A stretch of DNA of 64,000 nucleotides from Methylophilus sp. (GTDB lineage Bacteria; Pseudomonadota; Gammaproteobacteria; Burkholderiales; Methylophilaceae), in assembly GCA_030696695.1 (NCBI GenBank), contig JAUYRP010000021.1:1-64000 (forward strand), given 5' to 3'. The translations under genes and the position numbers were made by a program. Each line of letters starts with the position of its first letter. Positions within the stretch are counted from its first letter, which is position 1. Positions 1 to 64,000 of this stretch are shown piece by piece. The notes under the pieces are model-generated. The model was given only the letters and a program-made list of their open reading frames with translations, was not told the DNA's origin and ran no database searches.

Positions 1-129
1 AGTTATTACTAACCAAACTATTTACATACTTGTCATAAATCTAAGTGTAAGCATTTGTTTTCTGAGTTTTTAGAAGCTTGCGCCTCTTAAATCTCCACCA
101 CAAACACCCACACTTATCAGTCATTCATC

Positions 130-141
130 TTGTTAAAGAAC
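130..141 (-). promoter_or_regulatory. boxA-like rRNA antitermination signal
   Basis: Read on the minus strand this is GTTCTTTAACAA, close to the boxA of bacterial rRNA leaders and spacers. About 10 to 30 bases further on comes a GATAAGTGTGGGTG block (rc at 106-119), also common in rRNA leaders and spacers of beta- and gammaproteobacteria. Inference: an rRNA operon transcribed leftwards begins beyond position 1, with the tRNA at 177-253 upstream of it. The rRNA genes themselves are outside the window, so this rests on two short motifs. Confidence 0.55.
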
Positions 142-176
142 TTTTGTTACTACCATTTAAATCGCTATGTTTAAAC

Positions 177-253
177 TGGTTGCGGGAACAGGATTTGAAC
201 CTGTGACCTTCGGGTTATGAGCCCGACGAGCTGCCAGACTGCTCCATCCCGCG
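177..253 (-). tRNA. initiator tRNA-Met (fMet), anticodon CAT
   Basis: A 77-base cloverleaf with encoded CCA. The 5' end is CGCGGGA and the 3' end is TCCCGCA-A-CCA, so base 1 (C) faces A72 and does not pair, which is the hallmark of bacterial initiator tRNA. The anticodon stem carries the three G-C pairs (CGGG-CTCATAA-CCCG) needed for P-site entry, and the anticodon is CAT. The D loop and the TTCAAATC T loop are normal. It is preceded by a strong promoter and followed by a boxA-like leader. Confidence 0.95.
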
Positions 254-260
254 TCCGCAT

Positions 261-287
261 CGACGCTTCGTTTTTCATGTTGCGTCG
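261..287 (-). other. hairpin in tRNA 5' leader
   Basis: CGACGC and GCGTCG form a perfect 6-bp stem with a 15-base loop between the tRNA promoter and the mature tRNA 5' end. It would fold in the precursor leader and could help RNase P or endonuclease processing. The role is inferred. Confidence 0.4.
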
Positions 288-296
288 AGAGGTGAG

Positions 297-326
297 ACTA
301 TAGCAAAGATTTTGAGTATGTGTCAA
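297..326 (-). promoter_or_regulatory. sigma-70 promoter of tRNA-fMet
   Basis: On the minus strand, a perfect TTGACA (326-321) is followed after 18 bases by TATAGT (302-297, five of six consensus). The distance to the tRNA is about 45 bases. The near-consensus boxes fit a stable RNA promoter. Confidence 0.75.
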
Positions 327-378
327 ACAGTCTTTGTGTTTTTGTTTAAGATATTTACCCTCTCATACAGCAGAAAAT

Positions 379-402
379 AAAAGCGCAATAGATTGCGCTT
401 TT
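379..402 (-). terminator. bidirectional intrinsic terminator after the DUF4197 gene
   Basis: AAAAGCGCAAT and ATTGCGCTTTT form an 11-bp perfect stem with a 2-base centre, flanked by A and T runs on both sides. It lies 22 bases after the stop of the DUF4197 gene and separates it from the tRNA promoter. Confidence 0.75.
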
Positions 403-424
403 ATTTTCAAAGACTTAAGCGCGT

Positions 425-1111
425 TTAGTTGCTAACGGCGCCAAATACCTTTTTTAAAAGATTGCTGGCTTGTCCAACAGGATCTTGTCGAATGGCGGCT
501 TCTTCTTTTGCAATCATCAGATATAAGCCATCTAATGCTTTGTTTGTTACGTATTGTTCTATCTTGGCATCTTCTTTTTTAACTACACCAAATCTACTGC
601 CCATTTCAGCATATTTATTGTAGGTTTCTGCCAACTGCACTTTTTCTGTCGCTTTTTGTACGATAGGTAGAAACTTTGCAGCCATTTGGGTAGAGGTTGT
701 TTTTTTAAAGTATTGCGTAGCTGCATCATTCGGACCAGTCAGAATAGACTTTGCATCAGCAACACTCATTTTTTTTATCGAATCCACCAATAATGCCTTG
801 GCCTCAGGCACTGCAGCCTCAGCCGCCCGATTCATTTTTAATACAAGTTCATCTGATTGCTTACCCATTCCCATGAACTTCATGCCTTTTTCAATCTTTT
901 TGAGTGAATCTGGCAATGGAATTTTGACTTCTTTGTTACCTAGAAACCCATCTGTACTCCCCAAGAGACTCACTGCCTTACCTACGCCTTGGGTGAGCGC
1001 TTCTTTCAACCCACCACTCGCCTCAGCGTTACTAAGATCAGCAACGCTCAGCGCGTTTGCATGCGTCACGAATAACATGAACAAGCCAGCCATTAAACTT
1101 TTCTTCATCAC
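425..1111 (-). CDS. DUF4197 domain-containing exported protein
   Basis: A 228-residue protein with an N-terminal signal peptide (MKKSLMAGLFMLFVTHANA, cleavage near residue 20), hence periplasmic or lipid-interface. The rest matches my recollection of the DUF4197 family: a helical protein with a conserved DAKSILTGPNDAATQYFK segment and a C-terminal KALDGLYLMIAKEEAAIRQDP segment. The function of the family is not known. It has its own terminator and lies 52 bases downstream of glgP on the same strand. A second Met (residue 2) could equally be the start. Confidence 0.85.
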   Translation of the reverse strand: MMKKSLMAGLFMLFVTHANALSVADLSNAEASGGLKEALTQGVGKAVSLLGSTDGFLGNKEVKIPLPDSLKKIEKGMKFMGMGKQSDELVLKMNRAAEAAVPEAKALLVDSIKKMSVADAKSILTGPNDAATQYFKKTTSTQMAAKFLPIVQKATEKVQLAETYNKYAEMGSRFGVVKKEDAKIEQYVTNKALDGLYLMIAKEEAAIRQDPVGQASNLLKKVFGAVSN

Positions 1112-1163
1112 TAACCCCGCCCGAAAATTGAAAATGCAGGGTAAAGTTTACGCTCACTGCACA

Positions 1164-3668
1164 TTATTTTGGTGCTTTTAAGCTGCTATTTTTAAAAGAG
1201 CTGACATTCCATATTTTATTTGCATACTCACTAATGGTGCGATCACTTGAGAACTTAGCCATGCGCGCTACATTCAGAATGGCGCGGCGTGACCACTCCT
1301 CTTGATCTTGGTACACACGCGACACTTCTTCTTGCGTTTCGATATAGCTTGCATAGTCTGCTAACAATAAATAGTGATCGCCTTTATGTAACAGTGTGTC
1401 GAAGATTGCTTGATAGCGTGTAGGTTCATCGACCGAGAAGAAACCTGACACAATCATATCGAGCACTTCTTTTAGCTCATGATTGCTGTGATAAACGTCC
1501 CATGGGTTGTAGTTATTTGCTTTTGTTTCAGCCACTTCTGGCGTGGTAAGCCCGAATATAAAGATATTGTCATCACCGACCTCTTCTTTAATTTCCACAT
1601 TGGCGCCATCTAGCGTACCGATGGTAAGCGCGCCATTTAGCGCCATTTTCATATTACCCGTACCACTAGCCTCAGTCCCGGCCGTTGAGATTTGTTCAGA
1701 CAAATCACTGCCAGGAAACAGAATCTCTGCAGCTGACACCTCATAATTTGGATAAAACACTACTTTTAATTTACCCCCTACCGCTGGATCTTCATTAACG
1801 ATAGCGGCGACATCATTGATTAACCTAATAATTAACTTAGCCAACCAATAGCCTGGTGCAGCCTTGCCGCCAAAAATCACCACACGTGGCACAGCATCTT
1901 TGGCGTGGACATGGCGAATCCGGTTATATAAGGTAATGACATGCAAGACATTGAGCAATTGACGCTTGTACTCGTGAATACGTTTAATTTGTACATCAAA
2001 CAATGCATTGGGGTTTAACTGTACGCCTGTCACCTTAGCAATTTTATCGGCCAAGCGCTGTTTGTTGGCCAACTTCACTGCTCTGAATGCTTTTCTGAAT
2101 TCGGCATCATCCGCCAGCGGCGTGAGGTTGATCAATTTCGTTAAATCTTTTTGGAAACCATCACCAATCGCCTGACGAATCAACTGTGTAAGGCCAGGAT
2201 TGGCTTGATTCAACCAACGTCGTGGCGTGATGCCATTGGTCATGTTGGTTAATTTATTTGGGTAGATACGATTAAAATCAGCAAACAAAGTGGTTTTCAG
2301 TAACTCACTATGCAAGGCGGCCACGCCATTCACGGTGTGACTACCCACTACGGCCAAATGCGCCATACGTACGCGGCGACCATTTGTTTCATCAATAATC
2401 GATACGCGCTTCAGCAACTCTTTATCACCAGGGAAATGATGGTTCACCATTTGAAGAAAATGGTGATTAATTTCATAAATAATTTCTAAATGTCGTGGTA
2501 ATAAATTACCAAAAAGCTCTAGTGACCAAGTTTCTAACGCTTCTGGCATTAGAGTGTGATTGGTGTAGGCAAATACGTGTGTGACTAAATCCCATGCAAA
2601 CGACCATTCAAGCTGATGCACATCGACCAATTGGTACATCATCTCTGCCACACCAATTGCTGGGTGCGTATCATTAAGCTGAATGGCCACTTTGTTTGGC
2701 AACTCTTTCCAGTCCAATTTCGTCATATTGGCTTTGGACGCCATGAAACGTCTCAAAATATCTTGAATGGATGCTGAAACAAAAAAGTACTGTTGCTTAA
2801 GTCTTAATTCGCGCCCAGATGCTGAAGCATCGTTAGGGTATAGCACCTTGGAGATAGTTTCACTCTCATTACGCTGTTCTACCGCTTGCTCATAATTGCC
2901 TTGATTGAAGTGAAGCAAATCGAACTCTCGATTTGCTTTCGCTGACCATAAACGTAGATTATTAACCGTTTCTGTATCGTAGCCTGGTACCGGCATATCG
3001 TAGGCCATGGCTATTACATGGTCTTCATCCACCCAATGGCTTTTGGTGCCATGGCCTGCAGGCACTTGCACAACTTTGCCGTAAAATTTTACTTGGTAAG
3101 TGACTTCTGGACGTTGAAACTCCCAGACATTGCCATAACGCAGCCAGTTGTCAGGATTTTCAATTTGTTGCCCATGTTCAATGGACTGCCTAAACATGCC
3201 GTACTCATAACGAATGCCATAGCCTGTTGCAGGAATATCCAAAGTCGCCATCGAATCTAGGAAACAAGCCGCCAATCGACCCAAGCCACCATTCCCTAAA
3301 GCGGCATCATGCTCCATCTCTACCGCCTCTTCTAATGAATGGCCCAATGCACCTAAACTTTCGCTAAGTTCATCTTTAACGCCCAAGTTTAGTGCAGCAT
3401 TGGTGAGCATACGGCCAATTAAAAACTCTAGAGAGAGATAATAAACGCGCTTTGGATCCTTCTCAGCATAAGCAGAAGCTGTTTTAACCCAGTGCTCTAC
3501 GACATGATCACGTACCGTATATGCGGAAGCATCATACCAGTTACGTGGCGTCGCTGCTTGATCTGTCTTGAAACAGGAATACACCAAATGATTTTGTAGT
3601 GCTTGTTTGATGCTGGTTAATTTCGGCAAAATCACCTGAGTTGTTTTATACGTTTTTGTTGCAGCCAT
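1164..3668 (-). CDS. glgP: glycogen/maltodextrin phosphorylase
   Basis: This 834-residue enzyme releases glucose 1-phosphate from alpha-1,4-glucans in the cytoplasm. It has the full length of the family. The pyridoxal-phosphate site EASGTGNMKMALNG, with its Schiff-base lysine, lies near residue 675, and the substrate-site segment EHDAALGNGGLGRLAACFLDS lies near residue 125. No other glycogen gene is adjacent, so it is not in a glg operon here. GlgP and MalP cannot be told apart from sequence alone; the nucleotide and phosphorylation control segments of animal enzymes are not expected. Confidence 0.93.
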   Translation of the reverse strand: MAATKTYKTTQVILPKLTSIKQALQNHLVYSCFKTDQAATPRNWYDASAYTVRDHVVEHWVKTASAYAEKDPKRVYYLSLEFLIGRMLTNAALNLGVKDELSESLGALGHSLEEAVEMEHDAALGNGGLGRLAACFLDSMATLDIPATGYGIRYEYGMFRQSIEHGQQIENPDNWLRYGNVWEFQRPEVTYQVKFYGKVVQVPAGHGTKSHWVDEDHVIAMAYDMPVPGYDTETVNNLRLWSAKANREFDLLHFNQGNYEQAVEQRNESETISKVLYPNDASASGRELRLKQQYFFVSASIQDILRRFMASKANMTKLDWKELPNKVAIQLNDTHPAIGVAEMMYQLVDVHQLEWSFAWDLVTHVFAYTNHTLMPEALETWSLELFGNLLPRHLEIIYEINHHFLQMVNHHFPGDKELLKRVSIIDETNGRRVRMAHLAVVGSHTVNGVAALHSELLKTTLFADFNRIYPNKLTNMTNGITPRRWLNQANPGLTQLIRQAIGDGFQKDLTKLINLTPLADDAEFRKAFRAVKLANKQRLADKIAKVTGVQLNPNALFDVQIKRIHEYKRQLLNVLHVITLYNRIRHVHAKDAVPRVVIFGGKAAPGYWLAKLIIRLINDVAAIVNEDPAVGGKLKVVFYPNYEVSAAEILFPGSDLSEQISTAGTEASGTGNMKMALNGALTIGTLDGANVEIKEEVGDDNIFIFGLTTPEVAETKANNYNPWDVYHSNHELKEVLDMIVSGFFSVDEPTRYQAIFDTLLHKGDHYLLLADYASYIETQEEVSRVYQDQEEWSRRAILNVARMAKFSSDRTISEYANKIWNVSSFKNSSLKAPK

Positions 3669-3756
3669 AAGAACCCCAGCAATAATTTGGTTGTAGATAA
3701 ATAAATTTTAGCAAATACCAAGCCAACCTGAAGGCTTAATATCTAATTGAAGTAAA

Positions 3757-3783
3757 AAAGCCCACTCATTATAAGTGGGCTTT
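3757..3783 (-). terminator. intrinsic terminator after htpG
   Basis: AAAGCCCACT and AGTGGGCTTT form a 10-bp perfect stem around a 7-base loop, flanked by an A-run that reads as T on the minus strand. It lies 24 bases past the htpG stop and before the glgP start. Confidence 0.8.
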
Positions 3784-3806
3784 AGGAGGCGATAGTTCAA
3801 AAAAGC

Positions 3807-5696
3807 TTAGGCAATCAAGCTATTCATACGACGCACGAAACTGGCTGGATCGTCTAATTGACCGCCTTCCGCAAGCAGTGCTTGATCAAATACCACATGG
3901 GTATAATCTGCAAATCGTGCTTCATCTGATTCATTTTTTAAGCGCTCAATCAGTCGATGACTTGGATTGATTTCTAAAATAGGCTTGGACTCAGGGGCTT
4001 TTTGCCCTGCCGCTTTTAGAATGCGCGCCAAGTTACCAGACAAATCATGCTCACCCGCCACTAAGCATGCAGGCGAATCCGTTAGGCGATGCGTCACACG
4101 CACTTCTTTCACCGACTCTCCTAATGTCGATTTAATGCGCTCGACCAACGATTTAGCTTCTTCTTCCACTTGTTTCTGCGCTTCTTTTTCAGACTCATCT
4201 TGCAACTTGCCTAAATCTAAATCGCCTTTGGCAATTGATTGCAGTTTTTTGCCTTCAAATTCCGTGAGACTACCCAGCAACCATTCGTCCACCTTGTCTG
4301 ACATCAGCAATACTTCGATGCCTTTTTTGCGGAAGATTTCCAGATGCGGTGAATGCTGTGCTGCTGCAAAACTATCTGCAGTAATGAAGTAAATCACTTC
4401 TTGTTCTGGCTTCATACGGCTGATGTAATCTTTAAACGATACATTTTGCGTGTCGTTATCGGCATGGGTAGAAGCAAACCGTAGCAAGCCTGCAATCTTG
4501 TCCTTATTGGCCCAATCTTCGCCCGGGCCCTCTTTCATCACGCGGCCAAAAGCATCCCAGAATGTTGCGTATTGCTCTGGTTTGTTTTCTGCTAAATCTT
4601 CTAACAGACTCAATACCTTTTTCACTGAACCGTTTTTAATCGCTTCTACATCACGGCTGTCTTGTAAGATTTCGCGCGATACATTCAATGGCAAGTCTGC
4701 AGAATCAATCACACCACGCACGAATCGAAGATATTGCGGCATCAGCTTTTCCGCATCTTCCATAATAAATACACGCTTCACATATAACTTAATACCTTGA
4801 CGGCGCTCACGGTCATACAAATCAAATGGCGCCTTAGTTGGGATATAGAGCAATGAAATATACTCTTGCTTACCCTCTACTCTGCTGTGAGTGTAAGCCA
4901 GTGGATTTTCAAAATCGTGTGAAACGTGCTTGTAAAACTCTTGGTACTCTTCTTCTGTAATATCGTTTTTGCTGCGCGCCCACAATGCAGATGCTTTATT
5001 GACGGTTTCATCTTCATCGGTAGCCACCATTTGACCACCTTCACCATTCTCGCCGTCTTTCCATTCTGACTTCTTCATCAAAATAGGCAAAGTAATATGG
5101 TCTGAGTATTTGCGAATGATGGTTTTGAGCTTCCAATCGTTTAAGAACTCATCTTCACCTTCGCGTAAATGCATAATCACATCGGTACCACGACCAGCCT
5201 TATCTACAGATTCGATAGTGAAATCACCCTCACCTGTGGACTGCCATTGCACAGCCTCTTTTTCACCAGCACGGCGCGTAATTAAAGTGACTTTGTCGGC
5301 CAAAATAAATGCTGAATAAAAACCCACGCCAAACTGACCAATCAAATTGGCATCTTTGGCTTGGTCGCCGGTTAGGTTCTGAAAAAATTCTTTGGTACCT
5401 GATTTGGCAATGGTACCGATATTCTTAATCACTTCATCACGGCTCATGCCTATACCATTGTCTGACACAGTAAGCGTGCGTTGGTCTTTATCAAAGCTAA
5501 TACGGATGTTTAATTCACTGTCATTTTCATATAACGCACCATTCGATAACGCTTCAAAACGTAACTTATCTGCAGCGTCCGAAGCGTTGGAAATCAACTC
5601 ACGCAGCACAATCTCTTTATTGCTATACAGTGAGTGAATCATTAATTGTAAAAGTTGTTTGACTTCGGCTTGGAAAGCTAATTTTTCTGTCGTCAT
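3807..5696 (-). CDS. htpG: molecular chaperone HtpG (Hsp90 family)
   Basis: A 629-residue cytoplasmic ATP-dependent chaperone of normal family length. The GHKL ATP pocket is clear: [23 protein letters not shown] near the start, DNGIGMS near residue 85, and [11 protein letters not shown] near residue 125. The middle and dimerisation domains follow. The gene stands alone with its own terminator. I looked for a heat-shock (sigma-32) promoter upstream and did not find a convincing one. Confidence 0.97.
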
Positions 5697-5852
5697 GGAG
5701 TCCCTCTTTGAGTTAAACTTTAATCTAGCATTAACAATATTATTGTTTTAGCTGTGTTCAATTGAATCATGCTTTAAAACATTACGTTGCTGTGTAAATT
5801 GGGGTTAGCCTCTGCCTTTTCAAGAGCATATTAGACATTTATCGGGATTAAC

Positions 5853-6119
5853 ATGGCAGATATTCAAGTGATTGCATTAGACGACACGCAATACCAAGTG
5901 ACAGTGGTTGATCGAGCGACAACCTCCCACCATGTCACTGTGAAACAAACGTATGCCGAGCAACTCACCAAAGGCAAAATAAGCACCGCAGATTTGGTGA
6001 AGCAATCGTTTCTGTTTTTATTGCAACGTGAACCCAACACCAGCATCTTGCGCAATTTTGATTTAAGCGTCATCGCACAATATTTTCCAGACTATGAACA
6101 AAGCATACAGCAGCATTAA
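5853..6119 (+). CDS. small conserved-looking protein of unknown function
   Basis: 88 residues, no signal peptide or membrane segment, beginning MADIQVIALDDTQYQVTVVD. The first half looks beta-rich and the second half helical (TADLVKQSFLFLLQREPNTSIL). It lies 50 bases upstream of ppx on the same strand and diverges from htpG, so it may be co-transcribed with ppx. I do not recognise the family. Codon use and the regular ATG start make it likely to be a real gene. Confidence 0.7.
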   Translation: MADIQVIALDDTQYQVTVVDRATTSHHVTVKQTYAEQLTKGKISTADLVKQSFLFLLQREPNTSILRNFDLSVIAQYFPDYEQSIQQH

Positions 6120-6169
6120 ACTGTATTTTTTGTCATCAAGATTTCAAACTTATAGGCTATACCCATCAC

Positions 6170-7696
6170 ATGAACGCTACAAATCCTAACGCCACTGAAA
6201 CCTTACTCGCCGCTGTTGATTTAGGCTCCAATAGTTTTAGACTCGAAATCGGCCGCTTTGAGCACGGACAAATTCAACGTGTGGATTACTTAAAAGAAGC
6301 CGTGCGCCAAGGTGGGGATTTAGACGAGGATCGCAACTTAACGCAAGAGGCGATTGAGCGCGGGCTCAAATGCTTGGCAAGATTTGGCGAAACGCTGAAA
6401 GGGTTCCCGCCCAATAGTGTACGCGCTGTAGCCACACAAACCTTGCGAGAGGCAAAAAATCGCGATGTCTTTATCCGCCAAGCCAAAAAAGCGTTGGGTT
6501 ATGACGTTGAGGTGATTTCTGGCGTAGAAGAAGCGCGTCTGATTTACCAAGGCGTGAGCCGATTATTGCCACAATCCAATGAAAAGCGCTTGGTGATTGA
6601 TATTGGCGGGCGTTCGACTGAGTTTATTATCGGCCAGCACTTTAGCACCGAAACCACCGACTCGCTGCGTGTGGGTTCTGTTGCTTGGTCACTTAAATAC
6701 TTTGCCGATGGGCAGTTTTCAGAACGTAATTTTCAGCGCGCTGAAATTGCAGCTGAATCATTCTTAGACATGGTGGCTGATACTTATCAGTACAAGCATT
6801 GGGATGTTGCGTATGGTGCTTCTGGTACAGTCGGCGCTGTAGCAGACATCCTCGAATGTGCAGGATTTGGCACGGGCATTGTTACGCAAGAGGGCTTAAC
6901 CTGGTTGCGTCACCAATTGATTAAAGCGAAGCACGTCAACAATTTAGAGTTGCCGGGACTTAAAGAAGAACGCAAGGCGGTCATTGCAGGTGGGCTAAGC
7001 ATCCTTATTGCAGTCTTTGAAATATTAAAGCTCGATACCCTTGTCGTCGCCAAAGGTGCGCTCAGACATGGCCTGCTCTACGACATGATTGCAGAAGATG
7101 ATGAAACTGAGGACATGCGTGACGCCTCCATCTACCGACTCACTGCACGTTTTGGCGCCAATAAAACGCAAGCTAACAATGTGTCGAAAGTGGCCTTACG
7201 TTTCTTTGATTTACTAACGCCATCGCTTCATATTCCAGAGGATGACTTGCATGGTATGACCAAGCATCGCCAGATTTTGGGCTGGGCTGCGTACTGCCAT
7301 GAAATTGGCTGCGCTATTTCGCACAGCGAGTCACAACGTCACGGCGCTTATATTCTTGATAACACCGAGCTAATGGGCTTTGCGCAAAGTGAATTACACC
7401 GCTTAAGTTTATTGGTACTAGGCCATTACGGAAAACTACGAAAATTAGATGCTGACTTTGATGATGAAGTGTTTATTTGCCAACTGCTTGCCTTACGTTT
7501 GGCTGTTATTTTCTGCCACTCTCGCAATATGCCAGTCCTGAAAAATTTGCAACTAGTACGAGAAGGTAGTCGCTTTTTATTAAGCTTGCCCAGTGCATGG
7601 CAAAAGGCATTCCCACAAACCTGCTATTTGCTTGAAGAAGAAGTGCTGGCTTGGCAGAAAACCAATTGGATGTTAGTGATTAGCTCATCTGACTAG
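6170..7696 (+). CDS. ppx: Ppx/GppA family exopolyphosphatase
   Basis: 508 residues. It hydrolyses terminal phosphate from polyphosphate or from pppGpp in the cytoplasm. The N-terminal actin-like phosphatase fold is shown by AAVDLGSNSFRLEI, the VRAVATQTLREA segment and the phosphate-binding DIGGRSTEFIIG. The C-terminal part is the HD-like helical domain of long Ppx proteins. It converges with sixA and ppk about 0.7 kb downstream, placing polyphosphate synthesis and breakdown side by side. Ppx and GppA activities are hard to separate; the ppk neighbour favours Ppx. Confidence 0.92.
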   Translation: MNATNPNATETLLAAVDLGSNSFRLEIGRFEHGQIQRVDYLKEAVRQGGDLDEDRNLTQEAIERGLKCLARFGETLKGFPPNSVRAVATQTLREAKNRDVFIRQAKKALGYDVEVISGVEEARLIYQGVSRLLPQSNEKRLVIDIGGRSTEFIIGQHFSTETTDSLRVGSVAWSLKYFADGQFSERNFQRAEIAAESFLDMVADTYQYKHWDVAYGASGTVGAVADILECAGFGTGIVTQEGLTWLRHQLIKAKHVNNLELPGLKEERKAVIAGGLSILIAVFEILKLDTLVVAKGALRHGLLYDMIAEDDETEDMRDASIYRLTARFGANKTQANNVSKVALRFFDLLTPSLHIPEDDLHGMTKHRQILGWAAYCHEIGCAISHSESQRHGAYILDNTELMGFAQSELHRLSLLVLGHYGKLRKLDADFDDEVFICQLLALRLAVIFCHSRNMPVLKNLQLVREGSRFLLSLPSAWQKAFPQTCYLLEEEVLAWQKTNWMLVISSSD

Positions 7697-7799
7697 CGCT
7701 AAAGCGTGTAAAAACCCTTGCGCTTATTTGTTATTTATCAGCATACATGCGCCAAGCATCATGCATATGAAGACAGTAAGTTGACAGCAAAAATAAACG

Positions 7800-7816
7800 G
7801 TATAAACTGTTTATAC
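7800..7816. promoter_or_regulatory. perfect 17-base dyad upstream of the Ala/Lys-rich protein
   Basis: GTATAAA-CTG-TTTATAC is a perfect palindrome. It sits 7 bases before an AAGGAG ribosome site (7823-7828) and the ATG at 7833, and 13 bases after a TTGACA (7781-7786). The left half reads TATAAA, so the dyad overlaps the likely -10 region. It is a candidate operator; the cognate regulator is unknown. Confidence 0.4.
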
Positions 7817-7832
7817 AATTTTAAGGAGACTC

Positions 7833-8369
7833 ATGATGGCCAATGCCCCTACTAATACCAAAAAACCAGTTCCAGCTAAACCTGCTGCTAAACCAGCCAA
7901 CACGCCAGTAGCTGCAAAAGCTGCAGCGCCTAAAGCGATTCCAAATCAACCTGTTGCCAGCAAAGCAAACGCTAGCAAACCAGTTGCAAAGCCTGCAGCT
8001 AGTGCTAAGCCAGCTACCCCAGCTAAAACAATGGCTAAACCAGCGCCTAAAGCAGCTGCAAAACCAGCGGCAAAGGCTAAAGTGGCAGTAAAGGCAAAAC
8101 CTGTAGCCGTTAAAAAAGTGCAGAAAAAAGATGATAAAAAAATTAAACCGGAAAAAGTAAAAATGGAACGCGACAGTTTTACCATGCCTAAAGATGAATA
8201 TGCGGCGATTGGTGTATTAAAAAACCGTATGAATACGCTAGGTCACCCTGTGAAGAAAAGCGAACTGTTACGTGCTGGCATTAAATTACTAGCAGCAATG
8301 AGTGACTCCACACTGAAATTAACAATGGAAAAAATTCCAGTGATTAAAACAGGTCGTCCAAAGAAATAA
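7833..8369 (+). CDS. Ala/Lys/Pro-rich protein with conserved C-terminal domain
   Basis: 178 residues. Residues 1-110 are low-complexity Ala/Lys/Pro, like a histone H1 or AlgP tail, and strongly basic. Residues about 113-178 are a compact domain (RDSFTMPKDEY, KKSELLRAGIKLLAAM, ending IKTGRPKK) that I recall in many betaproteobacterial proteins of unknown function. The basic tail suggests nucleic-acid or polyphosphate binding; that is inference, helped by the polyphosphate genes on both sides. A good AAGGAG ribosome site precedes the ATG, and a dyad lies just upstream. Confidence 0.8.
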   Translation: MMANAPTNTKKPVPAKPAAKPANTPVAAKAAAPKAIPNQPVASKANASKPVAKPAASAKPATPAKTMAKPAPKAAAKPAAKAKVAVKAKPVAVKKVQKKDDKKIKPEKVKMERDSFTMPKDEYAAIGVLKNRMNTLGHPVKKSELLRAGIKLLAAMSDSTLKLTMEKIPVIKTGRPKK

Positions 8370-8384
8370 GCTGGCAATCGCTAG

Positions 8385-8864
8385 TTAATCTAATAACTGC
8401 GGCGTTTGCACTGTAAATAACTTGTAAATGCCTGTTTCATCTTGAGAAAGGCGCAGCCACCATACTGCGCCTTTTTTCACGCTAATCGCTTTGTCTTGCC
8501 CACTCAGTAATAAGGCAATTAATTCACCAATCCATGGCTGATGCCCAATCAGCATGACGCTCTCTGCTGAACATTCGCTTAACAAACTTAGAATAGATTG
8601 CAGACTTGTTTCGGGCTGTAATGCATCTACAATTTCTATCTTAGTATTCAGCGGCTCGGCTGTCTGCAAAGCGCGCAATGCAGGGCTCACCAGCACCAGT
8701 GTATCTTTAGGTAAATATTTATTGAGCCATGTTGCCATCAGGCGTGATTGTTTGTTGCCTTTAGAGGTAAGCGCCCGTGTCATATCGCCCTGCTGCGCTA
8801 GAGCGAATTCAGCATCGGCATGCCGCCATAGAATGAGTTGTTTGATAGCGATGGTGTGATGCAT
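8385..8864 (-). CDS. sixA: phosphohistidine phosphatase SixA family
   Basis: 159 residues of the histidine phosphatase (phosphoglycerate-mutase-like) superfamily, small SixA type. The catalytic RH motif is LWRHADAE near residue 13, followed by a conserved Arg in LVSPALRALQTAE and the second catalytic His in VMLIGHQPWIGEL. SixA removes phosphate from phosphohistidine, for instance on phosphotransfer proteins. It starts 9 bases after the ppk stop, so the two genes form an operon. The true substrate here is unknown. Confidence 0.88.
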   Translation of the reverse strand: MHHTIAIKQLILWRHADAEFALAQQGDMTRALTSKGNKQSRLMATWLNKYLPKDTLVLVSPALRALQTAEPLNTKIEIVDALQPETSLQSILSLLSECSAESVMLIGHQPWIGELIALLLSGQDKAISVKKGAVWWLRLSQDETGIYKLFTVQTPQLLD

Positions 8865-8873
8865 ATGCCAATA

Positions 8874-10913
8874 TTAACTATGTTTTTTCAATAACAATGC
8901 TTGGCAGGAAACCGCATGATGCGCTGTTGCGTTGGGTGTTTTTTGAACAGCTTGGTATTCTCCTTTGGGCCCTAACACCCAAGCGTCCACGTTGTCTTGC
9001 ATATAGGGAGTGAGCAAGTCATCAATGATACGTTTTTGCATCATCACATCATGGATAGGCCATGCTACTTCGACACGTCGCATCATATTACGGCTCATCC
9101 AATCCGCACTCGACAGCCAAATATTGACGTCTCCTGCAATGTTGAAATAAAACACGCGTGAGTGCTCAAGTAATCTACCGACTATTGAGCGTACACGTAC
9201 ACGCCCGCCCAACTCCGGCAATTCCACAGGCAGTATGCAGGCACCACGCACAATCAAATCAATTTCAACCCCTTTTTTGGCTGCTGCAATCAGCGCCAAC
9301 ACTAATGTCTCATCGGTGAGCGAATTCATTTTGGCGACAATTTTTGCAGGATGTCCCCGCCCAGACGCCAATTGTGCTTTTTTTATTTGCGACAACATCG
9401 AAGTTTGCAAAGTAAACGGCGCAACCAGTAATTGCTGCATACGCGGTAACGGCAACTCGCTGGTCAAATGCCTAAATACATATTCCATTTCTCGGGTAAT
9501 GGTGGCGTCTGAGGTCAGCATGCATACATCGGTGTATAACTTGGCTGTTTTTGGGTTGTAATTACCAGTAGAAAGATGCGCGTAACGTTTAATGGCCTTG
9601 CCTTCGCGACGCATGATCAGCAACATTTTGGCATGGGTTTTCAATCCGACTACGCCATATACCACTTGCGCACCAATCGATTCCAAGGCTTCTGCCCAGT
9701 TGATATTGGCCTCTTCATCAAAGCGTGCTTTAAGCTCCACCACCACCAAGACTTCTTTGCCTTTGCGTACTGCGGTTTGCAATAAACGCAGAATGCGAGA
9801 ATCTGCCCCTGTGCGATAAATAGTTTGACGGATAGCCAATACATCAGGGTCATCCACCGCTTCTTCCAGCATCGCAATGACAGCATCGAAGCTTTCAAAT
9901 GGTTGATGAATCAAAATATCTTTGTCTTTCAACTGTGCAAGTATGGACTGATTGCGCAGCAACCCTTTAGGCCATTGCGGTAAAAAAGCATTAAATTTAA
10001 GATGCGCGCCTTCTGCTAAGTCTGGCAACTGTATCAAGCGCCCTAAGTTGACAGGACCATTCACACGGTACAACGCAGGTTGCGGTAATTTAAACTGTTC
10101 GAGCAGAAAATTGGCCAACTCTTCGTGACACTCATGCGACACTTCTAAGCGCACGGCATCGCCGTATTGACGATGTGCCAGCTCTTCTCTTAGCGCAATA
10201 CGCAGATTAGCGACGTCATCTTCGTCCAAGGCTAAATCTGAGTTACGGGTTACGCGAAATTGTGAAAAATGCAATATGCGTGCACCCGTGAATAGGTCTT
10301 CTAAATTTGCACGAATAATACTGGTGAGCGAAACAAAACATTGCTCTTTTTGACTGATATTGGCTGGCAGTTTCACCAAACGTGGCACCACACGCGGTAC
10401 CCGCACAATGGCAATATTACGCTCCTGATTATGTGCATACTCAAGTTCTACAATAAAGTTGAGTGATTTATTGGCGACTTGCGGAAACGGATGAGAAGGG
10501 TCTAGCGCTACAGGCATTAATAGTGGCTTCACTTCGCGTTTAAAGTATTGCGCCACCCATTGTTTTTGCTCTTGCGAACGCACACCACCTGACACTAAAT
10601 GCACACCTTCTTTTGCTAATGCCGGCATCAATACATCGTTAAATAACTCGTATTGTTTGGCCACTAAGGTGTGGGCTTTACTGGCAATTTGTTCAAAACT
10701 TTGTATGCTTACTAACCCTTGGCTGACATTGTCTTGTACCGCCTGCAATTGTTGCGGCATGCGTACTTCAAAAAACTCGTCTAGATTGGTTGCAACAATA
10801 CATAAAAAACGTAGGCGTTCTAGTAATGGATAATCTTCACGTTGCGCTAATGCCAGTACACGTTGGTTAAAACTGAGGATACTTAAATCACGGTCTAAAA
10901 GTTGGATAGTCAT
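8874..10913 (-). CDS. ppk1: polyphosphate kinase 1
   Basis: 679 residues. It makes polyphosphate reversibly from ATP. The four-domain PPK1 architecture is complete: N-terminal helical domain (LDRDLSILSFNQRVLALA), head domain, and two PLD-like catalytic domains. The autophosphorylated histidine is in the YAHLSTGNYN motif, and KTHAKMLLIMRREG precedes it. It is the first gene of ppk-sixA and is preceded by a strong Pho-box-like direct repeat, so phosphate-starvation control is likely. Ppx is encoded convergently nearby. Confidence 0.97.
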   Translation of the reverse strand: MTIQLLDRDLSILSFNQRVLALAQREDYPLLERLRFLCIVATNLDEFFEVRMPQQLQAVQDNVSQGLVSIQSFEQIASKAHTLVAKQYELFNDVLMPALAKEGVHLVSGGVRSQEQKQWVAQYFKREVKPLLMPVALDPSHPFPQVANKSLNFIVELEYAHNQERNIAIVRVPRVVPRLVKLPANISQKEQCFVSLTSIIRANLEDLFTGARILHFSQFRVTRNSDLALDEDDVANLRIALREELAHRQYGDAVRLEVSHECHEELANFLLEQFKLPQPALYRVNGPVNLGRLIQLPDLAEGAHLKFNAFLPQWPKGLLRNQSILAQLKDKDILIHQPFESFDAVIAMLEEAVDDPDVLAIRQTIYRTGADSRILRLLQTAVRKGKEVLVVVELKARFDEEANINWAEALESIGAQVVYGVVGLKTHAKMLLIMRREGKAIKRYAHLSTGNYNPKTAKLYTDVCMLTSDATITREMEYVFRHLTSELPLPRMQQLLVAPFTLQTSMLSQIKKAQLASGRGHPAKIVAKMNSLTDETLVLALIAAAKKGVEIDLIVRGACILPVELPELGGRVRVRSIVGRLLEHSRVFYFNIAGDVNIWLSSADWMSRNMMRRVEVAWPIHDVMMQKRIIDDLLTPYMQDNVDAWVLGPKGEYQAVQKTPNATAHHAVSCQALLLKKHS

Positions 10914-10946
10914 GGCTTTATTTTATGCTGAAACCTCCACCCATTT

Positions 10947-10964
10947 GTGACAAATTTGTGACAT
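10947..10964 (-). promoter_or_regulatory. Pho box (PhoB site) upstream of ppk
   Basis: On the minus strand the sequence is ATGTCAC-AAAT-TTGTCAC: two 7-base direct repeats separated by 4 A/T bases. This is the spacing and near-consensus sequence of the Pho box (CTGTCAT-N4-CTGTCAT). It ends 34 bases before the ppk ATG, with an AT-rich -10-like CATAAAAT between. PhoB control of ppk is known in other proteobacteria; here it is inferred from sequence. Confidence 0.7.
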
Positions 10965-10985
10965 TCATGCAAGTTTCGTATTGAC

Positions 10986-12536
10986 CTAAAGCGCATCTAA
11001 CTGCGCCAGCAACCCTTGTGCATACTCTGTGATGCTATTGCGTTGTTCGTTGGTCATTTTATCTACATGTTTCACCATCAAAGCGGTGCGCGGATTATGT
11101 GCAAACTCATCGTAATGTTTGATCAGAAAATGCCAATATAAAGTCGTCACAGGGCAAGCTTGTGGCCCTGTTTTGATATCGGGTTTATAGCGACAGCTCT
11201 GGCAATAGTTACTCATGCGCTGAATATAGGCACCACTTGCCACATATGGCTTAGAAGTAAAACGCCCACCGTTGGCGTATAGCGCCATGCCTGCTACATT
11301 GGGCAACTCAACCCATTCCACTGCATCCACATACACAGCAAGATACCAATCCTCTACTTGATTGGGCGCAATTTCCGCCAATAAACCAAACATGCCTGTC
11401 ACCATCAAACGCTGGATATGATGTGCATACCCATATTGCAGGGTTTGCGTAATGGTTTGACGCATACAGTTCATATGCGTGTTAGCTGTCCAATACCATA
11501 CGGGCAATTGACGCTGATGATCGTAATGATTGCTTGTGGCCATGGCAGGCATATCCAACCAATACACGCCTCTAATGAATTCACGCCATCCTAAAATCTG
11601 TCGGATAAAGCCCTCAACACTGGCTAGCGACAGTTGATTGTGTTGGTAGGCATGCTCTGCCGCTTGGATGACTTCCCGTGGATGGAGTAACTTTAAATTC
11701 AACGAGGATGCCAGTAACGAATGCCACAAAAATGCATGTTGCGGTTGTTCGCCACCTTGCCACATCGCATCTTGGTGTGCGCCAAAATCATTGAGTTTGA
11801 ATTGTATGAATGTGTTTAATAAATCAAGTGCTTGTGCGCGCGTCACCGGCCAACAAAAATGCGCTAATGTGCCAGGGTGCTCTGCAAAATGATGCTCAAC
11901 CTCAGCAAACACCTCGTGTGTAATGGTATCAATTTCAAATACTGGGGTGGATGGAATGGCTTGAGGCCCTTGTTTACCAAAGGCTTTTCTGTTTTCATGG
12001 TCGTAATTCCAGTCTCCACCCACAGGTTGATTGCCCTGCATGAGCACTTGGTGCTCTTTGCGCATATTGCGGTAGAAAAACTCCATGCGTAAGTTTTTGC
12101 TTTGACCAGCCCAGCGTTTAAAGTTAGCTTGGCTGCACATAAAATGTGTGTCATCTCGCACGATCAATGGCGTATTGGTCTGCTGCGAAACCGCTTTGAG
12201 CATTTGTAAAATACGGTATTCACCAGGCTCGCATACAATGATTTTCTGAGGGGTATGATGCTGGATGTAATCCAACCATACTTCATTTAACTGCGTGTAA
12301 GAATGCTCACCCAATTTAAAGTAAGTAACTGGAAAGCCTTGTGTTTTGAGGGCTTGCGCAAAATGCCGCATGGCCGATAAAAACAATGCAATGCGCGCTT
12401 TATGGCTCCAAACATGCGCGCCCTCGCCCATTACTTCTGCCATCAGTATTTGATCATATGCGCCATCAAACCCTTCGAGCGCAGGGTGATCAAGTGTTAG
12501 CTGGTCACCCAGCACAATAATTAAATGGCGAATCAT
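10986..12536 (-). CDS. cryptochrome/(6-4) photolyase-related protein, iron-sulfur type (FeS-BCP)
   Basis: 516 residues of the deoxyribodipyrimidine photolyase-related (DPRP) family, which repairs (6-4) photoproducts or acts as a light sensor with FAD and a 4Fe-4S cluster. The N-terminal Rossmann domain starts MIRHLIIVLGDQLTLDHPAL. Four cysteines fit the cluster ligands of PhrB/CryB: one near residue 357 (HMNCMR), a C-x2-C near 444 (YCQSC) and one near 460 (QACP). Its ATG overlaps the stop of the upstream DUF2256 gene (ATGA), so translation is coupled. It is the last gene of the pdxJ-acpS-tcdA-DUF2256 run. Confidence 0.93.
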   Translation of the reverse strand: MIRHLIIVLGDQLTLDHPALEGFDGAYDQILMAEVMGEGAHVWSHKARIALFLSAMRHFAQALKTQGFPVTYFKLGEHSYTQLNEVWLDYIQHHTPQKIIVCEPGEYRILQMLKAVSQQTNTPLIVRDDTHFMCSQANFKRWAGQSKNLRMEFFYRNMRKEHQVLMQGNQPVGGDWNYDHENRKAFGKQGPQAIPSTPVFEIDTITHEVFAEVEHHFAEHPGTLAHFCWPVTRAQALDLLNTFIQFKLNDFGAHQDAMWQGGEQPQHAFLWHSLLASSLNLKLLHPREVIQAAEHAYQHNQLSLASVEGFIRQILGWREFIRGVYWLDMPAMATSNHYDHQRQLPVWYWTANTHMNCMRQTITQTLQYGYAHHIQRLMVTGMFGLLAEIAPNQVEDWYLAVYVDAVEWVELPNVAGMALYANGGRFTSKPYVASGAYIQRMSNYCQSCRYKPDIKTGPQACPVTTLYWHFLIKHYDEFAHNPRTALMVKHVDKMTNEQRNSITEYAQGLLAQLDAL

Positions 12537-12706
12537 CGTTGAGATTTTGCGGCACGGCTACATTGCGTGGAGCAATATTTCACCGCATGCCAATTGTTGG
12601 CCCATGCTTTGCGCCATACCATCGTACGTCCACATTGCACACAAAGCTTGCTGGGTAAGTTGGATTTATTGCCTTTAAAGTTGGTTCGTTGTTGCGTAGA
12701 GGTCAT
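12533..12706 (-). CDS. DUF2256 family small zinc-ribbon-like protein
   Basis: A 57-residue protein, read directly from the minus strand. The DUF2256 pattern is clear: LPSKLCVQCGRTMVWRK, then WANNWHAVKYCS and QCSR, giving two C-x2/3-C pairs that could bind zinc. The stop TGA (12535-12533) overlaps the photolyase ATG (12536-12534), and the start lies 10 bases after the tcdA stop. DUF2256 genes are often found next to cryptochrome/photolyase genes; its role is unknown, possibly in maturation or DNA interaction of the photolyase (inference). Confidence 0.9.
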   Translation of the reverse strand: MTSTQQRTNFKGNKSNLPSKLCVQCGRTMVWRKAWANNWHAVKYCSTQCSRAAKSQR

Positions 12707-12716
12707 GCCTCACAGA

Positions 12717-13511
12717 CTACGTTTTGATGATGTGGTTCAACGCATATTGCGCTGCGGCAAACCCAAAAGGCGCTGTCACGCAAACGCTGGAACCATAGCC
12801 TGCACAATTTAATCCTGTGATCGCAGTATTCACCTCACATGCTACGTCAGATGCCTGCGGTGGTTTTAATGCTGGCTCATCGGAATACACGCACATCACC
12901 CCAAATTTAGCTGGTTTTTTGACATGCGTCGCTTTGGGGAAATCGTGATCACGACGCAGCTGATTGCGCACTTTGGCCAATAAACGATCGCCAGACACAT
13001 ACGCTAAATCTTCTATTTGAATGCGAGTCGGGTCTAAACGCCCACCTGCACTGCCCGCCATAATCAAAGGCTGCTGCTGCCGCTTACAGAAGGCTGCTAA
13101 GGCAATTTTGGCTTTGGCATCATCGATGCAATCAATCACCATATCAAATCGCTGTAGCAATAAAGTGGCAATATTGTCAAGCGAAATAAAGTCCTCAATC
13201 ACATGCACATTACAATACGGATGAATGGAATGAATGCGTGTTTGCATGGCAGTGACTTTTGCTAAGCCAAACGCGCCCTCTACAGCGTGTATTTGACGAT
13301 TCACATTGGACTCTGCGATATTATCTAGATCAATTAAGGTGATGTTACCTAATGCATTTCGCGCCAATGCCTCTGCCGCCCAAGAACCAACACCACCGAT
13401 GCCAATAACACACACATGCGCTGCTTGTAATTTTGCCAAACCAGCCTCGCCGTATAAACGGCGCACACCGCCAAAGCGCCGCGTGTAGTCTGGATTTTCT
13501 TGCCCCTGCAT
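12717..13511 (-). CDS. tcdA: tRNA threonylcarbamoyladenosine dehydratase
   Basis: 264 residues, E1-like superfamily (also called CsdL/YgdL). It cyclises t6A37 in tRNA to ct6A using ATP. The nucleotide-binding GIGGVGSWAAEALARN lies near residue 37 and LIDLDNIAESNVNRQ near residue 60, as in ThiF/MoeB enzymes; DCIDDAKAKIAL follows. There is a 2-base gap to acpS and 10 bases to the DUF2256 gene, so it is mid-operon. Family length is normal. Confidence 0.92.
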   Translation of the reverse strand: MQGQENPDYTRRFGGVRRLYGEAGLAKLQAAHVCVIGIGGVGSWAAEALARNALGNITLIDLDNIAESNVNRQIHAVEGAFGLAKVTAMQTRIHSIHPYCNVHVIEDFISLDNIATLLLQRFDMVIDCIDDAKAKIALAAFCKRQQQPLIMAGSAGGRLDPTRIQIEDLAYVSGDRLLAKVRNQLRRDHDFPKATHVKKPAKFGVMCVYSDEPALKPPQASDVACEVNTAITGLNCAGYGSSVCVTAPFGFAAAQYALNHIIKT

Positions 13512-13513
13512 GG

Positions 13514-13891
13514 CTATTGCTCTAGCACCACAAATGCAGCGGCCAAATTCTTTTCATCACTGATACTGACATGCATGCGCACAATCTGCTTTTCCTGCAA
13601 AAAAGCCGATAACTCTGGAGCCAATACTAATATAGGCTTACCCAAATCATCATGCGATACCGCTATATTTTGGAAACTGACCACACCACGAATACCTGTG
13701 CCTAAGGCTTTTGAGAATGCCTCTTTGGCAGCAAATCGTTTTGCAAGAAAACGTGCTTTGATGTTGGAAGCTTGATAGCTGACCAACTCATGCTCATCTA
13801 AAATGCGTTTAGCGAAGGCATCACCAAACTGACTTAATGAAGATTCAATGCGTTCGACTTCTACAATATCGGTACCAATGCCATAAATCAT
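13514..13891 (-). CDS. acpS: holo-[acyl-carrier-protein] synthase
   Basis: 125 residues. It transfers 4'-phosphopantetheine from CoA to apo-ACP. The magnesium-binding Asp is in [16 protein letters not shown] and the catalytic glutamate region is [18 protein letters not shown]. The start overlaps the pdxJ stop by 4 bases (ATGA), the usual pdxJ-acpS arrangement of proteobacteria. Confidence 0.96.
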
Positions 13892-14622
13892 TTTGTAAAC
13901 GGTGCCGCTTCTTTCATCAGCGCTTTCATCTCGCGCACTGCACTGTCCCAGCCTACAAATAAGGCGTGTGCCACAATCGCATGCCCAATATTCAGCTCTT
14001 CAAAGCCATACATGCGGGCTACGTGGTGCACGTTATGGTAATGCAAGCCATGCCCTGCATTGACGACCAAACGCGCATCTTTCGCATGATGCAGTGCGTG
14101 TTCAATGCGCTCTAGTTCTGTTTCTTGCGCACGTTCTGTTTCAGCATCGGCAAAGGTTCCGGTGTGTAACTCAATCACGGGCGCACCCATTTTGACGGCT
14201 GCATCAATTTGCGCTAAATCTGGCGCAATGAATAGCGATACTCGTATACCCGCATCGCTTAATTTTTTCACCGCGTGTTCCACTTTGGCGTAGTGTGCAA
14301 TCACATCTAAGCCACCTTCTGTTGTGCGTTCTTCACGGCGCTCTGGCACCAAACATACATCTTGTGGCGCTACCTGAATAGCAATGTCTAGCATTTCATC
14401 GGTCACCGCACATTCCAAGTTCATTTTGGTTTGCAATAACGGACGCAAAGCAAAAATATCAGCATCTTGCATATGCCGCCTGTCTTCGCGCAAATGCAGC
14501 GTGATGCTATCCGCCCCTGACTGTTCCGCACGCAGCGCAGCTTGCACCACGCTAGGATATTTAGTGCCACGCGCTTGGCGGATGGTAGCGACGTGGTCGA
14601 TGTTGACACCTAATTTAATCAT
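13888..14622 (-). CDS. pdxJ: pyridoxine 5'-phosphate synthase
   Basis: 244 residues, TIM-barrel. It condenses 1-deoxyxylulose 5-phosphate with 3-amino-2-oxopropyl phosphate to give PNP in the DXP-dependent vitamin B6 pathway. Signature segments are [16 protein letters not shown] at the start, [13 protein letters not shown] near residue 45, [14 protein letters not shown] near 95, and [12 protein letters not shown] near 190. It heads the pdxJ-acpS-tcdA-DUF2256-photolyase run and is separated from upstream recO by a palindromic element. Confidence 0.97.
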
Positions 14623-14723
14623 TACAATCTCTTAGCTCAATATAAATATAAAACATATAAACATAACAATGAATACAGTTAATTCAAATTATGATTTCAA
14701 AACAATCACCTCTAGACGCGGCT

Positions 14724-14823
14724 TTCATGCTCAATTGAAGCTCAGACGCGGCGGAGTGCCGATGACAGTACGTTTTTGTACGGCAAGGCATGACAACAAA
14801 GCATGAGCGAAATTCAGCATGAA
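14724..14823 (-). repeat. palindromic element A, downstream of recO
   Basis: A 100-base imperfect inverted repeat. The outer arms (14724-14744 and 14804-14823) match at about 18 of 20 positions. Inside, TGCC/GGCA and GTAC/GTAC stems form a second hairpin. On the minus strand it holds TTTGTTGTCATG and GTACTGTCATCG blocks shared with the element at 58437-58515. Its edge touches the recO stop codon. It may be a mobile palindromic repeat, an mRNA 3' stability element or a terminator; there is no clear T-run. Confidence 0.65.
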
Positions 14824-15567
14824 TTATAAGCCTTGTAAGTCAATCAATAGCTGCCGTGTATGCAAAGGCTTATCGCCTAAATAATGCGTCAATAAATAAC
14901 GCATTAACTGCTTACTTTGCTGTTGTGTTTGTAGCTGCGCATAATCATCTTGCGCCATACTCAACAAGGTTCTGCCCTGCAATTGTACGCCATTTTTGGT
15001 AGCGCTCAGCTCACATGCGCCATACTCAGCCTCATAGCGGTAAGTTTTATCCGCATCAATCGGCGTACCGTTTTCGTCATGTAAGAGCGGAATTGCATAA
15101 CCTAGCTCTTGTAGCAAGGTCAGCTCAAACCTTCTCAAAATAATGGCTAACTCTGTACTATTGTGTGTGGCTTGAATGCGTGAGAGCGCATTAAGCGTTT
15201 CTGTGTAGTAGGCAAACAACGCCTCGTGCGCATCTTCCCTAGGCAGCAAACGCAATAGCAGCTCATTCATATAAAAACCACACATGAGTGCTTCGCCTTT
15301 CAGCAAAGTCAGACCGGCATTCCAATCTAGGCTATGCAATGTCTTCAGCTCATTTTTGCCAGACCATGTACCACTTAAATTTTGAAACGATTGCAACATA
15401 CCCCGCATTGCGGAGCGCGGACGCCTTGCCCCTTTTGCCAACACAGCCACACGACCAAACTGCTGTGTAAATAATTCCACCACCAGACTGGTTTCCTTGA
15501 ATGGGTAAGTGTGGAGCACATACACAGATTGATTGTCTTGACGATGCAAATGAAGCGTAGAGGCCAT
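14824..15567 (-). CDS. recO: DNA repair protein RecO
   Basis: 247 residues. RecO works with RecR and RecF to load RecA on SSB-coated single-stranded DNA. The N-terminal OB fold is seen in SVYVLHTYPFKETSLVVELFTQQFGRVAVLAKGARRPRS (quoted in part here: LHTYPFKETSL and VLAKGARRP). The helical domain follows. The zinc-binding cysteines of some RecO proteins are not evident, as in many gram-negative members. It lies downstream of era in the conserved rnc-era-recO-pdxJ-acpS order, with one extra gene between era and recO. Confidence 0.93.
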   Translation of the reverse strand: MASTLHLHRQDNQSVYVLHTYPFKETSLVVELFTQQFGRVAVLAKGARRPRSAMRGMLQSFQNLSGTWSGKNELKTLHSLDWNAGLTLLKGEALMCGFYMNELLLRLLPREDAHEALFAYYTETLNALSRIQATHNSTELAIILRRFELTLLQELGYAIPLLHDENGTPIDADKTYRYEAEYGACELSATKNGVQLQGRTLLSMAQDDYAQLQTQQQSKQLMRYLLTHYLGDKPLHTRQLLIDLQGL

Positions 15568-15589
15568 AGGTTAATACATGTTTGCTAGG

Positions 15590-16051
15590 CTATTTCGCAA
15601 GCGTTGCCAAACTCTGTAGAACTTCATCTTGCGCTTTTTCTATCAGCAGAGGTACTAACATCTCATTCCCTGAAAAAAGTACCATGGCATAGCGATTAGG
15701 CTGTTGTGCATCTAACGGTGTAAATTTTCCGAAGCCGTAACGCCCATTGCGCATCAGTTGCCATGCGCCTAATGGTTCAGCAAATTCTGGCTTATCGAAT
15801 AAACGATGGATGGTTTCTGTATCTACACTGGTAAGTGGGTAATCATCTTGATCAGCCAAAATCACCCAGCCCATATCACCTTCTTTATTGGTATTTTTAA
15901 GTTGATACATGTACCACTCATTTGACTCATACACTAAGTGAAATACATTATTGATGCCGCCTGTTTTTCGGTTCACGGTGTAGTAAACACCTTGATCATC
16001 CAGTGTAATCGGCTGCGCTAAATGCGTACGATAGGGTGTATCTGTAGACAT
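15590..16051 (-). CDS. hypothetical protein between era and recO
   Basis: 153 residues from the ATG at 16051 (a TTG nine bases upstream would add three residues, but a GGA-containing ribosome site fits the ATG better). There is no signal peptide or membrane segment. It contains VYYTVNRKTGGINNVFHLVYES and GRYGFGKFTPLDAQQPNRY-like stretches with many aromatic residues, suggesting a globular beta-rich cytoplasmic protein. I do not recognise a family. It sits inside the rnc-era-recO run, so it is probably co-transcribed. Confidence 0.75.
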   Translation of the reverse strand: MSTDTPYRTHLAQPITLDDQGVYYTVNRKTGGINNVFHLVYESNEWYMYQLKNTNKEGDMGWVILADQDDYPLTSVDTETIHRLFDKPEFAEPLGAWQLMRNGRYGFGKFTPLDAQQPNRYAMVLFSGNEMLVPLLIEKAQDEVLQSLATLAK

Positions 16052-16136
16052 GATTGTCAATCCAACTGAGGTTACGGAATGTGTCTCCCAACAAAGTATG
16101 TAAGTAAGTTGGTTGCTGCCAGTTAACTTTAGGTGA

Positions 16137-17021
16137 CTAGTAACCTAAACTTTTGAGTGCACGCTCATCGTCTGCCCAACCACCTTTTACTTTTACCCAA
16201 GTTTCTAGGTAAACCTTACTGCCAAACAATTTTTCCATATCTTGACGCGCTTCAGTAGAGATTTGTTTTAGCTTTTCTCCGCCTTTGCCAATAATCATGG
16301 GTTTTTGACTATCTTTGTCTACGATAATTGCGGCAAAAATACGTCTTAAGTTTTTGACTGTTTCAAACTTCTCAATTTCCACCGCAATGGAGTAAGGGAT
16401 TTCATCACCCAATAATCTGAATATTTTTTCACGAATAAGTTCTGCCGCCAAAAAGCGCTCATTTTTGTCTGTCAACTCATCCTCACCGTACATAGCGGGC
16501 TGCTCTGGCAAGTGCTCGCGTGTTGCTAGCAGTAACTCATCTAGATTTAAATTCTTTTTTGCACTCACCGGAATAATGCCTGCAAAGGGGTGTAGCAAAT
16601 CAAAGTCTTGAATCAACGGCAATAAATTACCTTTATCGCCCATCAAATCCGATTTATTGACCACCAACAACACAGGTTTATCTTTTGGCAGCAGGCTAAG
16701 TACTTTTTTGTCGGCATCGCCAAGTTTCATCGGTTCAATCACAAACAACACCACATCCACTTCCGTCAGCACTTGGGTTACGGTTTTGTTAAGTGATTTA
16801 TTGAGTGCATTTAAATGCTTTTGCTGAAAACCAGGGGTGTCGACAAACAAAAATTGGGTGTCTTCCGTGGTGTGTATCCCCAGTAATCGATGGCGGGTAG
16901 TTTGCGCTTTACGCGAAGTAATCGCTAATTTCATCCCCAAAATATGGTTCAGTAAAGTTGACTTACCTACGTTAGGGCGTCCGACGATGGCAACAGTGCC
17001 ACATCTAAAAGTTTCGGTCAT
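16137..17021 (-). CDS. era: ribosome-assembly GTPase Era
   Basis: 294 residues. Era binds 16S rRNA 3' ends and helps 30S maturation. G1 is GRPNVGKST, G3 is DTPGFQ, G4 is NKSD and the C-terminal KH domain contains IIGKGGEKLKQI. The start overlaps the rnc stop by 4 bases, indicating translational coupling as in many proteobacteria. Confidence 0.98.
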   Translation of the reverse strand: MTETFRCGTVAIVGRPNVGKSTLLNHILGMKLAITSRKAQTTRHRLLGIHTTEDTQFLFVDTPGFQQKHLNALNKSLNKTVTQVLTEVDVVLFVIEPMKLGDADKKVLSLLPKDKPVLLVVNKSDLMGDKGNLLPLIQDFDLLHPFAGIIPVSAKKNLNLDELLLATREHLPEQPAMYGEDELTDKNERFLAAELIREKIFRLLGDEIPYSIAVEIEKFETVKNLRRIFAAIIVDKDSQKPMIIGKGGEKLKQISTEARQDMEKLFGSKVYLETWVKVKGGWADDERALKSLGY

Positions 17022-17686
17022 TGTGATATTTTTTCCATGGCAAGTTGTGCCGCTTGTTGTTCTGCATTGCGGCGACTTGTTCCCTCGCCCAGCGTTTTAA
17101 TGTTCAGTTTATTAATCACGCACTCCACTTTAAAACTTTGTGCGTGCGCTTCACCTTCAATTGACACTACCACGTAATCTGGTAACTCAATCTTTTTGCT
17201 TTGCAAGTATTCCTGCAATTGCGATTTTGCATCTTTATCAATGGATTTAGGATCTATTGTGCTGAGCTTCTCTGCAAAGAGTTTTAATACAACCGCCTCA
17301 GCAGCGACAAACCCGCCATCCAGATACACAGCGCCCACAATAGCCTCTAACGCGTCAGCCAAAATAGACGGACGACGCCAGCCAGCACTCTTGAGTTCAC
17401 CTTCTCCTAATTTTAAGTAGTCACCCAAGTTTAGGGTAAGTGCAATTTCGCACAAGCTAGACTCTTTAACCAATTGCGCACGCAAACGACTTAAATCACC
17501 TTCGGGCAATTTAGCAAAGCGATGATACAACTGATGTGCCACGATAAAATTCAGCACACCGTCGCCCAGAAACTCTAAGCGTTCATTGTTATTACCTGAA
17601 AAACTACGATGCGTGATTGCGAGTTGGAGAAGTGATGGAGCGCTAAAGGTATAGCCAATTAAAGGCTGAAGTGATGCTAGTGCCAT
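17018..17686 (-). CDS. rnc: ribonuclease III
   Basis: 222 residues. It cleaves double-stranded RNA during rRNA and mRNA processing. The catalytic signature NERLEFLGDGVLNFI lies near residue 34, and DALEAIVGAVYLDGG near residue 110 carries the second acidic site. A C-terminal dsRNA-binding domain ends GTSRRNAEQQAAQLAMEKI. It is followed by era with a 4-base overlap and preceded at 6 bases by the DUF4845 gene. Confidence 0.98.
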   Translation of the reverse strand: MALASLQPLIGYTFSAPSLLQLAITHRSFSGNNNERLEFLGDGVLNFIVAHQLYHRFAKLPEGDLSRLRAQLVKESSLCEIALTLNLGDYLKLGEGELKSAGWRRPSILADALEAIVGAVYLDGGFVAAEAVVLKLFAEKLSTIDPKSIDKDAKSQLQEYLQSKKIELPDYVVVSIEGEAHAQSFKVECVINKLNIKTLGEGTSRRNAEQQAAQLAMEKISQ

Positions 17687-17692
17687 GCGAAA

Positions 17693-18061
17693 TTATTTTG
17701 CCGCACTGCTTGCTTTAAAATCCAACAAAATACTCATATTGCCAAATAAAGGAATCACTTTTTGATACTCAGCAACGATAGCACCGCCTTCGATGCGAAT
17801 ATCTCGCCCTTGGATACTTTCAATATTGTCTATCGAAGCCTGACGGTCAAAAGCAGTTGCAATTTCTTTCTTGTTGAGCTCACCAGAACTCTCTTTCGCA
17901 ATGGATTTAATCGTTGTGCGTATGGAGTTATACTCAAGATAAGCAGGAATAGACTTCAATACAAATGTGCCGATGAACAAAAGTGCAGCCAATACCAAAA
18001 GCGTGCCCCAAAAAGACATGCCGCGTTGGTAATAACGTTGATTAAGTTTCGATAGTGGCAT
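17693..18061 (-). CDS. DUF4845 single-pass membrane protein
   Basis: 122 residues from the ATG at 18061, chosen because GAGGAG sits about 7 bases upstream; an in-frame ATG seven codons earlier lacks a good site. One membrane segment (GTLLVLAALLFIGTFVL) follows a short basic N-terminus with RGMSFWG. The periplasmic part has the DUF4845 pattern of proteins always found between lepB and rnc in beta- and gammaproteobacteria. The function is unknown. Confidence 0.85.
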   Translation of the reverse strand: MPLSKLNQRYYQRGMSFWGTLLVLAALLFIGTFVLKSIPAYLEYNSIRTTIKSIAKESSGELNKKEIATAFDRQASIDNIESIQGRDIRIEGGAIVAEYQKVIPLFGNMSILLDFKASSAAK

Positions 18062-18084
18062 CTTTGTTCTCCTCACCTGCATAC

Positions 18085-18885
18085 TTACTGAATTGTATTC
18101 CCTATTCTTGAAAACTTATCAAAATTAAACCATATATAAAACGCCTTGCCTACTAAGTTTTGCTCAGGTACAAAGCCCCAAACACGGCTATCAGAGCTAT
18201 TGTCGCGGTTATCGCCCATTGCAAAATAATGACCCTGCGGCACGGTAATCGATTCGCCCGCCATTAATTTAGCGCCTAGAGAACCTGCTTCATATTGATT
18301 CACCAAATCATGAATCAAAATTTCATGCTTCACATCACCCAGCGTTTCCTGATAACGCAAAGCTTGAATAGTCACATCACGGTCTTGGTTATTTTCGTCT
18401 TTGGTCTGCAAAGTATAAATAAAATCGTCTTCACCATTTGCATCGAGCTCTTTACCGTTAACGCTTAAGCGTTTTTCACGATATTCGATAACATCACCAG
18501 GCAAGCCAACCACGCGTTTAATGTAGTCAATAGTGGGCTCAGGTGGGTAGTGAAACACCAGCACATCACCGCGTTTTGGCTCACCCACCTCTACAAAAGT
18601 ACTATTTAAGATAGGCACGCGCAAACCATAGGTAAACTTATTGACCAAAATATAATCGCCTGCCAATAACGTCGGCATCATAGAACCAGATGGGATTTTA
18701 AATGGCTCAACCAAAAAAGAACGGATGACAAATACCAGCAAAATAACTGGGAAAAAGCTTTTGCTATATTCAACATACCAAGGCTCAGCAGCATTTTTTC
18801 TGAGTTTACGTAAAAACAAAATATCCAGTAGCCAAATAATGCCAGTGATCAACAGTATGACCAACATAAACAAAGCAAAGTACAT
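18085..18885 (-). CDS. lepB: signal peptidase I
   Basis: 266 residues. It removes signal peptides from exported proteins at the outer face of the inner membrane. Two N-terminal membrane segments (about residues 2-26 and 44-58) precede the catalytic Ser68 in PSGSMMPTL and the general-base Lys123 in YIKRVVGLPGD. The C-terminal GDNRDNSSDSR box is intact. It is 48 bases downstream of lepA in the same operon. Confidence 0.97.
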   Translation of the reverse strand: MYFALFMLVILLITGIIWLLDILFLRKLRKNAAEPWYVEYSKSFFPVILLVFVIRSFLVEPFKIPSGSMMPTLLAGDYILVNKFTYGLRVPILNSTFVEVGEPKRGDVLVFHYPPEPTIDYIKRVVGLPGDVIEYREKRLSVNGKELDANGEDDFIYTLQTKDENNQDRDVTIQALRYQETLGDVKHEILIHDLVNQYEAGSLGAKLMAGESITVPQGHYFAMGDNRDNSSDSRVWGFVPEQNLVGKAFYIWFNFDKFSRIGNTIQ

Positions 18886-18933
18886 GGTGAATCCCTTTTA
18901 TAATTTATTCTTGTTCGATTTTTTAATGACTAC

Positions 18934-20727
18934 TTACTTATCTTCAACCCTTAATATCGCCAAAAACGCTTCTTGTGGGATTTCAACGTTGCCCACTTGT
19001 TTCATGCGCTTTTTACCTTCTTTTTGCTTATCTAATAATTTACGTTTACGTGACACATCACCACCATAACATTTGGCAATCACGTTTTTACGCATGGCCT
19101 TTACCGTTTCCCGCGCAATAATGTTAGCCCCAATCGATGCTTGAATTGCCACATCGAACATTTGACGCGGAATCAATTCACGCATTTTTGCTGCGACTTC
19201 ACGGCCACGATGCACACTATTAGCACGGTGCACAATCATACTCAGCGCATCCACACGTTCGCCATTCACCATGATATCTAGTTTTACCAAATCTGCAGCA
19301 CGGAACTCTAAAAACTCATAATCCATTGAGGCATAACCACGCGAAACTGATTTCAACTTATCGAAGAAATCCAGCACCACTTCATTCAATGGCATCTCAT
19401 AACTCAACATCACTTGGCGACCCATGTACTGCATGTTTTTTTGTATGCCACGCTTATTGTTACAGAGCGTCATGACTGGGCCCACATAATCTTGAGGCAT
19501 CAACAAATTCACATTAATCATAGGCTCACGCGTTTCTTCAACGCGTGATGGCTCGGGCAATCTCGATGGATTTTCAATCTGTACCACGCTACCGTCTTTT
19601 AGTAACAACTCATACACTACAGTCGGCGCGGTGGTAATTAAATCCATATCGTACTCGCGCTCTAGGCGCTCTTGTACGATTTCCATATGCAGCAAACCTA
19701 AAAAGCCACACCTAAAACCAAAGCCCAACGCCGTTGAATTTTCAGGTTCAAACAGTAACGATGCATCATTTAAACTTAGCTTCTCAAGCGCAGTACGTAA
19801 CGCCTCAAACTGATTTGACTCAACGGGATATAACCCTGCAAACACTTGTGGCTTAACCTCTTTAAACCCTGCTAACGGTTCTGAGGCGGGCCGGCCTGCT
19901 AATGTGACGGTATCGCCCACTTTTGCACTGGCTAACTCTTTAATCCCTGCGATTACAAAGCCTACCTCACCTGCAGACAGCGCCGTTTTTTGCACCGACT
20001 TTGGGGTAAACACACCAACTTGCTCACATAAATGCTCTGAATGTGTAGCCATTAAGCGGATTTTATCTTTTGGTTTTAATACGCCATCGATAACGCGCAC
20101 CAGCATGACCACACCGACATAGTTATCAAACCACGCATCAATCACCAACGCTTTTAATGGTGCGTTTACATCGCCTTTGGGTGGTGGCACTTTCGCAATC
20201 ACCGCCTCTAACACATCACGCACGCCCTCGCCTGTTTTTGCTGAGCAACGCACAGCATCCGTTGCATCTACACCAATCACATCTTCAATTTCTTGAATCA
20301 CACGGTCAGGGTCCGCAGACGGCAAATCAATCTTATTCAACACCGCCGTGACTTCCACACCCAAATCGAGTGCGGTATAACAGTTTGCAACACTTTGCGC
20401 TTCAACCCCTTGACTGGCATCCACCACAAGCAGCGCACCTTCGCACGCTGAAAGCGAGCGCGAAACTTCGTAGCTGAAGTCTACATGTCCTGGCGTATCA
20501 ATCAAATTGAGGTTGTAAAGTTGGCCATCCATGGCTTTGTATTGAAGTGCAGCAGTTTGCGCTTTGATGGTAATACCACGCTCGCGCTCAATATCCATGC
20601 TGTCTAGCACTTGCGCTTCCATCTCGCGGTCAGCCAATCCACCGCAAAGCTGAATAATGCGGTCTGCAAGAGTGGATTTACCGTGATCAATATGAGCGAT
20701 GATGGAGAAGTTGCGGATATTTTTCAT
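18934..20727 (-). CDS. lepA: elongation factor 4 (LepA)
   Basis: 597 residues. It is a ribosome-associated translational GTPase. G1 is [13 protein letters not shown], followed by the effector segment [15 protein letters not shown]3 DTPGHVDF and G4 NKIDLP. The LepA-specific C-terminal domain ends with [21 protein letters not shown]. It heads the lepA-lepB-DUF4845-rnc-era run. Confidence 0.98.
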
Positions 20728-20754
20728 TATTTACTTTAGCGTTTAAAAACAGGT

Positions 20755-20775
20755 AAGGCGCATAAAGCGCCTTTT
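20755..20775 (+). terminator. terminator-like hairpin facing away from lepA
   Basis: AAGGCGC and GCGCCTT form a 7-bp stem with loop ATAAA, and a T-run follows on the plus strand only. It lies 27 bases upstream of the lepA start, so it would stop plus-strand (antisense) transcripts leaving lepA rather than lepA mRNA. Confidence 0.45.
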
Positions 20776-21171
20776 TAACTAGGCGTGATTTTACTACAAA
20801 GGCTTGATTAGGTTGTAATTAATTATGTCTTCATACCACTTTCATACTTGCGCCATCTATGCAAAAAACAACGGCTTTCATTACACAGATATTGAATGCT
20901 ACCCACCTGCATTTTGCACTGGAGATAAAAAGAGACGAAATCACAACAATTTTAGAATGCCCTAGCAATATTGCATTTCCCTCCATGCATTACCTATCAC
21001 TAGTAAAACTTATGTAGTAAACTCAAAAAGCGTTATAGATGATTCAGTAAGCACTGAATCTTCGTGCAAAATATCAACTTGCTTTTTGCATTACCTACTT
21101 TCTTTTATAGGCTTGTAAGTTGACATTGAATTTGTACGTTAAATGATGATTTAACGGAGCAAGGATCCACA
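20776..21171. other. 396-base intergenic region with two hairpins
   Basis: This AT-rich stretch separates lepA (minus) from the AsmA-like gene (plus). I see no open reading frame or RNA gene. It holds two adjacent hairpins: GATTCAGT/ACTGAATC (21041-21060, loop AAGC) and TGCAAAA/TTTTGCA (21065-21090). A TTGACA at 21120-21125 with a weak -10-like AATGAT at 21142-21147 may be the promoter of the downstream gene; its ribosome site is probably GGAG or AGGA just before the ATG at 21172. Confidence 0.5.
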
Positions 21172-23643
21172 ATGAATTTATCAACGGTTTATTGCAGAAC
21201 CAGCAAAGGTGCTAGAGCTTTGTCTTTAAAAAACAAAGTCCTTCCGCCTAGCCATATCCAAGTGCTCACGAAAACCGACGGTAAACTAGATGCAAAATCT
21301 GTGATGCAAGCCATAGGCAAACTCACAGAATATCAATACACCCAAATTCTCATCCAACTCATTAATGACGGTTTCGTGATTGCTAAAAGTGATTTCGATG
21401 AAACTGCATTTTTCACCTCTAACACAGTTAACCCCATGGTGGTGGAAGAGCTACAAACCAAACAATTTTTTGACACCAGCTTTGGCAGCGCGATTACACG
21501 GTCAGCAAGCACAACACCAGTAGCAACCTTTAACAAGCAAGAGCAAGCACTGCAAGGCAAAGCACGTGCACAAGCGGAATTGGATGCCGAAGCTGTCAAC
21601 ATTGCAGAAGTTAAAGCAGCAATTGAAGCTAAATTAAAAACAGAGGCAGAGGCCGAAGCCAGAGCAAAAGCAGAAGCTGAAGCGCAAGCCAAAGCAGAGG
21701 CCGAAGCCAGAGCAAAAGCAGAAGCTGAAGCGCAAGCCAAAGCAGAGACCGAAGCCAGAGCCAAAGCAGAAGCGCAAGCCAAAGCAGAAGCGCAAGCAAA
21801 AGCAGAAGCTGAAGCGCAAGCCAAAGCAGAGGCCGAAGCCAGAGCCAAGGCAGAGACCGAAGCCAGAGCCAGAGCCAAAGCAGAGGCCGAAGCCAGAGCC
21901 AAAGCAGAAGCGCAAGCCAAAGCAGAAGCGCAAGCCAAAGCAGAGGCCGAAGCCAGAGCCAAGGCAGAGACCGAAGCCAGAGCCAGAGCCAAAGCAGAGG
22001 CCGAAGCCAGAGCCAAGGCAGAGACCGAAGCAAAAGCAGAAGCTGAGGCGCAAGCCAAGGCAGAGACCGAAGCCAGAGCAAAAGCAGAAGCTGTGGCGCA
22101 AGCCAAGGCAGAGACCGAAGCAAAAGCAGAAGCTGAGGCGCAAGCCAAGGTAGAGGCCGAAGCAAAAATTGCAGCCATTCTAACTAAGCATCAACACAAA
22201 CAACCCAAGCAAGTTAAACAACATATTGAAATTGATGAGTCAGCATTTGGCGATACCTTCTCTGCAATAGATGAGCATGATGACCGTAGGCATTCATCCA
22301 ATCAGGAAGCCATGGAGGATGAATCAACACCCAATATTTTTCAGAATATCGCAGCCAGCATTCAGCAAAAAAGCCTCAGCACTAAACCCAAACGACAGTT
22401 CTCACTGTTGAAAATCGTTGGCTTTACTCTGCACTACTTGGTCACGTTTGTTACACACTGGTTAACGCCGATTGTCTTGGGATTAGCTGGCTTGGCTGTC
22501 GTGTTGGTATTGCTCAGCCACATCCCCATGGTGATGAGCCCCTTTATTGGCCAGATGGAAAAAATAGCCGGCGAGCACATTGGCGAGCGTGTCAAAATCC
22601 ACAAATTGCGTACATCGTTATTGCCGCCACGATTGATATTGGATCAAGTCAATGTCGGCAATATGTCAGAGATTGAAATTAAATCTGTCAGCATGTTTGT
22701 GAACTGGGATAGTTTGTCCACGCCTATCAGCCAAATTGAATTGGTTGGCATGAACGTGACTCCGTCCCAAGTCAAACGCATGACGGGCTGGGTTAGTCAT
22801 AGCCAAACACAAACGCCATTACAAGTTGCGCGCATTCAAATGCGCGACATAACCATCCAGCTAAACCAAGCCAAATTACCAACCTTTAATGCAACAGTCA
22901 TATTTAATCCGTTAAATCGAGTTGAGACTGCGGATATCAAGCTCGTCGAGCAAGACGCTACTGCAACCCTTACTGCGCAGGACGATGCCTACAGCGTTTT
23001 GGTACAAGCAAAACGACTGGTTATGCCAATAGGCGCGCCTGTGCTTATTCAAACATTGAAGGCTGAAGGCTTTGCTAATGCGCAAACAATGACAATTGAC
23101 CGTATGCAAGGCAATTTGTATGGCGGCACGTTTGAAGGCTCAGCGATTATGGGTTGGTCCAACAATTGGAATATTACTGGCAAACTCAATATTAAAGACG
23201 CTGGATTAGACGGCTTGGCGCCTAACTTTGGCACAATACAAGCCAAAGGCAACTTAGCTACTGAAATCAATTTTGCTGCGGTCTCAGCGAATATTGAACG
23301 TATATTTGACAGACCAACAATCAAAGCAAGATTCACGGTGGAACAAGGCGATGTGAGTTGGATTGACATCATTCGCGCCATTCAGGTAGCTAAAAAAGGG
23401 ATGGCCATCAATGGCCCAACTAATTTTGATCAATTGAGTGGTCAATTAACGGTCAAAAATGGGCAATATGCCTATGAACAGCTTGTACTTAAATCAGGCA
23501 ACCTAAGAGCAACTGGTGCGTTTACCATTCAAGAAAACCAACAACTCAAGGGTAACATACGCGTGAACTTAAGCACGCCTAACCGCAAAGTGAAATCCAC
23601 GTTGCAACTGGCAGGCTCAACGTCACAGCCACAAACCAAATAA
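21172..23643 (+). CDS. AsmA-like inner-membrane protein with long Ala/Lys/Glu coiled coil
   Basis: 823 residues in four parts. Residues 1-85 are a small globular domain ([20 protein letters not shown]), perhaps winged-helix. About 157-331 is a TolA-like run of AKAEAEAR and AKAEAQ units, expected to be one long helix. About 430-452 is a membrane segment ([15 protein letters not shown]). The rest is an AsmA-like periplasmic region. AsmA proteins normally start with the membrane segment, so a 430-residue cytoplasmic extension is unusual. It is transcribed against its neighbours and splits the otherwise conserved rpoE-mucD and lepA-era blocks. Confidence 0.85.
21640..22165 (+). repeat. in-frame tandem repeat tract (Ala/Lys/Glu codons)
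   Basis: About 525 bases made of imperfect 18- and 24-base units coding AKAEAQ or AKAEAEAR, with larger blocks repeated nearly exactly (for example around 21840-21900 and 21955-22015). All units are multiples of six bases, so gain or loss keeps the reading frame. The tract creates long open frames on the minus strand that are not genes. Confidence 0.95.
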
Positions 23644-23660
23644 GGCGAGTACCAGCAACA

Positions 23661-23692
23661 AAAAACCGCATGCGTTAAAGATGCGGTTTTTT
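23661..23692 (+). terminator. intrinsic terminator between the AsmA-like gene and mucD
   Basis: AAAACCGCAT (23662-23671) and ATGCGGTTTT (23681-23690) form a 10-bp stem followed by a T-run; the A-run on the left lets it serve the convergent mucD transcript too. Confidence 0.85.
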
Positions 23693-23730
23693 ATGCAAAC
23701 GTGTGATCAACACGCTTTAATCAGCAAGCA

Positions 23731-25152
23731 TTACTTACCTACTTTAATTGGCACATACAATGTATTTTCGCCACGCAATACAAGTATTGCCACTGTTTTG
23801 CCAGCTGGGACTGCATTGATTTGCTTATTGAACAAATCAACACTCTGGCTCTCGCTGTTGTTTAAGCCAAGCACTACGTCACCACGACGGATACCCGCTT
23901 GTGCAGCCACGCCTGTACTTTCAATCACAAGTAAACCATTTTTACCGTTAAGCTTTTTCTTTTGCTGAGGCGTCAGCTCTTTTAGCGTAAGTCCAATTTT
24001 GTTCGCTTCTGCTTTCGGTGTACTTTTACTTGGGACAATTGCCTCTGATGAATCTGTTGGCATTTCACCCACACTGACATTCAGAGTTTTTGCCGCACCC
24101 TTACGCATAAACTCAACGGGTACAGATTTACCAGGTTTAGTACTGCCTACTATTCGAGGCAAATCACCAGTTTCAATAATAGGCTTGCCGTCAAACTTGG
24201 TAATCACGTCACCCGCTTCTAAACCGCCTTTGTCTGCAGGGCCACTTTTCTCGATGCCTGCAATTAAAGCGCCATTGGTATTTTTCATACCAAATGACTC
24301 GGCTAAATCTTTGGTGAGTTCTTGTATAGCAATACCTAACCAACCACGTGTAATTTTACCTGTGGTCTTCAACTGATTTGAAATATCAATCGCTACATCA
24401 ATAGGGATACTAAAGGACAAGCCCATAGAACCACCACTACGACTATAAATCTGCGAGTTAACACCTACCACCTCTCCGCGTAGATTGAATAATGGGCCAC
24501 CTGAGTTGCCTGGATTGATGGCGACATCAGTTTGAATAAATGGCACAAAATTTTCTTGTGGCAGCGCGCGTCCTTTTGCACTGACAATGCCCGCAGTCAT
24601 GGTGTTTTCCAAACCAAAAGGTGATCCAATGGCGGCCACCCACTCGCCAACTTTAAGCGCGTTAGGGTCACCGATAGTGACTTTCGGTAAATTCGTCGCC
24701 TCAATTTTGATCAAGGCCACGTCAGTGCGTTTGTCAGCACCAATAATTTTGGCTTTAAATTCACGTTTGTCAGAGAGCTTCACCAGCACCTCATCGGCCG
24801 CGTTCACCACATGGGCATTGGTCAGAATATAGCCATCCTGACTAATAATAAATCCAGAACCTAGTGATTGTGATTTAAATTCTTGACCACCCTGCCCTGG
24901 TGCTTGACCAGGTGGCATACCAGGAATGCCAAAGCGCTTAAAAAACTCTTGGATGTTTTCATCATCTGGCATACCGGGGAAAGGTGACATCCCACTCGCT
25001 TGTGCAATAGACGTAATGCTAATATTGACAACCGCTGGGCCTTGCTTTTCTGCCAACTCGGTGAAGTCTGGCAAATCTTTTGCATGTACTTGCATCGTGT
25101 TGACGGCAAAAACTGCCAACAAAAATGCACTAGAAATCCATTTCTTAAACAT
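23731..25152 (-). CDS. mucD: periplasmic serine protease Do (MucD/DegP family)
   Basis: 473 residues. It degrades misfolded envelope proteins and in related systems restrains the sigma-E response. There is a signal peptide (cleavage near residue 24, VHA-KD). The catalytic triad is visible: His in YILTNAHVV, Asp in KRTDVALIKI and Ser in NPGNSGGPLF. Two PDZ domains follow. A low-complexity Gly/Pro/Gln loop (FGIPGMPPGQAPGQGGQ) lies before the protease core, as in MucD. It is the last gene of the rpoE-rseA-rseB-rseC-mucD cluster. Confidence 0.95.
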   Translation of the reverse strand: MFKKWISSAFLLAVFAVNTMQVHAKDLPDFTELAEKQGPAVVNISITSIAQASGMSPFPGMPDDENIQEFFKRFGIPGMPPGQAPGQGGQEFKSQSLGSGFIISQDGYILTNAHVVNAADEVLVKLSDKREFKAKIIGADKRTDVALIKIEATNLPKVTIGDPNALKVGEWVAAIGSPFGLENTMTAGIVSAKGRALPQENFVPFIQTDVAINPGNSGGPLFNLRGEVVGVNSQIYSRSGGSMGLSFSIPIDVAIDISNQLKTTGKITRGWLGIAIQELTKDLAESFGMKNTNGALIAGIEKSGPADKGGLEAGDVITKFDGKPIIETGDLPRIVGSTKPGKSVPVEFMRKGAAKTLNVSVGEMPTDSSEAIVPSKSTPKAEANKIGLTLKELTPQQKKKLNGKNGLLVIESTGVAAQAGIRRGDVVLGLNNSESQSVDLFNKQINAVPAGKTVAILVLRGENTLYVPIKVGK

Positions 25153-25188
25153 CTAAATTTCCTTCTATTTATCCTCAAAGGTTAATAA

Positions 25189-25671
25189 TTAACTGGCAAA
25201 TGTTATAGGCCTATCATCACTTGCCAATCTTAAAATGATAGGTTGTTGCATCACAAAATATTGATTCGATGTAGTAAACCCTTTTACCCAAAGCAACCCT
25301 GCCACCAGGCCAATTAAGGCAGCCAACATCATCATTCCATTCGAATCGTTAAATTGCATCACTAATATGGAGGCGCCTAGCATGGTTACAAGCGGTAAGA
25401 TATACAACAACAGCGCGCTCCATAATAAAGCTTGCTCATTAATACCCACAATCACACTCTGCCCGACCCTAGCATCAATATTATTTTTGGCTTTAAACGC
25501 TGTGGAGCGATGTGCAAATAACTTACCCCAAATGGAGTTACCACAACCACGGGTTTGACCGCATAAACCACAAGCAGTTTTACGTTCAATTTCTAAAGTA
25601 GCAATTACAGGAGTGTCTGGAATATCGGGATTCGCTTCCAGAGAGAGAATGACAGCGCGTTCTTCAATCAT
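25189..25671 (-). CDS. rseC: SoxR-reducing system / RseC-MucC family membrane protein
   Basis: 160 residues. The N-terminal part carries the cysteine cluster CGLCGQTRGCG (C-x2-C-x5-C) typical of the family, followed by two membrane segments (ALLLYILPLVTMLGASILV and MMLAALIGLVAGLLW). RseC proteins modulate sigma-E or SoxR reduction. It sits between rseB and mucD, 19 bases after the rseB stop. Confidence 0.9.
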   Translation of the reverse strand: MIEERAVILSLEANPDIPDTPVIATLEIERKTACGLCGQTRGCGNSIWGKLFAHRSTAFKAKNNIDARVGQSVIVGINEQALLWSALLLYILPLVTMLGASILVMQFNDSNGMMMLAALIGLVAGLLWVKGFTTSNQYFVMQQPIILRLASDDRPITFAS

Positions 25672-25690
25672 GATTCAGTCAGGTAAAGGT

Positions 25691-26656
25691 TTATTTATTT
25701 GCAGTGGTTTGCTTGTTAAAGCTCACAGCTCTAGCTATTTGTTGCACAGTTGATGCAGGCACTTCACCCACTACAATCACTTGATAGCCATCTACCACAT
25801 TGGCACAGATATTGGTGGAGCCAACCACTTTATGCCCCATTTTTGGACGAACACCTTTTTTTATAGGCTCAATAAAGAGAGAAACGGATGCGATGCCATC
25901 AGAAAAAATAACTTGATTCACTATCGTGTTTTTTCCCGGTGCGATGTGCTCAATATGGTCAACCTTACGGTAGCCTGGAGGCAAATTAGCCACTACCCAG
26001 CTGTTGGTGACGTGCGTGATGGGGGCTTCATCTTCCATTACATACTGTTTGGATAAATCGATTTTGGGTTGAAACCAATTGAGATCATGCGTATTCAGCA
26101 TACTTAATTGAGTGAAGCCAATTTGTTCGATGGCTTGGCCTTTGTGATTCATCAGCGTCATGCGCACCAACAATCCAAACTCTACATCTGACCAAACCCT
26201 GTATGAATATCGAAAATGATCATTGGGTACTAAATCGATGATTTGAGCTTCGCGATCAGCGATACGCTCAATCGGCCCAAATTTAGCGGTGTAACTGAAT
26301 TTCAGCGCTTCTAGGTTGGTTGGCAACATAGCGGGAAATAAATTCTGCCCGCGACGTTTTTCAATGACAACTTTGTTATCTTTAGCATTGAATATTACGA
26401 TGTCACTGCCTTCGCTAAACACCTCGCGAGGCTGACCATCGAGCATGACATTCCGCGTGAGCTCGCGCCCAGCATTGTTCATGTGAGTAATTTGTACAGA
26501 ACGTGTCTGGTCGCCGTTTTGATATACGAATACACCCTGATAGTTGAGCTCTCGTGCGGCATAAGCAGTTTTTTGCAAAGCCAACCATGGGTCTTCCAGC
26601 GCTTGAACATTTAAACTTGCGAAAACCAATGCGCAAGTCAACATCCACTTAAACAT
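25691..26656 (-). CDS. rseB: sigma-E regulator RseB/MucB
   Basis: 321 residues, periplasmic. It binds the anti-sigma factor RseA and protects it from proteolysis until envelope stress. A signal peptide (MFKWMLTCALVFASLNVQA) is followed by the lipoprotein-like large domain (ELNYQGVFVYQNGDQTRSVQITH) and a C-terminal domain. The start lies 2 bases after the rseA stop. Confidence 0.94.
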   Translation of the reverse strand: MFKWMLTCALVFASLNVQALEDPWLALQKTAYAARELNYQGVFVYQNGDQTRSVQITHMNNAGRELTRNVMLDGQPREVFSEGSDIVIFNAKDNKVVIEKRRGQNLFPAMLPTNLEALKFSYTAKFGPIERIADREAQIIDLVPNDHFRYSYRVWSDVEFGLLVRMTLMNHKGQAIEQIGFTQLSMLNTHDLNWFQPKIDLSKQYVMEDEAPITHVTNSWVVANLPPGYRKVDHIEHIAPGKNTIVNQVIFSDGIASVSLFIEPIKKGVRPKMGHKVVGSTNICANVVDGYQVIVVGEVPASTVQQIARAVSFNKQTTANK

Positions 26657-26658
26657 GT

Positions 26659-27135
26659 TTAACGCGGCTCCGTATATGATACATTTTGAATATAGTATGC
26701 CGCCCCGTTAGGTGCGTAAGTCTGATGCGCAGTTAAATACTCGCTTGGTATACCCTCAGCAAATTCCACTGGCTCAATGATGTTCTGATCAACTTTTTGT
26801 TGTTGTAGCAGAATTAAACCAACAAACATGACCGCTGTGACTGATGCCGCAACTGACCAAAAAGCTGTTTTTTTGAATATAGATTGCTTGGCTTTGGTTT
26901 GTACCGCATTTACCGCAGCTGGTGCAATTACCGTAGGCTCTTGCTCTAGAGCGTCCATGATGCGGTTGGTCACTTTATTGTGAAACACTTGGTCTCCACG
27001 CATGACGTCACCTATCATGTGATAAGCATTCCATGCGTGCCTAAGTTCACCATCTGATTTAGCGACAATCAATAGATGATCTGCGTTATTCGTATCGAAT
27101 TCACCATCAATTAAGGCAGATAACTGTTCTTTCAT
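26659..27135 (-). CDS. rseA: anti-sigma-E factor RseA
   Basis: 158 residues. The N-terminal cytoplasmic sigma-binding domain (MKEQLSALIDGEFD, then WNAYHMIGDVMRGD) is followed by a membrane segment (FWSVAASVTAVMFVGLILL, about residues 92-110) and a short periplasmic tail that would be cut during stress. It follows rpoE by 39 bases, the usual arrangement. Confidence 0.94.
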   Translation of the reverse strand: MKEQLSALIDGEFDTNNADHLLIVAKSDGELRHAWNAYHMIGDVMRGDQVFHNKVTNRIMDALEQEPTVIAPAAVNAVQTKAKQSIFKKTAFWSVAASVTAVMFVGLILLQQQKVDQNIIEPVEFAEGIPSEYLTAHQTYAPNGAAYYIQNVSYTEPR

Positions 27136-27174
27136 ACTAACCCCATACTTTTATCTTAATTATTGTATACAAAA

Positions 27175-27915
27175 CTACCAACGTTTGTGATCAGGTGTGT
27201 CTAACAACGGGCGTAATTTCAACGCAATTGTTTCGCGTGCTCTAAAAATACGTGAACGCACTGTACCGATTGGGCATTGCATGATGACTGCAATATCCTC
27301 ATAACTTAAACCTTCCAGTTCACGCAACGTAATAGCGGTGCGTAACTCATCTGGCAAATTAGCAATCGTGTCATTGACTGTTTGCGCAATTTCCTTCGTC
27401 ATCAACGCAGTTTCAGGCGTATCCATGGTGCGCATTTCAAAGCCTTGATCGAAATTTTCCACGTCTTCAATTTCAACATCTTGCATGACCTGCGGCTTGC
27501 GCCCCATCGACACTAGGTAATTTTTAGCTGTGTTAATCCCAATACGGTATAACCACGTATAAAATGCACTGTCGCCTCTGAAATTATGCAATGCTCGATA
27601 AGCTTTAATAAAAGACTCTTGCACAACATCTTCAACCTCAGCTTGATCACGAATCATACGTGACAACAAACGGCCTAATTTACGGTGATATTTGTCCACC
27701 AATAAGCCAAATGCTTTTTTATCACCCTGCTGTGCTCGGGTCACTAATACTTGGTCAAGCTCTCGATTTTCAGCGCTCAAATTTTGCACTGGTTTTTCCG
27801 CCATAGAGGCGTCACTCCCGTTTGTGGTCTTTTTGTAGCCTGTAGTATACGCCTTCGTGGTGCTTTCTACGAAGCCTGATCGGGTCAACTCTTCAATTTT
27901 GCCTGTCTGTAACAT
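27175..27915 (-). CDS. rpoE: RNA polymerase sigma factor RpoE (sigma-E)
   Basis: 246 residues. It directs the envelope-stress regulon and is held by RseA. Region 2 is ELDQVLVTRAQQGDKKAFGLLVDKY onward (the LLSRMIRDQAEVEDVVQESFIKAYR core), and region 4 is LREL-EGLSYEDIAVIMQCPIGTVRSRIFRARE. The frame opens about 37 residues earlier than most RpoE proteins. An AGGGGA ribosome site supports this long start, while an ATG at 27804 with a GGGAG further upstream would give the usual length. It diverges from nadB. Confidence 0.95.
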   Translation of the reverse strand: MLQTGKIEELTRSGFVESTTKAYTTGYKKTTNGSDASMAEKPVQNLSAENRELDQVLVTRAQQGDKKAFGLLVDKYHRKLGRLLSRMIRDQAEVEDVVQESFIKAYRALHNFRGDSAFYTWLYRIGINTAKNYLVSMGRKPQVMQDVEIEDVENFDQGFEMRTMDTPETALMTKEIAQTVNDTIANLPDELRTAITLRELEGLSYEDIAVIMQCPIGTVRSRIFRARETIALKLRPLLDTPDHKRW

Positions 27916-27937
27916 ATTCTCTTCCCCTATCTAATTT

Positions 27938-27950
27938 ATACATGATGTAT
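27938..27950. promoter_or_regulatory. 13-base dyad in the rpoE-nadB divergent region
   Basis: ATACAT-G-ATGTAT is a perfect palindrome lying 23 bases upstream of the rpoE start. Further upstream on the minus strand a GGAAGTT resembles the sigma-E -35 box, with a poor TTTGAG at 16 bases spacing. The two may be control sites; the support is weak. Confidence 0.25.
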
Positions 27951-28016
27951 CATGCATCGCTAGCTCAAATACAGAGACACAGATAAACTTCCAATAGTTC
28001 ATTAAAGTTAACAAGT

Positions 28017-29666
28017 ATGATTAATCAGTTCGATGTATTGATTATTGGGAGCGGCCTTGCTGGGCTAACCCTTGCACTCAAAGTTGCCGACACCAAAAAA
28101 GTATGTTTGGTCAGCAAGCGTGAAATCACTGACAGTGCAAGCAGTTGGGCGCAAGGCGGCATTGCCGCAGTGCTCAATAGCGACGACTCTATTGAAGCAC
28201 ATATTGAAGACACGTTGATTGCAGGCGCCGGATTATGTGACAAAGAAGTGACGCACATGGTGGCAGAAAAAGCGCGCGAATCTATAGAGTGGCTTATCCA
28301 GCAAGGTGTACATTTCACACGTGAATCTGATGATAGTGGCTATCACCTCACCCGCGAAGGTGGTCACAGTCATCGCCGCATTTACCATGTGGCTGACGCT
28401 ACTGGCAATGCCGTGCAAAAAACCCTTACTGAACGTATCCGTGAGCATAGCAATATCACCATATTAGAAAACCATATTGCTGTTGATCTAATCACCAGTA
28501 AAAAACTTGCTAAAACCAACCTAAAAGCCAATCAGCCCAACCAGTGCTTGGGTGCTTACGTCTTAGATAACGCTTCTGGCAAAGTCATCACCATTGCAGC
28601 CCAACATACGGCATTGGCTACGGGTGGTGCTGGTAAAGTGTATTTATATACGACGAATCCTGATGTGAGCACAGGCGATGGCATTGCCATGGCATGGCGT
28701 GCTGGTTGTCGCGTGGCCAATATGGAATTTATTCAGTTTCATCCAACTTGCTTATATCACCCTCACGCAAAATCCTTTTTGATTTCTGAAGTGGTGCGTG
28801 GTGAAGGTGGGCTGTTGAAGCTACCCGATGGTACACGCTTTATGCCAACGCATGACGCCAGAGAAGAGCTGGCACCACGTGACATCGTCGCACGCGCGAT
28901 TGACTTTGAAATGAAAAAGCGTGGGTTAGATTGCGTGTATTTGGACATCTCACATAAACCTGCCAGCTTTATCCAAGAACATTTCCCAACCATCTATAAA
29001 CGCTGCTTAGAACTTGGCATTGATATCACTAAACAGCCTATCCCTGTTGTGCCTGCTGCACACTATAGCTGTGGTGGCGTGATGACGGATGCACAAGGCA
29101 AAACGGATATTGAATGCCTATACGCTATTGGTGAAACCGCCTGTACAGGCTTGCATGGTGCCAACCGTTTAGCCAGCAATTCTCTACTAGAATGTTTGGT
29201 ATTTAGCCAAGCAGCCGCCAGACAAATTCTTAGCAACCCAACCCAACCATTTGTTCAACTGCCCGAGTGGGACGAAAGCCGTGTAACGGATGCTGACGAA
29301 GAAGTGCTGATTACCCATACTTGGAATGAGCTACGTCGATTTATGTGGAATTATGTCGGGATTGTGCGTACTAATAAACGTTTGAGTCGTGCCCTGCATC
29401 GTATTTACATGCTACGCGATGAGGTGTATGAATTTTATAGCAACTTCAGAGTGAGTAATGACCTAATTGAATTGCGTAACTTATTGCAAGTAGCAGAGCT
29501 GATTGTATTGAGCGCAATTGAGCGCCATGAGAGTCGCGGCCTGCACTACAGCAAAGACTATCCAAATCTTTTGGATGACGCAGTGCCAACAGTGTTGGAG
29601 CCTGTCACTGACTACAGCTTACTAGACGGGTCTCATGGGCATCCTTTAGCCGTCAATCATCGCTAG
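28017..29666 (+). CDS. nadB: L-aspartate oxidase
   Basis: 549 residues. It oxidises L-aspartate to iminoaspartate, the first step of de novo NAD synthesis. The FAD-binding [16 protein letters not shown] opens the protein, [12 protein letters not shown] is the conserved segment near residue 44, and HPTCLYHP plus the [17 protein letters not shown] signature complete the succinate dehydrogenase/fumarate reductase fold. A thermonuclease gene follows after 6 bases. The window also encodes NadE (56.4 kb); nadA and nadC are not present. Confidence 0.97.
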
Positions 29667-29672
29667 CGACTG

Positions 29673-30155
29673 ATGCAACGCCTCGTTACGTCAGTGCTAT
29701 GCACTTTAGTTTTTTTGAGCGCATCTGCATTTTACCTGCCTGCAATTGCAGACCCGACCATTACACGTTTTTATGATGGTGACACCGTTAAAATTGACGA
29801 TGGACAGCGACAGTACAAGCTCAGAATCACCGATATTGATGCGCCAGAGCGAAATCAACGATATGGCAAACAAGCTAGACGGACTTTAATGGAGCTATGT
29901 AAAGATGCTGAAATAACTGTGACCTTAACAGGGATCGATAAATATCAACGCGACCTTGGTTACTTAACATGCAATACCATCCCAGTCAGTGAGTATATGA
30001 TTGAACAAGGTTACGCTTGGTTTAATACACGCTACTCAAACAATTGGGCATTACAGGTCATGGAGAACGAAGCACGCAATGCGAAACGCGGGTTATGGAA
30101 ACAGAAAAAACCCATGCCACCGTGGGTGTGGCGTCAAAAACATGCGCACAACTAA
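29673..30155 (+). CDS. exported thermonuclease (SNase-like) family protein
   Basis: 160 residues with a signal peptide (cleavage near residue 26, IADPTI). The staphylococcal-nuclease fold is shown by ITRFYDGDTVKI, the catalytic Arg/Asp/Glu segment RITDIDAPERNQ and the second Arg in DKYQRDLGYL. It would hydrolyse DNA or RNA in the periplasm or outside. It lies 6 bases after nadB and may be co-transcribed. Confidence 0.9.
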   Translation: MQRLVTSVLCTLVFLSASAFYLPAIADPTITRFYDGDTVKIDDGQRQYKLRITDIDAPERNQRYGKQARRTLMELCKDAEITVTLTGIDKYQRDLGYLTCNTIPVSEYMIEQGYAWFNTRYSNNWALQVMENEARNAKRGLWKQKKPMPPWVWRQKHAHN

Positions 30156-30239
30156 AGCACATTTCCACCAAATAGATTAAAATCGTATATATCCCAATAT
30201 TTTTTTCAATATCATTCAATTTTTAGTTAGGAAACGTCC

Positions 30240-30719
30240 ATGCAAATTGCCATGAACACTGTAGTCACCATGACCTATGAACTTAAAAACAGCGATGGCC
30301 AAGTGCTTGAATCCAGCACAGAACCAGTTGCCTATTTGCATGGTGGATACGACAATATCTTCCCTAAAGTTGAAGAAGCGATGCATGGTAAAAACATAGG
30401 CGACACAGTAGAAGTTAGCTTAGAACCAGTAGACGCGTTTGGTGAATACGATGAAGGTCTTGTACAAATTGAGCCAGCGACCGCGTTCCCAAGCCAAGAT
30501 TTAAAAGTCGGCATGCAATTTGAAGGTGAAGATGAAACTGGCGATGTCATTTTGTATACGATCACAGAAATTGCTGATGGCAAAGTAGTCGTAGATGGCA
30601 ACCACCCTTGGGCAGGGGAACGCCTGTTATTCACCGCAAAAATTACCGCGGTAAGAGCAGCCAATCAAGAGGAAGTCTCACACCAACACGTGCATGGCGC
30701 AGGTGGCCATCACCACTAA
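30240..30719 (+). CDS. slyD: FKBP-type peptidyl-prolyl isomerase SlyD
   Basis: 159 residues. It is a cytoplasmic proline isomerase and metallochaperone. The FKBP segments (MTYELKNSDGQVLESS, LHGG, GKNIGDTVEVSLEPVDAFGEYD) and the inserted flap domain are typical. The histidine-rich tail (HQHVHGAGGHHH) is short but could bind nickel. The ribosome site TTAGGA precedes the ATG. Confidence 0.94.
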   Translation: MQIAMNTVVTMTYELKNSDGQVLESSTEPVAYLHGGYDNIFPKVEEAMHGKNIGDTVEVSLEPVDAFGEYDEGLVQIEPATAFPSQDLKVGMQFEGEDETGDVILYTITEIADGKVVVDGNHPWAGERLLFTAKITAVRAANQEEVSHQHVHGAGGHHH

Positions 30720-30752
30720 TCATATCACCCTCAACACATTCCGAAAGGAACA

Positions 30753-31295
30753 TTGGTTACGTTGTGTGTTTATAAATTAAAAAAACCATTATCTTTAGCC
30801 CAAATGAGCAAAAAAGCGCAGTGGCTAGGTAATGGCTTTTTTCTTTTATTTGCTTTGATATTTTTTCAGTTCGCGTTTGCAAATCCGTTAACAAGCCTAA
30901 AAGTACCCGCTAGTAACGAAAAAACTGACGCTACCAAAAGCGCGCCAGCCACGACTGCACCAAACAACATTCCAGTGGCCACAACCTCAGTAGCTGCAGT
31001 ACCAAAACTTAAGTTATCTACGCGAATTTCAAATCACCCTGCGCAATTATCCGACAACACTCACCCCACCCCATCGGTAAAATTTTCAGATATTGCCACG
31101 GAGGAATATGAACCAACGAACATTGCGTCAAATTCAATGAATACTAATCAAAACGATGTTGGTAAGCTGTACTACACACTAGCCAAAAATGAGGCAGAAA
31201 GCAGGTGGCAACAAGAGAATAAGTGGTTGATTGCAATTACGCTGATTTTTGCAACGGCCATCATCATTGCCTTTGTACTCACTAAAATTAAATGA
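30753..31295 (+). CDS. hypothetical protein with signal peptide and C-terminal membrane anchor
   Basis: Up to 180 residues from a TTG at 30753, which has GAAAGGA close upstream; an ATG at 30804 would give 163 residues and a cleaner signal peptide (GNGFFLLFALIFFQFAFA). The middle is low-complexity Thr/Ala/Pro/Ser, and the C-terminus is one membrane helix (WLIAITLIFATAIIIAFVL). I recognise no family. The layout suggests an inner-membrane protein with a disordered periplasmic stalk. Confidence 0.6.
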   Translation: MVTLCVYKLKKPLSLAQMSKKAQWLGNGFFLLFALIFFQFAFANPLTSLKVPASNEKTDATKSAPATTAPNNIPVATTSVAAVPKLKLSTRISNHPAQLSDNTHPTPSVKFSDIATEEYEPTNIASNSMNTNQNDVGKLYYTLAKNEAESRWQQENKWLIAITLIFATAIIIAFVLTKIK

Positions 31296-31297
31296 CC

Positions 31298-31849
31298 TTA
31301 CTCTGACAGCGGAATTTCTGACTGGGTAAACTCTTCAAATGGTGGCAACTCCGCCAGTGATCTTAAATTCAAATCATCCAAAAAGTATTTAGTAGTTGCA
31401 TATAATGAAGGCCGTCCAGGCACTTCTCGTTGCCCGACTACGTCTATCCATTCACGCTCTTGCAATTGTCGAATCACATTGGGATTGACCGCTACACCAC
31501 GAATTTGCTCAATATCACCACGCGTCACAGGCTGGCGGTAAGCGATAATGGCCAACGTTTCCATCACTGCACGTGAATACTTAGGCTGACGTTCTGGATT
31601 TAACCTCGCGATAAATTCACTGTATTGCGCTTTCGCTTGAAAACGATAACCCGTTGCCACCTGCACCAAGTCCAACGTTTGGTCAGCCCAATCTTGTTTT
31701 AGCTCATCCAACAGCATACGCAATGTGGTGCGTTCCATCTTGCCTGCAAACAATCGTAACAAATCATCCAAGCTTAATGGCATACCCGCAGTCAGCAAGG
31801 CGGCTTCCAATACTTGCTTCATTTCTTGAATATTGTCTGGCTCTCTCAC
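31298..31849 (-). CDS. scpB: chromosome segregation and condensation protein ScpB
   Basis: 183 residues. It is a winged-helix dimer that joins ScpA and SMC in the condensin-like complex. Recognisable segments are LEAALLTAGMPLSLDDLLRLF and RAVMETLAIIAYRQPVTRGDIEQIRGV. It overlaps the scpA stop by 4 bases. No smc gene is in the window. Confidence 0.95.
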   Translation of the reverse strand: MREPDNIQEMKQVLEAALLTAGMPLSLDDLLRLFAGKMERTTLRMLLDELKQDWADQTLDLVQVATGYRFQAKAQYSEFIARLNPERQPKYSRAVMETLAIIAYRQPVTRGDIEQIRGVAVNPNVIRQLQEREWIDVVGQREVPGRPSLYATTKYFLDDLNLRSLAELPPFEEFTQSEIPLSE

Positions 31850-32634
31850 TCTGCTTCACCTGTTTGCAACTGTAGGTAAATGGGGCTAAACGCTGCTTGC
31901 TGAGTAATACGCACCAACCCTTCTTTAGCCAATTCTAAAATCGCTAAGAAATGCACCACTAACTTGGGAATACCAGCATCATCCAAGTCAAACAATGCCG
32001 AAAATTCCACCATTTTTTCTGCACTTAGACGGCGTAAAATTTGGCTCATGTGTTCGCGCACCGAGAGCTCAGCGCGCCCTAACTGATGATGCTGATTCAA
32101 CTTGGCCCGCTTCAACACGTTTTTCCATGCCTCTAGCAAATCATCCAAACCCACTTCAGGTGGTTTTACTTGGCTGATATGTTGATAATACGCTGAAGCA
32201 ACTTGAATTTCCGCACCGACCATAGGCATGGCATCCAAACGTTGCGCTGCTAGCTTGATGGCTTCATATTCCATTAAACGTCGCACCAGCTCTGCACGTG
32301 GATCATCCTCTTCTGCTACTTCGGTCGGTTTAGGTAGCAACATGCGCGATTTAATTTCTATCAGCATGGCTGACATCAATAAATAGTCAGCTGCCAGCTC
32401 CAGCTTAATCACTTTCATTTTCTCCACATAGCCCATGTACTGCACGGTGAGTTGCGCCATCGGAATATCGAGAATATCCAAATTATGTTTGCGGATTAAA
32501 TACAGGAGTAAATCGAGTGGCCCCTCAAACGTCTCTAAGTAGACTTCAAGGGCATCGGGCGGGATATAGAGATCTTGGGGTAGCGCATTGAGCGTTTCCC
32601 CGTTAATTTTGGCATGAATAGGTGATTCAATCAT
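31846..32634 (-). CDS. scpA: chromosome segregation and condensation protein ScpA
   Basis: 262 residues. It is the kleisin subunit of SMC-ScpAB. The N-terminal YLETFEGPLDLLLYLIRKHNLDILDIPMAQ (shown in part: FEGPLDLLLYLIRKHNLDI) is diagnostic, and ADYLLMSAMLIEIKSRMLLP follows. It lies 9 bases after trpS and overlaps scpB by 4 bases. Confidence 0.96.
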   Translation of the reverse strand: MIESPIHAKINGETLNALPQDLYIPPDALEVYLETFEGPLDLLLYLIRKHNLDILDIPMAQLTVQYMGYVEKMKVIKLELAADYLLMSAMLIEIKSRMLLPKPTEVAEEDDPRAELVRRLMEYEAIKLAAQRLDAMPMVGAEIQVASAYYQHISQVKPPEVGLDDLLEAWKNVLKRAKLNQHHQLGRAELSVREHMSQILRRLSAEKMVEFSALFDLDDAGIPKLVVHFLAILELAKEGLVRITQQAAFSPIYLQLQTGEAE

Positions 32635-32643
32635 GCGTGCAAG

Positions 32644-33846
32644 CTAGCTGTAATTCAGACCCATGACATCACGCACTTCGCGCATGGTTTCACGCGCCAA
32701 CTTACGAGCACGCTCACAGCCTTCTGCCACAATATTTTTCACCAAAGTGGGGTCTTCCGCATATTCTGCAGCACGCGCTTGAATCGGTTTTAGCTCGTTA
32801 ACCACACCATCTATCACTGGCTGCTTACATCCAATACAACCAATGGCGGCCGATTTACAACCATCTTGTACCCACGCTTTGGTTTTGTCATCTGAATACA
32901 CTTCGTGCAATTGCCACACAGGGCATTTAGCAGGGTCACCCGGATCGGTACGTCGAATTCGCGCAGGATCAGTTGGCATCGTCTTGATTTTCTTAGCCAC
33001 AGCATCCAAAGGCTCGCGTAACGAAATCGTATTGTTGTAAGACTTAGACATTTTCTGGCCATCCAAGCCAAACATTTTAGATGCCGGTGTAAGCTTGTAA
33101 TCTGGCTCGACTAAGATAATTTTACCGCCACCTTCTAAGTAGCCAAGTAAACGCTCCTTGTCGCCCATGCTCATGCCCTGCTGTTCCTCAATCATGGCGC
33201 GTGCCGCTTCAAGTGCTTCTTCATCCCCATTTTCTTGATAGGCCGCGCGCATTTCTTCATACAAAGCAGCACGCTTAGAGCCAAGTTTTTTAATGGCAGC
33301 TTCGGCTTTTTCTTCAAAGCCTTTTTCACGTCCATAAATATGATTAAAGCGTCTTGCCACTTCGCGCGTCAGTTCAATGTGAGGCACTTGGTCTTCGCCT
33401 ACAGGCACTTGCGTGGCTTTGTAAATCAAAATATCCGCACTTTGCAACAAGGGGTAACCTAGAAAGCCATAGGTGGATAAATCTTTATTGCTCAGCTTTT
33501 CTTGCTGATCTTTATAGGTAGGTACACGTTCTAACCAGCTTAAAGGCGTCATCATGGATAGTAAGGTGTATAACTCGGCATGCTCTGGCACACGCGATTG
33601 AATGAAAATAGTGGCATTGGCAGGATCTACACCTGCGGCCAACCAATCTATCACCATATCCCACACGCTTTCTTCAATCACTTCTGGCGTATCGTAATGC
33701 GTAGTCAACGCATGCCAATCTGCAACAAAAAATAAGCATTCATGCTCGTGCTGTAAGCGTAGCCAGTTTTTTAACACGCCATGATAGTGACCTAAATGCA
33801 ATTGCCCAGTTGGGCGCATACCTGATAAAACGCGTTCGACCGCCAT
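32644..33846 (-). CDS. trpS: tryptophanyl-tRNA synthetase
   Basis: 400 residues, class I. The HIGH-type motif is HLGHYHG (residues about 18-24) and the KMSKS motif is GQKMSKSYNN near residue 267. It is longer than the 330-residue E. coli enzyme because of a C-terminal insert carrying a cysteine cluster (CKSAAIGCIGCKQ), a form I recall in betaproteobacteria. It heads the trpS-scpA-scpB run. Confidence 0.96.
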   Translation of the reverse strand: MAVERVLSGMRPTGQLHLGHYHGVLKNWLRLQHEHECLFFVADWHALTTHYDTPEVIEESVWDMVIDWLAAGVDPANATIFIQSRVPEHAELYTLLSMMTPLSWLERVPTYKDQQEKLSNKDLSTYGFLGYPLLQSADILIYKATQVPVGEDQVPHIELTREVARRFNHIYGREKGFEEKAEAAIKKLGSKRAALYEEMRAAYQENGDEEALEAARAMIEEQQGMSMGDKERLLGYLEGGGKIILVEPDYKLTPASKMFGLDGQKMSKSYNNTISLREPLDAVAKKIKTMPTDPARIRRTDPGDPAKCPVWQLHEVYSDDKTKAWVQDGCKSAAIGCIGCKQPVIDGVVNELKPIQARAAEYAEDPTLVKNIVAEGCERARKLARETMREVRDVMGLNYS

Positions 33847-33972
33847 AGAATGGAAACCTAAATAAAAAAATAAATGGCTAAAAAAGTACTAATGCTTAAC
33901 TTGTTAAAGTAATGTCTGGAATTATAAATTATGCGCGTTGAATTACGCATGCTTTTTATTGCTTAGCTTACC

Positions 33973-34611
33973 TCACATAAACACCACATAAATCAATCGC
34001 TCAAACATGTGAATAATCGGCGAAATAATTTTGCCTAAAATACCGGTAAACATCAGCACAATGAGGATAATAAAGCCATACTGCTCTAAGCGAGCTAATT
34101 GTATTGCCATTGGCGTAGGCAACAGACTCACAGCAATACGTCCACCGTCTAAAGGTGGCATCGGCAGCAAGTTCAGTACCATTAATACCAAGTTGATGCT
34201 GATACCCGCCAAGCTCATCTCGGCCAAGAAATTCACTGCAGTATTCGGCGCATAGTTTGCATAGTTGAGCATCAGCGCCCAAAAAATAGCCATCACAAAG
34301 TTAGAAGCTGGTCCCGCAGCGGCCACCCAAAACATGTCTTTTTTAGGATTTTTTAGATTTGCAAAATTGACAGGCACAGGCTTAGCCCAACCGAACAAGA
34401 TACCCCCTAACATGACCGTGAGTGCAGGTAATATAATGGTGCCGAAAGGGTCGATATGTTTTAGTGGATTCAAGGTAATTCTACCCAGCTTTTCCGCAGT
34501 TAAATCGCCAAAATATTTTGCAGCATAGCCGTGTGCGGCCTCATGTACGGTAATCGCAAATAAAATAGGCAATGCGTAGACAGCTATTTTTTGAACAATG
34601 GTAAGTTCCAA
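33973..34611 (-). CDS. site-2 protease family (M50) membrane metalloprotease
   Basis: 212 residues with about five membrane segments. The zinc motif HEAAHGYAAKYFGD (HExxH) lies near residue 23, and the second motif LLPMPPLDGGR, with the zinc-binding Asp, lies near 150. It has the compact form without PDZ domain (YwhC-like). The substrate is unknown. It is 30 bases downstream of the YciO-type gene and 126 bases upstream of trpS. Confidence 0.92.
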   Translation of the reverse strand: MELTIVQKIAVYALPILFAITVHEAAHGYAAKYFGDLTAEKLGRITLNPLKHIDPFGTIILPALTVMLGGILFGWAKPVPVNFANLKNPKKDMFWVAAAGPASNFVMAIFWALMLNYANYAPNTAVNFLAEMSLAGISINLVLMVLNLLPMPPLDGGRIAVSLLPTPMAIQLARLEQYGFIILIVLMFTGILGKIISPIIHMFERLIYVVFM

Positions 34612-34641
34612 CTTTAAATTTCCTTCATCTGAATTGCTTGC

Positions 34642-35265
34642 CTATAAGCCAAGTGCGTCAATCGCACCAATCCCTTGCCTAATCAGTTGTGGCGTATCAC
34701 CAGTCAAATCCACCACAGTCGTTTCACCCATTTGGTCCAAACTGGAATCAATCACTAACTCTAGTTGATGTTCTAGCTGTTCACGAATTTCCCAAGCGAT
34801 GTTGAGAGGTGCGTCATCCCCTGGTAATTGTAGTGTCATGCTGAGCAGAGGCGCATCAAGTGCTTCTAGTAAAGCTTGGGTAACCGCATGCTGAGGGACG
34901 CGTAAACCGATTGTGCTACGCTTAGCGTGTAATAGTCGACGCGGCACTTCGCGACTCGCTTCTAAAATAAACGTATAAGGCCCGGGCGTATTGGCTTTGA
35001 GCAATCGAAATTGTGCGTTGTCTACCTTAGCATACACGCTTAACTCGCTTAAATTGCGACACATGAGTGTAAACAAATGGCTATCATCTACACCACGTAT
35101 GCTGCGGATTTTAGTTTGCGCCTCTTTAAAACCTAACGCGCAACCTAAGGCGTAACTTGAGTCTGTGGGATAGGCCACTACGCCACCACTTAGCAAAATA
35201 TCCACCGCTTGCTTCACCAATCGTGGCTGTGGATTTTCTGCATGAATCACGAAATATTGGGCCAT
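34642..35265 (-). CDS. L-threonylcarbamoyladenylate synthase-like protein (YciO type)
   Basis: 207 residues of the Sua5/YrdC/YciO family. The dsRNA-binding-like pocket segments are GGVVAYPTDSSYALGC near residue 29 and KANTPGPYTFILEASREVPRR near 95. YciO-branch members lack some residues of TsaC, so synthesis of t6A intermediates is likely but not certain. It lies between the PHP phosphatase and the M50 protease in an arrangement common in betaproteobacteria. Confidence 0.88.
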   Translation of the reverse strand: MAQYFVIHAENPQPRLVKQAVDILLSGGVVAYPTDSSYALGCALGFKEAQTKIRSIRGVDDSHLFTLMCRNLSELSVYAKVDNAQFRLLKANTPGPYTFILEASREVPRRLLHAKRSTIGLRVPQHAVTQALLEALDAPLLSMTLQLPGDDAPLNIAWEIREQLEHQLELVIDSSLDQMGETTVVDLTGDTPQLIRQGIGAIDALGL

Positions 35266-35303
35266 AACACGTTATCGTAACGACATCAACTAAGCTATTG
35301 CTG

Positions 35304-36158
35304 CTAAGCGTTGAGTAATTTCGCCTCTTCCCAATCTTGCCAAACAGGTACGCAGCCATGGGGTAAATTCGGCAAGTAGCCCATTTCCATGTACGACAAA
35401 CCCGGCCCATGATAATCAGACCCTTGTGAGGCCTTTAAGCCAAAGCGATGCGCGATTTTTGCAAACTGATCGTACTGAGGAGGGGTGTGGCTGCCCGTGA
35501 CAACTTCGATGGCCTCGCCGCCGTAGCTTCTGAACTCATGCATTAATAAATGCATATTCACAAACCCTAAATCATAGCGGCCCGGATGCGCAATGACAGC
35601 AACGCCACCACTTTGTTTAATCAAGGTGACCGCTTGCTCCAAGTCCATCCATTGATGCTCTACATAACCAGGCTTGCCTTTGACCATGTATTTTTTAAAC
35701 ACCGTTTTCACATTTTTTGCATGTCCAGCTTGTACTAAGTACTGTGCAAAGTGGCTACGTGTCATGATGCTTTGTTTGGAGAAAGTTTTGGCACCTTCAT
35801 AGGCATCCACAATGCCTACTTTTTCTAGGCCCGACGCAATTTCCCTTGCACGCCCATCGCGCGCTGTGCGCACTTCTGCCAAAGCATTAATGAGTGCAAG
35901 GTTTTCTGCATCCACTTTCAACCCCACAATATGCAAGGTGCGTCTTTTCCAAGTCACCGAAATCTCAACGCCATTGATAAAAGCAATCCCATGATCATTA
36001 GAAGCTAGCCTAGCTTCTGCTAAGCCCCCTAAATCATCATGATCAGTCAGTCCAAGCACTTTTACACCGCGGGACGCAGCATGCGCTACTAATTCTTGCG
36101 GCGGCAGCAATCCATCAGAAACGGTTGAGTGGCAATGCAAATCAATTAGTGCTGACAT
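35304..36158 (-). CDS. PHP-domain phosphatase/exonuclease (RNase AM/YciV type)
   Basis: 284 residues from the ATG at 36158; a TTG seven codons earlier is less likely. Metal-binding motifs of the PHP fold are clear: IDLHCHSTVSDG at the start, GLTDHDDLGGL near residue 37, and VIAHPGRYD and GSDYHGP further on. The family removes 3' phosphate from 3',5'-nucleoside bisphosphates and trims RNA 5' ends. It diverges from yciB. Confidence 0.9.
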   Translation of the reverse strand: MSALIDLHCHSTVSDGLLPPQELVAHAASRGVKVLGLTDHDDLGGLAEARLASNDHGIAFINGVEISVTWKRRTLHIVGLKVDAENLALINALAEVRTARDGRAREIASGLEKVGIVDAYEGAKTFSKQSIMTRSHFAQYLVQAGHAKNVKTVFKKYMVKGKPGYVEHQWMDLEQAVTLIKQSGGVAVIAHPGRYDLGFVNMHLLMHEFRSYGGEAIEVVTGSHTPPQYDQFAKIAHRFGLKASQGSDYHGPGLSYMEMGYLPNLPHGCVPVWQDWEEAKLLNA

Positions 36159-36269
36159 AATCTCACAAGTATTTTGCAATCAATCGCAAATCATAGCAAA
36201 ATACAGGGATTACTGATAGCGCAACCATCTGGAAGCGCACACCTACTACTAAGTGTAACGAAACGATTC

Positions 36270-36833
36270 ATGAAAATTTTCTTTGATTTACTTCCTGTGA
36301 TTTTATTTTTTGTTGGCTACAAGCTCTACGATATTTACGTGGCGACAGCTGTAGCTATTGGCACCACTATCGCGCTGATTCTTTGGAGTAAGTTAGTTCA
36401 CAAAAAAGTAGACAAAATGCTAATGATCAATGGCATCATCATTTCAGTGCTGGGTGGGATTACACTATTGTTACATGACAAAACTTTTATTATGTGGAAA
36501 CCTACTGTGTTGTATTGGATAGGTGCTTTAGCACTTCTGATTTCCAATCATTTTTTCCGCAAAAATCTAATCCAACAAATGATGCACAAAGTGTTGAATC
36601 CACCGAAAAAGATTTGGCACCAACTTAACTGGGCTTGGGTGTTATTTTTGATTATGTTAGGTATTTTAAATCTGTATGTCGCGTTTTATTTTACCGAAAA
36701 CACATGGGTCAACTTTAAGCTATTTGGGGTAACCACCCTGATGTTCGCTTTTATGATTGGGCAAACCGTCATGCTTAAACAATACTTGGTGAATCCAAAT
36801 CAAGACGAACCGACACACAAGGATGGGAATTAG
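36270..36833 (+). CDS. yciB: inner-membrane septation protein YciB
   Basis: 187 residues from the ATG at 36270, which begins [14 protein letters not shown] as in the family; the open frame extends 32 codons further upstream without likeness to YciB. Five or six membrane helices span the protein, with a conserved KPTVLYW segment. YciB affects envelope integrity and division. Its stop is followed at one base by yciI. Confidence 0.93.
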
Positions 36834-36834
36834 C

Positions 36835-37134
36835 ATGTGGTATGCCATTGTTGCAGAAGATACGCCTAACAGCTTGGAAAAACGCTTGAAAGCCAGACCT
36901 GCACATTTGGCCAGACTCACGGTATTACAAAGTGAGGGGCGCCTATTACTGGCCGGCCCGTTTCCAGCTATCGACAGTATTGACCCAGGCCCTGCTGGCT
37001 ATACCGGCAGTTTAATTATTGCAGACTTTCCAGACCTTGAATCAGCGCAAGCTTGGGCAGAGGCTGATCCTTTTGTCACAGAAGATGTCTATGCCAGCGT
37101 TAAAGTATCACCTTTTAGAAAAACATTGCCTTAA
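36835..37134 (+). CDS. yciI: YciI family protein
   Basis: 99 residues from the ATG at 36835, five bases after a GGGAA site; an upstream in-frame start inside yciB is possible but less good. The dimeric alpha/beta-barrel pattern is clear: [25 protein letters not shown] and GAGPFPA-like [11 protein letters not shown], then [18 protein letters not shown]. The biochemical function is uncertain. It lies in the yciB-yciI-bolA-ppiC run. Confidence 0.92.
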
Positions 37135-37181
37135 CCCATAGAACTTTTAGACCACGAAACTATCTCACTGAAGTATTGATT

Positions 37182-37460
37182 ATGGAACTTAGCGAAGAAA
37201 TTAAAACAAGGTTAAGTAGCCTTGAACCAATTTTACTTGAGCTTTCTGATCAATCAGCACAGCACGCTGGTCATGCAGGTAATACGGGGGGTGGACACTT
37301 TCAACTAAAAATCGTAAGCTCATGTTTTTTAAATCAATCTCAAATCTCCCGACATAGACTGGTGTATCAAGCAATCAGTGACTTAATGCCGCATAAAATT
37401 CATGCCATTAGCATACTTGCAATTGCACCAAATGACCCCATAACTATAACGTCTAATTAA
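37182..37460 (+). CDS. bolA: BolA family protein
   Basis: 92 residues from the ATG at 37182 (a TTG two codons earlier is less likely). The BolA fold is seen in IKTRLSSLEPILLELSDQS, HAGNTGGGHFQLKIVS and the signature RHRLVYQAISDLMPHKIHAISI. BolA proteins partner monothiol glutaredoxins in iron-sulfur trafficking and affect shape and biofilms. The conserved invariant His in RHRLVY is present. Confidence 0.9.
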   Translation: MELSEEIKTRLSSLEPILLELSDQSAQHAGHAGNTGGGHFQLKIVSSCFLNQSQISRHRLVYQAISDLMPHKIHAISILAIAPNDPITITSN

Positions 37461-37490
37461 TCAGACTTTCATTTACCCTGAGGACTACGC

Positions 37491-38300
37491 ATGAATATAA
37501 AACACATTTTAGCCACTACAGCAGCATTTTCTGCCCTCGCGCTTGCGCAACCACTACTTGCTGCTGACGCCTCGGTAGCCACCGTCAATGGAAAACCCAT
37601 TAAGCAGTCTTGGGTAGACTACATCACTAGAGACGCTGAAGCACGTGGCCAAAAACCTAATGAAAACATGAAAGGTGCCATCATCAATGAGCTGGTGGGT
37701 TCAGAGCTTGCTTATCAAGAAGCGCAGAAATTAGGCATCGATAAACAGCCAGATTTCATCGCAAACGAAGAGTTGGCACGTCGTAAATTATTGGTGAACG
37801 CCTTCCTAGCGGATTTCATGAAAAAGAATCCAGTATCTGAAGCTGAGAAAAAAGAAGCGTATGAGCAGTACAAAAAAGAATTGGGCGACAAAGAATACAG
37901 TGCCCGTCATATTTTGGTCAAAACAGAAGCTGAAGCGAATGACATACTAGCGCAGCTTAAAAAAGGTACCGATTTTGCGAAATTAGCCAAAGAGAAATCT
38001 TTAGATCCAGGCTCTAAAGAAAAAGGCGGTGATTTGGGTTGGTTCTCCCCAGCAGGCATGGTGAAACCATTTAGCGACGCTGTCATTGGACTGAAAAAAG
38101 GCGAACTCTCCAGCGCGCCAATACAAACTCAGTTTGGCTGGCATGTCATTAAGATGGTTGATTCACGTGCCACTCAAGTACCTGCTTACGATAAAGTAAA
38201 AGAAGGCTTAGAGCGTACTTTGCAACAACGTAAATTGGAAAAAATGATGCTTGGTTTGAAAGACAAAGCCAAGATTGAAGTAGCTGGTGCTAAGAAATAA
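37491..38300 (+). CDS. periplasmic parvulin peptidyl-prolyl isomerase
   Basis: 269 residues with a signal peptide (cleavage near residue 24, LLAADA). A SurA/PrsA-like N-terminal helical region is followed by the parvulin domain (EYSARHILVKTEAEANDIL, LDPGSKEKGGDLGWFSPAGMV, FGWHVIKMVD). It should help fold outer-membrane or periplasmic proteins. It ends the yciB-yciI-bolA run and has a strong terminator. Confidence 0.93.
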   Translation: MNIKHILATTAAFSALALAQPLLAADASVATVNGKPIKQSWVDYITRDAEARGQKPNENMKGAIINELVGSELAYQEAQKLGIDKQPDFIANEELARRKLLVNAFLADFMKKNPVSEAEKKEAYEQYKKELGDKEYSARHILVKTEAEANDILAQLKKGTDFAKLAKEKSLDPGSKEKGGDLGWFSPAGMVKPFSDAVIGLKKGELSSAPIQTQFGWHVIKMVDSRATQVPAYDKVKEGLERTLQQRKLEKMMLGLKDKAKIEVAGAKK

Positions 38301-38320
38301 TCTAATCTAATTTAGATACT

Positions 38321-38352
38321 ATTAAAAAGCCTGCGCATGCAGGCTTTTTAAT
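38321..38352 (+). terminator. intrinsic terminator after the parvulin gene
   Basis: ATTAAAAAGCCTGC and GCAGGCTTTTTAAT make a 14-bp perfect stem with loop GCAT, containing the T-run, 20 bases after the stop codon. Confidence 0.9.
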
Positions 38353-38382
38353 TTTCAGAAACAGTACATGTTATGGCATAAT

Positions 38383-38397
38383 TAAGAACTATTATCA
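38383..38397 (+). promoter_or_regulatory. Fur-box-like site upstream of feoA
   Basis: TAAGAACTATTATCA matches 11 of 14 defined positions of the 7-1-7 Fur consensus TGATAATNATTATCA; the right half is perfect. It lies 21 bases before the feoA ATG. Iron repression of feoAB is established in many proteobacteria; here it is inferred. Confidence 0.55.
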
Positions 38398-38418
38398 TTT
38401 AGATTACTCTTAATTTGC

Positions 38419-38646
38419 ATGACAGTATTAAGCAATTTATCACCTGGTCAATTGGGCACCATACACGCAATTCATGCTGAGCAAGCATTGTATCAACGAC
38501 TGAATGCACTCGGTTTCCGTATTGGCAAACAGATTACACTCATACGTCGTGCAAACTTCAACGGCCCATTACATGTGCGCATAGGCGGCACAGACATCAT
38601 CCTGCGTGAAATCGAAGCGCAGCGCATTCAACTCCAAGCAGTTTAA
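38419..38646 (+). CDS. feoA: ferrous iron transport protein A
   Basis: 75 residues, SH3-like. Segments LSPGQLGTIHAIHA, LNALGFRIGKQITLIRRA and the final VRIGGTDIILREIEAQRI match FeoA. It assists FeoB in the cytoplasm and lies 17 bases upstream of feoB. Confidence 0.94.
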   Translation: MTVLSNLSPGQLGTIHAIHAEQALYQRLNALGFRIGKQITLIRRANFNGPLHVRIGGTDIILREIEAQRIQLQAV

Positions 38647-38663
38647 ACACACGGCACTTATCG

Positions 38664-40454
38664 ATGAAACGCATTGCACTCCTTGGCATGCCCAACACTG
38701 GCAAATCTACTCTGTTCAACCGTCTCAGTGGCGCGTCAGCAAGGGTGGGTAACTGGCCAGGAATCACTGTAGATTTAATGAGTGCGAAAGTGTTAATGGG
38801 CGGGCATATAGCAGAGCTGATTGATTTGCCCGGGCTCTATGATTTGCATGGTTTCTCAGATGACGAACAAGTGGTGAGACACTTTTTAAGTCATCATGCT
38901 GTCGATTTGGTCATGATTGTGTTGAATAGCTCACAAATTGACCGTCAATTATCGTTGGCATTACAAATAAAGCAATTAGGCTTGCCAACCATGTTGCTAC
39001 TCAACATGCAAGACGAAGCAAAACGGGCAGGTATCACAATAGACACAGAAGCAATGGCAGGCGCACTCGGCTTTCCAGTGCAAACCATCAGTGCAAAATA
39101 TGGCGATGGTTGCCCACAAGCATTGCAATTGGCAGGCCAAGTACTCAATAACCCCGCCACCATCACAGCGCCTCAAGACATCGCAAAATTATTAGAAGTC
39201 GATAGTCTAATTGAGCAAACCATGCATGACATTGTTCAGCATACGGTTCAAATGCCAATCAAATTCAATGATGAAACAACCGACCAAATAGACCGTGTGC
39301 TACTCCATCCATGGCTAGGTTTGCCTTTGTTCTTTCTGGCGATGTTTTTGCTGTTTCAATTTATCTTTACAGTGGGCGCACCTCTACAAGACGGAATGGC
39401 TTGGATACTCGACACATTTAGAACCGAAGCACTAGAACCAATGCTAGCGAATATACCTGCATGGTTAAATGGCTTGCTACTGGATGGTATCTACAATGGC
39501 ATTGGCACAGTTGCTGCATTTGTACCAATTATTGTGCTGTTTTTCCTAGTGATGAGCATGGTAGAAGACAGCGGCTATTTATCTCGCGCCGCATTTCTGA
39601 TGGATACCCTCATGGCTAAAATGGGGTTAGATGGGCGCGGATTCGTGATGATATTGATGGGCTTTGGCTGCAACGTACCCGCACTGATGGGTACACGCGT
39701 CATGCGCAGCCGTCCGATGCGACTACTGACCATGTTGGTCATTCCACTCTCTTTATGCTCAGCCCGCCTGCAAGTATTTTTATTCATGATTGCCACATTG
39801 TTTGCTGCAAACCAAGCGGCTTTCATCATGTTTGCACTGTACATGATGAGCTTTTTCACCATCTTTTTAACCGCAATTTTATTTAAACAACAATATAAAA
39901 GTACCGAGCCATTTATCTTAGAGCTACCACCCTACCGCTTCCCTACGCCTCGCCAAATATGGCTGCGAGGCTGGCAAGAAGTCAAACACTTTTTAAATCG
40001 CGCCACAAAATTTATTGTGATTGGCGTTGTATTGGTATGGGCTATGACCCACTACCCTACTGACGTTGCCCCAGCGAGTGCAGCTACGATTGCAGGGCAG
40101 ATTGGTCAATTTTTTGCACCAGTGCTTGACCCGATTGGGATTGATACCCAGTTAGCTATTGCTTTGATTTTTGGCTTTGTTGCCAAAGAAATTGTGGTCG
40201 GTGCACTTGCGGTGATTTATGGTTTACAAGGTGACGCGCTCAGCCAACAAATTGCCATGAATATTGATTGGGTGCAAGGCATGAGTTTTATGCTGTTCAC
40301 ACTGATCTACACACCATGCTTATCAACAATTGCAACCATGAAGAGCGAATCCAAAAGCAGTGTATTTATGTGGGTTTCCATCATATGGTCGCTTGCATTG
40401 GCTTGGGTCATCAGTTTTGCTTTTTATCAGTCAGCACGCGCATTAGGCCTATAG
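38664..40454 (+). CDS. feoB: ferrous iron transporter FeoB
   Basis: 596 residues. The N-terminal G domain has G1 GMPNTGKST (residues about 6-14), G3 DLPGLYDL and G4 NMQDEAKR, and the C-terminal part has about eight membrane helices with the GFGCNVPALMGTR gate motif. At 596 residues it is shorter than the 770-residue E. coli type, with a compact linker after the G domain. No feoC follows. Confidence 0.95.
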   Translation: MKRIALLGMPNTGKSTLFNRLSGASARVGNWPGITVDLMSAKVLMGGHIAELIDLPGLYDLHGFSDDEQVVRHFLSHHAVDLVMIVLNSSQIDRQLSLALQIKQLGLPTMLLLNMQDEAKRAGITIDTEAMAGALGFPVQTISAKYGDGCPQALQLAGQVLNNPATITAPQDIAKLLEVDSLIEQTMHDIVQHTVQMPIKFNDETTDQIDRVLLHPWLGLPLFFLAMFLLFQFIFTVGAPLQDGMAWILDTFRTEALEPMLANIPAWLNGLLLDGIYNGIGTVAAFVPIIVLFFLVMSMVEDSGYLSRAAFLMDTLMAKMGLDGRGFVMILMGFGCNVPALMGTRVMRSRPMRLLTMLVIPLSLCSARLQVFLFMIATLFAANQAAFIMFALYMMSFFTIFLTAILFKQQYKSTEPFILELPPYRFPTPRQIWLRGWQEVKHFLNRATKFIVIGVVLVWAMTHYPTDVAPASAATIAGQIGQFFAPVLDPIGIDTQLAIALIFGFVAKEIVVGALAVIYGLQGDALSQQIAMNIDWVQGMSFMLFTLIYTPCLSTIATMKSESKSSVFMWVSIIWSLALAWVISFAFYQSARALGL

Positions 40455-40461
40455 CTTCTAT

Positions 40462-40498
40462 TGACGGGCAAAAGCCCTTAGCAGGTCAGCCTTTTTTT
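40462..40498 (+). terminator. probable terminator after feoB
   Basis: GGGC-AAAA-GCCC with outer TGAC/GTCA pairs is followed by a T7 run at 40492-40498. The stem is imperfect and the T-run is a few bases beyond it. Confidence 0.4.
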
Positions 40499-40542
40499 GC
40501 TAGTATGTAAGTTCGATTATTTACATTGAAGTTGCCACCTCC

Positions 40543-41499
40543 ATGCAATCCGCCCAACACATCCCGCCCATTGTAGCTATCGTTCTCTCTACCTATAATG
40601 GCGAGGCTTATATCGTCCAGCAACTAGATTCTTTGATTGCTCAAACCTACCCGCACTGGCATTGTTATATACGAGACGATGGGTCAAAAGACAGCTCTAT
40701 TGCCATCATTAAAAGTTATGTAGCTAAAGATGCAAGGTTTACCTACCTAGAAGATCAACTAGGCAATTTAGGAGTAGTGCAGGCTTATTTCCACCTGTTT
40801 AACAAAGTGGATGAAGACTATATTGCTCCGTGCGATCAAGATGATGTATGGCGGGCAGATAAATTGGAAAGAAGCTTAAACTTACTGACCACCATTGAAA
40901 CAGAGAAAAAGATACCGGCTTTAGTGCATACAGATTCTGATTTTGTAGACAGCCAATTGAACAGCATTCGTGAGAAGTTCATTGGTAAACGTGGCCTTAA
41001 AAAAGGGCTGAACGGCATCATTATCGCCAATAGTGTGCAAGGTGGCTCCATCTTATTTAATCGCGCTTTAAATAACGAATCAAAGAAAATTAGCGCTCAA
41101 TTACCATACGATTACCATCTAGGCATGATTGCTGAATTGACAGGCGCTCGGGGGTTTATCTCAGACAATATGTTGAAATACCGCCAGCACAATACTAGTT
41201 CCATCGCACGTAGTGACTCTGAAATCCTAACCAAATCCGATCAGACCATTAGCCCTTCGTTGCAGCTAAGTTTGAATCATTACCGTCACGTCAAACATGA
41301 TTTCAATCAACTGGATTGGACTAAAGCAGCCAAAGCACAAGTGGCAGACTATCTATATTTGTTTGAAGGCAGTAATAAGCTGAAAAAGCTATTTATTCTA
41401 TTTAAAAACCAATATGCTTTTTATAGACGTAAAGACTTACTCAGCTTGATTGGTCTAATATTGAAACATGACAATTTACTTTCATTGGTTGAACAGTAA
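40543..41499 (+). CDS. family 2 glycosyltransferase
   Basis: 318 residues, GT-A fold. The opening VAIVLSTYNGEAYIVQQLDSL, the RDDGSKDSS segment and the acidic CDQDDVWRADKLERS motif are typical of rhamnosyltransferase-like GT2 enzymes that decorate cell-surface polysaccharides. No other polysaccharide gene is adjacent, so the acceptor is unknown. It is flanked by feoB and purL with no operon link evident. Confidence 0.9.
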   Translation: MQSAQHIPPIVAIVLSTYNGEAYIVQQLDSLIAQTYPHWHCYIRDDGSKDSSIAIIKSYVAKDARFTYLEDQLGNLGVVQAYFHLFNKVDEDYIAPCDQDDVWRADKLERSLNLLTTIETEKKIPALVHTDSDFVDSQLNSIREKFIGKRGLKKGLNGIIIANSVQGGSILFNRALNNESKKISAQLPYDYHLGMIAELTGARGFISDNMLKYRQHNTSSIARSDSEILTKSDQTISPSLQLSLNHYRHVKHDFNQLDWTKAAKAQVADYLYLFEGSNKLKKLFILFKNQYAFYRRKDLLSLIGLILKHDNLLSLVEQ

Positions 41500-41535
41500 A
41501 GCATTCAAACCAATACCCAAGCGTAAGCTGTAGCG

Positions 41536-41579
41536 AACAGAAAGTGCAATTTAAGCAATGCGTTAAGTCACTTTCTGTT
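41536..41579 (+). other. long hairpin upstream of purL
   Basis: AACAGAAAGTG and CACTTTCTGTT form an 11-bp perfect stem, with partial TTAAGC/GCGTTAA pairing inside. It ends 44 bases before the purL ATG and lacks a T-run on either strand. It could be an mRNA leader structure or an operator; neither is proven. Confidence 0.5.
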
Positions 41580-41623
41580 AAAATATCACCTGTAAATTTT
41601 AACCCCATAAAGCTCTCTCATTC

Positions 41624-44600
41624 ATGTCCAGCTCTCACTCTAGCGCCCAATGCTTAAGCCTTCGCGGCAGTTCTGCTTTGTCACAATTTCGTCTTGATAA
41701 ACTTTATGCCTCGCTCAAACACACTGCCCCGAATGTTGAGCATGTTTATGCTGAGTTAATGCATTTTGCATTCAGTGAAACATCACTCTCTGCGAGCGAG
41801 CAAAGCACGCTCAAGCAAATTTTAACTTATGGACCAAGCTCTATAACAGAAGCGCCGAATGGTGAATTGTTTTTGGTGATACCACGTATCGGCACCATCT
41901 CCCCTTGGGCATCACGCGCAACTGATATTGCCAATAATTGTGGTTTAGACAGTGTGTTACGTTTGGAACGTGGTATTGCTTATTACGTCACAACAGAGAA
42001 CGGCCAGTCCTTAAGTGATGCGGAAAAGGCTGCGTTTAAATCTGCGATCCATGACCGCATGACTGAAACGGTTGTGTACAAGTTACAAGATGCTGAAAAA
42101 CTGTATCACTACGCAGACCCAAAACCATTGAGTAGCATTGATTTATTGCAAGGTGGCAAGGCCGCATTAGAAACAGCCAACAATGAAATGGGCTTAGCAC
42201 TCTCCCCAGACGAAGTTGATTACTTACTCGATAATTACCGCAAGATGGGTCGCAACCCAACCGACGTAGAGTTAATGATGTTTGCACAGGCCAACTCAGA
42301 ACATTGTCGCCACAAAATTTTTAATGCAGATTGGGTGATAGATGGCGTACAACAAGAAATCTCGCTGTTTGGCATGATACGAAATACCCATAAGCTCAAC
42401 CCAGGCAATACAGTGGTGGCTTATTCAGACAACTCTTCGATTGTACAAGGCCAAAAAACCAAACGTTTTTACCCGCAAGCAAACAACGCATATGGCTATA
42501 TTGAAGATGATATGCACTACTTGATGAAAGTAGAAACGCATAATCACCCTACTGCTATTTCACCTTTTGCAGGCGCCGCCACTGGTGCGGGTGGCGAAAT
42601 CCGCGATGAGGGCGCAACGGGGATTGGCTCTAAACCTAAAGCAGGCTTAACGGGCTTTTCAGTCTCTAATCTCAATTTGCCAAACTTTACCCAGCCTTGG
42701 GAGCGTTATTATTCCCCCCGCGCTAATCCTAACTCGCAAGCGAGTCAGGGTGAGTTATATGGCAAACCAAGCCGCATCGCCACACCATTACAAATCATGA
42801 TAGATGGACCCTTAGGTGGCGCTGCTTATAACAATGAGTTTGGACGCCCAAATATTGCTGGTTACTTCCGCACGTTTGAGCTAGAAAGTAACAACGAAGT
42901 GCGTGGTTACCATAAGCCAATTATGTTGGCAGGCGGTGTTGGCAATATTTCGGCGAGTCACTCACATAAAAATGCGATTCCAGCGGGTGCGGCACTCATA
43001 CAGTTAGGTGGCCCAGCAATGCTGATTGGTTTGGGTGGCGGTGCTGCTTCGAGCATGGACACTGGTGCCAACACTGAAAATCTGGATTTTGATTCGGTAC
43101 AGCGTGGCAATCCTGAACTGCAACGTCGTGCGCAAGAAGTAATTGACCGCTGCTGGCAGATGGGCGACAAAAACCCTATCTTGAGTATTCACGATGTGGG
43201 TGCAGGCGGTATTTCCAATGCGTTTCCAGAATTGGTGAACGATGCCAAAGTCGGGGCTGTGTTCCAACTCAGAAATGTCAATAACGAAGAGCCAGGCATG
43301 AGCCCCCGCGAATTATGGAGTAATGAAGCACAAGAGCGGTATGTGATGGCTGTGGCCAAGGAAAATTTAGCCCTGTTTGAAGAAATCTGCGCGCGTGAGC
43401 GTTGCCCGTTTGCTTTAGTTGGTGTTGCGACTGAAGAGAGACATTTAACAGTTGAGGACAGCCACTTTAATAACAAACCTGTGGACATGGAGCTCTCTGT
43501 TCTACTTGGCAAGCCACCCAAAATGACGCGTGATGTAAAAAGCACGCCTAAACAATTGCAAGCATTTGATACCAGCAACATTGATTTAACTGAAGCAGCT
43601 GCACGTGTTTTACGTTTGCCTGGCGTGGCCGATAAAACTTTCCTAATTACTATTGGCGATCGCTCCGTTACTGGACTCATTGCACGTGACCAGATGGTGG
43701 GCCCATGGCAAGTGCCTGTGTCTGATGTGGCAGTGACATTGGCTAGCTTTGACACCAATGTGGGTGAAGCTTTTGCTATTGGTGAAAAAGCGCCACTTGC
43801 ACTGATTGATGGTCCAGCCTCTGGCCGTATGGCGATTGGTGAAGCCATTACTAATATTGCGGCCAGCTGGATTAGCGATATAGGCAACTTAAAACTTTCT
43901 GCTAACTGGATGGCGCCTGCAGGTCATGCTGGGGAAGATGCCGCATTATTCAATACTGTAAAAGCTGTTGGCATGGAGCTTTGTCCGGCATTGGGCATCA
44001 GTATTCCCGTGGGCAAAGACTCCATGAGCATGAAGACGGTATGGGAGGATAACGGCACCAAAAAAGCGGTGACATCACCTATCTCTCTGGTCATCTCTGC
44101 ATTTGCGAACACGCTTGATGTACGCAAAACACTCACACCGCAACTTCGTACCGATTTAGGTGATACCGAACTTATTTTGATTGATTTGGGTAATGGTAAA
44201 AACCGCATGGGCGGCAGTAGCTTGGCCCAAGTATACAGTCAACTGGGGGACACCGCGCCTGATGTAGATAGTCCCGCGCAACTCAAGGCATTTTTTGCGC
44301 AAATTCAATCACTGAATGGCGACAATAAACTGTTGGCATATCACGATAGAAGTGATGGCGGCTTATTTGCTACGTTATGTGAAATGGCATTTGCTGGTCA
44401 TTGCGGCATCCAAACCAATCTATCCACATTGTCTGGCGACATCGTCAGTGCATTATTTAATGAAGAGTTGGGCGCAGTCATTCAAGTACGCGCAAATGAT
44501 ACTGCCTCTGTACTAGCACAACTCAATCAAGCATTAGATCACTGCGCACATCGTATTGGCACAGTGACAAGCAGCAATCAAATCTCTATCAGCAAAGATA

Positions 44601-45577
44601 ACATTACATTCAGCGAAAGCCGCACTCAACTGCACCGATACTGGTCAGAAACCACCTTTCACATGCAGAGCCTGCGTGATAACCCAGAATGCGCTCAGCA
44701 AGAATATGACCGTATATTGAATGATACCGACACAGGCATACACGCACATTTAACGTTTGATATAAATGACAATATTGCAGCGCCTTACATCCATACTGGC
44801 GTACGTCCAAATATGGCGATTTTGCGTGAACAAGGTGTGAATGGCCAAACGGAAATGGCTGCAGCATTTGATCGCGCTGGCTTTAATAGCGTAGATGTCC
44901 ATATGAGCGATGTCATTGCTGGACGTGTTTCACTCAAAGACTTTGCAGGCTTAGTAGCTTGTGGCGGCTTTAGTTATGGTGATGTGCTGGGTGCGGGTGA
45001 AGGTTGGGCAAAATCCATTCTCTTCAACAGCCGTGCACGTGATGAGTTCAGTGCTTTCTTTAGCCGTAATGACTCTTTCGCATTAGGAGTATGTAACGGT
45101 TGCCAAATGATGAGCAATTTACATAGCATTATTCCAGGAAGCGAACACTGGCCGCATTTTGTACGCAATAAATCAGAGCAATTTGAAGCCCGTTTTGCGA
45201 TGGTGGAGGTGCTTCCCTCACCATCCCTGTTCTTTAGTGGCATGACGGGAAGTCGCATGCCAATTGCCGTAGCGCATGGCGAAGGGTTTACGGAATTTTC
45301 TGAGAAAAGTGCTGTCACAACGGTGCTTGATAAAAAACTGGCTACGATGCGGTTTATCGACCATGCGTCAACGCCTACTGAGGTCTATCCGTTTAACCCA
45401 AACGGCTCACCTCAGGGATTAACAGGGTTTACCACCACGGATGGGCGTTTTAGTATTATGATGCCACATCCTGAACGGGTATTTAGGGCGGTACAGCATT
45501 CTTGGCGGCCAGACGATTGGCAAGAAGACGGCCCTTGGATGCGTATGTTCCGTAATGCTAGAAAATTTATTGCTTAA
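41624..45577 (+). CDS. purL: phosphoribosylformylglycinamidine synthase
   Basis: 1317 residues, the large single-chain form. It converts FGAR to FGAM with ATP and glutamine, the fourth purine step. The linker and AIRS-like catalytic domains include [16 protein letters not shown] near residue 222 and [14 protein letters not shown] near 303. The C-terminal glutaminase has its nucleophile Cys in GVCNGCQMM near residue 1157 and its His/Glu in [10 protein letters not shown]. No other purine gene is near. Confidence 0.98.
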
Positions 45578-45621
45578 TTCATTTGAATAAGCACCATTAT
45601 AAGAAGTTGGAGATAATAAGT

Positions 45622-46110
45622 ATGAATATGATTAAAGGGTTATTAGCACTGGTTGCATTATGTTTTTCATTGAACAGCTTTGCGCTCACGGACGATGAAT
45701 ACATGGAACTTACCGAAGCTTTAGGTAGCGGCAACATCAAAGTAGTCAAAAAATACATGGAAGCTGACCCAAAATTGGTCAACGAAAAATTCTTTGCATG
45801 GGAACCGCTACAAATGGCTGCTACCAAAGGTAGATTTGATACCGTGAAGTACTTGGTTGAAAAAGGTGCTGATTTAAACTATGCGCACCCTGCAAGCAAA
45901 ATGACAGCGTTCCATTTAGCTGCTTTTGACGGATACGAAGATATTGTTAAATACCTTGCTGCCAAAGGTGCAGACGTCAATATCAAAATGAAAGGCGATG
46001 TATCCATTATCCGTGTCTTGAAAGATGAAGGACCTCGTTCAGAAAACATGATTAAATTGTTAACCTCTTTAGGTGTGAACGAAGAAGGCTGCCAGGGTCA
46101 GTGCAACTAA
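45622..46110 (+). CDS. exported ankyrin-repeat protein
   Basis: 162 residues from the ATG at 45622, which has GGAGA upstream and begins a clear signal peptide (MNMIKGLLALVALCFSLNSFA). About four ankyrin repeats follow, for example EPLQMAATKGRFDTVKYLVEKGADL and AFHLAAFDGYEDIVKYLAAKGAD (quoted in part). The C-terminal tail has two cysteines (GCQGQC). It is periplasmic and likely binds a partner protein. It is the first of six exported proteins encoded together and may be linked to the cytochrome and flavoprotein that follow. Confidence 0.85.
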   Translation: MNMIKGLLALVALCFSLNSFALTDDEYMELTEALGSGNIKVVKKYMEADPKLVNEKFFAWEPLQMAATKGRFDTVKYLVEKGADLNYAHPASKMTAFHLAAFDGYEDIVKYLAAKGADVNIKMKGDVSIIRVLKDEGPRSENMIKLLTSLGVNEEGCQGQCN

Positions 46111-46166
46111 CAATCCAATTTTCATGATTGTTGGTTAGTGACTTTAGTCACGCATCTAAACAACAG

Positions 46167-46224
46167 AAAAGGCTTTAATATGGTGATTTTTAGCATAGAG
46201 TGCTAGCCATGATTAAAGCCTTTT
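46167..46224 (+). promoter_or_regulatory. terminator-like hairpin enclosing the cytochrome c start codon
   Basis: AAAAGGCTTTAAT (46167-46179) and ATTAAAGCCTTTT (46212-46224) form a 13-bp perfect stem followed by a T-run (46221-46226). Inner pairs (ATGG/CCAT, AGCA/TGCT) extend it. The start ATG at 46209 and the space for a ribosome site lie in the folded part. It could terminate the ankyrin transcript, attenuate the downstream genes or mask their first ribosome site. Confidence 0.7.
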
Positions 46225-46577
46225 TTCTTTTAGCCAGTTTGTTGGCCTCCGTGCAAGCAGTCGCCGATGAGGTGAAGCCAAACCCTATATCGCACACGCA
46301 CATAAAAGTATTAGCGGCCTCCTGTGCTGCTTGTCATGGTACAAATGGAAACAGCGTTGGCATAACGCCCACCCTAGCAGGCTTGGATCAAGGCTATTTT
46401 TTGTCGCAAATGCTGGCATTCAAACAAGGTGAGCGTAAACCAACGGTGATGCATCATCATGCCAAAGGTCTGACTGTAGAAGAAATCCATTTGCTTGCAG
46501 CCTATTTTGCAAGCCAACCGAGAGTAACTCAGACCGTACCTAAATCAGAACGATTAAAGGACAATCATGGCCAATAA
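46209..46577 (+). CDS. monoheme cytochrome c (FccA-like)
   Basis: 122 residues from the ATG at 46209; a GTG three codons earlier is also open. The signal peptide (MIKAFFLLASLLASVQAVA) is followed by one heme site CAACH (Cys39, Cys42, His43) and the distal Met region FLSQMLAFKQGERK. Its frame overlaps the next gene by 11 bases. Paired with an FccB-type flavoprotein, it is probably the cytochrome subunit of flavocytochrome c; a single heme is like the Chlorobium type rather than the diheme Allochromatium type (established knowledge). A hairpin covers its start. Confidence 0.88.
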   Translation: MIKAFFLLASLLASVQAVADEVKPNPISHTHIKVLAASCAACHGTNGNSVGITPTLAGLDQGYFLSQMLAFKQGERKPTVMHHHAKGLTVEEIHLLAAYFASQPRVTQTVPKSERLKDNHGQ

Positions 46578-47865
46578 TACGTTGCTAGATACCCATATCG
46601 ACATTCAACGTAGACGCCTATTGCAGGCAACTGCATGCGCAACTACATTGCTTTCAGCCAACGTCGGTATGGCAAAAGCCAGTAAACCGCCAATTGGCCG
46701 TGTAGTGATTATTGGTGGTGGCTATGCAGGCACAACGGCCGCCAAATACATCCGTATGTGGAGTTTGGGCAATATTGAAACAATCGTCATCGAGCAATCC
46801 AGCCAATTTGTTTCATGCCCGCTGAGCAACCTAGTGCTTGGGGGTAGTAAAACCATTCATGACCTTACTTTTGGTTATGACTTAGTATCGAAGCATCATG
46901 GCATTCAATGGGTGAAAGACCATGTGATTGGCGTAGACACAAAGGCTAAGCGCATACGGATGGCGCGTGGTGAATTGTTTTATGACCGACTGATTGTGGC
47001 GCCAGGTATTGACGTGAACTATGAAAAAACACCTAATTTAGCGAGCGCAGAAGTGCAAGCCATTATTCCACATGCGTGGAAAGCTGGCTGGCAAACCGTC
47101 AATTTACGTAAACAATTAGAAGCAATGCCAGATGGTGGCGTATTTGTAATGACGGTACCAAGAGCCCCCTATCGCTGTCCGCCGGGTCCATATGAGCGTG
47201 CGTGCCAAGTTGCCAGTTACTTTAAAGTGCACAAACCCCGCAGCAAAGTAATCGTGCTAGATGCCAACCCTGAAATCACTTCTAAAAAGGGGTTATTTAA
47301 TCAATCATTTACGCACACTTACGCGGGCATTGTCGATTACCGTCCAAACAATGAAATTGTGTCTGTCGATATCTCCTCTAAAACCGTTACCACTGAGTTT
47401 GAGCAGGTGAAAGCAGATGTGCTTAATGTCATTCCTGCCCAAAGCGCAGGAAAAATCGCTCAAATGATGGCGCTGAATAATATTGACCAGCGCTGGTGCG
47501 AGGTGGATTTTTTAACTTACACCTCTGTACTCGATAGCCATGTACATGTGATTGGTGATAGCGTTTCTGCGGGTTTGCCGAAGTCCGCCCATATGGCGAC
47601 CTCTCATGCACGCGTCTGTGCTGCGGCGATTGTGGCACTGATGAGTGGAGACCAGCCTGATCCTTTGCCTGTATTTGCCAATACTTGTTACAGCTTTGTT
47701 GACGACAAACAAGCCATCCATGTGGCGAACGTTTATCGCTATGATCCATCAAAAAAAATCATGGTATCGGCAGAAGGTGGCGGCGTATCAATAGCAGCTT
47801 CTGCACAAGAAGGACAATACGCCTTTGCGTGGGCCAATAACATTTGGTCTGATGTGTTAACCTAA
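46567..47865 (+). CDS. fccB: flavocytochrome c sulfide dehydrogenase-type flavoprotein
   Basis: 432 residues. A Tat-like signal (RRRLLQATACATTLLSANVGMA) precedes the FAD site VVIIGGGYAGTTAAKYI (residues about 47-60). Cysteines in YRCPPGPYERAC and NTCYSF could form the redox disulfide near the flavin. The family oxidises sulfide in the periplasm and passes electrons to cytochrome c. The substrate here is not proven; related flavoproteins may act on other sulfur compounds. It overlaps the upstream cytochrome gene by 11 bases, the usual operon arrangement. Confidence 0.9.
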   Translation: MANNTLLDTHIDIQRRRLLQATACATTLLSANVGMAKASKPPIGRVVIIGGGYAGTTAAKYIRMWSLGNIETIVIEQSSQFVSCPLSNLVLGGSKTIHDLTFGYDLVSKHHGIQWVKDHVIGVDTKAKRIRMARGELFYDRLIVAPGIDVNYEKTPNLASAEVQAIIPHAWKAGWQTVNLRKQLEAMPDGGVFVMTVPRAPYRCPPGPYERACQVASYFKVHKPRSKVIVLDANPEITSKKGLFNQSFTHTYAGIVDYRPNNEIVSVDISSKTVTTEFEQVKADVLNVIPAQSAGKIAQMMALNNIDQRWCEVDFLTYTSVLDSHVHVIGDSVSAGLPKSAHMATSHARVCAAAIVALMSGDQPDPLPVFANTCYSFVDDKQAIHVANVYRYDPSKKIMVSAEGGGVSIAASAQEGQYAFAWANNIWSDVLT

Positions 47866-47900
47866 TTTTCTGCACTGGCAAAACATCATTGGAGAACTGA

Positions 47901-49100
47901 ATGAAGACTTTTAAATGGCCACGCTTAGTCATATTGGGGGTGTTGTTAAGCGTATGCTTGGTCAGTTACGGTCGTATATTCGACCCCAAACCTGACTTGG
48001 CCAAATTAACGTTGCCCGCTGGTTTTACTATCCAAGTATTCAGTCAACTAGCCAGCCAATTTGGGCAACCTAGAATGATGACATTTGATGCACAAGGAAA
48101 CTTGTATGTTGCCATCCCGTCTTCTGGTCAAGTATTGATGTTACGAGATAGCAATGCAGATGGCGTTGCTGAGACTCCTATTGTTGTAGCGAGGAATCTA
48201 AACGCGCCCAACAGCCTTACTTTTGTTGGTGATGCTATGCTGGTGTCCAATCAAGATGGCATTGTGAAGCTGACTAAAACCAATACTGGATGGTCAGCGC
48301 CGAAACCTTTTATTTCTGATTTGGCGGATGGTGGACATACCCTTAAAACTGTTCGATTAGGGCCAGATGGCTATTTATATTTAAACGTAGGTTCGTCTTG
48401 CAACGTGTGTGCAGAAAGTGATGCCACACGTGCCACTATTTTACGTTATACCTCTGACGGAAAACCTGCTGGTCATTTAGCCACATTAGGTAGACATGCC
48501 CCAAATGCAATTTGGGCGAGCGGTTTGCGAAACAGCCAAGGTTTTGCGTGGCACCCTGTCACAGGGGCATTTTATGCAACCAATGAGGGCGCAGATAATC
48601 GCTCTGATAAAAAAGGCGGGCGCGTGAATGACGAACTACCCCCAGAACACTTGAATATTATTGAAGGTGGTCAGCATTATGGGTGGCCCCATTGCTGGGC
48701 CGACCCTACCAATATCAACACCATGTTTGAAGACCCCAATTTTGTACCCGCTAACAAGATTTGCGCAAAAGCCAAGTCACCTGCAATCACATTTATTTCG
48801 CACTCCACACCCATAGGCATTACTTTTCTACATCAAAGTAAATTCCCTGCCGATTATCATACAGATGCCATCGTGGCATTACACGGTTCTTGGAACCGTG
48901 CGCAGCCCAGCGGCTATTCGTTGGTTCGTGTCAAATTTAAAGAAAACAAGCCAATAGCAGTAGAGCCTTTCATTACCGGCTGGTTAAACGGAAAAGAAGC
49001 TTGGGGGCGCCCAGTAGATGTTGCGGTAGGAACGGATGGCGCATTGTATGTGTCTGATGATAGTACGGGTTATATTTATCGGGTTAGCTATAGCAAATAA
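47901..49100 (+). CDS. exported PQQ-dependent sugar dehydrogenase-like beta-propeller
   Basis: 399 residues with an N-terminal signal or anchor (LVILGVLLSVCLVSY). The six-bladed propeller of the GDH/L-sorbosone dehydrogenase family is seen in LTLPAGFTIQVFSQLA, YLNVGSSCNVCAES (a C-x2-C), WASGLRNSQGFAWHP and GGQHYGWPHCW. Such enzymes may use PQQ, but many members have no tested substrate. It lies 35 bases after fccB. Confidence 0.85.
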   Translation: MKTFKWPRLVILGVLLSVCLVSYGRIFDPKPDLAKLTLPAGFTIQVFSQLASQFGQPRMMTFDAQGNLYVAIPSSGQVLMLRDSNADGVAETPIVVARNLNAPNSLTFVGDAMLVSNQDGIVKLTKTNTGWSAPKPFISDLADGGHTLKTVRLGPDGYLYLNVGSSCNVCAESDATRATILRYTSDGKPAGHLATLGRHAPNAIWASGLRNSQGFAWHPVTGAFYATNEGADNRSDKKGGRVNDELPPEHLNIIEGGQHYGWPHCWADPTNINTMFEDPNFVPANKICAKAKSPAITFISHSTPIGITFLHQSKFPADYHTDAIVALHGSWNRAQPSGYSLVRVKFKENKPIAVEPFITGWLNGKEAWGRPVDVAVGTDGALYVSDDSTGYIYRVSYSK

Positions 49101-49142
49101 TAATGAGCAAGCTCATATCCCATTTGGAGAAAGCGTATCAAC

Positions 49143-49727
49143 ATGAAATTGATTAGCAGTATTGTTTTTTCACTCATTGTGTCAACAAGCGCCATGGCAG
49201 AGCCCACTCTGATGCCAGGCAATATTGCTGTGCATATTGCGCAAGTGCACTACGAACACCCTACCCGTTTATTGCACCCCTATCTAGATGTATGGCATAT
49301 GAAGGGTCCGTTAGCCCAAAAGGCAGCTACTGCCACCTTAAACAAACATTTTGCAAATGCACAATGGTGTGATCAAGCCAAGAGTGCAGCTGTGGTGGTG
49401 TTTTTAGAACCACACATGTTTTATAACCCCCAACTCAATGTATACCATGGCGAATTCATTGCTAAAGTGTTCACACAAACAGGGGGCATTGGTCATGTTG
49501 AACCTGCTATGCTAAAGATCAAAAAGCAAGCGCAACAAATTGGCCCTTTAACTATCAAACCAGATTTTTATATGGATAAAGCCTATGTAAAAGCCATGGA
49601 AAAAGTCATCAAAGAATTAAAAGCAAGTCCAGCTTTCACCAGTGCGTTGAATGTCAGAATGGCTAAAAACGTAGAGACCATTTGCCCTGCACTAGATGAA
49701 TTGCCGATCAGCAAGCTATACTATTAA
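49143..49727 (+). CDS. exported protein of unknown function
   Basis: 194 residues with a signal peptide (MKLISSIVFSLIVSTSAMA). The mature part has several His, Tyr and Trp residues (HIAQVHYEHPTRLLHPYLDVWHMKG) and a late helical region (YVKAMEKVIKELKASPAF). It has two cysteines in the mature part. I do not recognise the family. It lies between two propeller genes in the same run, so it is likely part of the same exported module. Confidence 0.7.
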   Translation: MKLISSIVFSLIVSTSAMAEPTLMPGNIAVHIAQVHYEHPTRLLHPYLDVWHMKGPLAQKAATATLNKHFANAQWCDQAKSAAVVVFLEPHMFYNPQLNVYHGEFIAKVFTQTGGIGHVEPAMLKIKKQAQQIGPLTIKPDFYMDKAYVKAMEKVIKELKASPAFTSALNVRMAKNVETICPALDELPISKLYY

Positions 49728-49789
49728 AGCTAAGATATTTAGAAGCTCACATATTCCGTTTTTAACCTTCACATTATTGGCCAAACTCT

Positions 49790-50638
49790 ATGAAAACACT
49801 CATTGCATTACTCGCTTTACCAATATTAGTTTTACTTAGCGCTACCTCCGTCATAGCAAAAGAGCCTGTACCAACCAATATCAAAGGATTAAAGTCACCT
49901 GAATCTGTCGTACAAGACAAAGATGGCATCACTTACATCACTGAAATTGGCGAGTTCGATAAAGATGGTGATGGGCAAATCACCAAAGTAGATAAAAAAG
50001 GCAATATCACGGTGTTTGCCAAGGGCATGGATGACCCAAAAGGCATTGTCATGGTGGGTAAGAATCTTTATGTGGCTGACAAGACGCGCGTATTGGAAGT
50101 AAACCCAGATGGCACTTGGCAAGTATATGGCGCACAAATGGCATTCCCAAGCACACCCGTATTTTTGAATGATATCGAAGCTGATAAATTGGGTAATTTG
50201 TATGTGAGCGACAGTGGCTCATTAAAAGATGGCGGCCAAATTTACAAAATTGCAAAAGATGGCATCATCACAATTATTGCGGATAGCAAAAACCCAGACA
50301 TCCTAGCGCCGAATGGCCTGTTATTTGAAGGTCGCAATCAAATGCTTTCCGTCGATTTTGAGTCTGGTATTTTATATCGCGTCAATCTTGCCAATGGTGC
50401 AACCACTAAGGTAGCTGATGGATTTGGTGGTGGCGATGGCATTGTCAAAACAAAATCTGGAAAAGTGTATATCAGTGATTGGAAAAACGGAGTCATCAAT
50501 CAATTGAGTGGTGGGAAAGCACGTTTATTTCAAAGCGGACTTACTAGCGCGGCTGACATGGCCTTAAGCGCAGATGGTAAATATTTAATCGTGCCATTAA
50601 TGAAGCTTGGTGAAGTCATATTTATCGAACTCAAGTAA
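49790..50638 (+). CDS. exported SMP-30/gluconolactonase-like beta-propeller
   Basis: 282 residues with a signal peptide (cleavage near residue 23, VIAKEP). NHL/SMP-30-type blades are seen in LKSPESVVQDKDGITYITEIGEFDKDGDGQ, FLNDIEADKLGNLYVSDSG and APNGLLFEGRNQMLSVDF (quoted in part). The second segment contains a possible calcium loop. It is likely a lactonase or a binding scaffold; the substrate is unknown. It is the sixth exported protein of the run. Confidence 0.82.
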   Translation: MKTLIALLALPILVLLSATSVIAKEPVPTNIKGLKSPESVVQDKDGITYITEIGEFDKDGDGQITKVDKKGNITVFAKGMDDPKGIVMVGKNLYVADKTRVLEVNPDGTWQVYGAQMAFPSTPVFLNDIEADKLGNLYVSDSGSLKDGGQIYKIAKDGIITIIADSKNPDILAPNGLLFEGRNQMLSVDFESGILYRVNLANGATTKVADGFGGGDGIVKTKSGKVYISDWKNGVINQLSGGKARLFQSGLTSAADMALSADGKYLIVPLMKLGEVIFIELK

Positions 50639-50653
50639 TCTAAACCTAGCGCA

Positions 50654-51466
50654 TTGAAATCTCGTTGTTATTTAGAATCCGTTGAGTTGCGCGCGAGCGC
50701 GCTCAATTGGTTAATTGCCACCTCGCCTTCAAAAAAAGCACAAGGCGTCATTGCTCTTTACAGCGCCTACAGCAACCAGCAGATCGAAATAGCGCCAGAA
50801 GAAAATATCGAATGCAGTAGCAAGATTCCAGGGCGGCCAGAAAAACCAACCCTGGTTTCACCGCTCGAAGTCAAAAAGCGTTCGATGCGCACCATTGAGG
50901 GCCGCGCTGCATTGGTGCATGCGCTTGCCCATATTGAGTTTAATGCGATTAATTTAGCGCTGGACGCCATTTGGCGTTTTGCCAACATGCCTAAGGCGTA
51001 TTATGCAGATTGGCTTAAAGTAGCTGCAGAAGAGGCTTATCACTTTAGTTTACTCAATGCGCACTTGAACACACTGGGGTTCACTTACGGCGATTTTTCT
51101 GGCCATAACAGCCTGTGGGAAATGGTTGAGCGCACGCAAGATGATGTGCTGGCAAGAATGGCACTGGTGCCTAGAACCATGGAAGCGCGGGGCTTAGACG
51201 CTAGCTTACCTTTGCGTAATAAATTAGCGCAAGCTGGTGATAAGGCTGCCGCAGACATTCTGGATATTATTTTGCGTGATGAAATTGGTCATGTAGCCAT
51301 AGGCAACCATTGGTTTAATTGGTTGTGCACGCAGCGTGGCATAGACCCCATTGAAACGTTCGCTGCGCTATGTGTGCAATACAAGGCACCCAAATTAAAG
51401 CCGCCATTTAACATGGATGCAAGACGTTTAGCGGGCTTTAGCGAAGACGAACTAGCGCTGCTCTAA
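50654..51466 (+). CDS. DUF455 ferritin-like protein
   Basis: 270 residues from a TTG at 50654, 15 bases after the upstream gene. DUF455 proteins are helical bundles related to di-iron hydroxylases such as MiaE. Metal-ligand-like segments are LAHIEFNAINLALDA, AAEEAYHFSLLNAHLNTLGF and ILRDEIGHVAIGNHWF, giving the E...ExxH pattern twice. It has no signal peptide, so it is cytoplasmic, unlike the six proteins before it. The function is unproven. Confidence 0.88.
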   Translation: MKSRCYLESVELRASALNWLIATSPSKKAQGVIALYSAYSNQQIEIAPEENIECSSKIPGRPEKPTLVSPLEVKKRSMRTIEGRAALVHALAHIEFNAINLALDAIWRFANMPKAYYADWLKVAAEEAYHFSLLNAHLNTLGFTYGDFSGHNSLWEMVERTQDDVLARMALVPRTMEARGLDASLPLRNKLAQAGDKAAADILDIILRDEIGHVAIGNHWFNWLCTQRGIDPIETFAALCVQYKAPKLKPPFNMDARRLAGFSEDELALL

Positions 51467-51474
51467 ATAACAGC

Positions 51475-52314
51475 TTATGTGGTTAGCAAATAGATGACGC
51501 CATCTAACCCACTGAAATTTAAGGCGTAAGTGGCTTTTTCTTGTACCACTGGTTTTGCGTGATACGCTATGCCTATACCTGCAGAGGCCATCATCACCAA
51601 ATCATTGGCGCCATCACCAATAGCGATGGTTTGATGTGCTTCTAATCCCAATTGGTCGCGCAACTTCACTAATTCATCGGCTTTGCGCTGCGCATCAACC
51701 ACTTCACCAACGATATGTCCAGTCAGCTTGCCATCGATTATTTCCAGCGTATTCGATACCGCATAATCCAACCCCAATGCGGCCTGCACATAGTTGGCAA
51801 AAAAGGTGAATCCGCCAGAAACCACCATAGTTTTAATGCCATTGGCTTTACAAGCATCTATCCAAAGTTTGGCGCCAGGATTGAACTGCAAACGCTCATC
51901 AATCACACGCTGCAAGGCTTCTTCCGGCAGGCCTTTTAACAAGGCCACCCGTTTTCGCAAACTAGCCGCAAAGTCCAATTCACCACGCATAGCTGCCTCA
52001 GTAATGGCTGATATTTGTGGTTTGATGCCCATCATATCGGCAATTTCATCGATGCATTCGATGCTTATCAATGTGGAATCCATATCCATCACACACACAC
52101 CAAAATTGCCCAAGCGTTGTGTATCAGGCACTAAAGCACAGTCGATTTTTTGGTCTGCACAAAATTGTTTAACAGTATCAACATTGGTGAGTTGAGTAGG
52201 CAAATAATAAGCATATTCACCAACCTGCATAAACTGGGTATGTCCGCCAATTAATCGATGAATATGGGTAAGATGGGCAACACTGAGCTGACGACCTTGC
52301 ACAACAAGACGCAT
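51475..52314 (-). CDS. serB: phosphoserine phosphatase
   Basis: 279 residues from the ATG at 52314; a TTG seven codons upstream is less likely. HAD-family motifs are clear: DMDSTLISIE (nucleophile Asp near residue 77), the TMVVSGGFTFF Ser motif, and AIGDGANDLVMMASAG for motif IV. It performs the last step of serine synthesis. An N-terminal regulatory half precedes the catalytic half. It converges with the DUF455 gene. Confidence 0.96.
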   Translation of the reverse strand: MRLVVQGRQLSVAHLTHIHRLIGGHTQFMQVGEYAYYLPTQLTNVDTVKQFCADQKIDCALVPDTQRLGNFGVCVMDMDSTLISIECIDEIADMMGIKPQISAITEAAMRGELDFAASLRKRVALLKGLPEEALQRVIDERLQFNPGAKLWIDACKANGIKTMVVSGGFTFFANYVQAALGLDYAVSNTLEIIDGKLTGHIVGEVVDAQRKADELVKLRDQLGLEAHQTIAIGDGANDLVMMASAGIGIAYHAKPVVQEKATYALNFSGLDGVIYLLTT

Positions 52315-52373
52315 AAATGCACTCACAAAATACAAAAAACAAAATTATAGCAGTTCACCTTGCCTAAACATTT

Positions 52374-52397
52374 AAATAGGGAAATTCGCCCCTATTT
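52374..52397. other. hairpin in the serB divergent region
   Basis: AAATAGGG and CCCTATTT form an 8-bp perfect stem with an 8-base loop, about 60 bases upstream of serB and 70 bases before the membrane cytochrome gene. It may be an operator or a leader hairpin. Confidence 0.35.
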
Positions 52398-52466
52398 ATC
52401 GTGCTGTTCTCGAATTTATTTTTTAGGCTTTGAGTGTTATGCTTCAACTGTTTTGTAGTTTAACCA

Positions 52467-53255
52467 ATGATTGGAACCTATATGAAGTCTACCCCACCCG
52501 CCAACCTTACCTGGCTCAATTTACCCAATTTGCCTTGGCCACTCAAAGCATTATTTGCTGGCTATCTGTTAGTCATTGGTGTGGGCTTATGTATGGCAGG
52601 TTTGCAAATCATGCTCACGCATGGCATGGCAGATGGCAAATTAGGTCTCTCCAAAAACGATATCGTCTACAGCTATTATGGTGATAAAAACAATAGCAAG
52701 CTCGCGAGCAAGCTCAACGGCTCCATGATTGATAAGGCACCGTTAGCCGCGCGTCAAGACATAATTAAGTGGGCAGTCGAAGGCGCACCTGAAGAAAAAT
52801 GGGAATCACACTACAAAGGCGTTTTTGCACAACACTGTATTATGTGTCACAGTCAGATTCCAGGTATTCCAGACTTCACGAAATTTGAAGAGGTGAAAAA
52901 AGTCGCAGCCACCAATCAAGGCGCCACCATCAGCGGCCTTACACGTGTGTCACATATCCACCTATTTGGCATTAGTTTTATTTTCTTTTTCATCGGACTC
53001 ATTTTTAGTTTTGCAGTAAACGTACCCAAGACATTGAAAATAGTTGCAATTGTATTTCCGTTTGCATTTTTAATTATTGATGTATTGTCTTGGTGGCTTA
53101 CTAAACTTTCACCAAACTTTGCTTGGCTGACCATTATCGGTGGCATTGGCTATAGCCTTGCATCGACATATATGTGGTGCGTGAGCATGTATCAGATGTT
53201 TATCTTGTCTCGAAACGGTAAGGTTTACGGTAACGCGTGGGAACAAGACTTGTAA
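52467..53255 (+). CDS. membrane-anchored c-type heme protein
   Basis: Up to 262 residues; the start could be the ATG at 52467 or at 52482. One membrane helix near residues 28-48 (ALFAGYLLVIGVGLCMAGLQIML, quoted in part) is followed by a periplasmic loop with a heme site CIMCH (Cys124, Cys127, His128) and then four helices (SFIFFFIGLIFSFAV onward). Conserved His residues in SHIHLFG near the second helix could bind another heme. I do not know the exact family; it resembles cytochrome-linked membrane proteins of respiratory chains. Confidence 0.75.
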   Translation: MIGTYMKSTPPANLTWLNLPNLPWPLKALFAGYLLVIGVGLCMAGLQIMLTHGMADGKLGLSKNDIVYSYYGDKNNSKLASKLNGSMIDKAPLAARQDIIKWAVEGAPEEKWESHYKGVFAQHCIMCHSQIPGIPDFTKFEEVKKVAATNQGATISGLTRVSHIHLFGISFIFFFIGLIFSFAVNVPKTLKIVAIVFPFAFLIIDVLSWWLTKLSPNFAWLTIIGGIGYSLASTYMWCVSMYQMFILSRNGKVYGNAWEQDL

Positions 53256-53278
53256 CTGTGCTTCACTTTTTTCCAAGC

Positions 53279-53308
53279 AAAAGCCATGCAGCGATGCATG
53301 GCTTTTTT
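53279..53308 (+). terminator. intrinsic terminator before sucC
   Basis: AAAAGCCATGCA and TGCATGGCTTTT form a 12-bp perfect stem with loop GCGA, followed by T residues, 23 bases after the membrane cytochrome stop. Confidence 0.9.
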
Positions 53309-53376
53309 ACTAGCTTCTGACCCGCTTTTGCGCGAAAATAGCATATGAAAATAAACTATATCTAAACACGCAAAAA

Positions 53377-54552
53377 ATGAATTTACACGAATACCAAGCA
53401 AAACAACTCCTACAACGTTATGGCCTCACCACTCCGATTGGACTCGTCGTACAATCTGAAGAAGCTGCAGCCGCAGCGACCAAAGAAATCTCAGGCAATG
53501 CTTGGGTAGTCAAGGCACAAGTGCACGCTGGTGGACGTGGAAAAGCTGGCGGGGTCAAAGTGGTGAAGTCTGCGCAAGAAGCGCAAAGTGTTGCCAATGC
53601 CTTGCTTGGCAAACATCTGGTGACGTATCAGAATGCGCCCGATGGTCAGCCTGTGCATCAAGTACTAGTGGAACAAACCTTACCGATTGCACGCGAACTG
53701 TATCTTTCCATGTTGGTGGATAGAACGCTAGAGCGTGTGGTGATTGTGGCATCCAGTGCTGGCGGTATGGACATAGAGGAAATAGCCGCTACACAGCCTG
53801 AAAAAATCTTACAAGAAATATGTGATCCACTGAATGGCCTAGTCGATTATCAGGCCCGTAATCTTGCATTCGCGCTGGAGTTAGTGGGTGATCAAATCAG
53901 TGCGTTTACCAAACTGACCAAAGGGTTATACAAACTTTTCAAAGAAAATGATTTGGCATTACTAGAAATCAACCCGCTTATTGTCACTACGGATGGCAAG
54001 CTAGTTGCACTAGATTGCAAAATGACCGTGGATGACAATGCGTTGTATCGTCAAAAACCTTTGGCAGAAATGCGTGATTGGTCGCAAGATGATGCTAAAG
54101 AAGCCGAAGCACACCATGCTGGACTGAATTATATTGCGCTGAATGGCAACATTGGCTGCATGGTGAACGGTGCAGGTTTGGCCATGGCCACCATGGATTT
54201 GATCAAACTACATGGTGGTATGCCTGCAAACTTTTTGGACGTAGGCGGTGGTGCAACAGCAGAAACCGTAGCCAAAGCCTTCAAAATCATTTTAGCTGAC
54301 AAACAGGTGCGAGCCATTTTAGTGAATATCTTTGGTGGCATCATGCGTTGCGACATTATTGCCACTGGCATTATCACGGCGGTAAAAGAAGTGGGCATGA
54401 CGATACCTGTTGTCGTCCGTCTTGAAGGTACAAACGTTGAATTAGGTAAACAAATGTTACGTGAAAGTGGTTTAAATATTATCTCTGCAGAAAACTTAAC
54501 CGATGCCGCACAGCAAGCTGTCAAAGCAGTCAGCAGCGAGGTAACACAATAA
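53377..54552 (+). CDS. sucC: succinyl-CoA synthetase beta subunit (ADP-forming)
   Basis: 391 residues, ATP-grasp. It links succinyl-CoA cleavage to ATP formation. The opening [16 protein letters not shown], the [17 protein letters not shown] lysine-rich segment and GRI-type C-terminal [11 protein letters not shown] are typical. The stop overlaps the sucD ATG by one base (TAATG). Malate-CoA ligase (MtkA) is a close relative and cannot be excluded from sequence alone. Confidence 0.94.
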
Positions 54553-55442
54553 TGGCAATCTTAGTCAACAAAAACACACGTGTGCTTTGCCAAGGCTTTA
54601 CTGGTAAACAAGGTACCTTCCACTCCGAACAAGCGTTAGCTTACGGCACCAAAATGGTGGGCGGCGTAACCCCAGGTAAAGGCGGTCAGCTACATTTAAA
54701 CTTGCCAGTATTTAATACGATGCGCGAAGCCGTACGCGAAACCCAAGCCAATGCCAGTGTAATTTACGTACCACCGCCTTATGCAGCAGATTCAATTCTG
54801 GAAGCATCTGATGCTGGAATTGAGTTAGTCGTTTGCATTACTGAAGGCATTCCTGTGTTAGACATGCTCAACGTGAAAGCGGCGCTTAAAGCCAATGGTA
54901 CCAAGCTGATTGGTCCTAATTGCCCAGGCGTCATTACACCAGATGAATGCAAAATTGGCATTATGCCAGGCAGCATTCATTTGCGCGGCAAGGTCGGTGT
55001 GGTATCTCGTTCTGGCACCCTCACGTATGAAGCTGTGCATCAAACGACGGCACTAGGCTTAGGTCAAACGACATGTGTAGGCATTGGTGGCGATCCCATC
55101 AAAGGCCTTAATTTTATTGAATGCCTGACCTTATTTGAGGCAGACCCTGAAACAGAAGCCATCATCATGGTGGGTGAAATTGGCGGGAGCGATGAAGAGG
55201 CAGCGGCAGACTTTATCAAACACCATGTCACTAAACCTGTCGCCGCGTATATCGCTGGCTTAACAGCGCCCAAGGGCAAGCGCATGGGTCACGCAGGTGC
55301 TATTATTTCTGGCGGTAGCGGTCGAGCAGAAGATAAAATCTTGGCACTAGAAGCATCTGGTTGCGTGGTGGCTAATTCACCAGCGCAATTAGGCGAAGCC
55401 GTATTGAAAGCCATGCAACTTAAACAACCGGTTTATTCTTAG
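54552..55442 (+). CDS. sucD: succinyl-CoA synthetase alpha subunit
   Basis: 296 residues. The CoA-binding [24 protein letters not shown] segment (in part: [16 protein letters not shown]) and the phosphohistidine in [13 protein letters not shown] are clear. It is translationally coupled to sucC. The 2-oxoglutarate dehydrogenase genes are not in the window. Confidence 0.95.
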
Positions 55443-55453
55443 GGCAACTATTT

Positions 55454-56407
55454 ATGTTTCTTCACACGCGTTTGCGTTGGTTATTGTTTGCTTGTTTGAG
55501 TTTAGTTGCAACGCTGGCGATTGCAGCCGCAGATGTGGCCTATTTACTCACGGCCGCTTCTAAAGGTGACCTTGAGACGGTCAATGCCATGCTCAAAAGT
55601 GGCGTCAACCCGAATACGCAAGATGATGACCATATCAGCGCTTTAATGTACGCAGCGCGTAAAGACCGTGCCGATGTGGCAGCGGCGCTTATCGCAAAAG
55701 GTGCGGATATCAATGCCAAAGACAAAGGTGGTTGGACAGCACTGATGTTCGCCGCCAAAAAGAATAATGTTGCATCGGTACAAGTATTATTGAACAACGG
55801 TGCCGATGCAAAAGTGCGCGACCCATCTGGTTGGAGCGCACTTGGCTTAGCCGCGACTTCTGGATACAGTCAAGTCGTTGATTTAATTATTAAAAGTGGG
55901 ATTGATGCCAACACCAAAAGTGATGATGGAAAACCCGTGCTGATGTACGCTGCCAAAAGCGGCGATATTCCTACCATCACTAGCTTGGTCAACAATGGTG
56001 CCAAGCTAGACACCCAAGACAAGTTAGGTACGACTTCTTTGATGATTGCAGCGCGTGAAGGCCATGCGCCAGCTGTACGCTTTTTATTGGAAAAAGGTGC
56101 AGATGTAGATGAGCAGGATAATTCAAAATGGACCGCGCTGACATGGGCAGTTAAAAAATCGCAAGTGGGAGTTGCCAGTGCGTTAATTGCCAAAGGCGCA
56201 AATGTGAATCACGAAGATTCTGAGGGCACGCCATTGTTGCAGTTGGCCGTTGATGTGAACTCAGCCGAGATGGTGCGACTATTGCTCGACAACAAAGCCG
56301 ATGTGAAGGCGCGCGACCAATATGGTTTGACTGCTTATGTGTACGCACTCAAACGTAAAAATCCTACCATCGTTGAAATGATCAAAAATGCTGGTGGCAA
56401 ATATTAG
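55454..56407 (+). CDS. exported ankyrin-repeat protein
   Basis: 317 residues with a signal peptide (RWLLFACLSLVATLAIA) and about eight ankyrin repeats covering the rest (for example GDLETVNAMLKSGVNPNTQ, DRADVAAALIAKGADINAKD). It lies 11 bases after sucD and 9 before nadE. Periplasmic ankyrin proteins bind partners; none is indicated here. A second, shorter one is at 45.6 kb. Confidence 0.92.
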   Translation: MFLHTRLRWLLFACLSLVATLAIAAADVAYLLTAASKGDLETVNAMLKSGVNPNTQDDDHISALMYAARKDRADVAAALIAKGADINAKDKGGWTALMFAAKKNNVASVQVLLNNGADAKVRDPSGWSALGLAATSGYSQVVDLIIKSGIDANTKSDDGKPVLMYAAKSGDIPTITSLVNNGAKLDTQDKLGTTSLMIAAREGHAPAVRFLLEKGADVDEQDNSKWTALTWAVKKSQVGVASALIAKGANVNHEDSEGTPLLQLAVDVNSAEMVRLLLDNKADVKARDQYGLTAYVYALKRKNPTIVEMIKNAGGKY

Positions 56408-56416
56408 TCACACATC

Positions 56417-58021
56417 ATGAAAATTGCGATTGCTCAACTCAATGCCATGGTGGGTGATATGCATGGCAATGCTAAAAAAATCATCGCCTATGCACATGAG
56501 GCACATGCCGCAGGCGCCAACTTATTGGTCACACCAGAGCTTGCACTATGTGGCTACCCGCCTGAAGATCTACTGTATCGTGATGACTTTATGGTAGCTA
56601 ATCAACGTGCGCTACATGAGATTTGTCACCATATTCCGCCTGATCTCAGTTTACTGGTTGGCCATCCACACAAAAGCAAAGGTGCTTTATTCAATGCAGC
56701 TTCGTTGATTCAACATGGCAAAGTGCAAGCCACCTATCACAAACAAGTATTGCCCAACTACAGCGTGTTTGATGAAGAGCGCTATTTTGAGCCAGGCGAC
56801 ACACCTTTAGTGTTTGCATTGGGCAATCTAAAAATAGGTGTATTGATATGCGCAGATGGCTGGGAAAAGGCACCTGCCATGCGCGCGAAAGAAGCTGGCG
56901 CTGAACTGCTGATTTCGCTGAATGCATCACCGTACCATATGGACAAACTCAACACCCGCTATGAAATATTAGCGGATCGAGTAAAAGAAACTGGTCTCGC
57001 TTTGATTTACACCAATTTGGTGGGTGGGCAAGATGAGTTAGTATTTGACGGTGCTTCATTTGTACTGAACCAACAAGGTCAGGTCTCACAACAGTTACCT
57101 GCGTTTATAGAGCAGCTGAGTTATGTTGAGATCAATAACAAACAACCCGTAACTACTCCGCTTACCCCGCCTTTGAGCCTTGAAGCCACGGTATATCATG
57201 CGCTTACCCTTGGCTTAGCCGATTATGTGAATAAAAATGGCTTCCCCAGTGTGGTCTTAGGTTTATCGGGCGGCATAGACTCGGCTCTTACGCTTGCTAT
57301 TGCAGTGGATGCCTTGGGCGCTGATCGTGTCAAAGTGGTGCTGATGTCCTCAGAATTCACCTCTCATATCAGCGTAGATGATGCTATTGATATGGCCAAA
57401 CGCGTCGGTGTGCATTACAGCATGATTCCTATCAAAACCTTATTTGATACTTTCCGCACAGCGTTAGCGCCAGAATTTGGTGACCGCCCATTTGATACTA
57501 CTGAAGAAAACTTACAAGCACGTATTCGCGGTATGTTGCTAATGGCACTCTCTAACAAGTTTGGCAGCATAGTGCTCACCACAGGCAATAAATCAGAAAT
57601 GGCGGTTGGCTATAGCACCTTATATGGCGATATGGCAGGTGGCTTTTCGTTGCTGAAAGATGTGCCCAAAACCCTAGTGTACAAATTGGCAGCCTACAGA
57701 AATACATTGGCTGAAATTATCCCAGAACGCATCATTACCAGAGCACCCAGCGCAGAATTAAAACCTAACCAAACCGATCAAGACAGCTTGCCGTCATACG
57801 AAGTGTTAGATGCGATTATGCAAGCGTATGTGGAAGAAGACATGAGTCGTCAAGCCATTATGCAATTGGGGTATCATGCCAAAGATGTGATGCGCGTCAC
57901 GCAATTAATTGATAGAAACGAATATAAGCGCAGACAAGCACCCGTGGGCGTGAGAATTACACAAAAAGGCTTTGGCAAAGATAGGCGCTATCCCATTACC
58001 TGCAAGTTAACGTTTGAATAG
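56417..58021 (+). CDS. nadE: glutamine-dependent NAD+ synthetase
   Basis: 534 residues. The N-terminal nitrilase-type glutaminase has its Glu in TPELALCGYPPEDL, its Lys in YHKQVLPNYSVF and its Cys in GVLICADGWE. The synthetase P-loop LGLSGGIDSALTLAI lies near residue 281. It amidates NaAD to NAD and complements the NadB encoded at 28 kb. The PII gene follows after 68 bases. Confidence 0.97.
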   Translation: MKIAIAQLNAMVGDMHGNAKKIIAYAHEAHAAGANLLVTPELALCGYPPEDLLYRDDFMVANQRALHEICHHIPPDLSLLVGHPHKSKGALFNAASLIQHGKVQATYHKQVLPNYSVFDEERYFEPGDTPLVFALGNLKIGVLICADGWEKAPAMRAKEAGAELLISLNASPYHMDKLNTRYEILADRVKETGLALIYTNLVGGQDELVFDGASFVLNQQGQVSQQLPAFIEQLSYVEINNKQPVTTPLTPPLSLEATVYHALTLGLADYVNKNGFPSVVLGLSGGIDSALTLAIAVDALGADRVKVVLMSSEFTSHISVDDAIDMAKRVGVHYSMIPIKTLFDTFRTALAPEFGDRPFDTTEENLQARIRGMLLMALSNKFGSIVLTTGNKSEMAVGYSTLYGDMAGGFSLLKDVPKTLVYKLAAYRNTLAEIIPERIITRAPSAELKPNQTDQDSLPSYEVLDAIMQAYVEEDMSRQAIMQLGYHAKDVMRVTQLIDRNEYKRRQAPVGVRITQKGFGKDRRYPITCKLTFE

Positions 58022-58059
58022 TCATGGGTTAATGAGTAGAATAATTGCGAATGCATTGA

Positions 58060-58428
<369 letters not shown>

Positions 58429-58436
58429 TCGTGTCC

Positions 58437-58515
58437 GTCAAACATGTACGTTGTTGCATGTGCTTGTAGTACCTTGATGTACTGTCTTCGCACATGCGCC
58501 TAGTACCTGTTTGAC
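58437..58515 (+). repeat. palindromic element B, downstream of the PII gene
   Basis: A 79-base structure of nested stems: outer GTCAAACA-t-GTAC with GTAC-c-TGTTTGAC, middle GCATGTGC (58456-58463) with GCACATGC (58490-58497), and inner AGTAC with GTACT around a 6-base loop. Single-stranded blocks ACGTTGTT, ACTGTCTTCGC and GCCTAGT are shared with the element at 63162-63233, and TTGTTG and GTACTGTC with that at 14724-14823. It is the best-preserved of the three. Confidence 0.75.
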
Positions 58516-58549
58516 TTCTTTATCGCACTCTACCTACAAGCTAAAATAA

Positions 58550-58894
58550 ATGAGCGCAACTCTACTTAAAACCATTGTTCTGCTCAGCATTTCAAACTTA
58601 TTCATGCTGTTCGCATGGTATGGCCACCTAAAAAATCTGAATAGCAAACCTTGGATTATTGCGGCTCTAATTAGTTGGGGCATAGCACTGATTGAATATC
58701 TATTTCAAGTACCGGCTAATCGTATTGGCTTCACCCAGTTCAATTTGGCACAACTCAAAATACTGCAAGAAGTGATTACCCTAGCGGTATTTGTCCCCTT
58801 TGCTATTTATTATATGCAACAGCCTATCAAGCTTGATTTTCTATGGGCGGCGCTCTGTTTGATGGGTGCGGTGTATTTTATATTTAGGAATTAA
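58550..58894 (+). CDS. DUF486 family small membrane protein
   Basis: 114 residues with four membrane helices. The family pattern is clear: LFMLFAWYGHLK near residue 18, WGIALIEYLFQVPANRIGF near 44 and LKILQEVITLAVFVPFAIYY near 73. It resembles small DMT-type transporters; the substrate is unknown. It converges with kdsB, 3 bases apart. Confidence 0.9.
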   Translation: MSATLLKTIVLLSISNLFMLFAWYGHLKNLNSKPWIIAALISWGIALIEYLFQVPANRIGFTQFNLAQLKILQEVITLAVFVPFAIYYMQQPIKLDFLWAALCLMGAVYFIFRN

Positions 58895-58897
58895 AGC

Positions 58898-59632
58898 TTA
58901 TCCAAATAAGCTCCGCACGTAATCCAAATCCTCTTGCGTATCCACTCCACTGGCGGGTGCGTGCTGTGTCACAGTCACCCCAATTTTAAAACCATGATGC
59001 AACACCCGTAACTGCTCCAAACTTTCGATTTTCTCTAGCGCGGTGACTGATAAATCTGCATATTGCTTTAAAAATCCCACTCGATAAGCATAAATGCCAA
59101 CATGGCGAAACGCTTGAATACGCTGCTTGTATTGGTCATCGCGCGGATACGGAATTGGCGCACGACTAAAATATAAGGCATTGCCTTTGTGATCAGTCAC
59201 AACTTTCACAATATTGGGGTTTAAAAACGCCCCTTCATCGTGGATAGGGTGACAAGCGGTGGCCATGACCGCTTCAGTATTGCTTACCAGATGTTCTGCC
59301 ACTTCATTGATTAACGCTGGGTCAATCAAAGGCTCATCCCCTTGCACATTGACTACAATCGCATCATCAGGCCAGCCCATCGCCTCTACTACTTCAGCAA
59401 TACGATCGGTGCCTGATACGTGCGAGATACGTGTCATGACGGCTTGTTTGCGATGCGCTTGTGCGACTTCGATGATTTTTTCAAAATCAGTGGCAATCAC
59501 AATCTCTTCTGCATCACTTTTTTCGGCTTGCTCTACCACACGAATGACCATGGGTTTACCAGCAATATCTAACAAAGGCTTTCCAGGCAAACGCGTACTG
59601 GCATAACGCGCGGGAATCACAACTTTAAACAT
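58898..59632 (-). CDS. kdsB: 3-deoxy-manno-octulosonate cytidylyltransferase
   Basis: 244 residues. It activates Kdo with CTP for lipopolysaccharide. The nucleotide-binding VIPARYASTRLPGKPL at the start and NVQGDEPLIDPALI near residue 95 are diagnostic. It is last in the msbA-lpxK-Trm112-kdsB envelope run. Confidence 0.97.
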   Translation of the reverse strand: MFKVVIPARYASTRLPGKPLLDIAGKPMVIRVVEQAEKSDAEEIVIATDFEKIIEVAQAHRKQAVMTRISHVSGTDRIAEVVEAMGWPDDAIVVNVQGDEPLIDPALINEVAEHLVSNTEAVMATACHPIHDEGAFLNPNIVKVVTDHKGNALYFSRAPIPYPRDDQYKQRIQAFRHVGIYAYRVGFLKQYADLSVTALEKIESLEQLRVLHHGFKIGVTVTQHAPASGVDTQEDLDYVRSLFG

Positions 59633-59658
59633 GAGGTCAGTTTACCAATCAGGCTGGA

Positions 59659-59844
59659 TTAATCTTCTAGATATTCTTTTTCTTCTAATTTACGTGCTTC
59701 GTCTTCCAGCATCACAGGAATACCATCACGCACTGGGTAGGCTAAACGCGCTGCTTTAGAAACCAACTCGTTGCTGGCTTTATTGTAAATCAGCGGGCCT
59801 TTGGTCACAGGGCACACCAAAATTTGCAGTAATTTCGAATCCAT
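59659..59844 (-). CDS. Trm112 family protein (YcaR type)
   Basis: 61 residues. [21 protein letters not shown] and [11 protein letters not shown] match the family. Only one cysteine remains of the zinc-ribbon pair. Its start overlaps the lpxK stop by one base. The gene is usually found between lpxK and kdsB, as here; its bacterial role is unclear. Confidence 0.93.
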
Positions 59845-60860
59845 TATCTATCCTTTGTAGCAAGTTGTTTTAGTGATTGTATGACGGCCGTGTGGAACGG
59901 TGGTAAATTTTCTGCGAACAGCTCTGCCTGTATGGGTAGATACCAAGCGTCATGCAATGGTAGCGACTGGCATTTCACCGCATCTTTTTCTGTCATCAAT
60001 ATTGTCTCGTGTTGGACATCTGTAAAATCTTCAAGTTTAAATGGGTGATGATCTGGAAATGTACGCGTATTAAAACGTAAACCCAATGTCGTGAGCGACT
60101 TAAAAAAACGCTCTGGATGACCAATCGCTGCAAATGCATAGACCACTCTATCTTTAAAAAACATGGCGGAGTGTGATTGCTGTTCATTTAGAGAGTGAAA
60201 AATATCGCCCTTGACCCGCATTTGATATGCGCTTAGCGCATCATCCTTTAAAAGTAATGGTGCTTCACCACTATTGACCACCATGTTTACAGATTGCAAG
60301 CGAGACACCTGCTCTCGCAAGGGGCCTGCTGGTAATAAGCATTGATTCCCCAGTGCTTGTTTATTCACCAGTACAATTTCAATATCACGCTGTAATCGCA
60401 AGTGTTGTAAACCATCGTCACTGACGATCACATTGCAATTCTGGTAACTATTTAATAATGCTTGCCCCGCAGCTACGCGGTCAGGGTTCACAGAAACAGG
60501 CACACCGGCCCGTCTCGCCATCAGTACTGGCTCATCCCCCATCAATGCAGGTGCACTATCAGCAGTTACCAACCCTATTTGCTTGCCGCCATAGCCACGG
60601 CTGATAATGCCAGGGGTGTAACCCGCCGCTTTGAGTTGCTCTACCAAGTAAATCACCAATGGTGTTTTACCGGTTCCACCCACCGTGATATTACCTACTA
60701 CAATGACGGGGACAGCGAGCCGGTGCGAAGGAAGAATATTGAAACGATAAAGTAAACGCCTACCAAATGAGAGCGCGGCAAACAACCAAGAAAGCGGCAG
60801 CAACAGATAATGTGCGAAGCGTTTTGATTGCCATTGTTGTTGAAGCCAGTTTTCTATCAC
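59844..60860 (-). CDS. lpxK: tetraacyldisaccharide 4'-kinase
   Basis: 338 residues. It phosphorylates the lipid A precursor at the inner membrane. A short N-terminal membrane helix is followed by the P-loop [18 protein letters not shown] near residue 54 and by [16 protein letters not shown] near 145. It lies 5 bases after msbA. Confidence 0.96.
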
Positions 60861-60865
60861 GATGG

Positions 60866-62620
60866 TTAGGTGTCAAACTCTTTGTAGTAAAGCTTGCTGT
60901 AATAGCCGTTTTGCGCAAGCAATGTTTGATGTGAACCAGACTCGACAATACGCCCATGGTCCATCACTAAAATTCGGTCAGCATTTTCAATGGTACTCAA
61001 ACGATGTGCAATCACCAAGGTAGTACGACCTTGCATTAAGGTATCTAACGCTGCCTGTACATGTTGTTCCGACTCACCATCCAACGCCGAGGTTGCTTCA
61101 TCTAATAACAAAATGGGTGCATTTTTAAGGATAGCGCGTGCAATCGCGATTCGCTGCTTTTGGCCACCAGATAAGCGCACACCACGATCACCGATCTCAT
61201 TTTGCAAACCATCGGGCATTTGCTGAATAAAGTCCCATGCGTGTGCTGCTTTTGCAGCGGCAATTACATCAGACTCGCTGGCGTTTCTCAACACCCCATA
61301 AGCGATATTATTAAAAATAGTGTCATTGAATAACACAATATCTTGACTCACTAGCGAGTACTGCGAGCGGAGATTACGCAGCTCTAATGCTCGAATATCT
61401 ATACCATCTAGCAAAATCATGCCTTGCTGTAACTCATAAAATCTAGGTAGCAAATTCACCAATGTGGTTTTTCCGCTGCCTGAGCGACCAACCAATGCCA
61501 CTTTCTCACCTGGTTGGATGGTAAAACTCAAATGATCAATCGCAAGCCTTTTGGCATTTTCATAACGAATGGATACGCTTTTAAATTCTATTTCACCACG
61601 CGCACGTGCAATCAACTTATCACCCTCATTCATTTCATGTGGGCTATCAATTAAATCAAACACACTTTGCGCTGCGGCTAAACCAATTTGCAAGTCTTCA
61701 TTGGCAGCCGCGATGTGTTTAATCGGCGCAATCATCATCAGTAACGCACCGACAAATGCTGCAAACTCCCCTACTGTAAATTGACCCATCGCGTAATACA
61801 CCACCAACATTAACGCCAAGGCAGCTAGAATTTCAATCACAAAACTACTCAAACCAGCGATACGTGTGGACCGTAATTCAAACTGCGCATTTTTATTGAC
61901 CACATGACTGAAACGATCGATTTCATAGGGCTCAGCGCCAAATATTTTAACGATACGTTGACCAGCAATGGCTTCCTCAGCACTTTTGGTAATTTCACCT
62001 ACGCCCTGTTGCACTTTTTTTGCATTAGCACGTAATTTTGGCGTCATTTTGCTTAAGTAGAACGCCATAAAAGGCGTAACAGTGGCAAACACTAGAGTCA
62101 AACGCCAATCTAAATACAGCATATAACCAACCAAGCCTATCACGGTCAGCACATCACGCACTACATTGAGAGCAGAGCGTGTGGTCACCGAAGATAAACG
62201 TTCAACGTCATAGGTCAGCTTTGACACCAGTAACCCTGTTGAACTCGCATCGAAGAAGTTTACGGGTAGCTGCATGAGTTTTTCAAATGCCTGCACTCTT
62301 AATTGCGCCACTACTCTTCTTGCCACAATTTTTAAGCTATAGACGGAAGCGAAACCAGAGAATGCGCGGACAGTCATCAACGCAAACAGCATGATAGGCA
62401 AGACCCAAACTTGATCAGGGGCTTGTTTAACAAACCCTTCATCCGTGACTTTTTTGATGATGGCCAAAAAGGCCGTGTTACTACCTGAAAGGATTACCGT
62501 AGCGAGGATAGTGATAAGAAAATATATCTTGTGCTGCCATGCATATCGGAACAAACGCAAATACAACGCTTTTGCATTTGCGATATGCGGTAAATCCTGC
62601 TTATTTTTATGTCGTGCCAT
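60866..62620 (-). CDS. msbA: lipid A export ATP-binding/permease protein
   Basis: 584 residues. It is a half-size ABC exporter that flips lipid A-core across the inner membrane. Six membrane helices precede the ATPase: Walker A VGRSGSGKTTLV, signature LSGGQKQRIAIARA, Walker B ILLLDEATSALD and switch AHRLST. The lpxK neighbour supports the lipid A role. Confidence 0.95.
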   Translation of the reverse strand: MARHKNKQDLPHIANAKALYLRLFRYAWQHKIYFLITILATVILSGSNTAFLAIIKKVTDEGFVKQAPDQVWVLPIMLFALMTVRAFSGFASVYSLKIVARRVVAQLRVQAFEKLMQLPVNFFDASSTGLLVSKLTYDVERLSSVTTRSALNVVRDVLTVIGLVGYMLYLDWRLTLVFATVTPFMAFYLSKMTPKLRANAKKVQQGVGEITKSAEEAIAGQRIVKIFGAEPYEIDRFSHVVNKNAQFELRSTRIAGLSSFVIEILAALALMLVVYYAMGQFTVGEFAAFVGALLMMIAPIKHIAAANEDLQIGLAAAQSVFDLIDSPHEMNEGDKLIARARGEIEFKSVSIRYENAKRLAIDHLSFTIQPGEKVALVGRSGSGKTTLVNLLPRFYELQQGMILLDGIDIRALELRNLRSQYSLVSQDIVLFNDTIFNNIAYGVLRNASESDVIAAAKAAHAWDFIQQMPDGLQNEIGDRGVRLSGGQKQRIAIARAILKNAPILLLDEATSALDGESEQHVQAALDTLMQGRTTLVIAHRLSTIENADRILVMDHGRIVESGSHQTLLAQNGYYSKLYYKEFDT

Positions 62621-62679
62621 GGTACTTAGTTATGCTTCCAATGATTGTCGATGAAGCTAACCATCAAGAACGGCTGATA

Positions 62680-63102
62680 TTAAGAGCCCGAGTTCACCTG
62701 TGTTGCAAAGGTAATATGGGTAAAGTTGGCCAGACGTGACGCCTCCATAACATTAATCACTGATTGATGCGTCGCTTTTGCGTCTGCATTGATAATGATG
62801 GTTGGGTCTTTGCCTTCGCCTACCGCTTTTACCAAAGCTGAGGAAATTGCGGTGACGCTCTCGCCATTCACCGCACTACCGTTAATCATGTAACGCCCGG
62901 TCGCATCTACTTCCACCGTAATGGTCAGTGGCTTTTCTTGTGGCGCATTTGCTTCAGCTGTTGGCAAATTAATTTGTAATTCGCTAGTACGTGAGAACGT
63001 AGCACTCACGATTAAGAAGATAATAATGACCAACAACACGTCGATAAGCGGAATAAAGTTTATCTCTAGTTCCTCGTGTTTTTTACCACGCTGAAAATTC
63101 AT
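62680..63102 (-). CDS. exbD: ExbD/TolR family biopolymer transport protein
   Basis: 140 residues. A basic N-terminus (MNFQRGKKHEELEINFIPL) is followed by one membrane helix with the proton-path Asp (PLIDVLLVIIIFLIVSATF, Asp near residue 20) and a periplasmic domain. It pairs with the upstream ExbB to drive TonB- or Tol-type energy transfer. No tonB is in the window. Confidence 0.95.
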   Translation of the reverse strand: MNFQRGKKHEELEINFIPLIDVLLVIIIFLIVSATFSRTSELQINLPTAEANAPQEKPLTITVEVDATGRYMINGSAVNGESVTAISSALVKAVGEGKDPTIIINADAKATHQSVINVMEASRLANFTHITFATQVNSGS

Positions 63103-63161
63103 GAGTTTCCTCTTAGCACTTTTTAATATTTAAATAACTGATTGAATAAATGGGGGATATT

Positions 63162-63233
63162 GCGTTTTAACTAGGCACTTGAGCGCAGACAGTGCATTCA
63201 GTACGGCTAGCGAAAGTAACAACGTTAAAACGC
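63162..63233 (-). repeat. palindromic element C, between exbB and exbD
   Basis: A 72-base structure whose ends GCGTTTTAAC (63162-63171) and GTTAAAACGC (63224-63233) pair perfectly. On the minus strand it has ACGTTGTT, ACTGTCTGCGC and GCCTAGT in the same order as the element at 58437-58515, but with different stem sequences. Inner pairing (ACTT/AAGT, GCACT/AGTGC alternatives) is less clear than in element B. It begins 11 bases after the exbB stop. Confidence 0.65.
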
Positions 63234-63244
63234 GATAGACGCAT

Positions 63245-63850
63245 TTATTTGCGATCACCGTGGATAATCTCCACTAACTTAATCGCCTGCTGCTCCATGT
63301 CCACCAAAAATCCATCTACCTTGCTACGGAAATAACGGTAAGTAATCATCGCTGGCACAGCCACCACAATCCCTGCGGCTGTGTTATACAACGCAACAGA
63401 AATACCACGTGCAAATTGGGCAACATCGTGGCCGCTATTGGTAAATGAGCCGAATAATTCCACCATACCAATCACAGTACCTAGCAAACCTAACAATGGC
63501 GCGACTGTTGCGATGGTGCCGAGGGTCGGTAAATAGCGCTCTAACTTATGCGCCACAGCACGACCCGTTTCTTCGATGGCTTCTTTAGTGATTTCACGCG
63601 AGTTTTTTGAATTGGCTAATGCACTTGCAAACACCTCACCTAACAAGGAGTGCGCCTCTAGCTTGGCTAAGGTTTCTTTGGTAATACCACCTTGTCCTAG
63701 CCACCTTTGTACTTCTGGCAATAGATTACTTGGCGCAACCACTTCGCTGCGTAATGACCAGGCACGCTCACCAATGATGGCTAATGCGATAACCGAGGCG
63801 ATAATAAGTGGCCAAATCGGCCAACCAGCAGCAATAATAATTTCCCACAC
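63245..63850 (-). CDS. exbB: MotA/TolQ/ExbB proton channel family protein
   Basis: 201 residues from a GTG at 63850, chosen because a perfect AAGGAG lies 7 bases upstream and the protein then begins MWEIIIAAGWPIWPLII at the first membrane helix; a longer frame would add 20 unlike residues. Three membrane helices and the GLLGTVIGMVELF and GISVALYNTAAGIVVAVPAM segments are typical. It works with exbD, 142 bases downstream. Confidence 0.94.
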   Translation of the reverse strand: MWEIIIAAGWPIWPLIIASVIALAIIGERAWSLRSEVVAPSNLLPEVQRWLGQGGITKETLAKLEAHSLLGEVFASALANSKNSREITKEAIEETGRAVAHKLERYLPTLGTIATVAPLLGLLGTVIGMVELFGSFTNSGHDVAQFARGISVALYNTAAGIVVAVPAMITYRYFRSKVDGFLVDMEQQAIKLVEIIHGDRK

Positions 63851-63938
63851 AGTAAAACTCCTTCGTTTAAAAACTACCGCTACTTTAGCGTTAAGTGCTG
63901 TTTTCAGCAAGTTTAAGTCAGCATTTTGGCATAATTAA

Positions 63939-64000
63939 TCATGGGTAGCGGTCATGCCAATATTTGGGATTAGCCTTGCGCCAAGCAATAGGCACAAGCG
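63939..64000 (-). CDS. C-terminal end of an upstream gene, possibly comEC
   Basis: The minus strand is open from the window edge to a TGA at 63941-63939, giving 19 residues that end YWHDRYP. This is too short to identify. ComEC/Rec2, the DNA-uptake channel, often lies upstream of exbB-exbD in betaproteobacteria, which is the only basis for the suggestion. Confidence 0.3.
   Translation of the reverse strand, partial: LVPIAWRKANPKYWHDRYP

Follow-up and report, generated by a model that had tools for sequence, protein, structure and literature searches.

Correia elements have been under study since the 1980s as a peculiarity of Neisseria. In the parts of the papers available, Correia elements are described as unique to Neisseria (PMC5039591), the Correia repeat is reported to be found solely in Neisseria, and Correia hairpins in Neisseria mRNAs are said to be bound by RNase III (PMC2649163). 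Among open-licence papers, the literature searches listed no report of Correia-type elements outside Neisseria save for the BRE, which is not linked to Correia there; the available part of the BRE paper (PMC3110155) names NEMIS merely as another repeat. The Correia core is described here in elements outside Neisseria, those of the window having unrelated outer arms and lying right behind stop codons. The DNA analyzed (the window) is a 64,000-nucleotide stretch of a Methylophilus sp. contig.

Three elements of the window and their family in the genus

Three elements, denoted A, B, and C, are listed with their neighboring genes in Table 1. The coordinates, strands, and shared blocks that had been read from the letters alone (the sequence-only reading) all match the sequence, and the gaps of 0, 8, and 11 bases behind the stops of recO, glnB, and the exbB/tolQ-type gene were confirmed. 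The motif CTGTCTNCGC..GCCTAGT, common to B and C, occurs twice in the window against 0 expected and twice in the genome, in which the reversed pattern has 0 occurrences.

Table 1. Positions of the three elements and of the adjacent genes in the window
Feature	Position	Strand	Location	Remarks
Element A	14724..14823	-	Directly 3' of the recO stop, in the recO-pdxJ gap	Most diverged of the three; cap recognizable mainly in the inner hairpin
Element B	58437..58515	+	8 bases past the glnB stop	Model match 58430-58522
Cap (conserved core) of element B	58448..58504	+	Between the two arms	Sequence and family consensus
Element C	63162..63233	-	11 bases past the exbB/tolQ-type stop, ahead of the exbD/tolR-type gene	Model match 63152-63243
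recO	14824..15567	-	Host gene of element A	NCBIfam TIGR00613
pdxJ	13888..14622	-	Downstream of element A	NCBIfam TIGR00559
glnB-type P-II gene	58090..58428	+	Host gene of element B	NCBIfam NF008111, under the curated cut-off
exbB/tolQ-type gene	63245..63910	-	Host gene of element C	NCBIfam TIGR02796 and TIGR02797, both under cut-off
exbD/tolR-type gene	62680..63102	-	Downstream of element C	NCBIfam TIGR02801, under cut-off

Single-sequence folding provided z values of -2.96, -5.77, and -1.63 for A, B, and C, respectively; with a value of only -1.63, element C is not convincing by itself. Rfam searches with B and C gave no match at E ≤ 10, and at the gathering score the window and six loci yielded only tRNAs. 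Covariance model R2 was built from 21 sequences of other genomes, with B, C, and the exbB ortholog of genome G048 excluded and A never included. At E ≤ 5, R2 recovered exactly A (1.8e-7), B (1.3e-13), and C (1.2e-15) in the window and nothing else, these E-values being rough by the tool's own statement. Every copy consists of a conserved asymmetric cap atop a long stem. That the stems differ yet still pair, so that structure rather than sequence is kept, is borne out by 144 two-sided cells versus 55.7 in shuffles (24 sequences). Two-sided changes exceed those in shuffles within 10 of 13 orthologous groups, and there is no covariation excess in the other three. Elements A, B, and C are confirmed as real, related, and structured.

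Model R1 detected 12 copies at E < 1e-4 in the whole genome, where element A has an E-value of 7.1e-6, and copies in 21 of the 22 genus genomes. The idea of one widespread family is upheld by these further copies and by the covariation; the contrary outcome, a lack of copies or random placement without covariation, did not occur. In the genus, 101 of the 111 copies could be assigned to 20 loci, and 79 of these 101 have, between -10 and +15 relative to the model start, the stop of a gene in the same orientation. Fifteen of the 20 loci are at a stop in gene orientation, often inside operons (edd-eda, ureA-ureB, nuoC-nuoD), and four are antisense. In the yajQ copies, the start of the following gene is often 9-20 bases past the model end.

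The three sites of the window differ among relatives in the presence or the arms of the element. Among the 101 placed copies, a model match at the recO site occurs only in this genome. The glnB site carries a degraded element B in G130, cap elements with other arms in G048 and G133, and simple hairpins in several other genus genomes. At the exbB site the same element C is present in G048, a copy with other arms in G130, and a decayed copy in G133, and no element is visible at 16 other readable genus junctions. The arms of the 12 copies in this genome have a similarity of 0.42, compared with 0.41 for random 17-mers, and the copies are therefore old here.

The cap, its distribution, and target duplication

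The family shares the cap CGTTG..CCTTGCCGTACTnnnnGTACTGTCTGCG..GCCTTG with the Correia/NEMIS elements (CREE) of Neisseria. A genome scan identified 117 cap sites, of which 14 are flanked on both sides by published Correia ends with at most 2 mismatches each (end letters from PMC5039591). The remaining sites carry other ends and are found in many Betaproteobacteria, some Gammaproteobacteria, and Streptococcus; the cap arms differ in other genera, and the reversed pattern gave 0 matches over the many taxa scanned. In BLAST, a Cupriavidus element matched at least 40 places in each of two N. gonorrhoeae records through the core only, and phage records had no match to a gonococcal element. Neisseria loci such as L056 and L087, whose cap is flanked by published ends, are matched by a model trained on family copies including those of the window, a result that is partly built in because these loci were preselected by the cap pattern. 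That one core recurs in several orders and as far afield as Streptococcus, combined with very dissimilar ends, suggests a function of the core as such.

Mobility is apparent in the relative G010, where arm similarity among 13 copies reaches 70% or more in 20 of 78 pairs and the repeat family ends in AGAGCGGCTAACAAAA. Of 23 measurable repeat pairs, 14 are bordered by the same three bases on both sides, always TTA or TAA; the other nine have no exact duplication. A gene stop lies at one end of 11 of the 23 pairs, and in 10 the cap pattern used is not matched. The marks of a MITE, namely shared terminal inverted repeats, target duplication, and many copies, thus come together in the G010 family. 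The 12 copies of the Methylophilus genome, taken alone, have no common terminal repeat, and a clear target duplication is absent at A and B, so that the case for their MITE origin comes from the cap and from the relatives. By eye, C and some genus copies show a TA pattern, which A and B lack. Inspection of 30 of the 64 places revealed no autonomous element bearing the G010 repeats. Unpaired repeats are seen at six loci examined.

Elements A, B, and C are probably old copies of a non-autonomous MITE superfamily defined by the conserved asymmetric Correia-core hairpin cap, and we read them as neither terminators nor RAYT-linked REPs. Transposition would be catalyzed by a putative transposase supplied in trans. 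With TTA/TAA as the target, TAA stop codons would be natural insertion sites, and the duplication would rebuild the TAA stop, making insertion at a gene end tolerable; together these steps may explain why the elements hug stop codons. A TAA target, if true, would be a simple reason for such placement of small repeats. After insertion the arms would drift past recognition with complementarity maintained, which suggests that selection for folding preserves the hairpin. Symmetric repeats and targets leave the orientation bias unexplained; the polarity of the kept hairpin may be set by the cap.

A broader and more tentative proposal, on balance doubtful, takes the Correia core to be an ancient, portable, strand-polarized hairpin module adopted by MITEs with different terminal repeats in Betaproteobacteria, Gammaproteobacteria, and Streptococcus. 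Its functional fold would form on one fixed strand, as ssDNA or opposite-strand RNA, and would be kept at about 15 gene or operon ends in the genus; a shared cap function, not a shared transposase, would lie behind the conservation of the cap amid the exchange of all its surroundings. The comparative set makes the function of the core testable in harmless bacteria.

Strand polarity and alternative origins

Isolated stem mismatches were counted on the strand assigned in the sequence-only reading. C-containing and G-containing mismatches number 61 versus 20 in the genus and 76 versus 25 in other genera, whereas the terminator-like hairpins of the same loci have the opposite trend (0 versus 13). 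The folded strand looks as if it were opposite to the assigned one, an unexpected result that weakens the mRNA-hairpin reading. Folding of both strands was compared for 96 of 101 genus elements and 81 of 96 others after removal of duplicates and of elements shorter than 85 bases. Whole-element energies lean to the opposite strand (p = 0.16 for the genus and 0.0012 for the others), the arms fold better on it (p = 2e-6 and 3.5e-6), and for the core by itself the assigned strand gives the slightly better fold (p = 0.058 and 0.0093). Strand choice is unsettled by whole-element folding energy and is clear for the arms only. A scarcity of G·U pairs, once taken as the sign of a plain DNA palindrome, was dropped in favor of strand polarity after the mismatch counts. 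The count may reveal which hairpin strand is selected and could be tried on other bacterial palindromes.

Whatever their origin, the elements could in this genus be domesticated intercistronic RNA hairpins with a role in the mRNA past the stop codon, such as that of RNase III sites or of stability barriers between operon genes. Such a role would agree with the 15 loci at stops in gene orientation, often between operon genes, with the structure maintained across orthologs, with the mRNA-strand preference of the core, and with the RNase III binding noted above for Neisseria. It is nonetheless unlikely, given that the mRNA-strand mismatches are of the unstable C-containing kind, the arms fold better on the other strand, four of the 20 loci are antisense, and no Rfam family matches. 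A strand-specific DNA hairpin is weakly preferred over an mRNA hairpin.

Much less probable is a REP/RAYT or other IS200/IS605-like single-strand transposition system, even though the stem has strand polarity and 72 of 106 loci have the cap strand on the G-rich strand (8-kb GC skew, noisy). Lagging-strand insertion would yield a bias of this kind, and the skew fits strand-specific insertion or retention. The suggested RAYT/REP link is unsupported in that PF01797 (Y1_Tnp) has 0 matches in the genome, compared with matches in 5 of 14 control genomes. In G010, moreover, the arms act like terminal inverted repeats and come with a 3-base target duplication, which IS200/IS605 elements are not known to make. 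The CGTC and GTAG REP families, with stems of 8-9 or 5-13 base pairs and terminal tags in the available description (PMC3733652), are unlike these elements. The alternatives first offered were a structured RNA or a single-strand-processed mobile repeat; a mobile-repeat origin is supported by the cap and the G010 duplications, a structured RNA in the transcript of the host gene is doubtful from the mismatch polarity, and single-strand processing is possible.

Ordinary intrinsic terminators alike by chance, although suggested by the position after stops and by the simple hairpins of the glnB site, are hardly credible and are refuted as a full account by the cap common to many taxa and by the lack of any terminator-like site (GC-rich stem and T tract) in the three regions at a scan loop limit of 8, which falls short of a whole element, and they also conflict with the closely following gene in the yajQ copies; the original rejection of chance terminators therefore stands.

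Comparison with known systems

Integron attC sites are likewise located behind stops, and it is their bottom strand that folds. The present elements resemble CREE, as far as the available text describes them (PMC2649163, PMC5039591), in a length of about 100 bases, a hairpin, and interspersed copies. Unlike CREE, the arms in this genome are unrelated to each other and lack the 26-base Correia inverted repeat TATAGTGGATTAA.., and there are only 12 copies, mostly at stop codons. BREs (Hot et al. 2011, PMC3110155), compared by description only and from part of that paper, are likewise about 90 bases long, mostly intergenic, sometimes tandem, and present in many Betaproteobacteria; the three cap copies of Silvimonas locus L048 are comparable to tandem BREs. 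The available part of the same paper states that BREs are not co-oriented with replication, in contrast to the G-rich-strand bias of the cap. RUP and other small TA-target MITEs, compared by description only from the accessible portion of PMC2229807, are similar in being non-autonomous, in having terminal repeats, and in being supposedly mobilized in trans.

The cap elements and their neighboring genes

The positions, strands, and shared sequence blocks proposed for palindromic elements A, B, and C, together with their distances from the upstream stop codons, were borne out on reading all three places (Table). The adjacent genes were identified with NCBIfam, with glnB and exbB/exbD below the curated cut-offs; the TolQ/TolR models score somewhat above ExbB/ExbD for the exbB/exbD-type pair. 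Taken by itself, folding gives strong evidence for B, moderate evidence for A, and weak evidence for C. An Rfam search with the elements gave no match.

Table. Positions of the palindromic elements, with gene context and folding scores
Element	Positions	Strand	Upstream gene	Bases after stop	Folding z
A	14724-14823	minus	recO	0	-2.96
B	58437-58515	plus	glnB	8	-5.77
C	63162-63233	minus	exbB/tolQ-type	11	-1.63
Nested element, genome G010	L349:1380-1526				
Tandem elements, Silvimonas terrae	L048:1840-2078				

The motif common to B and C has 2 matches in the window versus 0 expected. Among 150 genomes of the family (own genome counted), 22 carry it, at 27 places altogether, and the reversed pattern was found in none. 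Identical spacing and a common cap, a conserved asymmetric hairpin core, are present at 27 of 27 places. The cap reads AC-GTY-GTT, a variable inner stem, GCTTGCC-GTAC, a loop, GTAC-TGTCTNCGC, the second arm of the inner stem, and GCCTA-GT. The loop contains 4-7 bases (5 in 21 of 27, with one unparsed), and a long stem of variable sequence, the arms, lies outside the cap. The stems vary yet pair, as the sequence-only reading had claimed: 144 two-sided cells were counted in 24 of the 27 sequences versus 55.7 in shuffles, far above slid versions.

Further copies, for which a genome search had been suggested, were obtained with covariance model R1, whose training set included B and C. At E<1e-4, R1 detects 12 copies in the window's own genome, rising to 15 at E<=1; scoring covered 150 of the 796 first-look candidates, and weak copies may thus have gone undetected. 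Model R2 was trained on 21 sequences without B, C, and the exbB ortholog of genome G048 to avoid circularity, and it detects only A, B, and C in the window at E<=5. Placement after a stop codon holds for 9 of the 12 own copies, which follow a same-orientation gene (model start between 3 bases inside and 15 past the stop), and fails for three: the reversed copies in the iscS-iscU gap and in a gap beside a gene we take to be lnt, and L035. On contig C15, outside the window, a clear cap match (L039) follows groEL, and a weak cap-like match (L041, E 0.2) precedes it, behind a small ORF that is presumably groES-like.

Loci, age, and mobility

The cap elements of the window are real and constitute one family, mobile in origin and old in its own genome. 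In the genus, 21 of 22 genomes contain R1 matches, 111 copies in all. Copies are present in 57 of 90 genomes of the family, representing 15 of its 22 genera (maximum 31, in G010), and in 18 of 299 genomes of a phylum sample with filters stricter than elsewhere. The 101 of 111 genus copies that were fetched and re-matched fall into 22 automatic groups, or 20 loci after two doubles were merged by hand. By locus (typical copy), 15 of 20 share the gene's orientation and lie between -8 and +15 bases relative to a stop, 4 are antisense between tandem genes, and 1 is neither; by copy, a same-orientation stop lies at -10 to +15 in 79 of 101. The loci include edd-eda (17 copies), ppnP-yajQ, GntR-malic enzyme, groEL, a ureG-type gene, ureA-ureB, nuoC-nuoD, aspS, and, antisense, iscS-iscU; ureB, nuoD, and some other names are our presumed assignments, the remaining families being identified by search. 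In 10 of 13 groups, two-sided Watson-Crick changes are more numerous than in shuffles (0 to 3 of 500 shuffles reach them), with no excess for nuoC, the L031 group, and a group of two members; the shuffles ignore relatedness, and the result therefore supports, rather than proves, the covariation expected by the sequence-only reading. The arms of the 12 own copies have a mutual similarity of 0.42 versus 0.41 for random 17-mers, and the core 0.50.

At recO-pdxJ, no element is present in gaps of 0 (G136) and 35 bases (G048); further relatives had longer junctions, junctions at contig ends, or misparsed ones. The glnB site carries the element in the window's genome (G000), a degraded one in G130, and cap elements with other arms in G048 and G133; elsewhere simple hairpins or different neighbors appear. 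The caps at the glnB 3' end in relatives have two unrelated arm pairs (L262 and L264 versus L261 and L263), as could result from either recurrent insertion at a single site or very rapid replacement of the arms. At exbB-exbD, G000 and G048 carry the element, G130 has a different one, and G133 a decayed one; none is visible in 16 other readable junctions.

One arm repeat occurs at 64 places in G010 (<=2 mismatches) versus 1 for the reversed control. Among 23 measurable repeat pairs from fetched loci, identical 3-base flanks (TTA or TAA in every case) occur in 14, and a gene stop at one of the ends in 11; 6 of the 7 pairs with cap and stop both readable are in gene orientation. We infer that the elements insert into TTA/TAA, for which TAA stop codons would be natural targets; TGA as a target is only a guess. 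The pattern used gives no cap in 10 of the 23 pairs, although in some of these a degraded cap can be made out by eye. G010 also has short palindromes that share these ends but lack a recognizable cap (L335-L351, e.g., L337 and L345); they may be deletion derivatives or a separate class. One repeat-ended element (L349) apparently has a second capped hairpin, with other arms, inserted into it or fused to it, as in a nested insertion.

Strand polarity of the stems

G.U is expected above A.C in an RNA helix. Isolated non-Watson-Crick positions, counted once per locus or arm family, gave 11 G.U versus 29 A.C in the genus and 16 versus 38 in other genera; G- versus C-containing mismatches numbered 20 versus 61 (p 6e-6) and 25 versus 76 (p 4e-7), respectively. 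The model behind the alignments was built for the named strand (that of the host gene for A, B, and C) and should favor G.U there, so alignment bias probably opposes the A.C excess. On the RNA strand, 15 terminator-like hairpins from the same loci gave 12 G.U and 0 A.C (13 G- and 0 C-containing), and 88 other hairpins were symmetric (37 and 40). The named strand is G-rich in 72 of 106 wide-set loci among the matches listed (p 3e-4), a preference hardly related to gene direction (59 of 106, among the matches listed). Folding evidence is mixed: the arms favor the opposite strand (p 2e-6, 3.5e-6) and the cores, slightly, the named strand, with a clear difference for whole elements only outside the genus. 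The cap's invariant U.G and G.U positions are wobbles on the named strand, a point against the opposite-strand reading. Mutation bias may lie behind the mismatch polarity. Taken as a whole, the strand evidence points to strand-specific DNA behavior, or to RNA of the other strand, and argues against an mRNA hairpin as the selected form.

Wide distribution and relation to known repeats

The inner-cap pattern was scanned against 84,980 named genomes, one per species, for exact-pattern copies only. At least 109 stretches were found, mostly from Neisseria and other Betaproteobacteria among the matches listed, with at least 7 from Streptococcus and at least 5 from Gammaproteobacteria (Regiella 2, Avibacterium, Rappaport, and Cardiobacterium); one among the matches listed is named only Pseudomonadota. 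Among the matches listed, with single-sequence folds defining the element ends, 30 of 72 cases have a sense-gene stop no more than 25 bases from the 5' end; at the 3' end, the stop of an antisense gene was seen in 11 of 52 (p 0.02).

The window elements are related to the Correia elements of Neisseria. The Correia core ends are CCGGTACGG and TCAGGACAA in PMC2649163, and N. gonorrhoeae L056 carries both, with 0 mismatches in its Correia ends. A BLAST search with a Cupriavidus element aligned only the core, at 40 or more places in each of two gonococcal records. Neisseria loci of the scan carry the published Correia end, as lettered in PMC5039591; it flanks both sides of 14 of 117 cap sites among the matches listed (<=2 mismatches). 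Other arms are GAGGCTGTTGCAAAAT (Burkholderiaceae MAG L112), TAGAGCCGCTAACAAAACC (Neisseriaceae bacterium L067), ATTCCATTTCC (Accumulibacter L044), several of TATAG type (Neisseria genome JAUNTY01), and TAGTC type (Regiella L109 and Streptococcus L058). The arms differ between loci; therefore, one cap is common to many end sets. The window elements are not strict Correia elements because they lack the Correia ends. Three tandem cap elements with a spacing of ~106 bases in Silvimonas terrae resemble the tandem BRE (beta-proteobacterial repeat element) arrays of Bordetella, as described in PMC3110155.
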